Positions 1-64,000 of a stretch of DNA of 64,000 bases are shown piece after piece. Below the pieces are notes generated by a model. That model was given only the letters and a program-made list of their open reading frames with translations, was not told where the DNA came from and searched no databases. The DNA comes from Cyanidiococcus yangmingshanensis (taxonomy: Eukaryota; Rhodophyta; Bangiophyceae; Cyanidiales; Cyanidiaceae), in contig VWRR01000018.1 in the NCBI GenBank assembly GCA_013995675.1, positions 186,001 to 250,000 on the forward strand, given 5' to 3'. Each line of letters begins with the position of its first letter. The stretch's first letter is position 1. Made by a program: the position numbers and the translations under genes.

Positions 1-1
1 G

Positions 2-1240
2 GACGAGCTGTACCATTTTCCGGCTGCGAACGCTTTCTGTAGTGGGATGCCTGGGGGTGTTGGAAAAGGTAACTATACTTTTGTAGACTGGGCACGCATC
101 ACTACCCCACCAGGAAGTTACGTGTTCGGGTGCCTTCCTTGCTGGCTTTGGCAAGGTGCCAAGCGCGAATCTTGTCCTCTGTGGTTATGGCGAGTGCTCT
201 TGGGCACTTTGCCGCTCACGCTCGTGGCGCGAGAGCTATTGTCAATGCCACACGTATCTCCGCTAGACGCTTCTATACTATGTACTTTTCTGCCCTTATT
301 CTTCGCTGGACAACTGTGCTACACTGATTGTTTGGCGCTCTGGTGGTATGTGCGGGCTTGGCGCAAACAGCTTGGTCAGAGACCGCGAGCACCTTGGCAG
401 AGCTCCGTCTGTGGCTTGCTCGCTACAGCTACCAGACAGTCCTATGTTATCTGGCATGCTTTTCTTGGGTGGGTAGCTCTGATGCGCTCGGAAGGGAGCG
501 AGCGCGTGGAGGTCGTTGTGGCCCACGGCACCGCCGGCACGATATATGGCCTATTTTTCCTATGGCGTCTAGTTGTACAGAAAAAAGGCGTTTACTTTGG
601 GGACTCTGAACGCCATGAGCCTGCATGGCACTGGTCGAATTGCCTTTATTGCAGCGCAGTTTGGTTCACGTGCGCTGGGGGCTGGCGGGTCATGGCGCCA
701 TCGGGAACGACTCGTTTTCCGGCCCCTATTGCATGTAGACGTTTTGCAAGCGGGCTGAGGCAATACTGGCCGCGTATATTGATTCTTTTCGTGTGCGTAA
801 CAATAGCTTTGTTGAAGGGAACTTATGTGCATCCTTTTGTTCTTGCCGACAATAGGCACTACGTGTTCTACTTTTTCCGTTATTTCATCCTGCCAAATCG
901 ATGGAGAAGGTTTCTGTTCCTTCCGATTTATGTGTTGAGCACCTCAAGCTGGTGGAGACGCATTCAATCGGCAGCAAAGAGTGAGCGCATCGCGATCTCA
1001 CTTGCAACAATTCTAACTCTAGTGCCTTGCAGACTGGTTGAAATGCGTTACTTTATCCCTCCAGTGATGACGACGGAGATTTTGACATCAAAGGAGAGGA
1101 AAAGGTCCGCAGATATTGCTGCCATGCTGCTGAATTTGCTTCTAACTATCGTATGTCTGGGCATTTTCCTCGAAAAGCCATTTGAACGTCCATCTGACCT
1201 GCACATATACGATCCAAGTCCTGGTCGTTTTATGCCATGA
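2..1240 (+). CDS. ALG10: ALG10 alpha-1,2-glucosyltransferase (5' partial)
   Basis: ALG10 transfers the last glucose from dolichyl-phosphate-glucose onto the lipid-linked oligosaccharide in the ER membrane, the final step before N-glycan transfer. The reading frame is open from the window edge. Its first visible codons give DELYHFPAA, matching the family's N-terminal acidic DE-FH motif, followed by ITTPPGSY, the ITTPPGLY motif. Near the C-terminus is HPFVLADNRHY, the family's most diagnostic block. Several hydrophobic segments fit the multi-spanning family fold. About 412 residues are visible against roughly 450-520 for known members, so only a short N-terminal part lies outside the window. 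A downstream ATG at 47 is inside the conserved region and is not the true start. Family identity is firm; the missing start is inferred. Confidence 0.88.
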   Translation, partial: DELYHFPAANAFCSGMPGGVGKGNYTFVDWARITTPPGSYVFGCLPCWLWQGAKRESCPLWLWRVLLGTLPLTLVARELLSMPHVSPLDASILCTFLPLFFAGQLCYTDCLALWWYVRAWRKQLGQRPRAPWQSSVCGLLATATRQSYVIWHAFLGWVALMRSEGSERVEVVVAHGTAGTIYGLFFLWRLVVQKKGVYFGDSERHEPAWHWSNCLYCSAVWFTCAGGWRVMAPSGTTRFPAPIACRRFASGLRQYWPRILILFVCVTIALLKGTYVHPFVLADNRHYVFYFFRYFILPNRWRRFLFLPIYVLSTSSWWRRIQSAAKSERIAISLATILTLVPCRLVEMRYFIPPVMTTEILTSKERKRSADIAAMLLNLLLTIVCLGIFLEKPFERPSDLHIYDPSPGRFMP

Positions 1241-1821
1241 AGGCGAGCAAGAGCGATCTGAAGCTCTTGGAGGGGGCATAGATCCGTATTCCAAGACAAA
1301 AAAGCATTAAGAACATCGACTCGAGGCTTTCATCCAACTGAAAAGATGAACGGGAGCTGTTTCTTTTCAAAACTTGTGGACGCAACTCTGTCATGGTTAC
1401 AAGCGTCATCGATGAAACCTTGCGTATGCACCATCTGGCCAGCGATTAGATTAGAGACAACGGGATCTGCGCTGGAAACGTGCCCATAAAGGTGAGCGGT
1501 ATCGGCTACAAGCGAACGACGTGGTGACGCTGGGAGTGCTTCATCCTAATGGAATCGTGCCCTGAATCTGGGACGAATTCTGACGTCTGTCGTCATGTCG
1601 GTGTTATTGCGATTTGCATTCACGATGTGTTCCATCGCTCCAAAAAAGCATTCCGCTCAAAAAAACAAGCGAGGCAATAGGTGAAAATATGCAAGCGGTT
1701 GAGAATCGGACATGCTGGCCAACGAGTTCAGCGATATGGGTTGCAGCATTCGAAGACAAGTACCGGATACTTTGTATCTCTTAGGATTATGAACCCTTCG
1801 CGTGATTCTCATTTCGGAGGA
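1241..1821. other. Intergenic, convergent 3' ends
   Basis: This stretch lies between the 3' ends of ALG10 (+) and the palmitoyltransferase (-). I see no convincing reading frame, RNA gene or repeat in it. Confidence 0.5.
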
Positions 1822-2931
1822 TTATAGCCGCGCACCTGGCTCAGGGACATTCGATTCGAACGGAACCGTGGATTGCCTGCAATTCCAGATTCGCGAACTC
1901 TGCTGAGCACCTGTAAACGTCTCAAGCATGTTTTTCCAAAAACAGCCTCTGTCGTATGGAAATGCCAAACCCAGATTGTCTCGCACTCGGTGATTGGGGC
2001 CATGTCCGGCGAGCGCTGGTCCGGCAGCGTGCGATGGGCTGCCATATGACCGCAATGCTGGTGTCTTGGATTCACTCGAGTGCTTCCCAGACAGTAGACG
2101 TGCTTCATCAGACCCATGTTTTCGCCTCGTATATCGATTTCGGATATAGCCGCATGGTGCGGACAACCGTGATTCGCGGATCATAGAAGAAGGCTCATCC
2201 GTAGTCGATGTATATTCTTTCCAAGCTAGCTGAACCGCCCTCCATTTGTAATACTCCTTTGTTGTCATATTCCGAGCTGCTAGATGAAGCTGGAACCCCA
2301 GCATATATCCAAAAAGAACGAGAAGCCCCGTGAAAACGAGCATGCAGAGGCACTGATCTGATATCCGGCAATCAAGCTTTTTCTGTATGCATTTCGACAG
2401 ACAGAGTACTTTTCCAAACTTTGTCGAGTAGCACTGGCAAACTTTCTCCAGGAGAACGGATCCGCACATAAGGACACCGTGAGTCAGGGCACAAAAGTGC
2501 AGTATTAAAAAATTCACAAAAAGCCAACGGTTCCGTCGCCCTATATCATTATTCACCCAGATACAGTAGTGATCGTGACACTCAACGCAACGATCCGTTG
2601 CACTCGAGTGGGAAGCTCGGGGGACGCGTTCTAGTCCGCAACTCGGACAGAGGTGTCCAGCCTCATACAATAAACCGTCGTAAGTGCAGTACCGCTGGAG
2701 AGCAAAACCACGAGTCGCAGGCGTTATTGTACCCGGGTCACGTAAAGAGACAGTCACAAAGCTCCCGAGTAAGATCAGCTGCCAACAAACAACTTGGAAA
2801 CGCGTTGCATACGGAAAGGTTGCCTGCGGTAAACTGTCAACCAAAGCGAGATGAGTCATACAAAACACCAAAAAAAGAACGACCAGGTAGGCGAGAGGCC
2901 CTAATAGACGCCAGCTGGTTTTCACGAACAT
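1822..2931 (-). CDS. DHYC-type protein S-acyltransferase (ZDHHC4/Swf1-like)
   Basis: Likely a membrane palmitoyltransferase of the DHHC family. Of 369 residues, hydrophobic segments lie near 12-32, 47-66, 138-160 and 200-220, giving the usual four-span layout with the cysteine-rich domain between spans 2 and 3. CPSC is at 95-98 and the catalytic motif reads DHYC at 120-123, followed by IWVNN. After the fourth span, AARNMTTKEYY resembles the TTxE motif, and YDRGCFWKN near the C-terminus resembles the Swf1/ZDHHC4 tail. Oddities: DHYC replaces DHHC (yeast Akr1, Akr2 and Pfa5 also use DHYC), and several zinc-ligand cysteines are replaced (Ser, Thr, and Asp where NNC is usual). Start is an ATG with no better alternative upstream. 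Substrates cannot be told. Copy A of the dispersed repeat begins 168 bp upstream of the ATG. Confidence 0.8.
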   Translation of the reverse strand: MFVKTSWRLLGPLAYLVVLFLVFCMTHLALVDSLPQATFPYATRFQVVCWQLILLGSFVTVSLRDPGTITPATRGFALQRYCTYDGLLYEAGHLCPSCGLERVPRASHSSATDRCVECHDHYCIWVNNDIGRRNRWLFVNFLILHFCALTHGVLMCGSVLLEKVCQCYSTKFGKVLCLSKCIQKKLDCRISDQCLCMLVFTGLLVLFGYMLGFQLHLAARNMTTKEYYKWRAVQLAWKEYTSTTDEPSSMIRESRLSAPCGYIRNRYTRRKHGSDEARLLSGKHSSESKTPALRSYGSPSHAAGPALAGHGPNHRVRDNLGLAFPYDRGCFWKNMLETFTGAQQSSRIWNCRQSTVPFESNVPEPGARL

Positions 2932-3098
2932 AACTGAAGCGCAGTTTTCAGCTGTTTTCTTAAATACATTGAGTCTTTAGAGCAAGCAGGGTACACACTC
3001 AAATTACTAAGATAGATTGAGAGTGGGGAAACCAGTAAACACGGAATTTCAAAACTGACGCGACTGCCTTCCGAGAACAAGGTGCCGTTGCAATCTGA

Positions 3099-4493
3099 AA
3101 CTGCGTTTACGCCGGTGAAACGCCGGAAACGCTGAGCACTTGCCTAACAATCCTTGAAGATTTTCGCTATACGATCAATGATGATTGCGCCTTTTGCTCG
3201 CTCGTGCTCCACCGTATTGATTGCCTGTGCACCTGCCAGCGTGCGAGATCCGTCCTAGACACAGCCTCCGCGGAGCATTTGCTGCAGACTTGGATGACAC
3301 ACACAGAGAGAGAGAGAGCGTTCAACGGAGTGGTCACGCGACCCGGAAGAGCTCGCCATTCCGGATCAGGAAATGCTGGGATACCACCGCAGAACGAGCA
3401 CGTCCGACCACTAGGTCATTCGCCACTGAGCTTCGTGTTTGGACCCAACGGAAGCCCTCCAGTCGCAAAAGCATTACATGTGGAGAGAACCGGAAGAGTG
3501 ATAGACCGCCAGCGACTTCGAATTCGGAGCCAGTTCCGGAATACCGACTCGCGAGACACAGTAGCACATACATGCGCTGCGGCGATCTCACCGCTGTATT
3601 CGCCTCTGGGAGATAGACTTTCGGGACTGGCTCCAACACCTGCAGAGGCTCATGAATGCCCTCCTGAGCAGAACGCTTTCGGTGTCGCACACAGCGGCGG
3701 TGTCAACCGGTGCAGTTGGTGGGGCAGCAGGCTACGCTTGAAAAACTCTGCAACTGACGGAGTTGGAACTGCAAAGTAGAACCAGCTGGTTGCGAAGAAT
3801 CAAGCCACGGTGAGACGACACAGACGAAGGAGAGTGATTCCAGGACAGGAATCTCGAGTACCGCACAATCAAACTTCGAGAGAGCTTCCGGGAACGGGTC
3901 GGCGTTATCTCAGGAGCCCAGAGCCGCGGCAAAGAGGTCCGCAGAGAGGACGATTCCGAGTGTTATCGAAAACTCCGGAACGCTCGGCGGTGCACAGAGT
4001 CTGTTTATTTCCAAAGCGACTCCTGAGCTCCGAAAACTGATCTGAGAAGATCCGAAAAACAACTGCCCCATTCTTCTTAGGTCCCGCTCGGAGAGGTTTC
4101 ACCTCGAGGAAAGGTACACCAGGTGGTGACGCGGCCGGCTCACTCCTCGGTTGTTTGTGTGTGACCTAACTTCCCAGCGTGCAAAGAGGGGAACTTGGCC
4201 CGAGGTCCACGTCAGAAAAGTACTCGGCGCTTTGTGAGGGGGCGATGCCCTGAATCTTTGGTGGAAAAGTTTTCACCACGAAAATATGAGGCCCGACTGG
4301 GGAGACACTTGACCAGAGGTGTCATTTTCCTTTAAAATTCATCTCTTGGATACGCGTTGCGTGCTGAGGAAATACAGTCACTGCTGTCTACGATGTATGC
4401 TGGGGCAGTACGACTGGACTCGTCTGTGATCCGAGAAATGAATGCCGGATGCTGGATACCTATCCTGTTCAAAACTATCTCACATCCAAGATC
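3099..4493 (+). repeat. Dispersed direct repeat, copy A (1.4 kb)
   Basis: This 1395 bp block recurs at 38199-39602 in the same orientation, differing by about ten substitutions, a 9 bp tandem duplication near the left end and a phase shift in a short AC/AG microsatellite. Both ends stop sharply. I found no target-site duplication, terminal inverted repeat or terminal direct repeat at either copy. Frames at 3204-3779 (+), 3221-3616 (+) and 3334-3690 (-) stay open in both copies but resemble no protein family I know, and substitutions between copies show no clear coding bias. It could be a non-autonomous mobile element or a recent segmental duplication. Confidence 0.85.
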
Positions 4494-4697
4494 TTGAGTG
4501 CCTCTATTGCACTGAAATCCCGGGGTCTACTGCGGTTGGCCTTGCAGGTAAACAGCACCGTCTTTGGTCAAGTGTTTAGAACTGCTGTGACTGCCCAGTG
4601 CACGCCGCTTCAATTGGCCTAATTCAATCTAGTCTGGCTTCACGGCACTCGAGCATAGACAACTGAGCAGGTCTTGTAAACCAACGAATATGTCGGC

Positions 4698-4738
4698 GTA
4701 AGTGTCTCATTCTGAAAGAATATGCTTGTTCATTCTAG
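4698..4738 (+). other. Candidate 41 nt 5' intron of ELP2
   Basis: An ATG at 4690 is followed by two codons, then GTAAGT at 4698 and a pyrimidine-rich end in TTCTAG at 4738. Splicing would join MSA in frame to PGGGIEV of the ELP2 frame. The consensus donor, acceptor and frame all agree, but 41 nt is very short and the alternative ATG at 4722, inside the putative intron, also gives a continuous frame. This is inference. Confidence 0.3.
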
Positions 4739-7227
4739 TCCAGGTGGTGGGATCGAAGTTCAGGTGGAGCAAAAAATTGTGGGCTGTCGTCCTGCAGCCT
4801 ACCACTGTTTAGATTTTGCACTGATCAGACGGCACGATGTTGACCCCGGGACGGCTTTGCCATCTCTCGCTCTCAGCAATGATAGAGTCGTTTACACGGC
4901 AGGTCTGGACGGAATCGAAGAGACGCTCATAGGTCATAAGAGTTGTGTTAACTGCCTCCAGTGGCAAAGAAGTGATCGTCGTGGAAGTCTACGGGGCACT
5001 GGACTGCTCGTGAGCGGCGATGCCGCGGGCACTGTTTGTATTTGGAACCCACCAAACCTGATGTTCACGATCGATTTGGCTGAATGCGGTTTAGCTGCAG
5101 GGTTTCTAGAAGATAGCGAGGCCGCTTCAGTTACTTGCGTTTCACTTCCCCCAGCGTGCCCTTCACCGTACTCTGAAAAAGCTTATTTCCCTATCTTCTG
5201 CGGCACTTCTGCAGGCAGACTGTACGCGATAGCCTCTCCAAGTGAGGTGACTTCTGCTGAGCTGGCTGCGCTGCCAGAGAGCATCGCATGCGCGAGGCTG
5301 GAATCGAACGAGAGTTGGCAAGGAGTCGCGGACTGCAAACAGTATGTTATATTTGTCGGGAATATGATCGGATCAATTGAAGGTTTCTTGTTCGATGGAG
5401 AGCGGTTTTCTCTGAGGAGGTTGACAGTTATTGAAGGACATACGAATTCGGTTCGTGATCTGGACCTGTGTTTCTGCAGCTCGTATCCGATGCATCTGAA
5501 TCAGCGAATGCCTCCGAAAAGGCGAATGGAACAATTAATGCTGGCTTCAGCTAGTCAAGACGCAACTGTGCGCCTTTGGATCATCGCCTCTAGAGCTCAA
5601 AATGAATCTTGGGTTATAGCTGACGAGGCAGATTGTTTCGCAGTAATCGATGAACATCAGGCTGGGGTCTCAACTACAAGATTCATAGTGCCAATCGCCC
5701 TGCGTAGACGGTGGTCTTCAGTTGTTAACGGCAGCCTTTGATAGAACTGTGAAGATTTGGAAGCTGGAGAGCGAACCCGAATTCAAGGCTGAGAAGGTTG
5801 CTGAGATGGCGATCGTAGGCGAACAAGGTCACTTTTATGGATTCTTTAGTGCCACATACGGAGAGTGGGCCGATGGAAGTCGAATCGTTTTTGCGAGCAC
5901 ATACACTGGAGCTCTTTTTCAATGGCAGCAGAAAGTTGGAGACTCCTTGTGGCAGAGTGCAGTTCCGATGTTTACTGGACACAATCGGGCTGTGACAGAC
6001 CTCGATTGGCAATGTTCAGGCGGTTCAGTTTTAGCCACCGTTTCGCGAGACATGACCTGTAGACTTTTTATTCGCGAAGATGCGAAATCCATACCAAAGT
6101 GGACGGAGGCTGGGCGACCACAAGTGCATGGTCATGAAATTTTCGCTTCAAAATTCGTAGAGAGAAATGGTCTGAAGCTAGCAACGGCCGCAGAGGAGAA
6201 AGCGATTCGATTATTCGATGCACCGCGAACTTTTCTCGATATTTTGGGCCCGACGATATACAGCTCTCTGTTGGGGACACAAAATGGTGGAAAAGATCGG
6301 GCGAAAGGTGCCTCTCGCATGGCGCTGTCACTGACAAATCAGCCGATATACGACTCTGTTGTGACAACGTCGCGTAGTCGTGTTCAAGACGCGAAACAAG
6401 AGTCAAAATCTGGAGAGCTCGGCGGCGAGAAGGATGGTCGAATACCGTTTCGCACAGAAGCCATGTTGCAGCAAGACACTCTCTGGCCGGAGAGCGAGCA
6501 ACTGTTCGCGCACTCGAATAATTTGCATTGCTTGGCATCCCATTCTTTGGACTCCGGTTCTTTTATTCTAGCATCTGCATCTGTTGCCAAATCTAGACGC
6601 GAAGCCGCTATTCAACTCTGGATAGTGAAAGACTCCGCATACGAATGGGGCACACTGAATGGACATGAATTGACGGTTACCGATATGCGCTTTAACCAGT
6701 TTCAAGAGGGGTGTACGGATCGAATGTTTTTGCTCTCTGTATCAAGAGATCGCTCCTGGATTGTGTGGGATCTGAGTATGCAGCGAATGATGACACGCAA
6801 GAAAAGCGCCCATTCGAGAATGATCCTGGCCTGCGCGTGGTTGGACTGGAAAAGGGGGCTTGTGGCTACAGGAGGCCGGGATAAGTGTGTTCACTTGTGG
6901 GGGATTTCGAATTTCCCTGAGAGCTCTCCAGAGGCCCAACACGAGCTATTAAGAACTTGGCGCTTTAGCGGCGCTGTGACAGCAATGGATGCGAGAGTCA
7001 TCGGAAGCACCCAGAACGTCCTCATTGTGGGTCTTGAAAATGGCGCGCTGCATGCCTTGCTAGTCGATGTTGAACCGCCTTTCGAAGCCACAGAAATTCT
7101 GCTGCCATCGAACGCAAAACACGGACGGGCTGTGACTTGTGTACGATTTCAGCCTGGGCCAGAGGGTGTCTTTGCATCATCCAGTGAAGATAGTAGTGTG
7201 CTTGTGGCCCATCTACGATGCTCCTGA
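4722..7227 (+). CDS. ELP2: Elongator complex protein 2 (ELP2), split by a +1 frame change
   Basis: ELP2 is a double WD40 propeller subunit of Elongator, which modifies wobble uridines of tRNA. The first frame (4722-5741) has WD repeats with GHKSCVNCLQW and ASASQDATVRLW. The second (about 5689-7227) carries LLTAAFDRTVKIW, RPQVHGHEIF, TLWPESEQLF, LTVTDMRF, VSRDRSWIVWD and TGGRDKCVHLWG, in the same order as in animal and plant ELP2. Joined they give about 830 residues, the normal family length. The frames overlap; homology says the first is correct up to TTRF (5684) and the second from about SPCVDGG (5695), so one nucleotide is skipped near 5685-5692. No intron of believable size fits. The start may be 4722 or a spliced ATG at 4690. 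Identification is firm; the cause of the frame change is unknown. Confidence 0.88.
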
Positions 7228-7555
7228 AGCCTCGTTGTGTCACGATGGGCCATAGAACTCCATTTTCATCCGCCTGCAACTGCTAGATCATGAAACATGG
7301 AAAGAGATTTCCTTTAGGTTTCGGGGTTCCAGCGCCGTGTTCAACCGCTTCGAATCGTCAGGCTCGAATAATGCACTCAGTCAACTGGGAGTCTAGTCTT
7401 TCGCGCGCGAGAGCCCAAGTCTCAAGCGATGCACCTCAAGACAGAAACTTTTATCAATGTTTAACCCAAAAATTGCTCCCGCGGATGACCAGATTTTCTC
7501 CACGTGCCGAACCATTCATTGATCTGAGTCAGGCCCCTGCCCTCGGGTGCAGATC
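7228..7555. other. Intergenic, convergent 3' ends
   Basis: Spacer between the ends of ELP2 (+) and RSH (-). No supported gene or structured element was seen. Confidence 0.5.
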
Positions 7556-10500
7556 TCATTCCTCCTCATTGTCTGCATCTTCAACTTCATGTTCGAGGAG
7601 ACTGCCAGCCATGGCTAGAATCTCCACTTCGCCAGGTTTCAGGCGAGCTAAAGTCTGCGCATAAGATGACGTTGCTTGTATATCAACAGCGCCGAGATGA
7701 TCCCGAATACGGCATATTTCCACAACATCATCAAACTGAGCTAAGCGTGCACGCAAGCGCTCAATCTGTTCCTTTTTCTCCACAACTATTTCGAAGAAGA
7801 GTATAGCTGTGTCTTTTGCTACACGGCTAGAGGACGCCACGATCGAAAGTCTGACCCCAGATATTGCCCCTGCAATGCGCGACAAAAGACCAGGTCCATC
7901 TTTTGCCATCACGGCGATGCGCACCGGATACAGGGAACGTGGGGCAAGCCAGCGAACACTAACACATGCCTCAGGATCACCTCGAAGACTCGCCAGACAA
8001 CGGGTACAGCGCAAACGGTGCACTTCGAATGCAGCTGGCACGCCTTTGCTTGCTGGTCGAATTCGGATCGCAACAATGCGATCACCTGGAACAGGATTGC
8101 AGCAGCAAGCCGCAAAACACTCAGGTTCCAGCTCACCAGCAGTATCGCGGCTCCGGTCGGTATCGTGTGCTATGACCCAACCATCGAACACCTCTTTCAC
8201 GCTTCTTTCACGTGCAGGCTCGATATCTGATGATTGGATGGAATGTTGAATGGAAGCCACAGTGGAATCCGAGGACTCTTTCACTCCATTGGAATTCGGA
8301 TAATTCAGGAAATTGACCGGTGAAGTGAGACCGCTCTCATCATCTTCAGCGAAGGAGCCATCACCTTCAGTCTCTGACGCGGACCCTTCGAAGGAGTTCG
8401 CATCCCGTCCCCCCGCGTCCCTGAACTGCTCAAGAGCCACCAATTTTTGCAAAAGCTCAGGGTTAATGTTATGGTGAAAATGGCGAAGAATCGTCGCTGC
8501 TGCAGTAGTGCCCCCAGATCTGCATATAAAGACCAGTAGGTCTTCAAGACAGCGTATCTCTTTTGCATGATCTGGGGCACAAACCTTTTTCACCAGGATA
8601 CTTAGTTCAGCCTCAAGCGACGTATCACTTGGAATGTCGAGTTCCTCTAGATGCAGCCGTCGGGCAGTTTCGCGAAGGATCTGTCTTCCTCGTTCGCATG
8701 ACTCTTTCACCTCTCGAACTCGAAGAAACCGTCTTATTTTCTGCTTAGCAGTTCGCGAGCGAGCATATCGCAACCACTCGCGGCTCGGGCCGGGTGCAGC
8801 TGCTGATGTAATGATTTTGACGCTGTCTGCGTTGCTTAACTCATAGTCCAGTGGAACGAAACGACCTGCCACGCGAGCCCCAATCATTTGGTTACCCACG
8901 TCAGAATGGATGTGGTAGGCAGCATCAACAACAGTGGATCCCTTTGGAAGATCCAAGATGTAATTCTTCGGAGTGAAGACGTACACACGATTGCCGAGAA
9001 GATCCTGCTGAACCGCGTCCACACAGGCCTTGGAATTTCCGGAATACTGCTGACAGTACTCAAGGATAGTACGAAGCCAGTCCTCGGTGCGTCTTTGCCA
9101 GCGATTCTGTGGCACTTTTCCGTCAAGACTCGCTTCGTGCCCCAGAGTTTTCTGGACTTTGGTTTCTGGCCAAAATTCTACTGCTATTCCAAACTCGGCT
9201 TGAACGTACATGCTTTCAGTGAAGATTTGAACCTCCAAAGGATGAAATCCTCCTTTGGGGCCCAAGATGACCAGCGTGTGTAAACTCTGATATCCATTCG
9301 GCTTGGGATAAGCAACAAAGTCTTTCACATGCCCAGGAAATGGACGAAAGAGCGAATGAACACGCCCGAGGACGTGATAGCAAATATTACGTTCAAATAC
9401 CGGATCCTCGTGCTCCTTCTCTAACTCCACAACTAATCGGACAAACGCAATATCGTGCATGCTCTCAAGCCGTGCTCCCTGTATGATCCGCTGATATATT
9501 GAGTAGAGATTCTTGAGTGCGACTTCGGTCCGAATAGAGCGCACAAGCGGTCGCACGATAGAGTCGTTCTCCAGTGATTCCACTAGCATGTCAGCCGCTT
9601 GGGCGAGATTCATCTCAAGGTGTATGCGATCTTTGTATATGCGCACCTGCTCCGAAAGCTGGCCATACTCATTCGGATAAAGGAAACGAAAGGACAAGTC
9701 CTCTAACTCCGTCGCAATTCGAGCCAGACCAAGGCGATGTGCCAGAGGAACAAATATTCCTAGGGTTTCCTGAGCAATACTCTGTTGTTTCAAGGGAGGC
9801 ATATGTTCCAAGGTTCGCATATTGTGAAGGCGATCAGCTAGCTTCACGATGATAACACGAACATCCTCTGCCATTGAGACAAACATTCGACGAATATACT
9901 CGGCTTGTTGCTCCTCTTTCGATAGATTCGCTGCACTCACAAGCCTCTTGTCCACCAAATCCGAGATTCTCGATCCGTTCAATGAGATCTGACTGTTTCC
10001 AAAACCATTTTCTAGTGCTGAAGAATCAGATTCGTCTCCACCAGCCAAGTCGTGATCTAGACGTAGATCGTTGATTTTGCTTCGTACTGCTGCGGCTGCT
10101 GCTGAGGCCGCGGCGGCGGCAGCCGAGGCCGCGGCGGCAATCATTGAGACAGGGGCCATTAAAGCTCCATTTGCATCAATGTTTCCAGTTCTTGGCTTCA
10201 TTTTCCTCGCAATTTTGGATACCTTGGTCTCGGATTCCACAATATTGCGGACATCACGTCCGAAAAGTCCTTCTACAGTATCAAAAGTCAAATCAGTATC
10301 CTCCACAGCGTCGTGCAAAAGTCCAGCGACGAGCGTGTCTACGTCCATGCGCAAGTCCGCCAAAATAAGTGTCACAGCCACAGGATGCGAAATGAAAGGC
10401 TCTCCTGAACGACGAAGCTGTCCACTGTGCGCTACGAAGGCTACCTCAAGAGCATGTCGCATTTTTTCCGTCTCTTTGATATCCAGATATCTCGTTTTCT

Positions 10501-10798
10501 CTCGAAGTGACTCCCACGATTGTGACATCAGCTCTCTCTCCGATTGAGAGAGCGCTCTAACCTTGAACTCTAGCGAAGCTGAATCAAGACGCCAAACCGC
10601 AGGAGAAGGATCGCCCGCAGAAAATCTCAGCTCTCTTGGCCATCGCGAAGCACGGGCTCGGCGCCTCGTTCGTAGAACGCATTGTTCACTCCTCCAGGGC
10701 AACCCCGCAGAGAGCTCTGGACCGCCAGAGGAAACCCTGCTACAACACCGGCGATTGAGCGGCACCAAGAAACCTGCTACAAAACCTGGTTTCCCCAT
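7556..10798 (-). CDS. Long RelA/SpoT homologue, plastid (p)ppGpp synthetase/hydrolase
   Basis: Makes and degrades the alarmone (p)ppGpp, probably in the plastid. From the chosen ATG (10798) the protein is about 1080 residues: a putative transit region, HD hydrolase (about 120-335; ISHP, LLHDAVEDT and KLADRLHNM intact), synthetase (about 440-560; HDIAFVRLV, HVKDFVAYPKPNGYQSLH, LEVQIFT intact), TGS (about 610-675), a Cys-rich CCCNPVPGD zinc-finger region, and a C-terminal ACT domain. Both activities should therefore be present. The start at MGKPGFVAGF was preferred because the frame has no ATG further upstream and this N-terminus has the Phe-Val feature of red-algal transit peptides. Unusual: an insertion of about 90 residues with a poly-alanine run (about 220-237) splits the HD domain between its HD and D motifs. 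The family is long established in bacteria, plants and algae; location is inferred. Confidence 0.92.
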   Translation of the reverse strand: MGKPGFVAGFLVPLNRRCCSRVSSGGPELSAGLPWRSEQCVLRTRRRARASRWPRELRFSAGDPSPAVWRLDSASLEFKVRALSQSERELMSQSWESLREKTRYLDIKETEKMRHALEVAFVAHSGQLRRSGEPFISHPVAVTLILADLRMDVDTLVAGLLHDAVEDTDLTFDTVEGLFGRDVRNIVESETKVSKIARKMKPRTGNIDANGALMAPVSMIAAAASAAAAAASAAAAAVRSKINDLRLDHDLAGGDESDSSALENGFGNSQISLNGSRISDLVDKRLVSAANLSKEEQQAEYIRRMFVSMAEDVRVIIVKLADRLHNMRTLEHMPPLKQQSIAQETLGIFVPLAHRLGLARIATELEDLSFRFLYPNEYGQLSEQVRIYKDRIHLEMNLAQAADMLVESLENDSIVRPLVRSIRTEVALKNLYSIYQRIIQGARLESMHDIAFVRLVVELEKEHEDPVFERNICYHVLGRVHSLFRPFPGHVKDFVAYPKPNGYQSLHTLVILGPKGGFHPLEVQIFTESMYVQAEFGIAVEFWPETKVQKTLGHEASLDGKVPQNRWQRRTEDWLRTILEYCQQYSGNSKACVDAVQQDLLGNRVYVFTPKNYILDLPKGSTVVDAAYHIHSDVGNQMIGARVAGRFVPLDYELSNADSVKIITSAAAPGPSREWLRYARSRTAKQKIRRFLRVREVKESCERGRQILRETARRLHLEELDIPSDTSLEAELSILVKKVCAPDHAKEIRCLEDLLVFICRSGGTTAAATILRHFHHNINPELLQKLVALEQFRDAGGRDANSFEGSASETEGDGSFAEDDESGLTSPVNFLNYPNSNGVKESSDSTVASIQHSIQSSDIEPARERSVKEVFDGWVIAHDTDRSRDTAGELEPECFAACCCNPVPGDRIVAIRIRPASKGVPAAFEVHRLRCTRCLASLRGDPEACVSVRWLAPRSLYPVRIAVMAKDGPGLLSRIAGAISGVRLSIVASSSRVAKDTAILFFEIVVEKKEQIERLRARLAQFDDVVEICRIRDHLGAVDIQATSSYAQTLARLKPGEVEILAMAGSLLEHEVEDADNEEE

Positions 10799-12147
10799 AT
10801 CATGGGGATAGTTTTCAACTATCTGCACCTCGAGCAGTGACTCGACGAGCTCAGGAGACCACGTAGAAACTGTTCTCTCTCCGAACAAGGAGCTCAATAA
10901 GAGGAGCGCCCGAGTCTGCAACGGCAGACATCATTCCGGCGGCGCGCCTGTCGATTGCACTCTGGCTCACCCCATCTGTTTTATTTACAAGGCGCGTGTC
11001 TCGAAGGTGCGCGATCACGCAGTTCGTCGCTTCATTGAGCAAAGCGCTCAATCACGGCGTCGCATGCTAGATCAAAATAGCCTGGTAGCTGTTTTGAGTG
11101 CCATGCACATGGAACGCAATCGTTGCCGTATTCCTTTGGTGAGCAGCGTATCATGGAGTCGCCGAAACAAGCTAGCATTAAAATTTCTGAATTTTCCATG
11201 TTTAATTTTTTCAACTGAGCAACTACCGGAACATGTCACAACCAGCTGGGCCAAATGATGCCCAAACCCTCAATTATGTCTGAAATCGCCAAACTACAGA
11301 AAGTTTGACACCGGGAGATGAAAGTTGGAGTGAACACTTGCCTCGAGAGTCGCATTCGGGCGCAGAGAACATGCCATCGCCCGCACGCATGAGCTCTCCC
11401 AAAGAACGGTTACAAATACGATCCCGTGAGAAAATTCTCGTCGTCTACTAGAAACCTACATAATCCGATCGTGCTAGGATGCTGAATATTTGGATGAATT
11501 CGACTTAGTTCTCTGCATTAAGCTTAGTTTTTCATCGGCGGCTACTTCTGCATGTCGGTACACGATAGAAGAAACGCTCATGGAGAAAACATCACCAACA
11601 GATCAGAGAAACGAATCTCAGGCGCTCCGCATCCAAATGACCTCGAATCATGGCCGTCAAATTCCCTACTCTGCCTCACTGTGCTGGCCTCTGAAATTTG
11701 TGCGTATTCGCCATTTCATGGACAAAGGCCGGATATCTTCCGTTGCCCGAGATGAACAAGTCGAGTTTCCTACTGCTTCTTGAAAGAAAAGACGGGCAAA
11801 ATGAGGCAGTGATCCATCCCTACAGGAAAACATGTAAACCTCTCCATTGAACTCTCTTGAAATAGCAGTTCTCTTGATGGTCCGGGACTTTACCGTTCGT
11901 ATCATCACCCCTCGGTCTGTAATCAGCCATGCTCCTTATGCGAACAGTCTTGGAATTGTCGCAGTTTTATAGAGTAAGCCGAGCTACCTACCCGAGTCGA
12001 AAATGAGTCGAGCCTCCCGAATGTCCGTCGCGGTCTTTCGGCTTAGCGGCGATTTCAGAAACACTCAGTCGTACTATCTCGTCGATGAACTCGACATTTT
12101 GAAAGCTCTTTCGTAGAACTTTCTACTGAAACTATTGAGTCATTCAT
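10799..12147. other. Divergent intergenic region, 1.35 kb
   Basis: Upstream region shared by RSH (-) and the farnesyltransferase gene (+). The RSH frame stays open without an ATG up to about 10930. Frames at 11490-11783 (+, TTG start) and 11666-11908 (-, GTG start) are open but lack family features and proper starts, so I do not call them genes. Confidence 0.4.
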
Positions 12148-13533
12148 ATGAAAGTAGGTAACGGCCCGGAAAAAGAAAATTCTGAAGAGCCGCAACAGTT
12201 GTCACCTGTTTTGAGCGCCTTGTTCGCGAGACGCTACGAAATTTGCAGGGAGGCACTGCCTGGCTTGTTTTTCGATCCTTGGAGCGAATGGGAGGGCAGT
12301 CCAACGGCGCAGGAGCAAAATTTGGTGGAACGAAACATCATCGACATCGACTTTGGCCGTGCTGCCTATCTGCTGCATCGCCAGTTTGGCCCAATAGAGG
12401 ACGAACGTACTGTCGAGCTACTGTTAGTTCGTCTTATCAAATGTCTGTACCTGCGAATCGCTGATTCATCTTCGCACTCGCGGTTGATCGTGGATTTTTG
12501 CCACGATGTTCTAAACCGCGAGTGCCACTTGGAATATTTGGATGGCATTCTGGACTCTCGCCGCGAACTTGGAGAGGAGTACCTTAGCCTTGAGGCGAGC
12601 CAAACATGGATTCTATATTGGATTGCACACTCAATGGACATATTAGACCACTGTTTGAGCGACGCGGAAGCTCTGGGGATCATAAACTTTTGCGAGTCCT
12701 GTCGCTCAGAGAAAGGCGGTTTCGGTGGAGGTCCCGGCCATCGTCCCCATGCAGCGGCAACCTTTGCCGCGGTTTCTGCTTTATGCATCGCAGCCAATCA
12801 GCAGCCTGAGGCGTACGATATTATTGAACGACAAAAGTTTCTGCATTGGGCCTCTCATGAGTTGAAAACTAAGTTACCTGAGGGTTCAGCGTTTCGTGTT
12901 TCGAGAGACGGTGAGTACGATGTTCGTGCGACGTACTGCGTTCTTGCCACTGCATCCCTGCTCGGCGTTTTAACAAGAGATTTGACTGCAGACGTGGCTT
13001 CATGGATATCATCGTTGAGGTCTTTCGACGGCGGCTTTGGAGGCGAACCAAGCAACGAAGCGCACGGAGGTTATACATTCTGCGCTATTGCATGCTTGAA
13101 AATATTGCACGACGCAGGTTACTTGTGTGACGAGGAATTCGAAAAGCTTGTGTCTCCATCTAGACATTGGCTTCAGTCCAGACAACGTCTTTTGGAAGGC
13201 GGATTTCAAGGCAGGACAAACAAACTCGTCGATTCTTGCTATGCATTCTGGCTGGGCGCTGCTTGCAAAATCGCTGAGGTCCCTTTCAACGCCGCTGCGC
13301 TAGAAAGATACCTTTTGCGTTACTGCCAAGATACCAAGAACGGCGGCTTTCGAGATAAGCCAGGGGCCGATCCTGATTTTTACCATACATGCTATGCCTT
13401 GAGCGGCCTATGCCTCACAGCTCAGTCTCAGGCAAGTACTGAGTACATCAAAACTCCACTACCTGAGATTAATCCTGTCTATAATCTCACTAAGAGTACC
13501 TTCTGTGCGGCGAGAGATTTTTTCGGAAGCTGA
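12148..13533 (+). CDS. FNTB: Protein farnesyltransferase beta subunit
   Basis: Catalytic beta subunit of farnesyltransferase, which attaches farnesyl to CaaX-box proteins together with an alpha subunit not in this window. The 461-residue protein begins at an ATG and is close to the family length (human about 437). It has the alpha-alpha barrel repeats with GGFGGGPGHRPH, DGGFGGEPSNEAHGGY, GGFQGRTNKLVDSCYAFW and NGGFRDKPG. Zinc ligands are visible: Asp and Cys in VDSCYAFW, His in FYHTCYALSG. GGFQGRTNKLVD and DFYHTCYALSGL are typical of FNTB rather than geranylgeranyltransferase beta subunits. No introns or oddities are seen. Confidence 0.93.
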   Translation: MKVGNGPEKENSEEPQQLSPVLSALFARRYEICREALPGLFFDPWSEWEGSPTAQEQNLVERNIIDIDFGRAAYLLHRQFGPIEDERTVELLLVRLIKCLYLRIADSSSHSRLIVDFCHDVLNRECHLEYLDGILDSRRELGEEYLSLEASQTWILYWIAHSMDILDHCLSDAEALGIINFCESCRSEKGGFGGGPGHRPHAAATFAAVSALCIAANQQPEAYDIIERQKFLHWASHELKTKLPEGSAFRVSRDGEYDVRATYCVLATASLLGVLTRDLTADVASWISSLRSFDGGFGGEPSNEAHGGYTFCAIACLKILHDAGYLCDEEFEKLVSPSRHWLQSRQRLLEGGFQGRTNKLVDSCYAFWLGAACKIAEVPFNAAALERYLLRYCQDTKNGGFRDKPGADPDFYHTCYALSGLCLTAQSQASTEYIKTPLPEINPVYNLTKSTFCAARDFFGS

Positions 13534-14875
13534 GGAGCTATAATATCTAATTTTCTTGTGGCATCCGCCTGCATGGAAATTTATCGCTACTTCAGCGAAA
13601 ACAACTTTTTCCCGCTAACACAGCAATCTGTTTTCGACTATAAATTTTCACTCTATCGCCCTACAAGTGCCTCCACGGGATAATAGAAAAATCGTCTATG
13701 TTAAACTTAGTTCATCTTGAAAAAGAGTAAATGCAGTGTTCTGTATGGTTCTCGTCAAATCGATCTCGAACGCAATAGCTCATGCCTTTGCCAAATTTAA
13801 ATGATATATCGGAAAAGGTGAGAAACGTGTTATACAGAAACATTTGAGGATCTCTTTGTGGGCCGAAAAGAGAAAAACTTCGAAATACCGTCAACAGCCA
13901 ACAACAAATGAAAAGGGCCAGCGAAAATTTTGTAATGCTGCGCGCTGAATTTGAGCCTTCGACGCCGATTTAAGATAACGTTCCGGACAACAATGGGCGA
14001 ATCAAATTCTGGAGTGAGGCATGACGTGTCTGCAGGCAAAGTTTTTCACAATTATACAAGACCCTGTATAGTCCAAAAATTAATCATTTGTCGAGTTTGG
14101 GGTCTTACAATAGCCATGATATTTTTGCAGCACCAAGTAATGGGTTTCGCGACTCCACATAACGAACTGCTCTTTCTTTCGTAGTGATTACTGCTGGACT
14201 GATCACCAAATTTTTTAGTTCTTTTTTAATACTGTTTGATTTATTGTTTTGGATCTCAGTCTCACCAGGAACCTCGCCTTGGAGCTTGATTTTTGGCGGC
14301 TGAGGTATCATGATTACAATTAGCGTCTCCTTGGTAGACGAGGTATATATTATCCCATGCTAACAACACGTTTTAGTCATCTGAGTTTCCGAACGACAAG
14401 TTCTCGTATGAAATGAGGCTTAGATTTGCGCGCCTCTGAGTATGTTTTTTTGACGAACCGCCTAAAAACACGTATTTTGCTTAATCTCACTTTGATTAGC
14501 GACAAACTAGCTGGGTGCGAAAAAAACTGGAATCCCGCTTAAAATAATTAACTCTATTTCCTGAGGTCTCTTTTTCTTTTGCTTTCTGACCGCAACAATT
14601 TGGTGTAAAACATCGTGAACATTTTCATAATTAGCCTGCTCTTTGACCGTGTCAGCTGGTGCCGAGATATCATTGATGGCCGCAATGGCTTTCTTCGGTC
14701 TTCGTGAAATATGTTTTTGTCTGTTACTCTATTTTCTCAGGAAAGCATTCATAAGCGGAGGGGTGTTAGCATTGCTAATCGGACTCTGAGATTCGAGCTG
14801 AGCCCTCTGGGCTTTATGGTAGCAGAGTGTTTTGAAAATGAATGCACTCGATGTAAATCCTCTAGAATCCAACTG
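13534..14875. other. Intergenic, convergent 3' ends, 1.34 kb
   Basis: Looks richer in A+T than the flanking genes. Open frames here (for example 14711-14971 +, 14105-14311 -) are short and show no family motif. I see no RNA gene or repeat. Confidence 0.45.
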
Positions 14876-17800
14876 TTATTCCGTGAAGCAGATCGAAACC
14901 GTCCTATGCGTGGGATCCTCTTCGAGAGCCGGATACCCGAAACCGTCTCGTACATAGAAATTGGGTTCTGAGAGATCGCTCCCAGAAATACTCGGCTGAT
15001 TTGATACCACGCTATCATCTGAATCGGATTCGCCCTTTTCGTAATCGTCTAGTACCTCCTCGGGTAGGTCCTTCAGATAGGACATTCTAGATTCACATTG
15101 CTCTATTTCTGCATGAATGCAGTTATTGTCTTCTTGAGGGTCTGCGTTTTCGAGAATTCTCAAAGCGAATTGCTCTTCGGTCGTCACATCTGGCGGCGCT
15201 CTCAAATTGTATGCATATAACCCGTTCCATGAAAGAATTTCTCCCCGGAGGGCCTCAGATCGCAGCACAACACGAGGGTAGAGCATAGACAAACGCTTAC
15301 CAGCAGTATCATTTTTTTCATGGTGCTTTTTTCGAGGTTTGGATACTTTGCTGGCTTCACATAGTTTGTCACATAAGCGCAAGGCGTTCCGCAATACAAA
15401 AGCAACTGCATCTCGCACAAAAGAAATAGACATGTCCCCTTGAGGTCGCACGTGATTCAGAAAACTAAGCTTGGTTTGCAGTAAAGGCAAAATAGTCAGA
15501 AGCTCGTTGAAAAGAACAACTCGACAAACTTCGTCTTCTAATCGATTCTTTTCCAAGAAGTTAACCGTCCGCAAACAGATATCTATGCAATAATATGCAT
15601 ACCGGAGCTGGCTGCGTAATCCGCCAAACCCATTACGAGTGCAAAGGCGCAGTAAGCACAGCGCAAGCCACGGCGCCGACGCGCTGGTGAGACACGCAAA
15701 CTCGGGATGAGGTTCTGGGAATTTCCAATCTTCAATTATTGTGAGCACACGTCTTGCTTCATGCAATGAAACATCCATACCGAGGCTGCAAAGCCATTTC
15801 CAAAGGCGATATCTTTCGTAGAGATAGGGATGGCGCGAGGTTCCCCCACATGGCGAGCATAGGTAATTGCGAATATCCTTCGCGTTCACCTCTGCATCAA
15901 AACGTCGTGTGAGCGCATACTTTCGGAGCGAGACACACCGATCACGTATTCTTATTAGTTGCTCGCTGTCTGGCTCTCGATGTCTGATTCTCTGTATGCG
16001 ATGCGTCCATGCACAACTCGAAGACATTCGCAGCTAATACGGCCTCAAGAGCGGTGCGTGCACTAAATGTAAGAATTTCAAAGTATTCAAGCGGGTCGTA
16101 TCCCAAAACATCTTCTAACGTCACCTGCTCGGCACAGGAAATATTGGCGATGGTCAAGTACCACAGGCGCAAGAGTGCTGGCGCTAATTCCAAACAGAGC
16201 TGATTTCCCTTGCGCATGCAGAGAATTGTCGTTTCACCTAGGTAATCTAGCCATTCTGTATTCGAAAGAAGCGAAGCAAGGTTCTCAGACTGGGCATCTG
16301 GCAAGTCTCGTCTCTCAAGTTCATTGAGCAAACAAACAATCTGACTAGCTGAATGCAAAAGGTCTGAATGAATGATCCGGGAAATCCTCAGGCTGATGCT
16401 CGTTTCTTCCGGACAAGACTTGTATAAAGCCTCGATTCTCGCAAGAAAGTGTTTGGAGTCTGGGACACGCTCTAGAAGAAGCAGCATGCCAACGGCAAGG
16501 GCTCGCTCAAGCTTATCTAAGGCGCGAGAGTAAGCGCCCATAATTCCAGGCACGATCGCTCCGCTTTCCTGACCAATTGAAGTGAGAAGGATCTGACGCC
16601 CATGGATAGCGGCTTCCGCGGCACTTGCAACTTCGCCGCTTTCCATGGTGGATATCGCTGCTGCTAATCGCATCAAATTATCATCGCAAGGCTCAAATGA
16701 ACTCTGCTTTTGTGTCAAACAGCTAACGAAAAGAGAAACCTCGTAAAGTTTGATAGTTTCTATAGGCAATGCCAGCCGCAAGTCATTGCATGAGCTTTTC
16801 ATGCAGGCACGGTAGGCACGGAGCGCTGATTGAGTGAATAAAAGTGTGCGCTTTGAAAAAATGGCTGTATGGAAAGTCTGAGAATCTCTCATGATGTCAT
16901 GCGGCAGCATTTTCTCGAGAGAATACGCGAACATTCCAGGATCTATACCATGTTCAACAGAATCAGCGATCAAGCCTAGGAGAGCGGCAGCGGAGATCTC
17001 ACGCGCATCCGCTGGCACCGAATCTAGGATTCGTTTGAGAACCATGTATCGTTCATCAGCGCTATATCCCGGAGGAGACGCTCGAATATATAGCCGGGAG
17101 ACATTGCAGGCAGAATTCCATTGCCATAAGGCCTGCTTCCTGATCAGTGAGCTTACGCTGGATAAAGCAGATGGTTCTGCTGCACCCAGTATTCTGAATA
17201 CTTCCGCAAGTAAATTCAGAATAGCTTCTTCGTGAAGAACAAGCGGGAATGAAGCAAGCCGGTCGACTATGAGTTGAGAAAACGATAGCATTGCCTCTGT
17301 CTGATAAAGGCAAAGGTCACGTAGAATAGTCGCGGCCCGAAGTCGTAAGATCTTTCGACGTTGCTGGAGGACAAGCGAGCTTCCTGACTGAAGAGGAACC
17401 GTTCCATTGAAACAGATTCCGAGCATGTCTTTCACGATATCCTTTCTGATATCTCGAAAAAATTCGAAGCATGTTGGTGTGCAGAACAGTAGAATCCCGC
17501 CTGCATCTTCCAGAGCATACATTGCTCGCAAGAAGCGTAGCGCTCCAGACGAAAATCGTTGAACGACGGGAGCGTATTTTGGTAGCATGCTCTTCAGACT
17601 TGCTACCGTTACGAGTCCAGAGTTGATGCTTGTTGAAACAACGGATTCAACGATTCTATGAAGACGTGCGCGGGAGAGCATGAATATCCAAAGACAGAGG
17701 TCAAACGGGCCCAGGGCTTTTCTTGAAGGCACCTCGAGCGAACCTCGGGGGCGGCCAGTTTTTTTGTCGGCGGTCGGGTCCTCATCGAACTGGATGCGAT

Positions 17801-18461
17801 CAGCATTCTTTTTGGTATGACATAGGTGTGCAAAATTAACGCTGAGCATTCTCTCTAGCAACGAATGATCTGTTCGAGAGATCTCATCCAGAACCTCTAT
17901 TACGATGAAGAGAAGCTCAGGAGAGGCGTCTCGAAGATACCAATGAATACGTTTGAGTGCGTGACCGCTCCGGGGGCCAGCAAGCTTCAGAATGGCTCGA
18001 AGAAGCGCGGGCACGTCATCCTCCACGATACTGTCCAGTGACTTTATCGCCAAATCAAGCATATAAGAGTACATTTCATTTGAGAGTGGAAGTTCGCTGA
18101 CAGACGCCAAGACAGGAATCACGAGGCTTCGATCTGCAATCAAAAGCTCTTTGTAGATCTTTAGGACCATTTCGACGTCCTCCAAGGATCCTGATATAAC
18201 CGTCGATACAAATTGTAACAGCTTATGAGGGCACAATTGCAAGAGCTCGAGGAATCGCTCCGTTACTATCGGCGAGGGCTGGCACAAATTCTCTGCAACT
18301 ATGCGACAGGCATCTTCAAGCGCGCTCTCATCTTGAAGTTCCGCAGCGAATTCGAGCAGACTTACAGCCGAATCCGAGCAACTTTCTCGTCGGCCGAGCA
18401 GAGCTACGGCCTCAGCAAGCTGTGAAGAACCCAAATACTCTGCTAAACGGGTAGTGCTCAT
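14876..18461 (-). CDS. FANCD2: FANCD2-like Fanconi anaemia ID-complex protein, in two overlapping frames
   Basis: FANCD2 is a helical-repeat DNA clamp used in interstrand crosslink repair. The first frame (18461 down to 15942, 839 residues) starts at an ATG. It shows FANCD2-like blocks in order: LELPLSNEM-type helix, DDVPALLRAILKL (compare EDLPVVVRFIL), FDLCLWIF followed by ESVVSTSINSG (compare FDLVMLFI and LRNKIRSG), and SLIRKQAL (compare LVIRKQL). The second frame (16027 down to 14876, 383 residues) overlaps it by 86 nt, is helical and ends in an acidic tail (EEVLDDYEKGESDSDD) as FANCD2 does. Joined length is about 1200 residues (human 1451). Going from the first frame to the second needs one nucleotide skipped, or a very short intron. 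FANCI, the paralogue, is the main alternative. Assignment rests on remembered motif similarity, so it is moderate. Confidence 0.6.
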
Positions 18462-18539
18462 GAAAAGGCTCGGAACCGCAGCTGAAAAACTGAATTTTCG
18501 CGCTCAAATTCATATACAATAGTGCCAGTCTCTTGCTGC
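18462..18539. promoter_or_regulatory. 78 bp divergent promoter between FANCD2-like gene and NVL
   Basis: Only 78 bp separates the ATG of the FANCD2-like gene (18461, -) from the first ATG of NVL (18540, +). Any promoter elements and both 5' leaders must lie here or inside the coding regions, so a shared bidirectional promoter is inferred. No specific motif is claimed. Confidence 0.45.
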
Positions 18540-20695
18540 ATGTCGAGCCGTAGTCGCGGGCAGTGGCTTGGGTCTGTTGAGAATCAGCACTTCCTGGAGT
18601 TCGTTCTTCGATGGAAGGAAGAAAAATCATTCGAATGGCGAAAAGGGTTTAGATGAACTAGTAGGCGAACTTTCCAGGGCGTTTTCTGGGTTCAGGCGTT
18701 TGCCGCGGCGTTCGCAGTACCACGCCGCGACGAAAGCACTTTCTGTCCTGAGCAGCAGCTCTCGCGCGTTCCTGACTGGTTTAACGGAAAAATTTGAAAA
18801 CATTGAGACGGATCCGGAAGAAAAAAATATGGTGTCTAAGGCCCAGGTTGGAGAAGCCACAGCGCCGCGTAGTAATAAGCAAGCGTCCAGTACCGAAACG
18901 AGCTCGATTTGCCGACATATGCCAAGAGCCTATCGCGCAGTCTCGGTCTCAAACCGCGATGACCTTTCTCGTCCCTCAACCGAGCCAACGCTACAGCGAC
19001 ATTGGTGGTATTGAAAGTGCACTACTACTTATTCGTGAACTTGTCGAGTGGCCCCTGCGATACGTACAGCTTTACACGCACCTCGGGGTCGATCCGCCTC
19101 GCGGTATACTGCTCCACGGGCCTTCTGGTTGCGGGAAAACACTCCTTGCGAACGCTATTGCTGGGGAGCTAGGCGTTCCTTTTCTTAAGGTGTCGGCGCC
19201 TGAGTTGGTCGCCGGACTTTCAGGAGAGTCTGAGCAGCGTGTCCGCGCATTGTTTGAGGAGGCGAAGTTGCTGGCGCCATCACTCGTCTTTATAGATGAA
19301 ATAGATGCAATTACGTCTCGGCGGGACGCATCAAGCAGAGAGATGCTGCACCGTATAGTTGCCCAACTGCTGACTTGCCTCGACTCGATTTCTTTAGAGC
19401 AAACGGACAGCCGCGCAGTTGTTGTAATTGGAGCCACTAATAGGCCAGAGGCTCTGGACCCAGCCCTTCGACGCGCAGGCCGTTTTGATCGAGAAATTGA
19501 ACTCGGTGCTCCGGATGAAGAGGCACGAGAGAAAATTTTGCGCTGCGTCTCGAGGAGAATGCTCTTATGCGAGAATTTCAATTTCAAATGGATTGCTCGT
19601 CGGACAGCTGGTTACGTTGGGGCGGATCTCGCAGCCTTAGCGACCGAAGCAGCGGCAGGCGCCATCAGGCGCATTGGATATGAACTGCTATTGAGCCCTT
19701 CATCCGCATCGAAGACGGCTGAACTTGATGTGACGAAATTGGACAAGTTATATGTTTCGATGGACGATTTCCAGCTAGCGCTCGGCCGAGTTCAGCCGTC
19801 TGCGTTACGCGAAGGTTTTTCTACAGTTCCAGATGTGACATGGGATGATATTGGCGCGCTGGATGACCTGCGAGGTGAGCTCGAGATGGCCGTTATCGAG
19901 CCATTGCGAGAGCCAGAAAAATTTGCTCGGTTTGGTATCGGTATCTCAGCTGGTGTTCTATTGTACGGTCCTCCAGGTTGTGGGAAAACTTTGCTCGCGA
20001 AAGCTGTCGCCAATGAAAGCGGCGCGAATTTTATTTCAGTGAAAGGACCAGAACTGCTTGATAAGTATGTTGGAGAGAGCGAACGAGCTGTGCGGCGTCT
20101 CTTTCAACGCGCTCGAGCAAGTGCGCCTTGTGTGATCTTTTTCGATGAACTCGACGCGCTTGCGCCGCGTCGCGCATTTGGGGGCTTTAATGTTTCCAAC
20201 ACCTCAGATAACGAAGCCGTAGGTTCGAACGCCAGTGAACGGTTAGTGAACCAGCTATTGACCGAGCTTGATGGAATTCATCCCCGCAAACAAGTGTTTG
20301 TGATCGCTGCGACCAATCGACCGGATCTGATAGATACAGCCATGCTGAGACCAGGGCGTTTCGACAAGCTGCTTTACGTTCCATTGCCAGATGAATTTGG
20401 CAGACGAGCAATCCTTCAGGCTGGAGCAAGACGAGTGCCGATCGATCCAGGTACTAATTTGGGCGCCGTCGCGGCCGCGGCCCGTGGATTTTCTGGTGCT
20501 GACCTCACGGCCCTTATTCGGGAGGCAGCTGTGTGCGCCCTGCGATCTGACGCCCCGACAATAACGGAAGACCATTTTCGAGCGGCTCTGCAGAGTGTGC
20601 TGCCGTCTGTCAGCCCACGAGATGCCGCCTTATACGATGCAATGCAGCAGAATTTGCGTCGAGCCCGAGGACACGTTCGTGAGAATGTCGTTTGA
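18540..20695 (+). CDS. NVL: NVL/RIX7 AAA ATPase for 60S ribosome assembly, in three frames
   Basis: NVL/Rix7 is a nuclear double-AAA unfoldase releasing factors from pre-60S particles. The last frame (about 18830-20695) has both AAA modules: D1 with [25 protein letters not shown]2 with [22 protein letters not shown] and [12 protein letters not shown], plus VSVKGPELL-type and [10 protein letters not shown] sequences typical of NVL rather than CDC48. The N-terminal domain is spread over two other frames: from ATG 18540 ([17 protein letters not shown]) to about 18640, then 18641 to about 18820 ([19 protein letters not shown]), together matching the winged-helix-like N-domain. Each transition needs one nucleotide skipped; the second has a run of seven A at 18821-18827. 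In D1, GPSGCGKT has Ser where GPPGCGKT is usual. Without the N-domain, translation could begin at the internal ATG just before the D1 domain (MTFLVPQPS). Confidence 0.87.
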
Positions 20696-20714
20696 TGAAG
20701 CCGCTCTCTGTTTC

Positions 20715-21875
20715 CTAAGGCTTTGAGTGCATTCCGTCATCCATCAAAATGATCGATCTAATTGAAGATCCCTTGTGCATATCTTCAAAAGCCAAATTGA
20801 TGTCCTCCAGATTATATGTTTTCGTTACGTAGTCATCAATGTTGATGATCCCACCCATGTACATATCTACCAGGCTAGGAAGCTGCGAGCGGCTCTTGGT
20901 TCCACCGAAAGCCGTTCCCTTCCATGTGCGGCCTGTCACCAGCTGAAACGGCCTTGTACTGATCTCCTCGCCGCTCGCTGCAACACCAATGATCACAGAG
21001 ACACCCCAACCTTTGTGAGAAGCCTCGAGAGCCGCACGCATTGTTTTCACGTTTCCAATAGCCTCAAACGTGTAATCGAGACCACCATCAGTTATCTCAA
21101 TCAACACCTGCTGAATCGGTTTGCCACCGAACTCTGTGGGATTCACGCAGTCCGTGGCTCCCAATTTGCGCGCCAGGCTAAACTTAGACTCGTTAGTGTC
21201 GATGCCGATAATTCGTGAAGCACCAGCAATTCGTGCACCCTGAATAACACTGAGCCCGACCCCTCCCAAACCGAATACAGCTACAGTGGAACCTGCCTCA
21301 ATCTTTGCAGTATTCAGAACGGCGCCGACGCCCGTAGTAATTCCACATCCGAACAGACAAACCCGTTCTAAGGGCGCATCCTCTCGAACTTTTGCCACTG
21401 CAATCTCTGGTAAGACAATATACTGGGAAAAACAACTGCAACCCATGTAGTGAAATAGCTGCCGACCTCTGCAGGTGTAACGCGTTGTTCTATCAGGCAT
21501 GAGCCCCTGACCTTGGGTTGCACGAATAGCGCTGCAGAGGTTTGTTTTCGGTGATCTGCAAAATTCACACTCGCCGCACTCTGGAATGTAGCAGGGAATT
21601 ATATGATCGCCTGGTTTTACGGTCCTCACCCCTTCACCGACAGATTCGACAATGGCTCCACCTTCATGCCCCAGAATTGCCGGAAAAACTCCTTCCGGGT
21701 CTGCGCCCGAGAGTGTGTAAGCGTCCGTATGACACACGCCGGTGGCAATTACTTTAGCTCGAACTTCACCTACTTTGGGGGGGCTCACTTCTATCTCTTC
21801 TATGGAAAGTGGTTTACCCGGCTCCCATGCGACGGCGGCTTTGCAGCGGATAGTTTTCCCCGACGTTTCAGACAT
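20715..21875 (-). CDS. ADH5: S-(hydroxymethyl)glutathione dehydrogenase / class III alcohol dehydrogenase
   Basis: Oxidises the formaldehyde-glutathione adduct with NAD+ and reduces S-nitrosoglutathione, normally in the cytosol. The 386-residue protein has the full class III signature: [12 protein letters not shown] (catalytic Cys), [15 protein letters not shown] (His and Glu), the structural-zinc cluster [32 protein letters not shown] (third catalytic ligand), and the Rossmann motif [20 protein letters not shown] and the class [11 protein letters not shown] stretch are also present. Start is an ATG. Its stop lies only 20 bp from the NVL stop, tail to tail. Confidence 0.96.
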
Positions 21876-22617
21876 CAGTCACCAGCTTAATACCTTTGGA
21901 GATAAGCTGCACCAAAACTGTTGATATTGAAGTATAGATGGGAAGCCCTCGTTTGCTATTTCAGATTGAAGCGACTGGTGATCTGTGGTCGAATTTAGCG
22001 TTTGATCGATTATCTCGGAGCCATCGCTGCCAATACAACTTTGCCATGCACTGAGCAGAATTCACCTCTTTATCAAAGCCAGCTTGTGATTGGCCAGCAC
22101 TTGGACTTACCCACCGTGAAGTGCTTGAAAAAAGAGGTATCTCTCGATATTACAAAACTAGCTCGAAACGTACTGGTGGTGTTTCTTGGCAACTCGAAAC
22201 GCTCCGAGCTAGGTTGACAGCTGTACACCTTCAACCTTTTCAAGGGCGCTATCCTGAAATAGAACCTTTTCAAAGAAATGGAAAAAGAACGCTTATAGAA
22301 GCAGTTCGGAAAATTGTGACGAGTGAGTTGGTGAGAACGACTTAAACTCAGCGAGGTCGAAACTAGTGCTCAACAGTTCTCTTCCGAGTGCGACCTCCTG
22401 GAAGGAAGCTTCGAGTTTGAGATGTTCTTAATTCGCGAAAGTAAACGAGGAACTCCCTTCAGATTGCAGTCCAAGCTCTGACAGACATCTCTAAGACGTT
22501 TGGATTCTACATGATAGCAACCAAAGAACGGGACTGGCCTGCAGATGCGGGGATACAACGATTTTTGCTGCACCTCTTACAGAACTAGAAGTCAATCATA
22601 CGCGGTCTTTCGGTTTA
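21876..22617. other. Intergenic, with one possible small reading frame
   Basis: A plus-strand frame from about 22050 to 22345 is open for 98 codons and has a composition like protein (basic, with RGISRYYKTSSKR and RTLIEAVRKIV), but it begins after a TGA, has no ATG, and matches no family I recognise. Nothing else is supported. Confidence 0.3.
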
Positions 22618-24915
22618 TCAGACTGTATCGAATTTCACGGAACGTGGCTCCAACGATATCTTACCACAAAAGGAACCGCTTCGTTTCTTCTTGATTTTCA
22701 TTTTTCGAAAAGCTTTGCCTTGATAGGCGGAGAGCTCTTCCCAGGTTTTTTGCGCATATGCGTCCTTCGGCATAGGATCAAATAATTCGGCTTGCGGGGA
22801 AAAAAACTGATCCTCCTGAATGCGGCGGAAGGGTGCATTCGGTTGTTGGAACTTTTTGGTTCTCGCCCCGTTTTGCTCTCTTGAGATGCGCCTGTCAACT
22901 GGGTGCGAATCGCACAGTCCATGAGCTGTAGTTGTCATGTCTACCCTCAAAGCTCCCGTGGCTTCGTGGTCAACTGAACGCGAAACAAGTCCAGCATCTT
23001 CCTCTACTACCCTGCCATTGTGCAAATCGTTTTCGGAAGAAACGGATTCTTGTTGTCCGGTCTGATTAAATCCAGCTCTTGCCTCCTTTCGTGAGCCTGA
23101 TGCCCCCCCTTCGTTCGTGTAGAGCATGCGAGGACTCTCAATCTCGCCTCTGTAATGCAAATTTTGCGAGCTCTCACGCCTTTTCTCAGATTCTCTGGAG
23201 ATATCGACATTTGCATTCGGTTGAAATGGCTGTAGGGAGGCATACCCGTATCTTCTTTCACTTTTCTCGTCATCATCATCGGACACACTCTCAGCGCCGC
23301 TGCTTTGGTGTGGGTCCAATTTTTTCGATCCAGCTGATTCAGTTTCTGTTTCAAAGTTTTTCTCCGATGGTATCTTCCCCGATCCGTTTTGGAGTCTTTT
23401 TGAGGAATTTTCATTACGTCTAATAGGAATTCGTGTCGGTTGGATTCGAGCTTCCGGGCGATCTATTTCTGCTTGCTTTGCGAGTTCGTTATCGACAGAA
23501 TCATGTCTCTTTGACGATGACGATGATGATGACGAAGAAGACGACACAGCCGCACGTTTTGCAACAGGCTGTGCAGATCGACGTGACGATGACGATGACG
23601 ATGACGAAGAAGACGACACAGCCACACGTTTTGCAACAGGCTGTGCAGATCGACGGGCAACCGCGCTGCTCATGCCAGTCGACATGCCTTTTGATGCTGG
23701 AACAGATTCAGCTGACGATGACGATGACGATGACGATGATGATGACGAAGAAGACGACACAGCCGCACGTTTTGCAACAGGCTGTGCAGATCGACGGGCA
23801 ACCGCGCTGCTCATGCCAGTCGACATGCCTTTTAATGCTGGAACAGCTTCAGCTGACGATGACGATGACGATGACGAAGAGGACGACACAGCCGCACGTT
23901 TCGCAACAGGCTGTGCAGATCGACGGGCAACCGCGCTGCTCATGCCAGTCGACATGCCTTTCGACGCCGGAACAGCTTCAGCTGACGATGACGATGACGA
24001 TGACGATGATGATGACGAAGAAGACGACACAGCCGCACGTTTTGCAACAGGCTGTGCAGATCGACGGGCAACCGCGCTGCTCATGCCAGTCGACATGCCT
24101 TTTGATGCTGGAACAGATTCAGCTGACGATGACGATGACGATGACGATGACGAAGAAGACGACACAGCCGCACGTTTTGCAACAGGCTGTGCAGATCGAC
24201 GGGCAACCGCGCTGCTCATGCCAGTCGACATGCCTTTTGATGCTGGAACAGCTTCAGCTGACGATGACGATGACGATGACGAAGAAGACGACACAGCCGC
24301 ACGTTTTGCAACAGGCTGTGCAGATCGACGGGCAACCGCGCTGCTCATGCCAGTCGACATGCCTTTTGATGCTGGAACAGATTCAGCTGACGATGACGAT
24401 GACGATGACGATGACGAAGAAGACGACACAGCCGCACGTTTTGCAACAGGCTGTGCAGATCGACGGGCAACCGCGCTGCTCATGCCAGTCGACATGCCTT
24501 TTGATGCTGGAACAGCTTCAGCTGACGATGACGATGACGATGACGAAGAGGACGACACAGCCGCACGTTTCGCAACAGGCTGTGCAGATCGACGGGCAAC
24601 CGCGCTGCTCATGCCAGTCGACATGCCTTTTGATGCTGGAACAGCTTCAGCTGACGATGACGATGACGATGATGATGACGAAGAAGACGACACAGCCGCA
24701 CGTTTTGCAACAGGCTGTGCAGATCGACGGGCAACCGCGCTGCTCATGCCAGTCGACATGCCTTTTGATGCTGGAACAGCTTCAGCTGACGATGACGATG
24801 ACGATGACGAAGAAGACGACACAGCCGCACGTTTTGCAACAGGCTGTGCAGATCGACGGGCAACCGCGCTGCTCATGCCAGTCGACATGCCTTTTGATGC
24901 TGGAACAGATTCAGC

Positions 24916-24948
<33 letters not shown>

Positions 24949-25694
24949 TGACGTGCGAGCAACTGAGACTGAATGCATCCCGACCTGCATTTCTGACATG
25001 CGTTGAAGCTGTTTCGAAAGCATTTGATGTGCTATTAAACGTCGATCCTGGAGAGCGGAATATCCCGTTCATAACTGTTGGAGAGCCACCTGAAATACGC
25101 TCTTTGAGGAGATTCCTTGATGAGGAGTTCTCACGCGTCAATGCAACTCCTGGTGCCAGCAGAGATGCGGATTCCTCTTTAGAATCAAACACGACACGCA
25201 CTCCCTTCTCGGAATTGTGCCGATCCTCACTTTGCCGATAGCTCGTAGACGCGTTTGATAAAACTTGAAGTTCTGAAAAGCAGTCAGATTCCTCAGTTGA
25301 CTGCATATCTTGCTGGGAGGCTGAGCAACCGAGCCCAATCTCCATAAACAGCTCAGAGTCCAACTTTCTGATGGAGTCGTCCAAGTAACACGCCTCTCGC
25401 TGGATACTCAGTGTCGTCGCCGAACTGCACGAGGTAGTTGATCCATCCTCGTCCTGCATCGCCTGAGAGCCAGCCACATGCCTGGGTCGAGATGTGCGGG
25501 GAGCGCTTTTGGGATAATTTCTCAGCCGACTCCTGACGGAGCGATTCTGCAGTTCTCTTCAGACCAACATTTCGTAGAAAGCGAAACACTGCGCCCAAGA
25601 GTCCACTCGATCGCCGCTTCCGTGCGTTGCTGAACCGCCTCATTTCCACCCGTGCCGCCTCCTTCCGCAAGCCATCCTTAGTTTTGGGGGGCAT
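22618..25694 (-). CDS. NOLC1: Nopp140/SRP40-like nucleolar phosphoprotein, in three frames
   Basis: Nopp140 (yeast Srp40) is a nucleolar and Cajal-body chaperone of snoRNPs. The C-terminus holds an SRP40_C domain: NAPFRRIQEDQFF, YQGKAFRKMKIKKKR and ending SVKFDTV. Upstream lie ten serine-run/basic repeats, the classic alternation of CK2-type serine tracts with Lys/Arg/Ala/Pro linkers. The N-terminal frame, from ATG 25694, carries a LisH motif (LLGAVFRFLRNVGLKRTAESL), as in Nopp140. The gene is spread over three overlapping frames: 25694-25353 (LisH), 25477-24911 (Ser-rich linker), 25023-22618 (repeats and SRP40_C). Each change is in the sense of one nucleotide skipped, or an intron of length 3n+1. 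Long plus-strand frames across the repeats (poly-Asp and Thr-Met) are by-products of the repeat composition. Confidence 0.82.
23515..24960 (-). repeat. Coding minisatellite, ten units plus a partial
   Basis: Ten full units of about 130-145 bp plus a truncated one, each encoding a serine run of about 11-16 residues followed by AEAVPASKG, MSTGMSSAV and RRSAQPVAKRAAV. Units are nearly identical in DNA, apart from variable numbers of the hexamer TCGTCA (read on the minus strand) in the serine run and Ala/Ser alternation in AEAV/AESV. This points to recent homogenisation. Confidence 0.95.
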
Positions 25695-28643
25695 AGATCT
25701 TATCCTTTCGTCTGATTCCCAGAAATCTCTCCTAATTAGGTCGTTTCCGAGCGATGCTTTCTAACAACGCGTCGAGAATACCTCAAGTGCTCCCAATAGG
25801 CACCGCCGTGAGCCTCGTCCGCCGGCGTCGAAGTCCACGATCGCGCTCGGCAGTTTAACAGGCAGACAGTTGGCATTGTAGGGATTAGTACATGATTGTA
25901 CATAACGCCCTTGGAAAAGTGGCTTTGATTAGAATATGACTCAAACTCGGATTCCGTCATATTCTCTGGAAGGAGAGATATTGTCGCGAAGATCGCTATC
26001 CCAGAAGTATTCGGGAACAAACATGTGAGACGCTATCATTCTGTTCTTTCAGGTGGAGCTCCTATCCCCGCAATATTTTAGATACGCCTGGCTTGACTCT
26101 TTTTCTGACGTAGGGCTTTTGTCTGCCATGATATGAACAAAGGTTCTGAATGGTTCTTTCTGTGCGCATTCCTCAAGGGGCCCAAATGACCATTGGGAAA
26201 TCTATTCGGGCTTTTCTTCTCCAGGTCCCTGTAGAATGAAAGCAATCAGAGCAAAATTAGAGCTCGAACGACTGTAATAGGCCCTCCAACGCACTACGTA
26301 TCGTATGGAGAACTTGAAGTCCTTCCCCTATATGCCCTGCTACAAGGTCAAAAAGTGTATTCCAAGAATGGATAGTTGTCTGAGACCTTCTCGATGAGGC
26401 AAGGCACGCAGCTGAAACGCGCTCATCAAATTGTTCTATCATTTGATCAAAGATCTTCTCAAATATCTTAGTTTGTTTTCGGCTCGTCGTTCACGTCTCC
26501 CTCGAATGACAAACTGAGCAGAATATCGGTTGGAACAGTTCCATTTGGGAAATTCAGTAGCTTATCGTCGCTGGAACCTTAAAAATTGCTCTTGCATTCG
26601 CTAGTCTAACAGCATATTCCGAGTCTAGATCCAAGTCTAATCATCATAGTTAATAGGAGTGTCGGTCTGTGCTGAAAGCCTCCGCAGCTACGAATCATTT
26701 CTGAGGGCAGTGATGAAGAAATCCAAGCGAGAATCATCTGCAGACTACAGCTCTTTTCCAGAAACGAGGCTGGGCAGGCAAACGAAATGGTCGGTCACAA
26801 ACTGCTTCCTTATCAATCGCAAGATTAGAGAAAATCGCTCCTTGTAGGGCCCAAGCAATGATCTACTTCCCTCTGTCAGAGCAACTTTATACAACTCCGC
26901 CTATAGCCCAGCATTCTATCTTACATTTGCCCTCTGAGAGCTCAAACTATTTCCAGGAGAGCTGCTCGAATTTCTTTCCAGAAGCCTTTCTTCGCTTACA
27001 GCTCTGAAAAGGCATTGCATTCACTCATACACTTGCCGTAACGTTCATAATTCACGCCTGCTAAAGTTCCAGCATATTGCGCCGTTTATGCCCTAAATGA
27101 ACCAGGATGCCTTCTCGAACCCTTTTGATCGAGACTCTGCAAGAAGGAATTTCGCTTTACTTGCGCTAACGTATCCGCGCGATACATCAGGAAAGATCGG
27201 ATCTTTTCAAAACGATGCGACCATGTGGGCTACCTGCATATTTTCAATGATTTTCCATTTCTGTGGTATCGAAGTCGCCTGAAATTGGCAAGATCAAGGA
27301 AACTATGCAGGGGTGAAAAGGTTCGTCGGGAGCGCAATAAAACTTTTGAGCATAAAATAACTTGAATTCGATACTGGTTGATGAAATAAGGATGTTCGCA
27401 AAAGGAGACTACCATGAAAGCCTCCGAAAAAGTGTCTAAATCAGTTGCTCGAATGAGCCATCTGAATTTTCAAGTCAGATGTGACATCAATGAGCTCTAC
27501 TTGAGTCGCTAGTGTGAATTGCATGCGATCGAGGCACTGCAAAGATTCGTGATTACAAAGACAGAACAGCTCAACTGACCGACGAAAACTCCCGCGGCCT
27601 CCTCAAACTCTGAAGTGTGAATCTGAATAGAAGAAGCACTCGGCCAGACCAGCCTTCAATTCTGTGTCAACAGAAAAAATGTCCGTGAGCAACTTGAATC
27701 AAGAAAAATGCGAGATGAGATGCCTACTCTTGGTACGCTCCCGAAAAGAATTCGAACGTTTTTTTGAAGGTCAAAGCTTTGTCAATTCTGTATCATGAAG
27801 CACTTGGCTTTGGTTTAAATTTGCTGCTGTTGCGAGTTCGCGGCATCGAAGGTATTCCACGAAGCTGCATGTACTCCTAACGGTCTTAGAAGCGGAATTA
27901 TTGGGAAAGCAAAGAAGCTTCGTAGTGCTTACTCAGTGTGTTCTTCTACGAAAGAGAATTCTCTAGCGCATGTCGGTCAACCGAGTCTAGACCTGAGAAC
28001 AGCAGGTCGAGCTCTTGTCGTAACAATCCAGAGCAAATCGGACTCTCCGTTCGGGGACCTCTTGGACCATGAGAACGAAGAATCGTCATCAAAGCAAACG
28101 GTATATAGTGTCGGGTAAAAAGGTTTCCGATGAATCACAAGACCAGCACTCGGCTCCGTTGCAAACGGAGTTTACTGGGATCGACACTAACGATAACATA
28201 TCGATGCAGCATCGAAAATGTAGTCCAGTTGGATCGATTTGATTCACCCGCATGTGATCGAGAGCCAGAGCAAAAGCATGTACTGCTGCTTGAGTTTCGT
28301 ATATGCTTTCTTCGTATCCAGCGCATGTACTTTATCGCAAGAGGTGCACTCGACCGCATGACATATTTTCGCCCCTATTCATTGGCCAGAGGCTACAGCT
28401 GCCTTTGTTGCCCACTGTTTTCCGACTGGTTCTTGATATCTACATCTTCTCGAGATGATCCGTCTCGCCTCAGCAACAGCAAGGTTACCTCCATTGCGAT
28501 CAACTGAGATGATCGTGCCTTGTTCCTGTGCATCATCGCTACATGTTTGTTTATTCTCCCAAAGACTCATGATCCACTCGTTTGCTTGGCCACAAGAGGC
28601 TTCTCTCAGCCAGTGCGCCAGTGTAAAAATTACATCGCATTCT
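25695..28643. other. 2.9 kb gene-poor region
   Basis: The largest gene-free stretch in the window. Only short frames occur. The most protein-like is 26257-26442 (-, ATG start, 61 codons), with a neighbouring minus-strand frame upstream. None shows a recognisable domain. No tRNA-like cloverleaf, rRNA or repeat was seen. Confidence 0.4.
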
Positions 28644-31262
28644 TCAGAAACTTCCCTCTTCTTTTGGGGATTCGTCGCTATCGTGATTGGACTTGACTTC
28701 GAGTACGGCATTATTCTCATGATTAGGTTGTAAGAGAACATCTACCCGAACTTCTTCGCCATCTCTTATCGTGCCACGAAGCAAGTGTCTCGATAATGGC
28801 TCCAGTATTGACCGTTGGATAACCCTACGCAGAGGTCTGGCCCCATAAACCGGATCGTATCCGTGATCTGAAAGCCATGCTATCGCTTCGTCAGAAATTC
28901 TTAGGCGCAAATCGGCTCGCTCACGCAGCATGCTCTCTAGGGCATGCAATTGTACACGAACAACGTCTCGCATGACATCACGACCAAGTCGATTAAACAA
29001 AATAATATCATCAAGCCGGTTGATGAATTCTGGCGGGAAATACTGCCGGACTTGAGCCATCACTTCTTCGCGAGCAAAAGAGCTAGGAACACTATCTGGC
29101 AGTGCTGCCAATACATCAGCTCCGATATTACTCGTCATGACAACAATCGTGTTTCGAAAGTCGACGGTTCTGCCTTGACCGTCCGTTAAGCGGCCGTCAT
29201 CGAGAACTTGCAGGAGCACGGTGCAAACAGAACGATGCGCCTTCTCGAACTCATCTAAAAGCACAAGTTGGTACGGACGACGGCGAACTGACTCAGTAAG
29301 CTGACCTCCTTCCTCATAGCCTACATACCCCGGCGGCGCCCCGATTAGACGGGCAACCGAATGCCGTTCGGAGTATTCACTCATATCAAGGCGACACATC
29401 GCATCGGAACTATCGAACAAGAATTCCGCCAGTCCTCGACAGAGCTCAGTCTTGCCGACTCCTGTAGGACCGAGAAACAAGAAGGAGCCTATTGGTCGAT
29501 TGTGCGCATGCAGCCCTGCACGTGATAATCGAACTGCCGACGCGACTGCCCGCACAGCTTCGGGTTGTCCGACAACCCTCTTCGAGAGATGCTCCTCCAA
29601 ATGCAACAGTTTCTCCTTTTCGCTCGACATCAGAGCCTGGACAGGGATACCGGTTGCTTTGGAGATTACTTGGAGAATATCTGTCTCTGTAACCGCCTCC
29701 GCGACCAACTTGCTTGCAGTCTCGAAATCAGAATGCAGCGATTCCGTCGAGGAAGCAGTCGTAGCGGACGCACCTTCTGGAAGAAAGATCGCCCTGCGAT
29801 CTTTTGGGATGCGCGACTCTATCTCAGGTATAACTTTGTATCGAAGCATCGCCACTTTTTCCCACTCTCCGCGTCTTTCCGCCATTTCCATCTCATGTAC
29901 GGCCTTTTCCAGTTCTTCTTTCGCCTGTTTGGTCGCCTGTAACTGCGCTCTTTCACGCTCCCATTGTTGGGCGAATTGCGTTCTCTGCGCTTCCATCTCC
30001 GCGATTTGTTTCTGAATGACGCCCAGGCGTTGACGAGAAGCTGTGTCGTTCTCTTTCCGGAGCGCCTCCAACTCAACTCGCAACCGGATCAAGCGCCGAT
30101 CCAGGTCATCGATCACCTCGGGTTTGCTTTCCTGCTGCATTTTCAAACGAGCTGCTGCTTCATCGACTAGGTCAATCGCAGAGTCCGGCAACTTCCGCTC
30201 AGTCATGTAGCGGTGTGCGTTTACTGCGGCGGCAACAAGAGCCCGATCCGCAATTCTTACACCATGGTGAACTTCATACCGGTTGCGTAGACCACGAAGA
30301 ATGTTGATTGTGTCTTCTACGGTAGGCTCCGCGACAAAAATTGGTTGAAATCGCCGCGCAAGAGCTGCATCTTTTTCAATGTACTTCCGATACTCCGTGA
30401 GCGTCGTTGCACCAACACAGTGAAGATCTCCTCGAGCCAGTGCCGGCTTGAGCATATTGCTTGCATCCAAACTGCCCTCGGCAGCACCAGCACCTACGAG
30501 CATGTGCAATTCATCAATGAAGAGGATAATGTTCCCCTGCAACTCTTCAACATCCCGAAGGACCGCACGAAGCCGTTCCTCGAACTCGCCCCGAAATTTC
30601 GCCCCCGCTACGAGCGCTCCCAGATCTAGCGCGATGACTCGTTTGTTCTTCAGCGACTCCGGCACGTCGCCTTTTGCGACGCGTTGCGCAAGACCTTCGA
30701 CAACCGCGGTCTTGCCGACGCCTGGCTCCCCAATCAGGACTGGGTTGTTTTTCGTTCGCCGTGAAAGGACCTGAATGGTGCGGCGAATTTCCTCATCGCG
30801 CCCGATGACTGGATCGAGTTGGTTGAGCGCCGCAGCTCTGGTTAAATCGCGTCCATATTTTTTCAGCGCCTCCCCGACAGGGACATTTTCAGGATGAACC
30901 CATCCAGTTGGTTGTCCTTCAGCGCCATGAGGTCCGTTCACTCGTCCCATACCGGAAGAGAATCTCCGCACAGACTGATAGTGCGAAACGCCTACTCTCA
31001 GCGTCGCGAGTCCATGTGGAACAGAGCCCCCGAAGTCTCCGTAGAGGCGTACTCTCAGCTTCGGTTCCAAGAGGGACACTTTCATCCTTGCCTCAAACAA
31101 GTGACTTTGCGAGGAGAATCGTAGATTCTGCACCGGATTCCTGAGGTTGCGCATATGGCTGCTCCTGGTTCTACAAGCCAACGTCCAGAGACGCTCCACG
31201 CAACTTTGAACAGCCCGATTCTTCAAAGAGAGGCAAATCCCGGTAAACCCGAAAGCGTTCAT
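28644..31262 (-). CDS. CLPB: ClpB/Hsp78-type disaggregase, probably mitochondrial
   Basis: Hexameric AAA+ disaggregase rescuing aggregated proteins with Hsp70. AAA1 shows [32 protein letters not shown] and [15 protein letters not shown]; a coiled-coil middle domain follows (about 390-510); AAA2 has [10 protein letters not shown], the [13 protein letters not shown] pore loop, TSNIG and [11 protein letters not shown]. The Clp N-terminal substrate domain is absent: the sequence goes from a basic, Ser-rich leader to AAA1 via LKKYGRDLT, as in mitochondrial Hsp78. The start at 31262 was chosen as the first ATG; the frame extends 12 codons upstream only from a TTG. Length is about 872 residues. The leader ([10 protein letters not shown], rich in Arg, few acids) suits a mitochondrial presequence; plastid targeting is not excluded. 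Confidence 0.93.
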
Positions 31263-31584
31263 GCCACTCTTATGTAGTCGAAGAAAAACTGGCACCAAAA
31301 TATTGCCTTTAGAAGCTCCTTCGTTCAGATCATCCGCTAGAAAACGTTTCTCCAGGAATCATGATCCATACGAAAACAGAGTACAGCTGACGATCTCGCT
31401 CGAGGCGCACGACAACCGCGCATTATAGTCGACGTCGGAAAACTCAGTTCGAGGCAAAAGATATTCCTATCACGCGATTTTTCTCGCAGCAAAAAGCATT
31501 CGAATCGCACTAATCAAACTCATTCTCTATGAAAAGGACCTTGAGAAATGACAAAGCCGGTGAATATTCTTAGAAGTTGCAGAA
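31263..31584. other. Divergent intergenic region
   Basis: Spacer between the ClpB start (-) and an unknown gene (+). No gene seen. Confidence 0.45.
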
Positions 31585-32430
31585 ATGGTCCCCAGTGTTC
31601 ATTGCGGTAACGAGAGAGTTCGGCAGTGCGGATTGTGGTTCTGCTCGTATCGAGGATGGCGTATGAAATCCATTAAGTCTGCCTGCTGGGGATATACGAA
31701 TCCATCTATGAGCTCAGAGGATGAGATAGCGTCGGTGATTGAAGCAAAAGCATTCCGAAGTTCACGAAAACCCTTGCTCGCATTCGATCCGCGAAGTTAT
31801 CTTCGCTCACTATTTCAGCTGCTCGATCGGGTGTCCTACCATTTTCAAAGACTACTCTCGAAATATCGTGTAGTTTTTGAGAAGGAGAATTTCTTGCACT
31901 CGTATTTTGCAAAGCGGCTCAGTGGCAAAACCTGGCGCATTTCCTCCGACAATCGCGAGATCGCTTGCGAAGAGCACCTCCTTTTGCGCATTCTCCCAGA
32001 CCGAATCTCGGTAATCAGCAGTTTTGTGTGTTCAGGAGTTTCATGGCATAGAAGGATGAAAGCAACAACAAGCTTCTCAACTCCATCAGCAACTCTACGG
32101 TTTGACCATTTACCTGTATCAAAAGGTGTGTGCAGAGTAAAGAAACATACGTGGAAGCGGAAAAACTCAGAAGTGAGGAGTTTCTTGCTGCGTTCGCAGC
32201 ATTCGAACCCTGAAACGAGTGGGTCCCAATTTCCAGCAGATGAACACACTGACGCTTTTGGTCGTGATCCAAGAAAGGAGGCGGAGGCCTGGAGGGAAAC
32301 TGCTCGTGAAGTTCTCGAAGCGAAACCAGTTCAGGATGCGATCCACAAACATATAGAGCAGGAGCAAGTGCAGGCGCGCGTACCAGCAGAGCGGGAGAAA
32401 ACTGCCGATGATTCCGAGCACAACGGCTGA
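31585..32430 (+). CDS. Unrecognised protein, 281 residues
   Basis: I do not recognise this protein. The frame opens at an ATG; a second ATG at residue 27 is a reasonable alternative start. The central region (about 60-150; AFDPRSYLRSLFQLLDRV, EEHLLLRILPDRISVISSFV) looks like a folded alpha/beta segment. The C-terminal 60 residues are charged, rich in Glu, Lys and Gln, and probably helical or disordered. No signal peptide, membrane span or metal-binding motif is evident. It is flanked by ClpB (divergent) and SEC11 (same strand, 1.1 kb away), which gives no functional hint. Confidence 0.55.
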   Translation: MVPSVHCGNERVRQCGLWFCSYRGWRMKSIKSACWGYTNPSMSSEDEIASVIEAKAFRSSRKPLLAFDPRSYLRSLFQLLDRVSYHFQRLLSKYRVVFEKENFLHSYFAKRLSGKTWRISSDNREIACEEHLLLRILPDRISVISSFVCSGVSWHRRMKATTSFSTPSATLRFDHLPVSKGVCRVKKHTWKRKNSEVRSFLLRSQHSNPETSGSQFPADEHTDAFGRDPRKEAEAWRETAREVLEAKPVQDAIHKHIEQEQVQARVPAEREKTADDSEHNG

Positions 32431-33542
32431 AAAATGTTCTGATATTGTATGCGCGGATACTTGGCATCATTGGGATACAATGCACAAATATTTGGAGCAT
32501 CAAACGTTTGGTATGCGATTTCATCACACTAACGCGCTCGCTGACCAGCAGCCTTCGTGGCGTGCGTGGTGATCCTTCCTGTTTCATGATCGTTATGAGG
32601 CCTCACAGGAGTTCTACGACAAAGTAACGAGAACGCCGTTGTGCTGGCTTGTATTATGAAAGGCTTGAGCTGCTCCAATTATTGGGGAAGACACACGTCC
32701 AAGAATGCTGAAATGTAGCGGATGCCTCGCTACTCTGACGCCTCTTTGTTGAAAGGGATTCTGTCTGATAATGTCAGGCTATGAATGGAATGGGATCCAT
32801 TTTTCTGGATGGAGCCACGGGACTTGACCTAACTGAATAGGGGCGAAGAACAGAGGTCGTTTGAACTCCCCATTTCTCGATTACGTACCTCCAGCGGCCG
32901 ATGTATGAATCGACGAGACTGTTTTCCCTGACCCGAATTTCAGCCTAGCGCAATAATCAAAATTCATCCATAAGGGATACTAAAACGTGGACTAAGTTGA
33001 TGTTTGGGTTTTAAGAGACAGTCTGCCGACGATGGTTCTGAAAAATGCGAGCCGTGAAACGCCATTTTCTGAAGAGGGAATCGCGATCTAAGCTCGCTTC
33101 AAACCTATACAGTCGCTTTGAATTGAGCGGAATTCTTGGCATCTGCACATCCTCACACCGCAAGGGTTGGTCAAAAGACCCACTGAAACAACTGAGAACT
33201 GCGAAAATTCGAGTTCAAACAGTTAGGGAGTCAAGTTGATGCTTTTTAGAAACCAGTGCGGTCATGCATGCGAATGAATCATGGATATTGTGGCTTCGAA
33301 TAAATCGGATTAGGCACAGGACCAAGCACTTTGCAGCACCGCTGCTGCCTGAAATCGGCTAGAGACCTGGTCTCAATCTAAAACACTCTTTTCAAGATAC
33401 GTTGCCGTTGCCGTTGCCGTTGCGCGAGCACTCCGCCTTCTACGCGAACGAACACTGGTTCACTAAAAACAACCTGAACCCAACTTTAAAACGCTGGACA
33501 GGGGCGCGTTACTGTCTAGGGTCAATAGCGGCAGCAGCGCAC
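32431..33542. other. Intergenic, 1.1 kb
   Basis: Region upstream of SEC11. It contains a short tandem run of TTGCCG (four copies, near 33400-33425) inside the open but ATG-less extension of the SEC11 frame. No other gene is supported. Confidence 0.45.
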
Positions 33543-34250
33543 ATGGACCGCACTGAAAACAAAGATCTGCCTGGCGGAGTCTATCCACGGGGAAGCGAGC
33601 AAAGACTCAAAGATGAGCCGGCCGTAACCAGAAGCCGTTGGAGACGCACTTGGGGTTTTTTCGGAATTGGTACTGGCTCCGCAGCGACCTCTGATGTGCC
33701 AACACCTTTCGTACTCCGACTGGTGCCTTTGTGCGCTCTAGCGCTTCTGCTTTGCTCAGCTTTCGTTGGCTGGAGAGCTCTCGTTTTGTGGACTTTCTCA
33801 GAATCTCCCGTGGTTGTCGTTCTGAGCGGTAGCATGGAGCCGGGCATTCACCGAGGCGATATCCTATTTCTTAGCAATCGTACCTCACCCTCTAGGCCTC
33901 TTACGGTGGGTGACATGGTGGTCTACAACTTACGTGATCGTAGTCTGCCCATCATACATCGTATTATCGAGGTGCATGAGAGATCTCCGCTGGGTGCGGG
34001 TCCTGGAATCCCAATGCACGACTCTAGCCTTACAAAGTACTTCCTCACCAAGGGAGACAACAACTTCGGGGACGACAGAAGCTTATATTCTGCCGGTCAG
34101 AAATGGCTGCAACGAAGCGATATCGTCGGACGAGTCATTTTTATCGTTCCGAAAGTCGGCATTGTAACAATACTTATGAACGCGCAAAGATGGTTGAAAT
34201 ATACCATCATTGGACTGCTCTCAATAGCTTTGCTACTCATGGCAGAATGA
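33543..34250 (+). CDS. SEC11: Signal peptidase complex catalytic subunit SEC11
   Basis: ER signal peptidase that removes signal peptides from secretory proteins. From the ATG at 33543 the protein is 235 residues: an N-terminal cytosolic tail, a membrane anchor (VLRLVPLCALALLLCS), then catalytic serine in LSGSMEPG (about residue 97), HRGDILFL, the catalytic histidine in PIIHRIIEVHE (about 139), and the TKGDNN plus DD segment supplying the acidic residues (about 172-178). A second hydrophobic stretch near the C-terminus fits SEC11. The frame is open upstream to 33402 only from TTG codons in a TTGCCG repeat, so the later ATG is preferred; the tail is still longer than in animal SEC11. The stop is 23 bp from the SufE-BolA stop, tail to tail. 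Confidence 0.93.
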   Translation: MDRTENKDLPGGVYPRGSEQRLKDEPAVTRSRWRRTWGFFGIGTGSAATSDVPTPFVLRLVPLCALALLLCSAFVGWRALVLWTFSESPVVVVLSGSMEPGIHRGDILFLSNRTSPSRPLTVGDMVVYNLRDRSLPIIHRIIEVHERSPLGAGPGIPMHDSSLTKYFLTKGDNNFGDDRSLYSAGQKWLQRSDIVGRVIFIVPKVGIVTILMNAQRWLKYTIIGLLSIALLLMAE

Positions 34251-34272
34251 AAAGATTCCGCGCCAGCTTGCT

Positions 34273-35233
34273 CTACAACGACCCCTGCCTGTCATGAGCT
34301 TCGGCCGTTGTTAGAGTTATGATGCTTAGAGCATGAATTTTCCGGGAACTGAGCTCGTCATTGAGCAAAGCATAAACGAGTTGATGTCTCTTCACTTCTG
34401 GCAGATCTTTGAAGATATCGCTAACGATTTTGATCGTGAAATGTGTTTCTCCTCGGCGCACATGCGCTCCCTCGTGACCTCGATGTTTTGCAGAGTCATC
34501 TCGAATGACGACCGACTCTGGTTTGAGTATCTGAAGCCTCTTCTCGATGCGCTCTCGCACTGAGAGATCGCTCTCAGCGGATGCTTCAGGGTTGTCTGGC
34601 GAGCCAATCTTCAGAAGCTTGGCCTTTTCTTGCATTGTCTTCAGCATATTCAGAAATCCATTAGTGCGTCCTGGAGTTAAGCTGATGCTGAGCCCTGAAT
34701 CCTTTATAAACTCTGGGCTCACAGCACAAATTTCCTCAGCAGTGTACCCGCTTAAGCCATGTATTAGGAAAGCAACTAAACCTTTTGTAAGTTGGGAGTC
34801 TGAGTCTCCCATAAAGTCAATCTTCCCTTCCTTATTCGGCAATGCGTCTACGTGAACTACACTAAGACAGCCACGTACACGGTTTCCCTAAAACCCGACG
34901 TTCCCGGGGAAATGGAGGTAACGTGGCTGCCATATGCAGTAGCTGTTGCACCCTCAGTTTCTGATCTCCAAGCTTTTTGAAAGCCTCCACCAGTTCCTTG
35001 AGCTTTGGCGTCGTGTTCGTCCGGGTTCCATTTTGGTGTGGTGAAACGGTGTCGCAACACCACAAACGATTCCGAGGCAGCGCTCGTCGGTCCGCTGGAC
35101 GGTCCAGACTAACCGTGGAGACGCGAGACCAGCTTCGACCTCGCTGCACAGATTCTGATTTTGAGCCAGAATGAAATGCTTCCGGAGCTATTACGAAAGC
35201 GGGAAAGGAGCACCTTCTCTTCGGTTTCAACAT
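34273..35233 (-). CDS. SUFE1: SufE-BolA fusion, plastid Fe-S sulfur acceptor, split by a +1 frame change
   Basis: SufE takes persulfide sulfur from the cysteine desulfurase SufS and stimulates it; plant SUFE1 carries a C-terminal BolA domain, as here. The first frame (from ATG 35233, MLKPKRRCSF) has a transit-like leader with FPAFVIAP, then the SufE N-half LKELVEAFKKLGDQKLRVQQ and LPPFPRERRVL. The second frame (to 34273) begins with NRVRGCLS, holding the catalytic cysteine, then GDSDSQLTKGL, LSGYTAEEI, LTPGRTNGF, and BolA (RIEKRL, HRGHEGAHVRRGETHF, HQLVYALLNDEL, IHALSIITLT). Across the junction near 34885-34895 the spacing from LPP to NRV.GC is exactly that of SufE if a single nucleotide is skipped, so there is no room for an intron. 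The run TTTTAGGGAAACC lies at the junction. Confidence 0.9.
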
Positions 35234-36025
35234 CGCACTTCCCGGAGAAAATAGGAACTCACGAGATATGAATACGCCACTCTGCAACTCCGCCTAGTGA
35301 ATTTCGCAGCCTGGCTCCGCTGGGGCACTCGGCGAGTTTGCGAGCGCCTTTACGCGCGAGGTCCATTCTCCAAAGATGCTCTGGGAATTGCATTGATCGC
35401 ACAGGCCAAGATTTTGTCGCATATTTTAGCCGTGAGCTTTGGAAATGTGGTCTATAATTCATCAGACAGCGAAACGTTTCACGATCTGCGTATATGCAAC
35501 AGGAGCTTTCGCCGCGTACGTGGGTGCTTTCCAATGATTGATCGCTATCCTAGAGGTTACCTTCTTCGGCATTCCAGAGAATAAACGAACAGCACGTTTA
35601 AGCGATTTGTACACGATCTTGCAAAGCAGTCTAATTGCTGTTCTCTAGAGAAGCCGTAATGGTGCAAAACACTGCGGGCCGCTATGAATTTCAAGGGAAA
35701 CATTGGCTTTTCGATCCAGTCGCCATCTGTTCGAACAAGGCTCTCTCTCAAGCGGCGCGATATCACGATTCTTTTCGAATGGGAGATGTCCGAACAGAAA
35801 GCACCCGGACTAGTTATACATGAGGTGTTCGATCTGAGAGTACGCGCTCACCGGCTTACTTCTGCAGCTCTGAATCAAACATTAAACTGTCATGAATAAT
35901 CTGTCATTGAGAGAAACAGAGAAGGTCAGTCAAAAGTCATTCAAGGCTATGCCAGAAATGCCCACAGTAATTCTCTTCAGCGACCGCGTGATGTTCACAC
36001 CGCCCATTTGATGCCTTTCACTCAC
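35234..36025. other. Intergenic between SufE-BolA and MIP, with uncertain frames
   Basis: Upstream of SufE-BolA (-) and downstream of the MIP 3' end. A plus-strand frame at 35297-35584 (GTG start, 95 codons) and others at 35635-35899 look mildly protein-like but have no ATG or recognisable domain, so no gene is called. An ATG at 35268 (+) leads only nine codons to a stop. Confidence 0.35.
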
Positions 36026-37911
36026 TCATGCCAATGGCTCGGCTTGATGATTCATTCGATCTGGTGCCGGAAGCACTGGTTGGTCCGAAAAATTGTTCTC
36101 AACTAAGCCCATTTCTTCGGCGATGCCCTTGAAACTTGGTGCGGAACCACCAAGCAAATCGGACAGAATCTGTCTTGGTTCTCTGGCTGCCCCCAAACAA
36201 AGGCACTGCCAGCGCAAAATCTCTCCCGCACGAGACAAAGAAAGTGTTGGATTGCGAAATAAACAGCCCCATATCTCAGCAGCGAGCACTCTGGCTAGTA
36301 TGTAGGAGTAATAGCAGCCACCGTATCCAACAATATGTGGCAAGTATGGAAAGCTTTCCCGATTCACAGCGTGCTCTCGCGGTCCGTCTCCGTGCGCTGT
36401 CTGGCGTATCAAACGCCTGATTTTTGACTGCGCTTCGCTGCCCCAACCGAAATGACCAAACGAATGAAGGGCAAGGTCAAGAGCTGCAAACGGAGCTTGC
36501 AGATGAAGCTCTGCTATGACTGCCTCTTTCTTCGCCTCTTCCAAACCCTGCACCAGGCTAAGGGGCGCTTGCGGAGCAAATCTTCGCACCCAACCGGGAT
36601 CCCATGCGAAATTCTCCAAAAGATGACTCGGAATTTCAACGAAATCTAGAGGACCCCGAGTCCCAGACAGGTGCTGGAACGATGTTCTTGACAAGACAGT
36701 GTGCAGAACATGTCCGAATTCATGCAGCAACGTTTCTAACTGGTAGTGATGCATTCCGGAACCCCGAATTGATTCGGGAAAGTCGCAGACAATAGCAGCG
36801 CAAGGCTGCTGCAGCGATCCATCCTTTCGTCTACGACTTCCCCGCAAGGCGTAATGAGCGGCTCCGGGGATTTTGCCTTCCCGAGCGAAGAGATCGAAAA
36901 AGACTTCGCCTATCTGATTTCCGTCACGTTCGTCGATTACTATGGTGTACATCACACTGGGATGCCAGATCATGTCCTTGGACGCCCAGGATTGAAGCGG
37001 AAATACGCGAATGCCAAAGAGCTCTCCTAAAAGGGCGTTAAACACCTTCAAGACCCGATCCACCCCAAGGTAAGGCTGGATTTTGCCGAATAGCGGGTTG
37101 CAGTATGCTCGCACAGGAACCTTTGCTCGTCGCAGACTCCCATCGCGTGTCTTCGCGAGCAAAGCGGAAACCGAATCCAGAAAAGAGCTGACCTCCCCAG
37201 GATGCCTTAAAAGCTTATCTGCCGCAGCCAGATGCGCATAAGACGGGTAGGAGAGCGCCTGAGCCAAATCATGCCTTCGATTGAGCAGCGATATAAGGAC
37301 ATTCCATGCTTCTTGGGAGGAGTTTGCCCGCTGCTTGCGGTTCTCTGCTACCATTTCCGTCCTTTTCAGCACGGTGGAGACTCGTATACTCCAATCTATG
37401 ATTTCGTTTTGAATCGACATAATTTGCCTCCTTGTTTCTGGTGATTCGCTTGGCCCACCACGCACAGCAAAGTCCCGTTGCAGCGATCGAAGAAGTTCGT
37501 GCTCTTCCAATGTGGAGGCATTTTGTTTACGCAAGAGCGCATCATAAAGATTTCCATTGCTGTTAAGCTCTTGCATGTACTGAGACAACTCTCTCAGAAC
37601 GCTTTCGCTTGCTTCAACATGCGCTGGGTCCGGTGAGACATTTCTTGCTAGCTCTGCAGCATCTAGAACAGTTGCAAAGGGTATCAGAAATTTCGTCAAA
37701 TTCATATAACACGTCACTGCCGCGAATCAGACAAAATCTTTTCTACTAGCTTGTTGCAGGTATTGAGGGCCTGCTGCTTCATATTCAGCCAGTCTCTCGG
37801 CCTGCGAAGTCCTGGAAGGCCGTAAAGTCCACGAAGCTGCATCATGACCTTGGTGCCGACAGACGTCACCGGCAGGTCCGCGGCTATCGCCTGCGTCGTC
37901 AATGCATGCAC
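36026..37911 (-). CDS. MIPEP: Mitochondrial intermediate peptidase (M3 family), in three frames
   Basis: MIP/Oct1 removes an octapeptide from imported mitochondrial precursors. The main frame (about 37672 to 36026) carries the metallopeptidase site HEFGHVLH, then FQHLSGTRGPLDFVEIPS and LENFAWD, which are characteristic of MIP within the M3 family, and a C-terminal YYSYILARVLAAEIW. Its N-terminal part is in two other frames: 37911 to about 37716 has GLYGLPGLRRP (the GLFG motif) and LVEKILSDSR; a short segment then reads DVLYEFDEISDTLC; and the main frame resumes at TVLDAAELARN. Across the second junction, DEISDTLC/TVLDAAELAR aligns residue for residue with the family if one nucleotide is skipped near 37671-37676; the first junction (about 37714-37722) likewise needs one skipped. 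The true start is uncertain: MMQLRGLYG at 37845, or further upstream where the frame is open without ATG. Confidence 0.88.
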
Positions 37912-38198
37912 GCTCGGAGGAAAAGAACCTTCATTCGCGAAGCAGTCGTTCTTTTTGTCCCAATCCTCAGAACATGAACAAGCTTCGATAGAACTTTACG
38001 TAGAATCGATGTTTCTCCAAACAATCCTTCAAATTTATCTCTGGAGAAGACCACCGCTTCGTTAAAGCTACGCCGACGAAAGACGTGGTAGTTTCAACGT
38101 TTTCAGGCAACCGAGAACTGGAGGGTTTCCTACGACACGGCCACTTCGAAAAGTACTAAGTACGAGTGCCTTTCTGAGCCTCAACCCCCGCCAGTGTG

Positions 38199-39602
38199 AA
38201 CTGCGTTTACGCCGGTGAAACGCCGGAAACGCTGGAAACGCTGAACACTTGCCTAACAATCCTTGAAGATTTTCGCTATACGATCAATGAAGATTGCGCC
38301 TTTTGCTCGCTCGTGCTCCACCGTATTGATTGCCTGTGCACCTGCCAGCGTGCGAGATCCGTCCTAGACACAGCCTCCGCGGAGCATTTGTTGCAGACCT
38401 GGATGACACACAGAGAGAGAGAGAGAGCGTTCAACGGAGTGGTCACGCGACCCGGAAGAGCTCGCCATTTCGGATCAGGAAATGCTGGGATACCACCGCA
38501 GAACGAGCACGTCCGACCACTAGGTCATTCGCCACTGAGCTTCGTGTTTGGACCCAACGGAAACCCTCCAGTCGCAAAAGCATTACATGTGGAGAGAACC
38601 GGAAGAGTGATAGACCGCCAGCGACTTCGAATTCGGAGCCAGTTCCGGAATACCGACTCGCGAGACACAGTAGCACATACATGCGCTGCGGCGATCTCAC
38701 CGCTGTATTCGCCTCTGGGAGATAGACTTTCGGGACTGGCTCCAACACCTGCAGAGGCTCATGAATGCCCTCCTGAGCAGAACGCTTTCGGTGTCGCACA
38801 CAGCGGCGGTGTCAACCGGTGCAGTTGGTGGGGCAGCAGGCTACGCTTGAAAAACTCTGCAACTGACGGAGTTGGAACTGCAAAGTAGAACCAGCTGGTT
38901 GCGAAGAATCAAGCCACGGTGAGACGACACAGACGAAGGAGAGTGATTCCAGGACAGAAGTCTCGAGTACCGCACAATCAAACTTCGAGAGAGCTTCCGG
39001 GAACGGGTCGGCGTTATCTCAGGAGCCCAGAGCCGCGGCAAAGAGGTCCGCAGAGAGGACGATTCCGAGTGTTATCGAAAACTCCGGAACGCTCGGCGGT
39101 GCACAGAGTCTGTTTATTTCCAAAGCGACTCCTGAGCTCCGAAAACTGATCTGAGAAGATCCGAAAAACAACTGCCCCATTCTTCTTAGGTCCCGCTCGG
39201 AGAGGTTTCACCTCGAGGAAAGGTACACCAGGTGGTGACGCGGCCGGCTCACTCCTCGGTTGTTTGTGTGTGACCTAACTTCCCAGCGTGCAAAGAGGGG
39301 AACTTGGCCCGAGGTCCACGTCAGAAAAGTACTCGGCGCTTTGTGAGGGGGCGATGCCCTGAATCTTTGGTGGAAAAGTTTTCACCACGGAAATATGAGG
39401 CCCGACTGGGGAGACACTTGACCAGAGGTGTCATTTTCCTTTAAAATTCGTCTCTTGGATACGCGTTGCGTGCTGAGGAAATACAGTCACTGCTGTCTAC
39501 GATTTATGCTGGGGCAGTACGACTGGACTCGTCTGTGATCCGAGAAATGAATGCCGGATGCTGGATACCTATCCTGTTCAAAACTATCTCACATCCAAGA
39601 TC
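38199..39602 (+). repeat. Dispersed direct repeat, copy B (1.4 kb)
   Basis: Second copy of the block at 3099-4493, same orientation, over 99 percent alike by eye. It carries an extra 9 bp (a second GGAAACGCT) near its left end. Flanks differ completely from those of copy A. Like copy A it sits just upstream of a minus-strand gene (MIP here, the palmitoyltransferase there). In this copy the plus-strand frame runs from 38196 (GTG) to 38888, 230 codons, with no family similarity I can see. Confidence 0.87.
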
Positions 39603-41619
39603 CTCTGTAGGCGCAAATCAGAAGCGCTCAAAGAGATTACATGAAGATGGTGTCCATTCGGGAGAAATAGAGGAGGCTGTCGTGCACTGAGCGAGATCCT
39701 CCGACTTTGGTTTCAGCTCGTCCGATTTACAACGGAGGGAGCCACAATTTCTTGAACAGTTGCTGTTTGGAAATACAGCGTGCTGAGATTATTCCCAAGC
39801 TGAGCGAAATCCCGTCAACCAAATTTTGAGATATCTAGCAGATTCAAAGCCACTGCGGTCCTGGTGGAGAAAAATCATACGTTTCAGAGTGTCGGTCCGT
39901 GCCTGCCTGCGGGCTATGGAAATGATGAGCGAGTTTCGAATGAGCATCCTGTGATTCAATTTGTTGTGGGGATCACTTTCAAGATAGATAATAATATGGG
40001 CATTGTGAGTCTGCATATACATTAAGAAAGCATCAGATTTTGATTTAGATAACAAAAGCCATAAAATCACCCGTAGGATGAGAAATATCATTGTTTTGCG
40101 TCGTCTCATTCTGCGGATGATTTATGTGACTAACGTTGGACCCCGTGATTTCGATATGACGGACAGCAGGGGCCATTCGCCGGACACTTAGTCCCAGAAT
40201 TGCTAGCACCAGAACCCCGGCACGAACACAGAAGGGAATAGCACGTGGCGCTTTCGAAGGCGGGTAGGAGGGAACCAGGGCCCCTGATCTAAGGATCGTT
40301 GAGAAGCTGTTGATCGACCGGTTAAGAGGCAATGGTAAAGTGAAGCATATCCGCGGATCTCAAGAAAACCGAATTGACGTTGATCGACCAAGAAATCAGC
40401 CTATCTACTGAGGCGGGCTGTGTTCTCTATAACTGGTCGAAAACACCTGCATGGAACCGTGCGTCATAACGCTTGATGATTTGTTGTTCGGTGAGCAACC
40501 GCCATCAGTAAGAAAGCTTCACCCGATAGCTGCTTTGAACACTGAAAAAAGTATTTCAAGTTAGAGAGGGAAAACGAAGCTTGGTGAATTTCTGGCTCGC
40601 CCTGATCTTAAGAAATATGTCGTAGAGCAAGATATCTCTTGCAAATGAAGGTACAGCAGCGCTTGCAGTTTTACATAAACTCTATCATTAGTGGTCTATC
40701 CTCTGAGTTCCAAAGCTTCGCATTGGTGCAATCTAGAATAAGCTCGGGTAGCTCTGCTCTCTCGTTCCAGAAGAAAGTAGGATAACAGTTGAAATCTTTC
40801 GATACTCTTTTAGGTGACATCGCATGGACGATCACGTCTTGCTTCTCGATGGGCTTATTGAGCCCATCAAGTGCGATCTGAACGTCTCTTCTTAAGGTTC
40901 GCAGCATGGTAGGCGACAAGGTACTCATCGATGAAAGCCTCTCACTTCGAGTTGAGTCTATTTAGAGATTTTAGATTCTCTCATCTAGGTTCAATTCGGA
41001 CTATTTTCTGTTCTGGGTCCGAGTCAGTTGTATGGGACGTCCGGCTGGGTCGAAGCACAGCTCCAAGCTTATTTACTGAACCTCTAGGTCTTAGACGTCT
41101 CTCCGTGCTCGGACCTCCAAGATTCGGTTTCCGACGAGCAGAAAATTCTGCTTTGGAGTGTCTGCAGTTAGGTTATTCTCCGATAAAACCTTGAATTTCA
41201 CAAAAGCATTGAATAACGCTAGGTTCCATGATGTGTAATTTAGCACGAATCCAGCGGGACGTCATGCTCAAGACTCGATCTCTCGAGTACAACAGTGGCA
41301 ACGCCCCCTTTTCACGATCGAGCAAAGTTGGTCAAGTTGCGTGAATGCCGCCCCATTGCCACGCGAAATCATTGTATGTTCGTATTCTGAGAGACTCAAC
41401 TGCTAGTTCACTAGTTCCGCTCTGTTTGTTTTCGTTTCTCATATAGGCTTCATATATCTTTGCTGTGTGCCTAATAAGCGAACGAATTTTGAAGTAAAAT
41501 AGGCGGTTCCTTTCGGCAAAAGTAACTGTCTAGTTTCAGAGGCCGCTTCTGGGCGTGCTTATATGCTGCCATCTTTCAGTTGAAACGACAGCTGCTGAGA
41601 GCACTCTTTCCGAGCCTGC
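39603..41619. other. Gene-poor region, 2.0 kb
   Basis: Unique sequence after repeat copy B. Minus-strand frames at 40045-40332 (with a hydrophobic segment VLVLAILGLSV) and 39789-40109 adjoin and might be remains of one type II membrane protein, but no family motif is visible. Frames at 40671-40928 (-) and 40931-41194 (+, ATG) are also unassigned. Confidence 0.35.
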
Positions 41620-42387
41620 ATGGAACAGGCTAAAAATCAGAACAAGGTTATGAGCTTGAGATTGAGCAGCAAAAAACTGCACAACAAAGAAGCGATCGAG
41701 AAACGTCCGAGAAATTTGCCCTATGCGTGGGGCCTTGTGGAGGGCTCAGCCCTGGTGGGACTCCTCGGCATATTTTTGACGCTGAGTATCGTCTCCCGAG
41801 TATCGGATGCAGCTCGTGGGACGCGAATATGGTCACGTGAGCAAAAGGGCCTATTTGTGAGACGCCGACCCCAAAGACATGAGCGCTGTCTGAAGTGCGG
41901 CGGCTTTGGTATCATTCGTTGTACGCTCTGCGCTGGCCGCGGTTTTGTGCGATACGAAAAGAAGTTACAACATAGCGACCCTTGTCCGTTGTGCACGGCT
42001 CGACGATACGTTCGCTGCGGCATATGTGGTGGCAACGGTCGCCGAAAGCTTGTGCGGCGCCACAACCCTGCACTGAGTAGTTTAGACTTGAGAAATCCGA
42101 GTTCCGTGTACTATGCATTTAAGACCTGGAGAGAAGAATTTGTGCAACGGGGATCCCTATCAGTCGGTTGGATGAATCATGAGGGGATCTTCAACCGGGT
42201 CTTCCGAGTCGCCGCCACACTCTCAGAGAGTTTGCAAACGGCTATTGGTCGACAATGGCAATCTCTGCGGAACCGCGTCCAGGTAGGGATTGAGGAATAC
42301 CGAGCAGCTCGAAGGACTGCCCGTATGGGCCGATTTGCACGTGTGCGGAGAGTCGTTGAGGAGCGCTTACAGAAGCAATCCCGATGA
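41620..42387 (+). CDS. Membrane-anchored DnaJ-type zinc-finger protein without J domain
   Basis: The 255-residue protein starts at an ATG, has one hydrophobic segment (ALVGLLGIFLTLSIV, about 43-60) and then four CxxC units in DnaJ style: CLKCGGFG, CTLCAGRG, CPLCTARR and CGICGGNG (about 90-145), a cysteine-rich domain binding two zincs. There is no J domain or HPD motif. Such stand-alone zinc fingers are known in plastid proteins (BSD2, LQY1 and HCF222 types) acting as thiol/disulfide or assembly factors. The third unit has lost the glycines (CTARR). The C-terminal 80 residues are very basic and probably helical. A thylakoid or envelope role is inferred from the family only. Confidence 0.72.
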   Translation: MEQAKNQNKVMSLRLSSKKLHNKEAIEKRPRNLPYAWGLVEGSALVGLLGIFLTLSIVSRVSDAARGTRIWSREQKGLFVRRRPQRHERCLKCGGFGIIRCTLCAGRGFVRYEKKLQHSDPCPLCTARRYVRCGICGGNGRRKLVRRHNPALSSLDLRNPSSVYYAFKTWREEFVQRGSLSVGWMNHEGIFNRVFRVAATLSESLQTAIGRQWQSLRNRVQVGIEEYRAARRTARMGRFARVRRVVEERLQKQSR

Positions 42388-43400
42388 AACCTTGGGAAAC
42401 TCCTCGATCACGCTGACTTTTGTTAGGTTCCACGAAACTCTCTCTCGTGAATGCTCCCAGCAGAGGGGTCGGGTTGCAGCGGAGCGTTTCAACTCATAAC
42501 GTCGGTTGGAGAAGAATCCGATCAAAATGGATGGTGATTGGGCGTCAAAAAAGACCAGCCCCAAAAGGCTTTTGCATCATTTCTTGTGAATTGTCCTCTA
42601 TGAATCAGCGCAGGGATCATGTACTCAGTGCCGTATCTGCCAAAGCTGCTCCCAACTGAAGCAGGAACTTAATACGTGCGCATTGGTAGTCCAGCCGCAT
42701 TAGTTCAAAATCCATAGAACTCGATCTGTGCTCAACAGCAATAGATCTTTTAGCGAACCTCATCTGTGGGCACGTTTGCGACTCTCAACTGAGATGACGC
42801 TTCAGATTCGCTTGTTATACCGGCTGGTACAATCCAAGGGTTTGAAGATGCCCTAGTCTATTCGAGCAGACGCAGGGCTTCTGCGAGCGAGGAACGTGAC
42901 CGAAGAAACTTTTCACAAACCAGAAATAGGGATCTATTACATGCCGAAAAATTCAGATCTATTAAGAGCTTTTCAAACGTTAGGCCAAACCTAACCAGAG
43001 GCTCTCAAGCCCGATAATACTCGATTCCGTCGATAAAAGTTTCTTCAAAATGCAAAGGCGGTTAAGTACATATTTGGGTGGAGATTGGAATAACCAAGGG
43101 TCACGATCAAACTGGCAGTCGTAACCCCTCCTACCATGAACGAAATCCTCCCGCGTATGCGTTTTCCGGCACGTCCACAAGTCTGTCGATGATATCAACC
43201 CCAGGCTCGCTGCCGCTGGACTCAAAAGGATTCTTACACCAAAATTCTTGAGTAGTGAATTTCGCTCCTCGCAAATTTTACGAGATTAGCTAGGACATCA
43301 AACGAGATCAGAACCTGAGCTGCGAGTACTTCATGTTATTCGGTGATATCTTCGGTTTGCAGAACATCATACCAAGCAAGTCAGATGCAAGGTCTTGGAC
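42388..43400. other. Intergenic, convergent 3' ends
   Basis: No supported gene. Short frames (42420-42659 +, 42980-43225 -) show no motif. Confidence 0.45.
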
Positions 43401-43910
43401 TTATATTCCACAGGTGCGCTGATTATACACTCGTTGTCCAGTCCACCAGGATGCAGCGAGTCTCAGGAACTCAGGCGTTGGTGGAACCGTCTCCCTTCGA
43501 GGCTCAGCCTCACAAGCGCGCCTGCTCCATCTTGACCACGGTTCTATGTCGAATGTTTTGCTCCCTAAAGGTGTGGTATACTCGACCCCTCGAATCCGGA
43601 AGTTGAGCAAATCCTTCAGCGTCCACGCAAAACCGAGACCTCGAGCGACTCCCGAGCCAAAACCTGCTCCGAAGACGACACCACAAAAGCAGCCATAGAC
43701 AAGCCCATCCTGCGCGAAGGGCTCCAGGGACGGTAAAACAAAACACTGATTCCTTCGGAGGCGAATTGGCCTTCCCAGGCCAAAACAAACCCCATATCCA
43801 GCTCCAATAAAACAACCCACCGAAAGGCCTACACCAGTTCGTGGCCAGAAGCGTCGAAAGTTATTCCGAGGATCGAACCGCACTGGCCACGCTCTCGTCG
43901 ACTCACCCAT
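43401..43910 (-). CDS. Glycine-rich hydrophobic protein with glycine-zipper repeats
   Basis: 169 residues from an ATG. Two hydrophobic glycine-rich blocks (TGVGLSVGCFIGAGYGVCFG, about 25-44, and YGCFCGVVFGAGFGSGVARG, about 72-92) have GxxxG spacing typical of tightly packed membrane helices. The N-terminus is Arg-rich and the C-terminus hydrophilic. Comparable Gly-rich proteins occur in plants and algae, possibly plastid, but I cannot name a family. No neighbour suggests its role. Confidence 0.55.
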   Translation of the reverse strand: MGESTRAWPVRFDPRNNFRRFWPRTGVGLSVGCFIGAGYGVCFGLGRPIRLRRNQCFVLPSLEPFAQDGLVYGCFCGVVFGAGFGSGVARGLGFAWTLKDLLNFRIRGVEYTTPLGSKTFDIEPWSRWSRRACEAEPRRETVPPTPEFLRLAASWWTGQRVYNQRTCGI

Positions 43911-44142
43911 GTGATGCAGTTTCCGGGCTTGTCAACACTCTCGGTACCCTAGCGCTTTCAGTGCCAGGCTGCGGGGCACAAGGCTTTCGGCAGCATCGGA
44001 GACCACGAAGTTTCGGACGGGCTGGACGGCAACGCCGAGATGCGAAGATCAAACGCTGCCTGTGAGCTCGTCTACAGAGACTGGGGAAAACAACGCTTCA
44101 TGTGGGTTCTTTTTTTCAAGCTGGGAGAATATTGAAGAAAGC

Positions 44143-45468
44143 ATGGGACGTAGAGATCTATCGGGGTCGCGTCAACAACAGTTGTATGAGCGTTGCTTCG
44201 TTCTGCGGCTGCGCAGAAGTGGCAGAGAGCGGCGGCAGTCAACCAAAGCCAGCGCGAGGAAGACACCTGGAGAGCCTGATGCCGAGTCATATATCGAAGA
44301 TAACGTGCCGAACTGTTTGTTGCTGCTGCTGAAACAAATAGACACCGACGAACCGCCGTTACCTCGTTCGAGCGCGACGCCAAGAGGCGAAGTAGCACTT
44401 GCCGAAGGACACTACCGCTTGAGTCCGACGGCTCTGAGCGGTGTCGTCGAGGACGGCTTGCTGGTCTCCGCCCACGATGTCTTGAGGCGCCCGTTTCCGG
44501 ACCCAGACGACACATCCATACTGCCAAAGAAGAACTCTGAAACCTCGAATAGGGTGTGGAAACCAACCGGACAGCGCGTTTTGCGTGAAAGCCCTCGCTC
44601 ATCTAGAAATTCTGAAGATGCTGATTCGCTTAACGTTACTGGCGAGGGAGTTCATCTGGAAAAGCGCGCTGATGTCAACGGTTGTTCTGATCTGTTCACA
44701 AATCCCGCACAGAGAGCTGGAGCGGCAGAACTCTACTGTCGACGGTTTTATCGTCTGGAGGACCCATCATTTCTGCCGGATGTGATCCCTCGTCCAATTT
44801 TTCTTGACGTGGAGCTGCCACCCAATCCGACGAGACTGGGAAGTGTTCGCAGATGCGTTCAATTTGCGGAGGATCTCTATGATTACTACGTGCCTGTTGA
44901 GCTGTTCAATTCACGGGCTGAGAGCCTACAGGCGGCTGAAGCAACGCAGGTCGAGGATTCAGAGGCCATCGTTGTTTATGATCCGAATGCGATCCCGAGG
45001 AGATGGAGCTACTCGCTCCTCGACGCACATGATCATCAGAGCGCAAGTGAGGACTCTCTCAGGGTATGTAATCCGGCGCACGAATCTATGCGACGTTTCC
45101 GTCGGACGCCTGCGCTCGAGACTGCCACGAAACAGAGAAGACGAAGCGTTGGTCCCTTGAGTGATGATATCTGCGATGATCAGACCCAGTTCTCCAGCAG
45201 TTCTGGTTCTGAATGGTCGCAAGAGCTCGACTCTTCTGTCCAACCAGAATGGAACCCTGACCTGTTCAGTTTATCCGGGATGTCTGACGAACGCAATGAC
45301 TTGATTGAACTTGGTCGAACATCAGCGACGTCAATGAATGCATCCATATTTGCAGAGGCATTGGAAAGTTCGCTGCGCGCTTGGGCCGCCTACGGCTCTG
45401 ATAGTCATGATTTCCAAGAACATTCCCCCTGTAGTTCGCCTACCTGGTCACCCGATATTGATGCCTAG
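44143..45468 (+). CDS. Unrecognised Ser/Asp-rich protein
   Basis: I do not recognise it. The frame is open from about 43920 but has no ATG until 44143 (MGRRDLSG), giving about 441 residues; a GTG at 44062 and a missing 5' exon are alternatives. The protein is hydrophilic with Ser/Arg/Glu-rich stretches and acidic segments, plus a few ordered-looking patches (AAELYCRRFYRLEDPSFL, AIVVYDPNAIPRRWSYSLL). No membrane span or catalytic motif. Probably largely disordered, perhaps nuclear. It is divergent from the glycine-zipper gene, about 230 bp away. Confidence 0.55.
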   Translation: MGRRDLSGSRQQQLYERCFVLRLRRSGRERRQSTKASARKTPGEPDAESYIEDNVPNCLLLLLKQIDTDEPPLPRSSATPRGEVALAEGHYRLSPTALSGVVEDGLLVSAHDVLRRPFPDPDDTSILPKKNSETSNRVWKPTGQRVLRESPRSSRNSEDADSLNVTGEGVHLEKRADVNGCSDLFTNPAQRAGAAELYCRRFYRLEDPSFLPDVIPRPIFLDVELPPNPTRLGSVRRCVQFAEDLYDYYVPVELFNSRAESLQAAEATQVEDSEAIVVYDPNAIPRRWSYSLLDAHDHQSASEDSLRVCNPAHESMRRFRRTPALETATKQRRRSVGPLSDDICDDQTQFSSSSGSEWSQELDSSVQPEWNPDLFSLSGMSDERNDLIELGRTSATSMNASIFAEALESSLRAWAAYGSDSHDFQEHSPCSSPTWSPDIDA

Positions 45469-47304
45469 AGCAGCACACGTATTGAAATCATCCAATGGTG
45501 AGAATCTGCCACGATGAGCGTTGATCAATTTTGACCAAACAGAAAAGGATTTCGTGTTGCTAGCGTCCGCCGAAGATCTGAGCTCCACTCTGGATGGTAT
45601 CTGGAGACTCTTCAGAGTATGCAATTCCAAGTAGCGCGTAAGATGAGGAGCCTTCAAATATATTCTCAAAGGCAGATAATGTAATGAAGACCAGCATTTA
45701 GGCCTGCTGAAGGGTTGCGTCTGTCATGCGGACAGACATTGTATGCTTCGCAATGCTTCATCGAAAAGATCGGCGTTCAGTGACCCAGGGATATGCGTTT
45801 CCGTAATCCGGCCGTAGAAGAATCGTCCTCGCCGTCGCCTGCAATGTTGTCCTTGATCAAGCACGATGGTCGCGCATAAAGTTTCGCGTACGCTTGGAAA
45901 ACATTGAATGACCAAATGCTAGACAAAAGAGATCATGAAGGGCGCTGAATTCAAAATGAGCAGGTCAAATCTGAGGAATGCGTATAGGCTTCAGAGGCGC
46001 TATATCTGCGAGAGCGGACTGTGCAGCCCCAGGAAATGGCTCTGGGTCCCAGTCTCTCATCATCTCCCGCGTCTGTATAACGTTCTCGCTGCTTCCCGAT
46101 CGATGCCTTCCTCAAGTATGCCATGAATAGATTTATCTTTAGAGGGTTTCATCTAATCTTTGGAGGACTTGTCGGCTTTTCTATAAGCTGCCTCGAGTTC
46201 GACTTCTGCGAGAAGAGTTCGAAATAGTGGCGAAAAGAAACGACCTGCCTCAGCCAATAGACTTGCATGTAACTTTGAGATCTCGCAAAGTGTATGCGTT
46301 CTGCTTGCTGATTGTAGACTGCGGGCGCTTGCGAGCAAAAGTTTTCGTAAAGATTCCTTCTCACTCCTCACTTGGGGCTGTAAACTTATTCGTTAGGGCC
46401 TCCGCCACAGGAAGACTGATCTCTATTGAGAATCAAAATAGTAAGACCGGCACATTGACTTGGGTGAGTCAATTCGTAGAATCGAACAACGTGATCGAGC
46501 CATCGCGTATTCTCCTGCGAATGGGACCCTAGAAGCGTGATAGCTTTTCCACTCGACATACGTCGCTTTCTTATTGCAACTGCTGGGTTGTCGATGAGTT
46601 ACAGAAGACTCTCGTTCAACGGAAGGTGTGAGCTCCAAGGTCGGCAGCATTGTTCGCCAAAATTCCAGTTTATCTTCTCGAAATGGAAAGATCAACGATA
46701 GAGAACTTTAAATTTCATCGGCAACAGCATTCTTTTTTCCGAAGAGCACCAAAAACGATGGGTCATCAGACCCACGCAGTTGAGACTGGCCAACGTTATA
46801 GAGGTTTTGAGGCACGCCTGATGCTATGCAAAGATTTCCGGAAGCGATATAATCGATAAAAAATCAGAGCTCTGGACTTGTTCCTCACGGAACGCATGTT
46901 TCCACTGGGAGCCCTTAAGGAAATACCGTGAATTGGATGTTTTCCCATAGCCGCACACAAGCGAAAAAGACCAGCTTCTAGTTTGATACGTCAAAAAGAA
47001 ACGCTCACAGCTCTATCTGCATTCGCATATAGCCTCAAGCAACAACTCGAGGACATACCTATGCCAAGTTTCGAGTCTGTTCCGGCGTAAGAATCGACTG
47101 GTCCTCAAAAGTCCGAGATAGGCCGGAGAGTTGCCCAGCACGGAGTTCCCGTCAACAGCCAAGATCATAGCGCGTTGGTGTCAGTGATTTCAAGTTGGAT
47201 GTGAAACTAGTGACCGTCGTGCAACGTGCTCTTTATCATATCAAAGCCTTGGTGCTGCAGCCGACACATTCATGCCTATAGAACCGTATCGGGGCATTAA
47301 TGCC
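45469..47304. other. Gene-poor region, 1.8 kb
   Basis: Convergent 3' flanks of the Ser-rich gene (+) and TRM1 (-). Between about 46150 and 46560 both strands have overlapping open frames of 70-100 codons; none starts with a good ATG or shows a domain. Nothing else supported. Confidence 0.35.
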
Positions 47305-48840
47305 CTATTTGAGAAAGCGAGTCGCTTTCATTGGGCCCCAGTTCGGTGCAGGATGGATCGGAAAACGTGCTCTCTTCACAGAGAACATTGGTGCCTTTTG
47401 CGAATTCCGCCTCTCAAAGTCGGCAGCTGTTAATGGAGGGTCCCATTGTATCGCTGGGGCCGCACGAAGGATTCGCTCACCCGAATTATCCCCGCCCAAG
47501 TTGTCTTTTCGGCTCTGAAGCAGAGCCCAAGCCCGCATAATATCCCAAAGAACCGGCAATGGTGCATCCGTCTTTAGTGCTAGCGGGTCATGATGGCACT
47601 GAGAGCAACTGTATCCTAGTCGTTTCCGCAAAATTTCATGAAGTGCACTCAGTGGAGGCATTGGACACCGCAACACCTTGCACATCGTCGACAAGTGCAT
47701 GTAAAATGGCGGCGCGGAAAGCTCCTCTTCAGCTAGGGTCAACAGCGCATGAATACGCTCCCGTGCACTCAAATGTGGCAGGAGCTCTTGCAGTGGCGGT
47801 GCTAGGGCTCCATCGTCATCAACGTCGGTGCCACTTTCTAGTGATGCGCGCAAGGCACTGACGCATGCGGCTGAGTGCAGCTCGCCCAAGTAGAATGGTC
47901 CGCCGAAAACCATACGGTTTGGTGAATGGCAAACCGAGCAGTGCGTGTCAACTGGTGGGCCTACGGCGGTGGTGAACCGTTTGATTTCTCTTTCGCTCGC
48001 GTTCGGGGAGCGTGCCGTTCTCGTTTGTCCCAGTCGTTGCACCCAAAACGAGCTGCAGCTTGTGCAGTGATACACGCCACCAGTCTTCGCGGCTTGGCCA
48101 AGGATTGGTGCACGGCGATCCACGATGCGCACAAACACCCGCACATAAAAGTCAATGTAAAAGGCCAACAGTGGTTCCATGTGACGACCATGTCGGTTTG
48201 CATGTTGGGCTATTGCACCCATGACCAGCCGAATGGCCTCCTCGTGCGCGTATGGTGCACCGATTGATGTTGCATGATATCGAGAGAAGCATATCTCGGG
48301 TTGTTTTCCGCAGAGAACCCGCGAATCGGTGCAAGTGACGCAAAGCAGGCCTCCATCCCGAACAGCCCGTACTGCAGGGTCTAGCAGAGGCGCTGCTGTG
48401 CCAAACGGATCAAGATCAACAAAGTCGAAGGCGTTCCGGTGATTCGCCATATACATGTAGGCGTCTGCACAGTTTGGCACGAGAACCTCTCTCAGGTCCG
48501 CATTGTGCTGCAAATTTTCGCAGATAGTTTCATATGCTCGGGGGTCTATATCATTCGCCACAACGCGCTCGATGCAATTGGTCTCCCGACAGTATCTTAA
48601 GGCCCGTAAGCCTGTCGCCGAGAGTGCCTCCAGTACCTGCAACTTTACCAAAGGCCGTTTCTTACCGTCGCCTGTGCCATGCTCGTGGCGAAGGAGGCGC
48701 CAGAAATATCTCAGCACAAGTACGCTCAAGTCACGATTGACAACTTGTGCAGGATTGATAAAGTTCTCGCCTTTTCGATACAGGATCTTAGCCAGCCCCT
48801 CTCGAAACTCAGCGAGAACTGTGTTGGCACTAGCGACCAT
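47305..48840 (-). CDS. TRM1: tRNA (guanine26-N2) dimethyltransferase TRM1
   Basis: Makes N2,N2-dimethylguanosine at position 26 of tRNAs, in nucleus and mitochondria in many eukaryotes. Seen: FREGLAKILY and NPAQVVNRDLSV at the N-terminus, a class I methyltransferase core (EALSATGLRALRYCRE, ANDIDPRAYE, FDFVDLDPFGTAAPLLD, LLCVTCTDSRVLCG), a CxxC zinc region (YHCTSCSSFW, HCSVCHSPNRMVFGGPFYLG), and SCSQCHHDPLALKTDAP near the C-terminus, all in family order. The first ATG is at 48840 (511 residues); the same frame is open for 54 more codons to 49002 but only from a TTG, and that stretch is Ser/Arg-rich, so an upstream start or spliced leader for organelle targeting is possible. Confidence 0.95.
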   Translation of the reverse strand: MVASANTVLAEFREGLAKILYRKGENFINPAQVVNRDLSVLVLRYFWRLLRHEHGTGDGKKRPLVKLQVLEALSATGLRALRYCRETNCIERVVANDIDPRAYETICENLQHNADLREVLVPNCADAYMYMANHRNAFDFVDLDPFGTAAPLLDPAVRAVRDGGLLCVTCTDSRVLCGKQPEICFSRYHATSIGAPYAHEEAIRLVMGAIAQHANRHGRHMEPLLAFYIDFYVRVFVRIVDRRAPILGQAAKTGGVYHCTSCSSFWVQRLGQTRTARSPNASEREIKRFTTAVGPPVDTHCSVCHSPNRMVFGGPFYLGELHSAACVSALRASLESGTDVDDDGALAPPLQELLPHLSARERIHALLTLAEEELSAPPFYMHLSTMCKVLRCPMPPLSALHEILRKRLGYSCSQCHHDPLALKTDAPLPVLWDIMRAWALLQSRKDNLGGDNSGERILRAAPAIQWDPPLTAADFERRNSQKAPMFSVKRARFPIHPAPNWGPMKATRFLK

Positions 48841-49904
48841 GCTGAGTCTCGACGCGAGCTCGTCGCTGGCTAGACGGGGTTCACAGGAGGAATATTTCTG
48901 ACCTGGGAACGGACTCCAAGTACATGCCTTGGTCGCTCCAGTTCCGAAACTCCGTGCTCGAATCCCTAAACTTCGAGGAGAACGAGTTGTGCCCTCAGAC
49001 AAAGCTGGTTCGAATCCTGAACGTTTTCCTCAAGCGCTGAGAAAGTAGGAGCCGCCAGCGCCATGGATTCGCAGCGACCTCTAGCACGCGCGATGGCCCC
49101 ATGGCGTCGCCTGCCAACATCAACATCGATGGAGTATCAGAGAGAGACTATGTGGAGAATCTTTGAGGAAACTCTTTTTAAAAGTTGCCAATTCGAAAAG
49201 ATTCTACAGCAGCGAGGAGATTCTCCCTTCCGAAGTTCATCGACTTGGCTCAATGGAACACTTTTTTGCGGCCGTGTTTTTATGTGCTCGTCGCCACCAA
49301 ACACAGCAGACACAACGCATTCCTGGCGTTTTTCCCAGGGAGTGAAACCATTCCGCTCGAAATGGATATTATGCGGTGCATGCGGTCGAATGAATGCGTC
49401 GTAGGGGCCTCGAACAGAGGTCATAAGGACAAAGCGCCGGTCCTAGCCTCGAGCTTTTTCGAGACAGCGCTTTGTCTGATGACGAGATTACGTAAACTCG
49501 TACGCCAACGATGATCTGGGGAGTTGCGAGCGGGAACATTCTGGATCTGCGTCCGAAAAACGAAGAGCTGCTGATGCACGATCTTCGCGTCGAGTATGCA
49601 TCGAAACCATGACGAGTTGTGCTCTTGATGAACTTCTCGATTTAAGACAAGTTCTGATTCATCGGCTCATCGGTTGAAAGAAGGCGAAAAGCGTTTCTAT
49701 CAAGTACGTTGATCACTTGAATATGCGAAGAACCTTTACGAAAAACATGTATGCATTTTCTCTTGAGCACGACGCGGCGGCGAGTCATTCGAAAGGCGGC
49801 ATCTTTGCGTAACCGTCGACGACATGGATTCTTGGCTTCACGAAATACAATATTTGGATTCGCGTTCCAGTTCGAACTAGAGAGAAAAGTCGATCTGAGC
49901 AAGG
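48841..49904. other. Divergent intergenic region with an unresolved frame
   Basis: A plus-strand frame starts at a good ATG at 49063 (MDSQRPLARAM, WRIFEETLFKS) and runs to 49404. Overlapping plus frames at 49163-49345 and 49185-49514 are also open. They could be pieces of one interrupted small gene, but I recognise no domain, so no CDS is called. Confidence 0.3.
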
Positions 49905-50120
49905 ATGGCAAACGAGCTACAAATTCGTCAACGCAGGGCCCCCGCAGAGACCCAGGTAGTTGAGTCAAAACAACGGACACAGAGCGTAACTGTTCGGAAG
50001 GTGGCGACAGCGAAACGGCAGGGCTTGGTACTAGGACCCACGCTGGTGCTCGCCATCAGCCTCGGTTTCGTTGGAACAGTCATAACCTTGCACATCATCG
50101 GGAAGCTCACAGGGATCTAG
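49905..50120 (+). CDS. SEC61B: Sec61 beta subunit of the ER translocon
   Basis: Small tail-anchored subunit of the Sec61 channel. The 71-residue protein begins at an ATG, has a hydrophilic basic N-terminus and one C-terminal membrane segment in the family pattern: GLVLGPTLVLAISLGFVG then HIIGKLTG, matching GLKVGP, VLVMSLLFIA and HIWGKYT of animal Sec61 beta. Length fits short algal and fungal members. RAMP4/SERP1 is the alternative small tail-anchored protein, but its conserved N-terminal motif is absent. Confidence 0.72.
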   Translation: MANELQIRQRRAPAETQVVESKQRTQSVTVRKVATAKRQGLVLGPTLVLAISLGFVGTVITLHIIGKLTGI

Positions 50121-50826
50121 TTGAGCGCGCCTCTGCTGTCGACCTATAAAGAAATAGAAGTAAGCACGAGCTGCGGCATCCGATCTTTTTTTGCGGGTGA
50201 GTTGTGAGGTCGTCGACTGGCAGCGAAGCAACCTATACACTCCAGTCCTGGCTGACTCTGGAGCGCCACTTTGTTGAGCTTGACAAGAAGTGTAAGCTAC
50301 GGGGACCCAACGCTTCACTCGCGCAATTTATTGGCTCGGAGGCCCCGTTGGTGACTTGCTTGCGGGGCAGAGCTCTGCTACAGTGGTGGAGGCCAAGACA
50401 TATGGAGAGCGAGTTTGGCCACCGTCCTTTTGCGAGAAAGTTGGGAGACTTGAGAGGAACGGAACTCACCTGGCCACACCAGGTGTCAGATGTGCAGCAA
50501 AGAGTCGCGGCTGGCATATCGGCTATTGGCTTCGCTGGCGTACGTAAACAGGTTTTCATTCTTTTATTGGTTTTGGTCCGTGAGCTGTGCTGACGCGCTC
50601 GACCTGGCGGCCTAAGACGTGAGCACGGAACCCAACAGACTAGGGTAGCAAGTACCTTAGGCCTGGTGATTGCGTCATTGACGCGTCAAACGACATCAAG
50701 AACAGAAAGTACCTCTATTTGACCAGCCAGCAGAATTGAGGTTCCAAGCCCTTGCGGGGTTCGTTGGCCTTCAGACGAACCCCTCTTTCCCTCCGGCACT
50801 TCAAAATGAGGCAAGACTCTGACCCA
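50121..50826. other. Intergenic, convergent 3' ends
   Basis: A plus-strand frame at 50204-50593 (GTG start) and overlapping minus-strand frames are open, but none has an ATG near its start or any recognisable motif. Confidence 0.35.
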
Positions 50827-52713
50827 TCAGCGCTGGAGCTTCCTCTCTAGGCGTCGTCGCAAAAGCAGTGCATTGGCCTCTTTGGACCGACTGAAATGTG
50901 GATTTGTGGGATCGATTGCAAACTCGTGTTGTTCATATAGCGCACGAAATCGTTCATCGTCCGGATCGAATGTTGCTGAACGATTTTGGGAATATGCTTC
51001 CCCATCTTTCGATGCCTGTCTACTTCGTTTCCCCTTAGGCCTCCTGCTGAACATTTTTCCAGCGGTGTCTGGATCTTCTGCGAATGAATCCCTCGGTGCA
51101 CGGAGATCAACAGCAGGCGTCGCACTGTCAATAGTGAGCATTCCCCTATCACGACGGTTCCCGGGCTTGCCATTCAGCGTGGGCCGAGCGACGAGATCTC
51201 CGGCTTCGTGGCTCTCATCGGATTCTCGTTCGTGCTCTTTTTCATTAGAACGTAATCTCTGAGGTGATGAGTACGCCGCCAACAACGGGTCGTCTATTTC
51301 TCCTTTCTCTGATGAAGCTGCGTCCACGTCGCCTACGTCGGAACCACGGTTCGATTCATTCCCGTCCAGCTCTTTCTGGGAGCCGCCCATCCGCCGGGAT
51401 GTTCTGTGTTCCAGCCGACGTTGTCGCTTCCGCTCTCGTTCACGCTCCTGCGCTCTACGTAACCGAGCTTGCCAGGGCGTCTCCTGACGTTGCGTTTCCC
51501 GTCTCTCGTGCTCTACAAGTATTTGTTGCCCGAGTTTTGCTAGAGACGGGACAAATGTGACTTGCATGTCAACGTCAGAGGCGTGGTCGGAGGGCTCGCT
51601 TTCGTCACGCTCGTTTTGCAGTCCATCAGCAGAATCGATTCGCCCCTGGACGTCATCCCCTTCCAATAAACGCTTTCGATAAGCTTGAATCCATTCAGTA
51701 TCCCTTTGAACACTGCCGTCCGAATCTGTTGAACTCGCCAGATAGGCTTTGAAATCATCATCCTGCAGCTCATCTTCAGTGAATCTCCGCTTCTGCAACT
51801 TTTTTGCTCGTTCTTGGTCCCCAGCATCCCAAGTGAGCTGGACTCGGCTGTGTTGAAAAGCCCGAGTCATGAAGGAGACCGGTTTGTAATCAAGCGGTAC
51901 CGCATCGGCTTCGTCTCGGGGAGTCCTGCTTTCAAAATCGTGCATTGTATCGGGTATAAATCGTAAATCAATCACGTTCGAGCTCCTTTCGTATTCGATA
52001 CCGTCCGCCATATCGTAGAGCGCACTGGCTGTCTCCACAGTGTCGCACTCAATCAGTGCAAAAAAGTATCGCATACGCTGTCGCTCGTATCGACGAATAA
52101 GCTCGTTCTCCCGAGCTTGCCTTAAGTCCAGTTCGTGTTTCGTCTTCGGCATCAAATCATCGTCCGACCCGACGTCTTCGGAGCCATCGTCCAGTTTTGG
52201 TCCGTATTTATACTCACTCTCTGCTCTGTTCAAGTACAACTCAGTGGGGTAGATCCTTACCCGTAGGACCACGCCTCCTGCCGGAGCAAGCGAGCGCATC
52301 AGTGCTAGTATGTCAACAGCACGGATATGATTCCAGTCAAAGTTTACCAGCGCCAGCCTCCCCGTAGGTTGACCTTGAGGAATCGTTTCCTCCGTCTCCG
52401 AGCTGGCTGAGGTTTCTACGTAATCGACGCTTGCACTCTGCGCCTCCAATGCGAGACCCTCGTTCACGAGTCCGGATCTCAGGTCAACCTCCAAATCAGA
52501 ATCGAGCGTCCGAGCGGGCGAAAATTCGTCTTCAGCGAGAGGGCGCTGATCGAGTGTCGGCAAACTATTCCCAAATGGATCCGAGTCGCTAGGCCGAAAA
52601 GGAAGCGTAAAACGGGGATCCTCCTCACTGATCTTTTCGTCAGAGCCCAGCCTTTTGCGGCGAAATCGAGGGTCGGTAAAGACCCTCGAAAACCGAGGGT
52701 CTACTTTTTGCAT
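50827..52713 (-). CDS. ESF1: ESF1-like nucleolar pre-rRNA processing factor
   Basis: ESF1 is needed for 18S rRNA maturation in the small-subunit processome. The N-terminus has VDPRFSRVFTDPRFRRK, the duplicated DPRF signature. A middle domain has TGRLALVNFDWNHIRAVDIL and the YFFALIECDTVETASALYDM stretch (RRM-like core of the family), then FIPDTMHDFESRTPRDEADA. Acidic and Lys/Arg-rich coiled-coil regions follow, and the C-terminus has RFRALYEQHEFAIDPTNPHF (the FAIDPTDPRF motif) with a basic tail. Start is the ATG at 52713 (628 residues); three more codons upstream are open only from a TTG. It is followed on the same strand by uL29m upstream, without evident co-regulation. Confidence 0.92.
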   Translation of the reverse strand: MQKVDPRFSRVFTDPRFRRKRLGSDEKISEEDPRFTLPFRPSDSDPFGNSLPTLDQRPLAEDEFSPARTLDSDLEVDLRSGLVNEGLALEAQSASVDYVETSASSETEETIPQGQPTGRLALVNFDWNHIRAVDILALMRSLAPAGGVVLRVRIYPTELYLNRAESEYKYGPKLDDGSEDVGSDDDLMPKTKHELDLRQARENELIRRYERQRMRYFFALIECDTVETASALYDMADGIEYERSSNVIDLRFIPDTMHDFESRTPRDEADAVPLDYKPVSFMTRAFQHSRVQLTWDAGDQERAKKLQKRRFTEDELQDDDFKAYLASSTDSDGSVQRDTEWIQAYRKRLLEGDDVQGRIDSADGLQNERDESEPSDHASDVDMQVTFVPSLAKLGQQILVEHERRETQRQETPWQARLRRAQERERERKRQRRLEHRTSRRMGGSQKELDGNESNRGSDVGDVDAASSEKGEIDDPLLAAYSSPQRLRSNEKEHERESDESHEAGDLVARPTLNGKPGNRRDRGMLTIDSATPAVDLRAPRDSFAEDPDTAGKMFSRRPKGKRSRQASKDGEAYSQNRSATFDPDDERFRALYEQHEFAIDPTNPHFSRSKEANALLLRRRLERKLQR

Positions 52714-53141
52714 GAGGCACAAACAAGACGCCGTCGAGGACCAGACGAGTTAGGGAGACGCTCCATGAACGTTTCGGGCCATGCGCCATTGGGACGACGC
52801 TCGCCAGCAATGGTGGACGCCGATCCGACACGTGACTGCTGGCATACCGTCGAAATGGCTGTTCCATAGGCAATCGTCTCTGTATGTGAAGTAGTTATTT
52901 ACCAGCATGTTCTTCGAGATGGGAACGACCCAACTTGTTTTCTAAGTACTCCGATTTCTGTCGTACAAGAAATAGCACGAAAACGAGTGATGGACTGCGC
53001 ATCGTTCAATGGACATCGCAGTTCTTCGTTCTGAACGAATGCATCACAAAGTTCGCGTCTCACTCTTTGTCGAGAATGCGCTGAAAAACGTTAGGGTCTG
53101 GCAAGGCCTCTAAGTCTGAGCAGCAAGAGCGCAGAACGCTT
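52714..53141. other. Intergenic, 5' region of ESF1
   Basis: Spacer between uL29m (3' end) and ESF1 (5' end), both on the minus strand. No gene seen. Confidence 0.45.
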
Positions 53142-53714
53142 TCACGATGCCGATTCTGTTTCTCGCTGCGCGGCGCGCTTTTGACGAAATCGCTCACCGA
53201 CCACCGTCTTGAGCCGAGCCATGCCTTTTCGAAGCTTCCATAAATCACTGGATCCTTTCCAGGGCAGGCTATTCCGGCGGCAAAAGTCGCGTTCACTTAA
53301 CAGTGCAAGCTTTTCTTTCACCATCACGAACCACAGACGATGCAGATCATCTGTCGATTTCAGACGCAATTCAGCTGCCTTCCACGGTCGCGCGTTCGTG
53401 CTTGGCCGCATGCCTCGTAGGCCTGGAGTCCACTGCTGCCGTCCGAACCGAGAGACTGCGAATTCATCCAGAGAACCCGAAAGGGAATTTGCGGGAGCGG
53501 AAGAAGAGGGAGGCATGGCATCCCCAGCTAAAACTTTCGTTCCGGAGAGAGGCTTGGATGTCTCTGGAGCGTCGGTGCCCCGGTCAGAAAACAATCTAGC
53601 ATAAAAAGTTGCTATTCGGTTATCGCCAAAGACATGCTGTAAGTCTGTTCCGATAAGTCTGGAAAGTCTGCCAGCATGTGCACGACCAGAGTTCATCCAG
53701 GGGCGCAACGACAT
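53142..53714 (-). CDS. MRPL47: Mitochondrial ribosomal protein uL29m (MRPL47)
   Basis: Component of the mitochondrial large ribosomal subunit near the exit tunnel. The conserved core is RPWKAAELRLKSTDDLHRLW, then VMVKEKLALLSER and LRKGMARLKTVVGERF, matching the MRPL47 pattern of mitochondrial and fungal members rather than the short bacterial L29. From ATG 53714 the protein has about 190 residues and an Arg-rich, Ser-containing leader (MSLRPWMNSGRAHAGRLSRL) suited to a mitochondrial presequence. The frame is open further upstream to 53825 from a GTG only. Confidence 0.85.
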   Translation of the reverse strand: MSLRPWMNSGRAHAGRLSRLIGTDLQHVFGDNRIATFYARLFSDRGTDAPETSKPLSGTKVLAGDAMPPSSSAPANSLSGSLDEFAVSRFGRQQWTPGLRGMRPSTNARPWKAAELRLKSTDDLHRLWFVMVKEKLALLSERDFCRRNSLPWKGSSDLWKLRKGMARLKTVVGERFRQKRAAQRETESAS

Positions 53715-55499
53715 GAATTCCTTGCGATTTTCCGGCGAGGACGTCTCCTTTTTTTCGCAAGTAGAGCTAGTTTCGGGGTTGGGCTGGCGGGGCCTTGCTT
53801 CCGACCTCTTTGTCAAGAGCTCCACTTCTCGGTTGGCACAGCTTGCGAGACCGACAGCAAACTCCTTTTCAATAGTGAGCGGGTCTCTTCGCCTTTACCC
53901 GGGGGCAGCTCCGCTTCCGCTTTCTGCCTGTTCAGAGTCCTGCCTCCTCGCCTGTGCGGAAAGGAGAGATCGTCAAAATGTAGCACGCTCGCCGACAACA
54001 CTCAAAGCACAACGTTTTGCTCGCGCTGCTCAGCAGCTCATCGAAAACTGAGCCCCCAAGAATAGATCACACCTTGAAGACAAAGACGTGACGGTCAAAA
54101 GGGGTTTACGAAACAAGGTAGACGTGCAGTCAACGGCAGAAAACTCAGGATGAAGCCCAGTCCGTGGAAGGAAGGGTCGGTTCTACGAAAACGAATTGGT
54201 GCGTACGACGGTACTCGTGCAGCTCGACGACGCGACGGTTTATGCGGCGATGCCGCTTTGTGTCTACCAGTTCGAATACGACTTTCGAAACGAGCAATTG
54301 ATTGATTCTGGATCCAGGATGAAAGCTCTCCTGCGTCGCGATCAGCTTCATTGATGTTCACTAAAAGAAACATGAACCAGCTAGTAGAATATAACCGCGG
54401 AGCGTTCCATCCAAGTACCATTCGCGACTGCACGAGAGCGCATCGCATCGACTGCTGCTTCAAACCAGTACCAAGCAACTAGATTTTGCTATTCCAAATG
54501 CCCTGCGAAATGCATGGATTCCTCAAAACGTGTCCTCGAAGTCGCCTTCATCGAACTACATCTTCCAGAGAGAGAGCATTTCTGAACAGAGTTGTGTTTT
54601 GAATCCTCGGTGGGAACTTTTTCGGCCGAATGACAGCACGATGTGCCACATACGGGTATTCATGCGCCGCTCAGGCTCAATCGCGGATATGTCTTTTTGA
54701 GGAGCCGCTGTTTGCAACACCTTCTCTGAAGAAAAATCAGTTTCTCCTATTGATTTGAGGGCTCCCTGCAGTCACTCGGGCGAGACTGGCAGCAGCTGGG
54801 AGGCGCTTGGAATCCAGCGATACTCGCTACATAAGCTGCCAGCCAGTTCAGTTTCGCCGACAAGGTTGCATCCAGTTTCGTGCTCTGACATCGGATTCTC
54901 TGTACTTTCGCCCCGGCGACGGCAGAATGGCAGGCCCTGAGGTCGAAAAACGAGTTCCAGTTCACTGACAGAAGGCTTCATTGTGCCACGTGTAATGAAA
55001 ACCGTACATCTTCATCCCGATATGAATCACTGAAGAGAACGCCCATGAACGTCCAGTGATCACGAACATTGGTCGCACAGCGCTGCGCTGGTGGCCACAG
55101 AGATGGCGCCAAGGCCCTACCCATGGAACGAAATGATTGGCTCGTTGATTCGACCTCTGTCGTTGCGTCAACGCTGATCATCTTTCAGTCAACGCTTGGG
55201 CCAGTTCAGTTTCTAATAAACTGAGCAGACTTTCTCGACACTTGAACCTCCTATTGGAAGCGGATGAAAAGAAGCCCTTGTGCAAGCCGGGCGTGCTAAA
55301 GTGCTGGTGAAGCTAGCGGGGTCAGTGTAACGGGTATTCTACTTCTCAAAAGCACGTTGACCGAAACCGTTGCGTAGTGAGCCGCTGTCAGGATATAAAA
55401 CTTCTATATAGTCTGTCTCAGGGCAGCTTACTGGGAACGCCGATCGATTGCCCCATAGCGCTCTAACTGGGCAGCCTCGAGGCGGCCCGTAACGTTTTG
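53715..55499. other. Intergenic, 1.8 kb, with one possible mitochondrial small protein
   Basis: A minus-strand frame from ATG 54448 starts with a presequence-like MRCALVQSRMVL and RLYSTS, running to 54095. An overlapping minus frame at 54351-54145 (ATG, 68 codons, basic) could be its continuation. I recognise no domain, so I do not call a gene. The rest shows nothing supported. Confidence 0.3.
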
Positions 55500-57692
55500 A
55501 TGGTCGAAGAGTTCCTAGAGTTGCCTGCCTCATGGCAGCACTGGCTGCTGGAGGGCTCAACAGAGGTGGATGCTGTATTTGAAGAGGTTGTTGCTCTGAC
55601 TCATGCAGGCTACATAGTCCGACCACCAGTCTTTCGCCGCCTTATCGGTTATATCTTAACCTCGCCGACACATGACGTAGCTCAGGGTCGTATATTCCTT
55701 TGGGCAGAGGCAGTCCGCAGTGCGCGGCTGGGGCCTGCACTCCGAAACCTTCAATGCAGACAACGCCAGCCCAGGCAGCTACAGCTAGATGAGGCTTTCG
55801 GTAAAGCGCTCAGGACTCGAGCTAGAGCCGACTCGGGCAACTTTGATGAATGTTGGATGAAATTGGCGCTCATGTTGCTCGGCTGGCCAGCGATGCCTGA
55901 CATAGAAGATGGGGAGGACACAAAAACCAATCAGGAATGGCGGGGCAATAGGTGCTCCGATGGAACACGCTTTCTCGTGTCGCTTCTGCGAACGTTCTTG
56001 CGACTAGGCATGCGGCTGGAGCGCCCCCAAGATCTCCCGAGCGCGCTGGCCTTTTATCTCGCGAATCTACCCGTTGAACCCACGGAGATTCAATGGATGC
56101 ACATACCCACTAGATCTGCAAACAAGTCTCTGTCTGTCTCGTTGAACCAGGATTGCATGAGGCCCGGCTCATCGAAGCCGCAACCTCGTGTACAAAGAGC
56201 GTGGCCAAGTCACAGTTCGCGTTCTCAAAGCGGCTCAGACTCCGAAGCGCTGCAGTTTGGACAAGTTGCGCAAGTGGCGGCAAACTCGATTTCCGCTGTG
56301 AGCAATACGACAGATCCGACACGATGGCTTGATATTTGTGCCAGCGGATCAACATGGAAACAAGTCGTGGAACGGGGAGATGTGGACACCGAACACATTC
56401 GTCGAAATGTGATTCTTTTTCTGGAGGCGCTGATGAGCCTCTTGTCGAACGAGACGGCACCGGAAAAAGCGATCGAAGATGCTGACTCGACGAACACTGT
56501 TTTCGAAAAATCCAGTTGTCCCAAAGTTGACCTCAATGGCGTCACATCACTGCGAAGCCTTTTTGAAGAATCGGCTCGATTGGAATGTACTCGGCGGCTG
56601 CGTTCAGGCCTTTTCCAATCATTGCCGAATATGCTGGTCCAGGTCCTTCGTCTATGCCTGGATACGTTTTCTTCTATGACGAGTGACTGTGACGCGGCGC
56701 TTGCCAATCGACTCGACTCCAAGCTGAAAAATGACCATCCTGAAAAAGCTCCAAAACCGGATGTAACTTATGCTGTGCGACAACACATTGATTGTTTTCA
56801 GCGACCGAACGGTAACGCGACCATTGAGGAGCCGTTTCGCGCCCTCGCCCTGTTGTCTACTGCATTGGATTTGTGCGCTGCCTACGTGAGCGCCCTAGAA
56901 AATTCACGTTTCAAAGCTTCGGAACGGAGGCACCTACGCGCCTCGTTTCACAACGATCTCGCTGCCCTCCTAATGGAGAATTCTCACCCTGGTGAACGGC
57001 ACATGAATGGTGACTACAGTGGAAAGAGAGGCACTCACAAAGTCGCCGGCTGCAGAGATCTGGACCATCTTGATTCCAACTTTCTCACAGTTCCGCGCTC
57101 CCCCCTGGCGTTATTTATTGCCATGCCTGGGAGAGCGATGTTCAAGCTGCCCATCTGTGATCTGATCCTGGATAGCTATTTCACATTCAAACCTGCAGAC
57201 GAAGAATGGAATCATTGGCGCTTCAAGGAGCCGTCCCTCGAGAAACTGGTCAGGCATTCCCTACTGCTACGTCCGCTCGCAACGAGCGATGATCGCCCGC
57301 CAAGTCCAGTTGCTGCTTCAACAGACGATTCTACTAATCTGAACTCGAAGTACGTGAATGGTGTCGACCTTCAAGCTGTCAAGTCTTCCACGGATTGCCT
57401 GATCCAGAAATGCTCCGATACGGGACGTTACGAGGAGTACCTCCTGACAATGATGGGCCTTCTCGATGGATATCTTGGTGGCTTGCAGCTCGCTGCGTAC
57501 CCAAAGTCGAATCTCTTGAGCTTGAACGCTCTCTGGAGAGATGCATCTTCTTCCTTTATCCAGTTTCTTGACGCAGTTTCCTGGAATCCAGTATGGGTGT
57601 TCTGGCGCAAGCGTATTTTATCGCAGTTAGACGCTCTTGACGAGCTCTTTCAAGCCGTACAGACCATACGTAAACAAAAGTCGGTCGGCTAA
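55500..57692 (+). CDS. Unrecognised large helical protein, 730 residues
   Basis: A single intact frame from an ATG at 55500. I cannot assign a family. The sequence is mostly alpha-helical in character with Leu-rich stretches (RFLVSLLRTFLRLGMRLERP, RRNVILFLEALMSLLSNE, LLTMMGLLDGYLGGLQLAA) and several Ser/Asp-rich linkers (about 240-275 and 510-530). No membrane spans, zinc fingers or nucleotide-binding motifs. EEWNHWRFKEPSLEKL near residue 575 recalls the EENWxxWK element of THOC1/Hpr1, so a THO subunit is a weak possibility. The helical scaffold appearance suggests a complex subunit. Confidence 0.7.
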   Translation: MVEEFLELPASWQHWLLEGSTEVDAVFEEVVALTHAGYIVRPPVFRRLIGYILTSPTHDVAQGRIFLWAEAVRSARLGPALRNLQCRQRQPRQLQLDEAFGKALRTRARADSGNFDECWMKLALMLLGWPAMPDIEDGEDTKTNQEWRGNRCSDGTRFLVSLLRTFLRLGMRLERPQDLPSALAFYLANLPVEPTEIQWMHIPTRSANKSLSVSLNQDCMRPGSSKPQPRVQRAWPSHSSRSQSGSDSEALQFGQVAQVAANSISAVSNTTDPTRWLDICASGSTWKQVVERGDVDTEHIRRNVILFLEALMSLLSNETAPEKAIEDADSTNTVFEKSSCPKVDLNGVTSLRSLFEESARLECTRRLRSGLFQSLPNMLVQVLRLCLDTFSSMTSDCDAALANRLDSKLKNDHPEKAPKPDVTYAVRQHIDCFQRPNGNATIEEPFRALALLSTALDLCAAYVSALENSRFKASERRHLRASFHNDLAALLMENSHPGERHMNGDYSGKRGTHKVAGCRDLDHLDSNFLTVPRSPLALFIAMPGRAMFKLPICDLILDSYFTFKPADEEWNHWRFKEPSLEKLVRHSLLLRPLATSDDRPPSPVAASTDDSTNLNSKYVNGVDLQAVKSSTDCLIQKCSDTGRYEEYLLTMMGLLDGYLGGLQLAAYPKSNLLSLNALWRDASSSFIQFLDAVSWNPVWVFWRKRILSQLDALDELFQAVQTIRKQKSVG

Positions 57693-58435
57693 GTCGAAGA
57701 AACCCGTAGATCGCCATTTAGGACGGAATAAGCCTCTCCTCCCAGGGCGAGTGTAAAGCTAAAATGAGCCTGCAGTTTTGGAAAAGGGCGCTGTTGCAGC
57801 CTTCCTGCTAGAGCCTTCGGTGAACGTTCACCAAACCGCTGCACGAGCCCTGATCTTTCGGGCCGTCTCATATTCGAGCCGCCATAGCGCGACGCCTAAA
57901 AGTTGTTCTGTAGACACGCCCCCATAACTGTGCGGACCAGCCCAGCAGCGGATTGATCAATTCGCTTGATGAAACGGTTTTTTTCGAGCGGAGGCCCCAA
58001 ATCAGCGTGCCCTGCCACTTTTATTAGCGTGGAATAGACAGCGCTGGTCTGTTCAAGCCATGGGCCCGTTGCCGAGTGCGAACGAGAAGGCATGATTTGG
58101 GACGCAGACGGAACGTCGCTCCCCGCCTCGTTCTAACCCGCAAACAGCGTCTTTCTCTTCACTCAAAAAATAGACGTGGTTCGCTGGCACATGCGACCCT
58201 CGCGATCGGGTCGTCGACTTCTACAACTTTCACATCCTTCCACGATGGAGATCATGGTCGGGGCATTGTTCTCCGCTATTTATAGGTTCGGAACTCGGCA
58301 GCTGAGTTTGGGTTCCCCGACGACAACCATCGGATGGAAAGATTGCAAACACGTTCTGTGATGAGAGCGTGGCACCGAAAGTCTCAATCCACTGTTCACG
58401 CGAGAGTCATTGTTAATGATACGCACAGATAGGCG
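57693..58435. other. Intergenic, 0.74 kb
   Basis: Region between two plus-strand unknown genes. No gene or repeat supported. Confidence 0.45.
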
Positions 58436-58864
58436 ATGCTCCTCTTCAGCTTGTTTCGGAAACGATTTCTTTGTCTAGCTTGTGACGATTCCGTCGCTGG
58501 CCCAGACGAATCAGATTCGGCCGCTGCTGTTCCACGAAAGCCTCGCTGTGGACGCAAGTATCAAAACGCGTCTGCTGGCGTCACCTGGTCACAAGTGAAC
58601 CTCGTCAACACCAAGCTGATGGGTAAAACTCGTTTTCGAAGGTTCTATGCTACAAGTCCTGAAGCGAATAAGCTGCCGTTCTCTCAGGAGCCCCTGGTAG
58701 ACCCACGGGTGGTCCAGGCGGCCGTAAGAAATCGACTAGGTCGAAAGCGGCTGCGTCTTATCGGAGACACGTTAGTCATAGTTTGCTCGATTGCTGTAGC
58801 GGGGACGATTCTGGGCAGAGCTTATGGGATAAGTTCCAAAGATAGTGCGGCGCCGTCAAAATAG
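58436..58864 (+). CDS. Unrecognised single-span membrane protein, 142 residues
   Basis: Starts at an ATG (MLLFSLFRKRF). A C-terminal hydrophobic segment (GDTLVIVCSIAVAGTILG, about 110-128) predicts one membrane span, followed by a short polar tail. The N-terminal half contains KTRFRRFYATSPEANKLPF, reminiscent of an organelle presequence cleavage region. No family recognised. Possibly a small inner-membrane subunit of a respiratory or import complex, which is conjecture. Confidence 0.5.
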   Translation: MLLFSLFRKRFLCLACDDSVAGPDESDSAAAVPRKPRCGRKYQNASAGVTWSQVNLVNTKLMGKTRFRRFYATSPEANKLPFSQEPLVDPRVVQAAVRNRLGRKRLRLIGDTLVIVCSIAVAGTILGRAYGISSKDSAAPSK

Positions 58865-60136
58865 GTCCAGTCAAGAACGAGACTCGCTCAGTAGGTACAG
58901 GGGCTTTCGCTCGTGCCTGCAAAGTCGCTGGGAACTCGTCGCCTTTTCACTGAGCTTCTTTCAAAAACGAACCAATATGATCACGGTTCTACCTTTTGGT
59001 GAGGAGTTGCTCTCAGGAGTGTCGAGGCCACAAAAAGGTCGAGAAGGGTACGGCAGCGTTCGTGGTTCCCCCTACTTTGGACGGCTTTCCCAGCCGTGAG
59101 CGGAGTCGCTGCTGTTCGGTAAACTTGCAGAGATTCGTAACGTCCCCAAAAATTTTTGAGGATCCAAATCAGTGAGACGATGGGCACCAAAACCTACTGA
59201 CTCGTGCATTCAAGAGTAAACCCATCGCAATCAAGTATGGAACTCTAGCCGTCGGGCGTTTTTGTTTGCTTGAACGGTCGCTCGTATCGTCTTCGGAATC
59301 GATGTATATTGCGCGGTATTATTCGGGGAACGTCGCCATGGAGCTCCTCGGAACTTGCTTGCCTCGCACTGGTTCAAGTTCCTGCAAGAGGATTACAGAG
59401 CTCGTGTGTCATCACTGGACACGTAATAGCAACGTTTACCAATCGTTGTCAACACGAACGTTGTACACGACATGGACGAGCATGGAGCAGGAAGGTAGAC
59501 CATAATCTGCGCCCCGCGCATCGTGAATGTTGTAGGCTGTCACCACAGGCGTCCTGCAAGGGAGCATTCCATTGCGGAAGAGGATCCGAAGTTGGAGACG
59601 TCTGCCCAGGAGTCTCCAGATCACGTGCATTGGACTGCGCTGCCATCGAAACTGCAGCACATTTCCATCTGAATTGCAAATGAAATGCTCCGCATCGTGC
59701 GCATCAGTTCTCGATCGCTTCTCTTTCCGCGGAAACGATTCGCGCAAATAAGCTCAGGTCAAACTGACTGGCGCCAGATCAGCCACTGCACAGTCGATGT
59801 GTCAAACGGGCGCTGCAGCAAAAGAAACGGCTGTGATCTATAGTTTCAAGCGGGCTTTTCCAGCATCATCGATGCCAATAGAGGTGGATTGTGGCCCTGC
59901 ATAAACCCGTGGTAGTAGCATGGGAGCGTTCTTGGGTTATTGGTAGGCGAAGAATCTAGCCCGCCATCCCGCGGGCGGATATACCCCAGCCAGGAGAATC
60001 GATGGATGTAGGTGCGTTGCTTTACGGACTAAGCGGCGCCGTTGTCGCCGCCCAGGAAAACCTGTATCACGTTGCTAGCCGCTGTGAACCTCACCAATTT
60101 TCAAGACTTGAACAGCCTCAAAAATCCGTGAGCAAA
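58865..60136. other. Intergenic, convergent 3' ends, 1.27 kb
   Basis: Overlapping open frames on both strands at about 59266-59750 (79 to 137 codons) have no domain, and none is clearly favoured. No gene called. Confidence 0.35.
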
Positions 60137-60532
60137 TCAAGTCCCGTGACGCATTTTTACAAGGTCCTCAACCAAGTCAGGGGTGACTTTCACGCCGTGT
60201 CTCTGCAAAATTCCCTGTATGGCCTCCCGCTCTTGTGCCAGCTGCTCCGCAGTCGGAGCTATTTGACGTGCCATCTTTGCTGCTAAGCGTTTTAGAACCA
60301 ACTCATCCTCCTTGCTGAAGTACATGTTCTCCTGCGACGTCTCTCGCTCCTGCCATCGACGACCGAGGCCTCCTGCAGCTATGCGGGCCTCGTCGCTGCC
60401 ACCCCCCGCAAACCAACAACGCTGCTCTGCCGGGCTCATCCACATCTGTTTGTTTCTACCACCCGTTACCAGACGAGCATTCAAACCTCTTAAAGCCAGC
60501 TGACGAACACAGAACATACGCTGAAGAGACAT
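60137..60532 (-). CDS. IF1-like mitochondrial ATPase inhibitor
   Basis: IF1 proteins bind the F1 catalytic head and block ATP hydrolysis when the proton gradient collapses. From ATG 60532 the protein has 131 residues with an Arg-rich leader (MSLQRMFCVRQLALRGLNARL) typical of a mitochondrial presequence. The mature part has GGLGRRWQERETSQENMYF followed by SKEDELVLKRLAAK, matching the GxxGKRExAxExxYF inhibitory motif. The C-terminal part (about 90-131) is helical but shorter and less coiled-coil-like than in animals. The frame is open upstream to an ATG at 60721, adding an Ala-rich segment; the later start is preferred for its presequence character. Confidence 0.68.
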   Translation of the reverse strand: MSLQRMFCVRQLALRGLNARLVTGGRNKQMWMSPAEQRCWFAGGGSDEARIAAGGLGRRWQERETSQENMYFSKEDELVLKRLAAKMARQIAPTAEQLAQEREAIQGILQRHGVKVTPDLVEDLVKMRHGT

Positions 60533-61279
60533 AGGTGTCCCCAGGCCGAGTTGGTTTCCGGAACAAGACCCGTTGTCGAGCACCGAGCGCAGCGGAGCGA
60601 ATCTGGTGGACGCGTAGCGTGCGCTTGGCACGCCTGCGGCTGCTGCGTTCTGGTCCTGGGCGACGCCGGCAACAACGCAGACTCCAGCGCTCAGCTCGGC
60701 CCAATACCTGGCCTCGAACATGCATGTTCATTGGAGGGATCTGGTCGTTCTGAACGTATCAGGATCAAACCCGAAAACGCTCACTCGTTGATAGAGGAAT
60801 CCATCTCTGTGCCGTTCAATGGCTCACAACGGCTGACTAGATCCATGATGCTCGGATCTGGCACTTGTTTGAACGCGCTAGGCGCCTGCGTAATGACTTC
60901 GAGTCACCGATACAGCGAAAGGCGGTCGTGGTCGCGTGCCATGTCACCGTGAAGATCTTTTCGTATCTAAAAGTGTTTCGCTTTGAGTTTCTATTGCATC
61001 CATCTTGGAATAGATTGGATTGAGCGATACGGAGCGCTCAACTAGCATTCAATAGCACATGATCCTTATTGAACGAACCATTTCGAAGTGGAGACCAAGT
61101 TTGGTGGAACGCATGCTGTTCTAGTAGACTGCGCAAGAGAGGAGCGCCTGTGATGCTCCGCGAAACGGGTGCCGCGCGCGCGTTGCAGAAACCATTCGTA
61201 GGATCAGTGGACTCTTATCCCGTTCATCCTTGTGCTTTTGGTGTCCTTGACGTTTCGGAAGAACACTCGTGTGAGGGTT
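60533..61279. other. Divergent intergenic region between IF1-like gene and TAF12
   Basis: Includes the open upstream extension of the IF1-like frame (to 60721). Plus-strand frames here (for example 60551-60952) are GTG- or ATG-led but lack motifs. No gene called. Confidence 0.4.
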
Positions 61280-61732
61280 ATGGAAAACGTGGATATCAAT
61301 GGTGGCAAAAAGGATCCTGAAAGTGGTTCCAAAACTGACACGGGCGTTGCCGGCGAGTCACGTTCTCGCAGCACGGAGCGTTTCAGGCGCGAAGACGCGC
61401 AAAAACTGCTGTCACGTGCCAAGTTAGAGGCACTGCTTGAGGAGGTGGCTCCTGGTGAACGTTTGGACGACGATGTTGTAGCGCTATTACAGGAGCATAT
61501 TGAGGACTTTGTAGAGGGTGCCCTCGACTACGCTTGTCGTTTAGCGAAGCACCGGAAGAGCCGGACTATTGAAGCTCGAGACGTCCAGCTTTACTTGCAA
61601 AAGGCCTGGTGTCAGCATATTCCCGGATACGGAGACGATGAACGCACACGAAGGCGGAAAGAAGTACCGGTTCACGCGAAACGGGTCGCTGAAACGCGCA
61701 AACAGCGCAACACGTATGCCTCGAGTCGCTAA
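61280..61732 (+). CDS. TAF12: TFIID/SAGA subunit TAF12, histone fold
   Basis: TAF12 pairs with TAF4 in TFIID (or Ada1 in SAGA) by an H2B-like histone fold. From ATG 61280 (150 residues) there is a short charged N-tail, then the histone fold (about 40-110): LSRAKLEALLEEVAPGERLD, VALLQEHIEDFVEGAL, ACRLAKHRKSRTIEARDVQL, ending LQKAWCQHIPGYG, which mirrors human TAF12 (ACQLARHRKSSTLEVKDVQL and WIPGFG). The basic C-tail EVPVHAKRVAETRKQR also matches. The frame is open 16 codons upstream from a non-ATG start. Confidence 0.93.
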   Translation: MENVDINGGKKDPESGSKTDTGVAGESRSRSTERFRREDAQKLLSRAKLEALLEEVAPGERLDDDVVALLQEHIEDFVEGALDYACRLAKHRKSRTIEARDVQLYLQKAWCQHIPGYGDDERTRRRKEVPVHAKRVAETRKQRNTYASSR

Positions 61733-62117
61733 ACCAATCGTCTGGTCACCGCGTGAGCTTCTGGCGGCCCGAATACTTCAGTTCGTTTAACGCGATGAGC
61801 CAGAAATACTAAATCTTTCGACGATGACGCTATTCCGGGAGATTGGCCACTTTCGTCTGAGTCGGCATTCGGTTTTTTTGATGTCACACACTAGGATTTA
61901 GGTCAGGTTCGAGGAATTCGCCCCCTCACGCTTCCTGCGAACTGCCTTGACGGTCCAAGAGCGCTCTGAAATGAATCTCGAGCGAAATGCATCTGCGATA
62001 TGGGACGGATTCGAGTCGAAGAAGGCAGCTTGAGATTCATGTACCTTGTCGAGACCGTCAAAGGTATATCTGCGGCAATCCCATCGCAACGATGCAACCG
62101 ATCTCATTGAAAGGTTC
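61733..62117. other. Intergenic, convergent 3' ends
   Basis: Spacer between TAF12 (+) and the NFX1-type gene (-). No gene seen. Confidence 0.45.
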
Positions 62118-64000
62118 TCAGGTAGTTGAATCGTCATCGTCTGCCGGACTAGCAGGCATGCGGTCGATGTCTTCGATGAGGTTGCGTTCCGTCGAGGCGA
62201 TCGGATTCAGTTTCTCGAGTTCTTGCTCCGATACTTTTGCAGCAATAATATGACGCTTGAATCGCAACGATAACCACGCCGATTGACACCGCTCTGGTGT
62301 GCTAAATTCGATAATATCAAAACCATGTACATTGCGCGCAATGATGCTATAGTTACCCGCGTGTGCCTGGAAATCCTTTGACCAGGATGGTGCGTCATCA
62401 AGGCGAGCCATCGCCTGCTGACTCTGCACGACGCATTGCGGGTTCGATGTTGTCGTAGGTTCTCTCGATGTCGCGGCAGAAGCAGTGGCTACTACTGGCG
62501 CAAAAGGCGATAGGCGAACAGCGAGGCAACGGCTCGCTCGACTGTGTTTCTTCATCCAAGCGCATTCATCTTGCTGTCGAATCGCGTCAGTAAGCGGCGT
62601 CTGCGGTACTCGCGATACGCCTGGCTGGTGTGCAACTACAACGTGACGATCTGGGGACGTCCCTGCGGAATGCGAATGCAACTTGTAATGCACAGAGGCA
62701 AGTTCATGCTGAGCGGCGCGCATACGTGGACTAGTCGCGTCCAAAGCTCGTACATGCCAATTTGGGTGCTTACCCAGCGCAACCATGTGCACCACTCGCT
62801 CGAATTCAATAAATTCTTCCCAGTGCTCTCGAGCCATCTCCAACAGGAAGGCTGAAAACGGCGGGTCCTTGTCAGTGTGCCCAGCATGGCGCTGGGATGG
62901 TCTCGGCGGCACTGGCATCGCACCCGAACCTCCATGACTCACATCCGATGATGCGCAATCTGCAATGACTGCCTCGTTCGTTTGCGGTATGGACATTCTG
63001 TTCGAAGTCTCTACGGCGTCTAGTGAGTGCTCCCGAGTATTCAAACTCAGGTCGCTCGAGACAGTATCAGAGCGCATAAACGATTCTGTTTGCATGGGCT
63101 CCGTTTCTACCGAAACTTCGGAAACACTTGGACTCGGACGTACAGTTGTCAATGTACCGCCTTGGTGCGCGCCCTCGTGGCCACACCGCAGAACGCAAAT
63201 CTGCTGACCACCCGCCATTGGCATCTCACAATGGTGGCCAGCATCACCTTTGCTGCAGGGGTCGTCCGGGTTTCGCCAATCATGACAGCGCCGTCTGCAG
63301 CGATGACGTCCACAGGGCAGCAGCTGATTACATGCCCTGAAGCATCGAAACGATCGCGTACTACATGGCATTTGGCGGTGCTCTTTGTGACCGCCGACGC
63401 ATTCACGCAACACTAGGTGCAGGCATTTGGGACACTCGCCTTGATGACAGCGGCCCAACGCACACGGATGCCCGCACGGTCTCGGTTTCTGGCAGGGAGC
63501 GTTGCACACTGGCGGAAGGGTTCCGCAAGGCACCGGCGGCTCTATTTGGTGTCTGCCGCAGGCGCACGTTAGCGCCTCATGCGATACAGCTGTGCATGAG
63601 GGACATGGCCCCGAATGGCACGGCAACGGGCACGGATGAGGGCAACGTGACGCACGTCTCCCACCTCCAATCCGGTTGCAGCGCATAGCACAGATATGCT
63701 GCGTGTCGCTACAGCAGCGTTTGTTGCAACGGTGTCGATGACAGCTTAAAAGCTTGCCACAGACTCGGTCGCAAAGCAAAACCCCTGGGTCAAAGCCTAC
63801 TTTTGTGAGATCGATGCATGTCAAAGAGAACCGCTCCGCACCGCATCGACATCGATATCCGAGAATTTCAGTGCAGACAACAGCAGATACATGGCGCACT
63901 CCTGGACAACGCACAGGTAGCGGATTCGAGTGCACTGCGCATTTCGTCCAAACAGTCTCTTCACAAGGCTCCTGGTCACTCACGTCCTTACCGTTGTGCG
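62118..64000 (-). CDS. NFX1-type zinc-finger protein with R3H domain (5' partial)
   Basis: NFX1/NFXL1 proteins are nuclear regulators with repeated Cys/His fingers, often with E3 ligase activity through an N-terminal RING. The visible part is the C-terminal 628 residues; the frame is open to the window end, so the start and any RING lie outside. NFX1 fingers are clear: CGKLLSCHRHRCNKRCC, CPHPCPLPCHSGPCPSC, CQKPRPCGHPCALGRCHQGE, CNQLLPCGRHRCRRRCH. After a Ser/Pro-rich linker comes an R3H-like segment (FIEFERVVHMVALGK ... ELASVHYKLHSHSAG ... RHVVVAHQ) suggesting single-strand nucleic-acid binding. The C-terminal domain includes WLSLRFKRHII. No frame breaks were seen. Confidence 0.88.
   Translation of the reverse strand, partial: HNGKDVSDQEPCEETVWTKCAVHSNPLPVRCPGVRHVSAVVCTEILGYRCRCGAERFSLTCIDLTKVGFDPGVLLCDRVCGKLLSCHRHRCNKRCCSDTQHICAMRCNRIGGGRRASRCPHPCPLPCHSGPCPSCTAVSHEALTCACGRHQIEPPVPCGTLPPVCNAPCQKPRPCGHPCALGRCHQGECPKCLHLVLRECVGGHKEHRQMPCSTRSFRCFRACNQLLPCGRHRCRRRCHDWRNPDDPCSKGDAGHHCEMPMAGGQQICVLRCGHEGAHQGGTLTTVRPSPSVSEVSVETEPMQTESFMRSDTVSSDLSLNTREHSLDAVETSNRMSIPQTNEAVIADCASSDVSHGGSGAMPVPPRPSQRHAGHTDKDPPFSAFLLEMAREHWEEFIEFERVVHMVALGKHPNWHVRALDATSPRMRAAQHELASVHYKLHSHSAGTSPDRHVVVAHQPGVSRVPQTPLTDAIRQQDECAWMKKHSRASRCLAVRLSPFAPVVATASAATSREPTTTSNPQCVVQSQQAMARLDDAPSWSKDFQAHAGNYSIIARNVHGFDIIEFSTPERCQSAWLSLRFKRHIIAAKVSEQELEKLNPIASTERNLIEDIDRMPASPADDDDSTT

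Follow-up and report, generated by a model that had tools for sequence, protein, structure and literature searches.

In Euplotes-type +1 ribosomal frameshifting, the shift takes place at a stop codon. The other described systems that come closest are indel errors of long-read or collapsed assemblies. Excerpts of PMC8445201 describe a collapsed assembly of T. brucei Lister 427 in which nearby allelic variants gave rise to indel errors and truncated ORFs, with more than 500 genes altered by error correction. An excerpt of PMC12007338 gives long-read errors as mostly homopolymer-linked, with deletions outnumbering insertions in the two assemblies mentioned. As for the organism, extracts of two papers describe Cyanidiococcus yangmingshanensis as a red alga poor in introns, whose genome of 12.0 Mb comprises 20 chromosomes and has 54.6% G+C (PMC9812998), and a diploid strain of the species with 2.19% SNP/indel heterozygosity (PMC13353863).

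The stretch analysed here (the window, 64,000 nucleotides) corresponds to bases 186,001–250,000 of contig C10, in an assembly of 12,072,675 bases and 20 contigs. The G+C content is 51–60% across 33 fetched loci of the assembly, and from its sequence we take the genome to be that of Cyanidiococcus yangmingshanensis or a very close strain. The assembly is a draft, as one of six contig ends inspected has telomere repeats: the right end of C10 (L035) carries 22 counted copies of the telomere-like AATGGGGGG, and the five other ends carry none. Two of the proteins used for comparison, P0121 and P0124 (the CCYA series), come from another assembly of Cyanidiococcus yangmingshanensis, in which the contig bearing P0121 measures 429,230 bases, against 420,780 for C10. 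Since PMC9812998 uses the abbreviation CCYA, we infer this to be its assembly corrected with short reads. The intact relatives differ slightly from the window proteins, at about 0.1–4% of residues, and thus represent other strains or alleles and not the same clone.

Six +1 changes were confirmed in the window, distributed over four genes (one in ELP2, two in NVL, one in the SufE-BolA fusion gene and two in MIP; Table 1). The change in ELP2, placed near 5685-5692 by a sequence-only reading of the window, is borne out by P0124 (CCYA_CCYA15G3944), in which ELP2 is intact over 834 aa; the joined window protein is 98% identical to it, the shifted stretches included, with eight scattered substitutions apart from the junction. 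For NVL, the same reading was right about two +1 changes but wrong about their positions (18640-18656 and 18821-18827); the frame of the intact P0121 (CCYA_CCYA15G3948) continues unshifted across the A7 run at 18821-18827. The start of NVL lies upstream of the first site, near 18540, as indicated by P0121 and the upstream frame. The first site had also been read as a −1 change on the assumption of a start at MEGRK, which proved wrong, as P0121 and the upstream frame give +1. The joined NVL protein is 95% identical to P0121, the shifted stretches included, and in the proper frames it equals P0121 except for the extra bases and one residue. The change proposed near 34885-34895 in SufE-BolA is likewise a +1 change, and in the joined protein the Pfam match to SufE extends across the junction. 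Both MIP changes, proposed near 37714-37722 and 37671-37676, were also found to be +1. MIP is intact at both sites in P0001 (605 aa, 96% identical), and P0002–P0004 are also without a gap there; at the first site, a stop comes about ten bases later in the window sequence. Every site that could be compared with a near-identical gene (one in ELP2, two in NVL, two in MIP) is intact in that gene, that is, five of five.

Table 1. Positions of the frame changes and candidate frame changes in the window
Feature	Position	Strand	Basis or status
ELP2, extra base	5687-5688	+	ORFs 4722-5741 and 5722-7227; placed by intact P0124
NVL, extra base, first site	18629-18631	+	Frame intact in P0121
NVL, extra base, second site	18890	+	Frame intact in P0121
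SufE-BolA fusion gene, extra base	within 34883-34888 (GGGAAA)	-	Frame reading
MIP, extra base, first site	37724-37726	-	Intact in P0001
MIP, extra base, second site	37670-37671	-	Intact in P0001
Overlap of two ORFs called FANCD2	15942-16027	-	+1 relation if one gene; unconfirmed
Nopp140-like gene with serine-repeat tract	22618-25477	-	Proposed breaks unconfirmed

The frame changes that had been regarded as probable in FANCD2 (one) and Nopp140 (two) were not confirmed. One of the putative FANCD2 ORFs gives a weak Pfam match (E 0.007), the other is without a Pfam match, and neither matches the PDB, so that membership of the family is weak or absent. In the Nopp140-like gene, SRP40_C at the C-terminus is the only recognised domain, and the proposed breaks are located in or before the serine-repeat tract. 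On both strands, several frames are open through the serine-repeat minisatellite inside this gene (window 23400–25000).

No motif common to the six window sites could be made out by eye, in agreement with the earlier remark that no common heptamer was obvious. The further remark that the shifts avoid stop codons, made for some of the sites, extends to all six, none of which (by eye) is located at a stop codon of the upstream frame. Among the placed window sites, only that of SufE (GGGAAA) touches, by eye, a run of three or more; a −1 change in CCT1, described below, touches such a run as well, and runs exceeding two bases are absent from most placed sites. The missing homopolymer tie lowers the fit to homopolymer-type error and leaves the fit to insertion noise or to collapsed alleles unaffected.

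Frame changes across the assembly were counted in two ways. A whole-genome search with nine Pfam families gave, among the matches listed, at least 27 frame changes between neighbouring fragments, at least 23 of them +1 and 4 −1 (binomial p 0.0003), these being lower bounds since only the best candidates were scored. Six families, considered only at loci with two or more fragments, account for 24 of the 27; the three further families added, among the matches listed, three +1 (all PF00022) and zero −1. The spacing of the fragments was tight for 11 of these 24 listed changes (8 +1 to 3 −1, p 0.23) and loose for 13 (12 +1 to 1 −1, p 0.003), a loose pair being more than 45 bases off the profile-predicted spacing and possibly including introns or inserted domains. 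Introns or inserted domains mistaken for frame changes may explain some of these 13 pairs, and 36 introns are reported for Cyanidiococcus yangmingshanensis in the excerpt of PMC9812998; for ELP2, NVL and MIP this explanation is refuted by proteins that run without a gap across the junctions in intact relatives. As a general explanation, introns have a negligible probability.

For the second count, about 346 kb was scanned with a self-trained coding-potential model, which called 120 genes, 20 of them with breaks (19 +1 and 6 −1, binomial p 0.015); 20 of 120 is a rough figure, as it may include false calls and the known breaks of the window were missed. Of 200 planted +1 breaks the scan recovered 137, and of 200 planted −1 breaks 151. 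With this slightly better recovery of −1, biased detection by the scan is not the source of the +1 excess. The final scan missed all six window sites, whose genes score low, and it therefore undercounts. Earlier settings gave +1 to −1 counts of 9:3, 9:4, 11:6 and 19:8, and other costs of the final model 22:7, 15:6 and 9:4. Genes with scan events were submitted to Pfam (15 of the 20 genes, 17 of the 25 events), leaving out C10:20668, 65455, 128169, 134914 and L032:5875 (six +1, two −1). A single domain match spans the junction in 9 of the 17 submitted events (7 of 13 +1, 2 of 4 −1); these matches include glycine dehydrogenase, ATP synthase OSCP and an ABC transporter (+1) and a Sec1-family protein (−1). 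The two counts are not fully independent, since the scan (L032) also covers two kinase loci on C7. Conserved genes on several contigs show breaks of either sign, with a ratio of +1 to −1 of about three to six to one. The proposal that all changes point in one direction is accordingly true of the six confirmed window sites but false for the assembly as a whole, where −1 accounts for 4 of the 27 listed changes and 6 of the 25 scan events. A genome-wide count of the two signs had been suggested as a check, with equal numbers as a refutation; both counts made here show +1 in excess, but the tightest fragment pairs alone do not establish the excess.

The prevalence of +1 and the many conserved genes affected are what would be expected of frequent +1 ribosomal frameshifting as in Euplotes, with real extra bases skipped by the ribosome. 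Extra bases used by the ribosome would be shared by close relatives, and none of the five testable ones is found in the near-identical genes, whether these come from the same species or from a close relative, which argues against frameshifting, as do the −1 breaks and the lack of a visible motif or an upstream-frame stop at the window sites. Nothing specific was found in support of the suggested genome with frequent +1 frameshifting, and we consider it extremely improbable. The strain could instead truly carry many single-base insertions, unlike its close relatives, and tolerate them by an efficient, motif-independent +1 frameshifting; to this version we give just as little credence. Removal of single extra bases at the RNA level (editing) would likewise yield intact proteins from broken DNA. 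However, nothing specific speaks for it, the genes have an intact frame in close relatives or in other assemblies of the species, which leaves nothing to remove there, and editing too would have to act at sites where no motif is visible by eye; its probability is close to nil.

The CCT1 chaperonin gene, of 1.6 kb, contains two +1 and one −1 change; its first piece best matches PDB chains named T-complex protein 1 subunit alpha. PSMD3 is also among the broken genes. CCT1 and PSMD3 are essential in other eukaryotes. That both are struck, and that 20 of the 120 scanned genes are broken, is difficult to reconcile with true frameshift mutations, that is, pseudogenes or null alleles of a heterozygous diploid. 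In addition, outside the breaks ELP2 and NVL hardly differ from the intact copies and show no other decay. Heterozygous SNPs and indels are described for a diploid strain of the species in the excerpt of PMC13353863, and they lend true mutations some plausibility; we nevertheless regard them as a very unlikely cause. RNA polymerase large-subunit matches at C9:89178, C5:392049, C6:189816 and C5:80188 lie in short open frames of 888, 904, 619 and 715 aa, which we take to be shorter than expected, and two other such matches lie in frames of 1593 and 1188 aa. The four short-framed genes may be broken too.

We are highly confident that the extra bases are consensus errors of the draft assembly and not features of the organism, a view that rests on comparison of sequences. 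The sequence-only reading had named insertion-biased assembly error as one possibility, and it is supported by the intact near relatives, by the occurrence of both signs and by the damage to CCT1. Consensus error would explain all of the observations together, namely relatives that do not carry the extra bases, the lack of a motif by eye and the presence of −1 breaks. A bias towards insertions need not have a biological cause. The +1 bias may have come from insertion-prone reads with insufficient polishing, and collapse of a heterozygous diploid may have contributed, allelic differences being misaligned and both variants written side by side; the excess of extra bases would then be a property of the reads and the consensus.

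Some observations count against consensus error. Unlike the long-read errors described in the excerpt of PMC12007338, the +1 sense prevails here, and most placed sites lie outside runs longer than two. A chaperonin gene with its flanks is present twice in opposite orientation on C11 (L003 and L004, near 100,700 and 186,400), 99.3% identical over 3,148 bases, and the two copies differ by 23 mismatches without a gap. Two kinase matches on C11 have identical scores and, with L003 and L004, suggest a large duplication or a misassembly. The window itself contains a direct repeat of 1.4 kb (3099–4493 and 38199–39602, 98.5% identical) with near-identical ORFs, perhaps a dispersed repeat; its copies show one 9-base gap in 1,404 bases and no one-base gap.

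Double-written alleles were considered at the seven placed sites, five of them placed via near-identical relatives, SufE via the frames and one a CCT1 +1 placed by comparison with the human protein; the other CCT1 +1, which had no assigned position, was left out. The extra base and its neighbour can form a transition pair at all seven (null 0.56 per site, p 0.018), in a test that was post hoc. Synonymous pairs are found at four of the seven (p 0.38), which is no excess, and the transition pair at the first MIP site would give a cysteine where P0001–P0003 keep an arginine. An origin of the extra bases in double-written heterozygous alleles is therefore no more than a suggestion.

The frame breaks are almost certainly not a new way of translating genes, judging by the comparisons above, and a tempting false lead is thereby removed. 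A real +1 system at such a scale, if true, would have counted as a discovery of great importance. For roughly one gene in six, the gene models made from this assembly may be in error, and with them counts of pseudogenes and comparisons of proteomes.

The resemblance to Euplotes-type +1 frameshifting lies in the many genes affected and the mostly +1 sense. The differences are that the window sites are off stop codons and without a motif by eye, that none of the five testable sites is conserved and that −1 changes occur. Indel errors of long-read and collapsed assemblies, as described in the excerpts for T. brucei Lister 427 (PMC8445201) and for bacterial drafts (PMC12007338), resemble the present case in that single-base indels fragment conserved genes and in that corrected or phased sequence restores the frame. 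The present breaks differ from these systems, as far as the excerpts describe them, in that +1 prevails by about three to six to one and in that they are mostly outside long homopolymers; the two assemblies mentioned in PMC12007338 have more deletions than insertions, unlike the assembly studied here.
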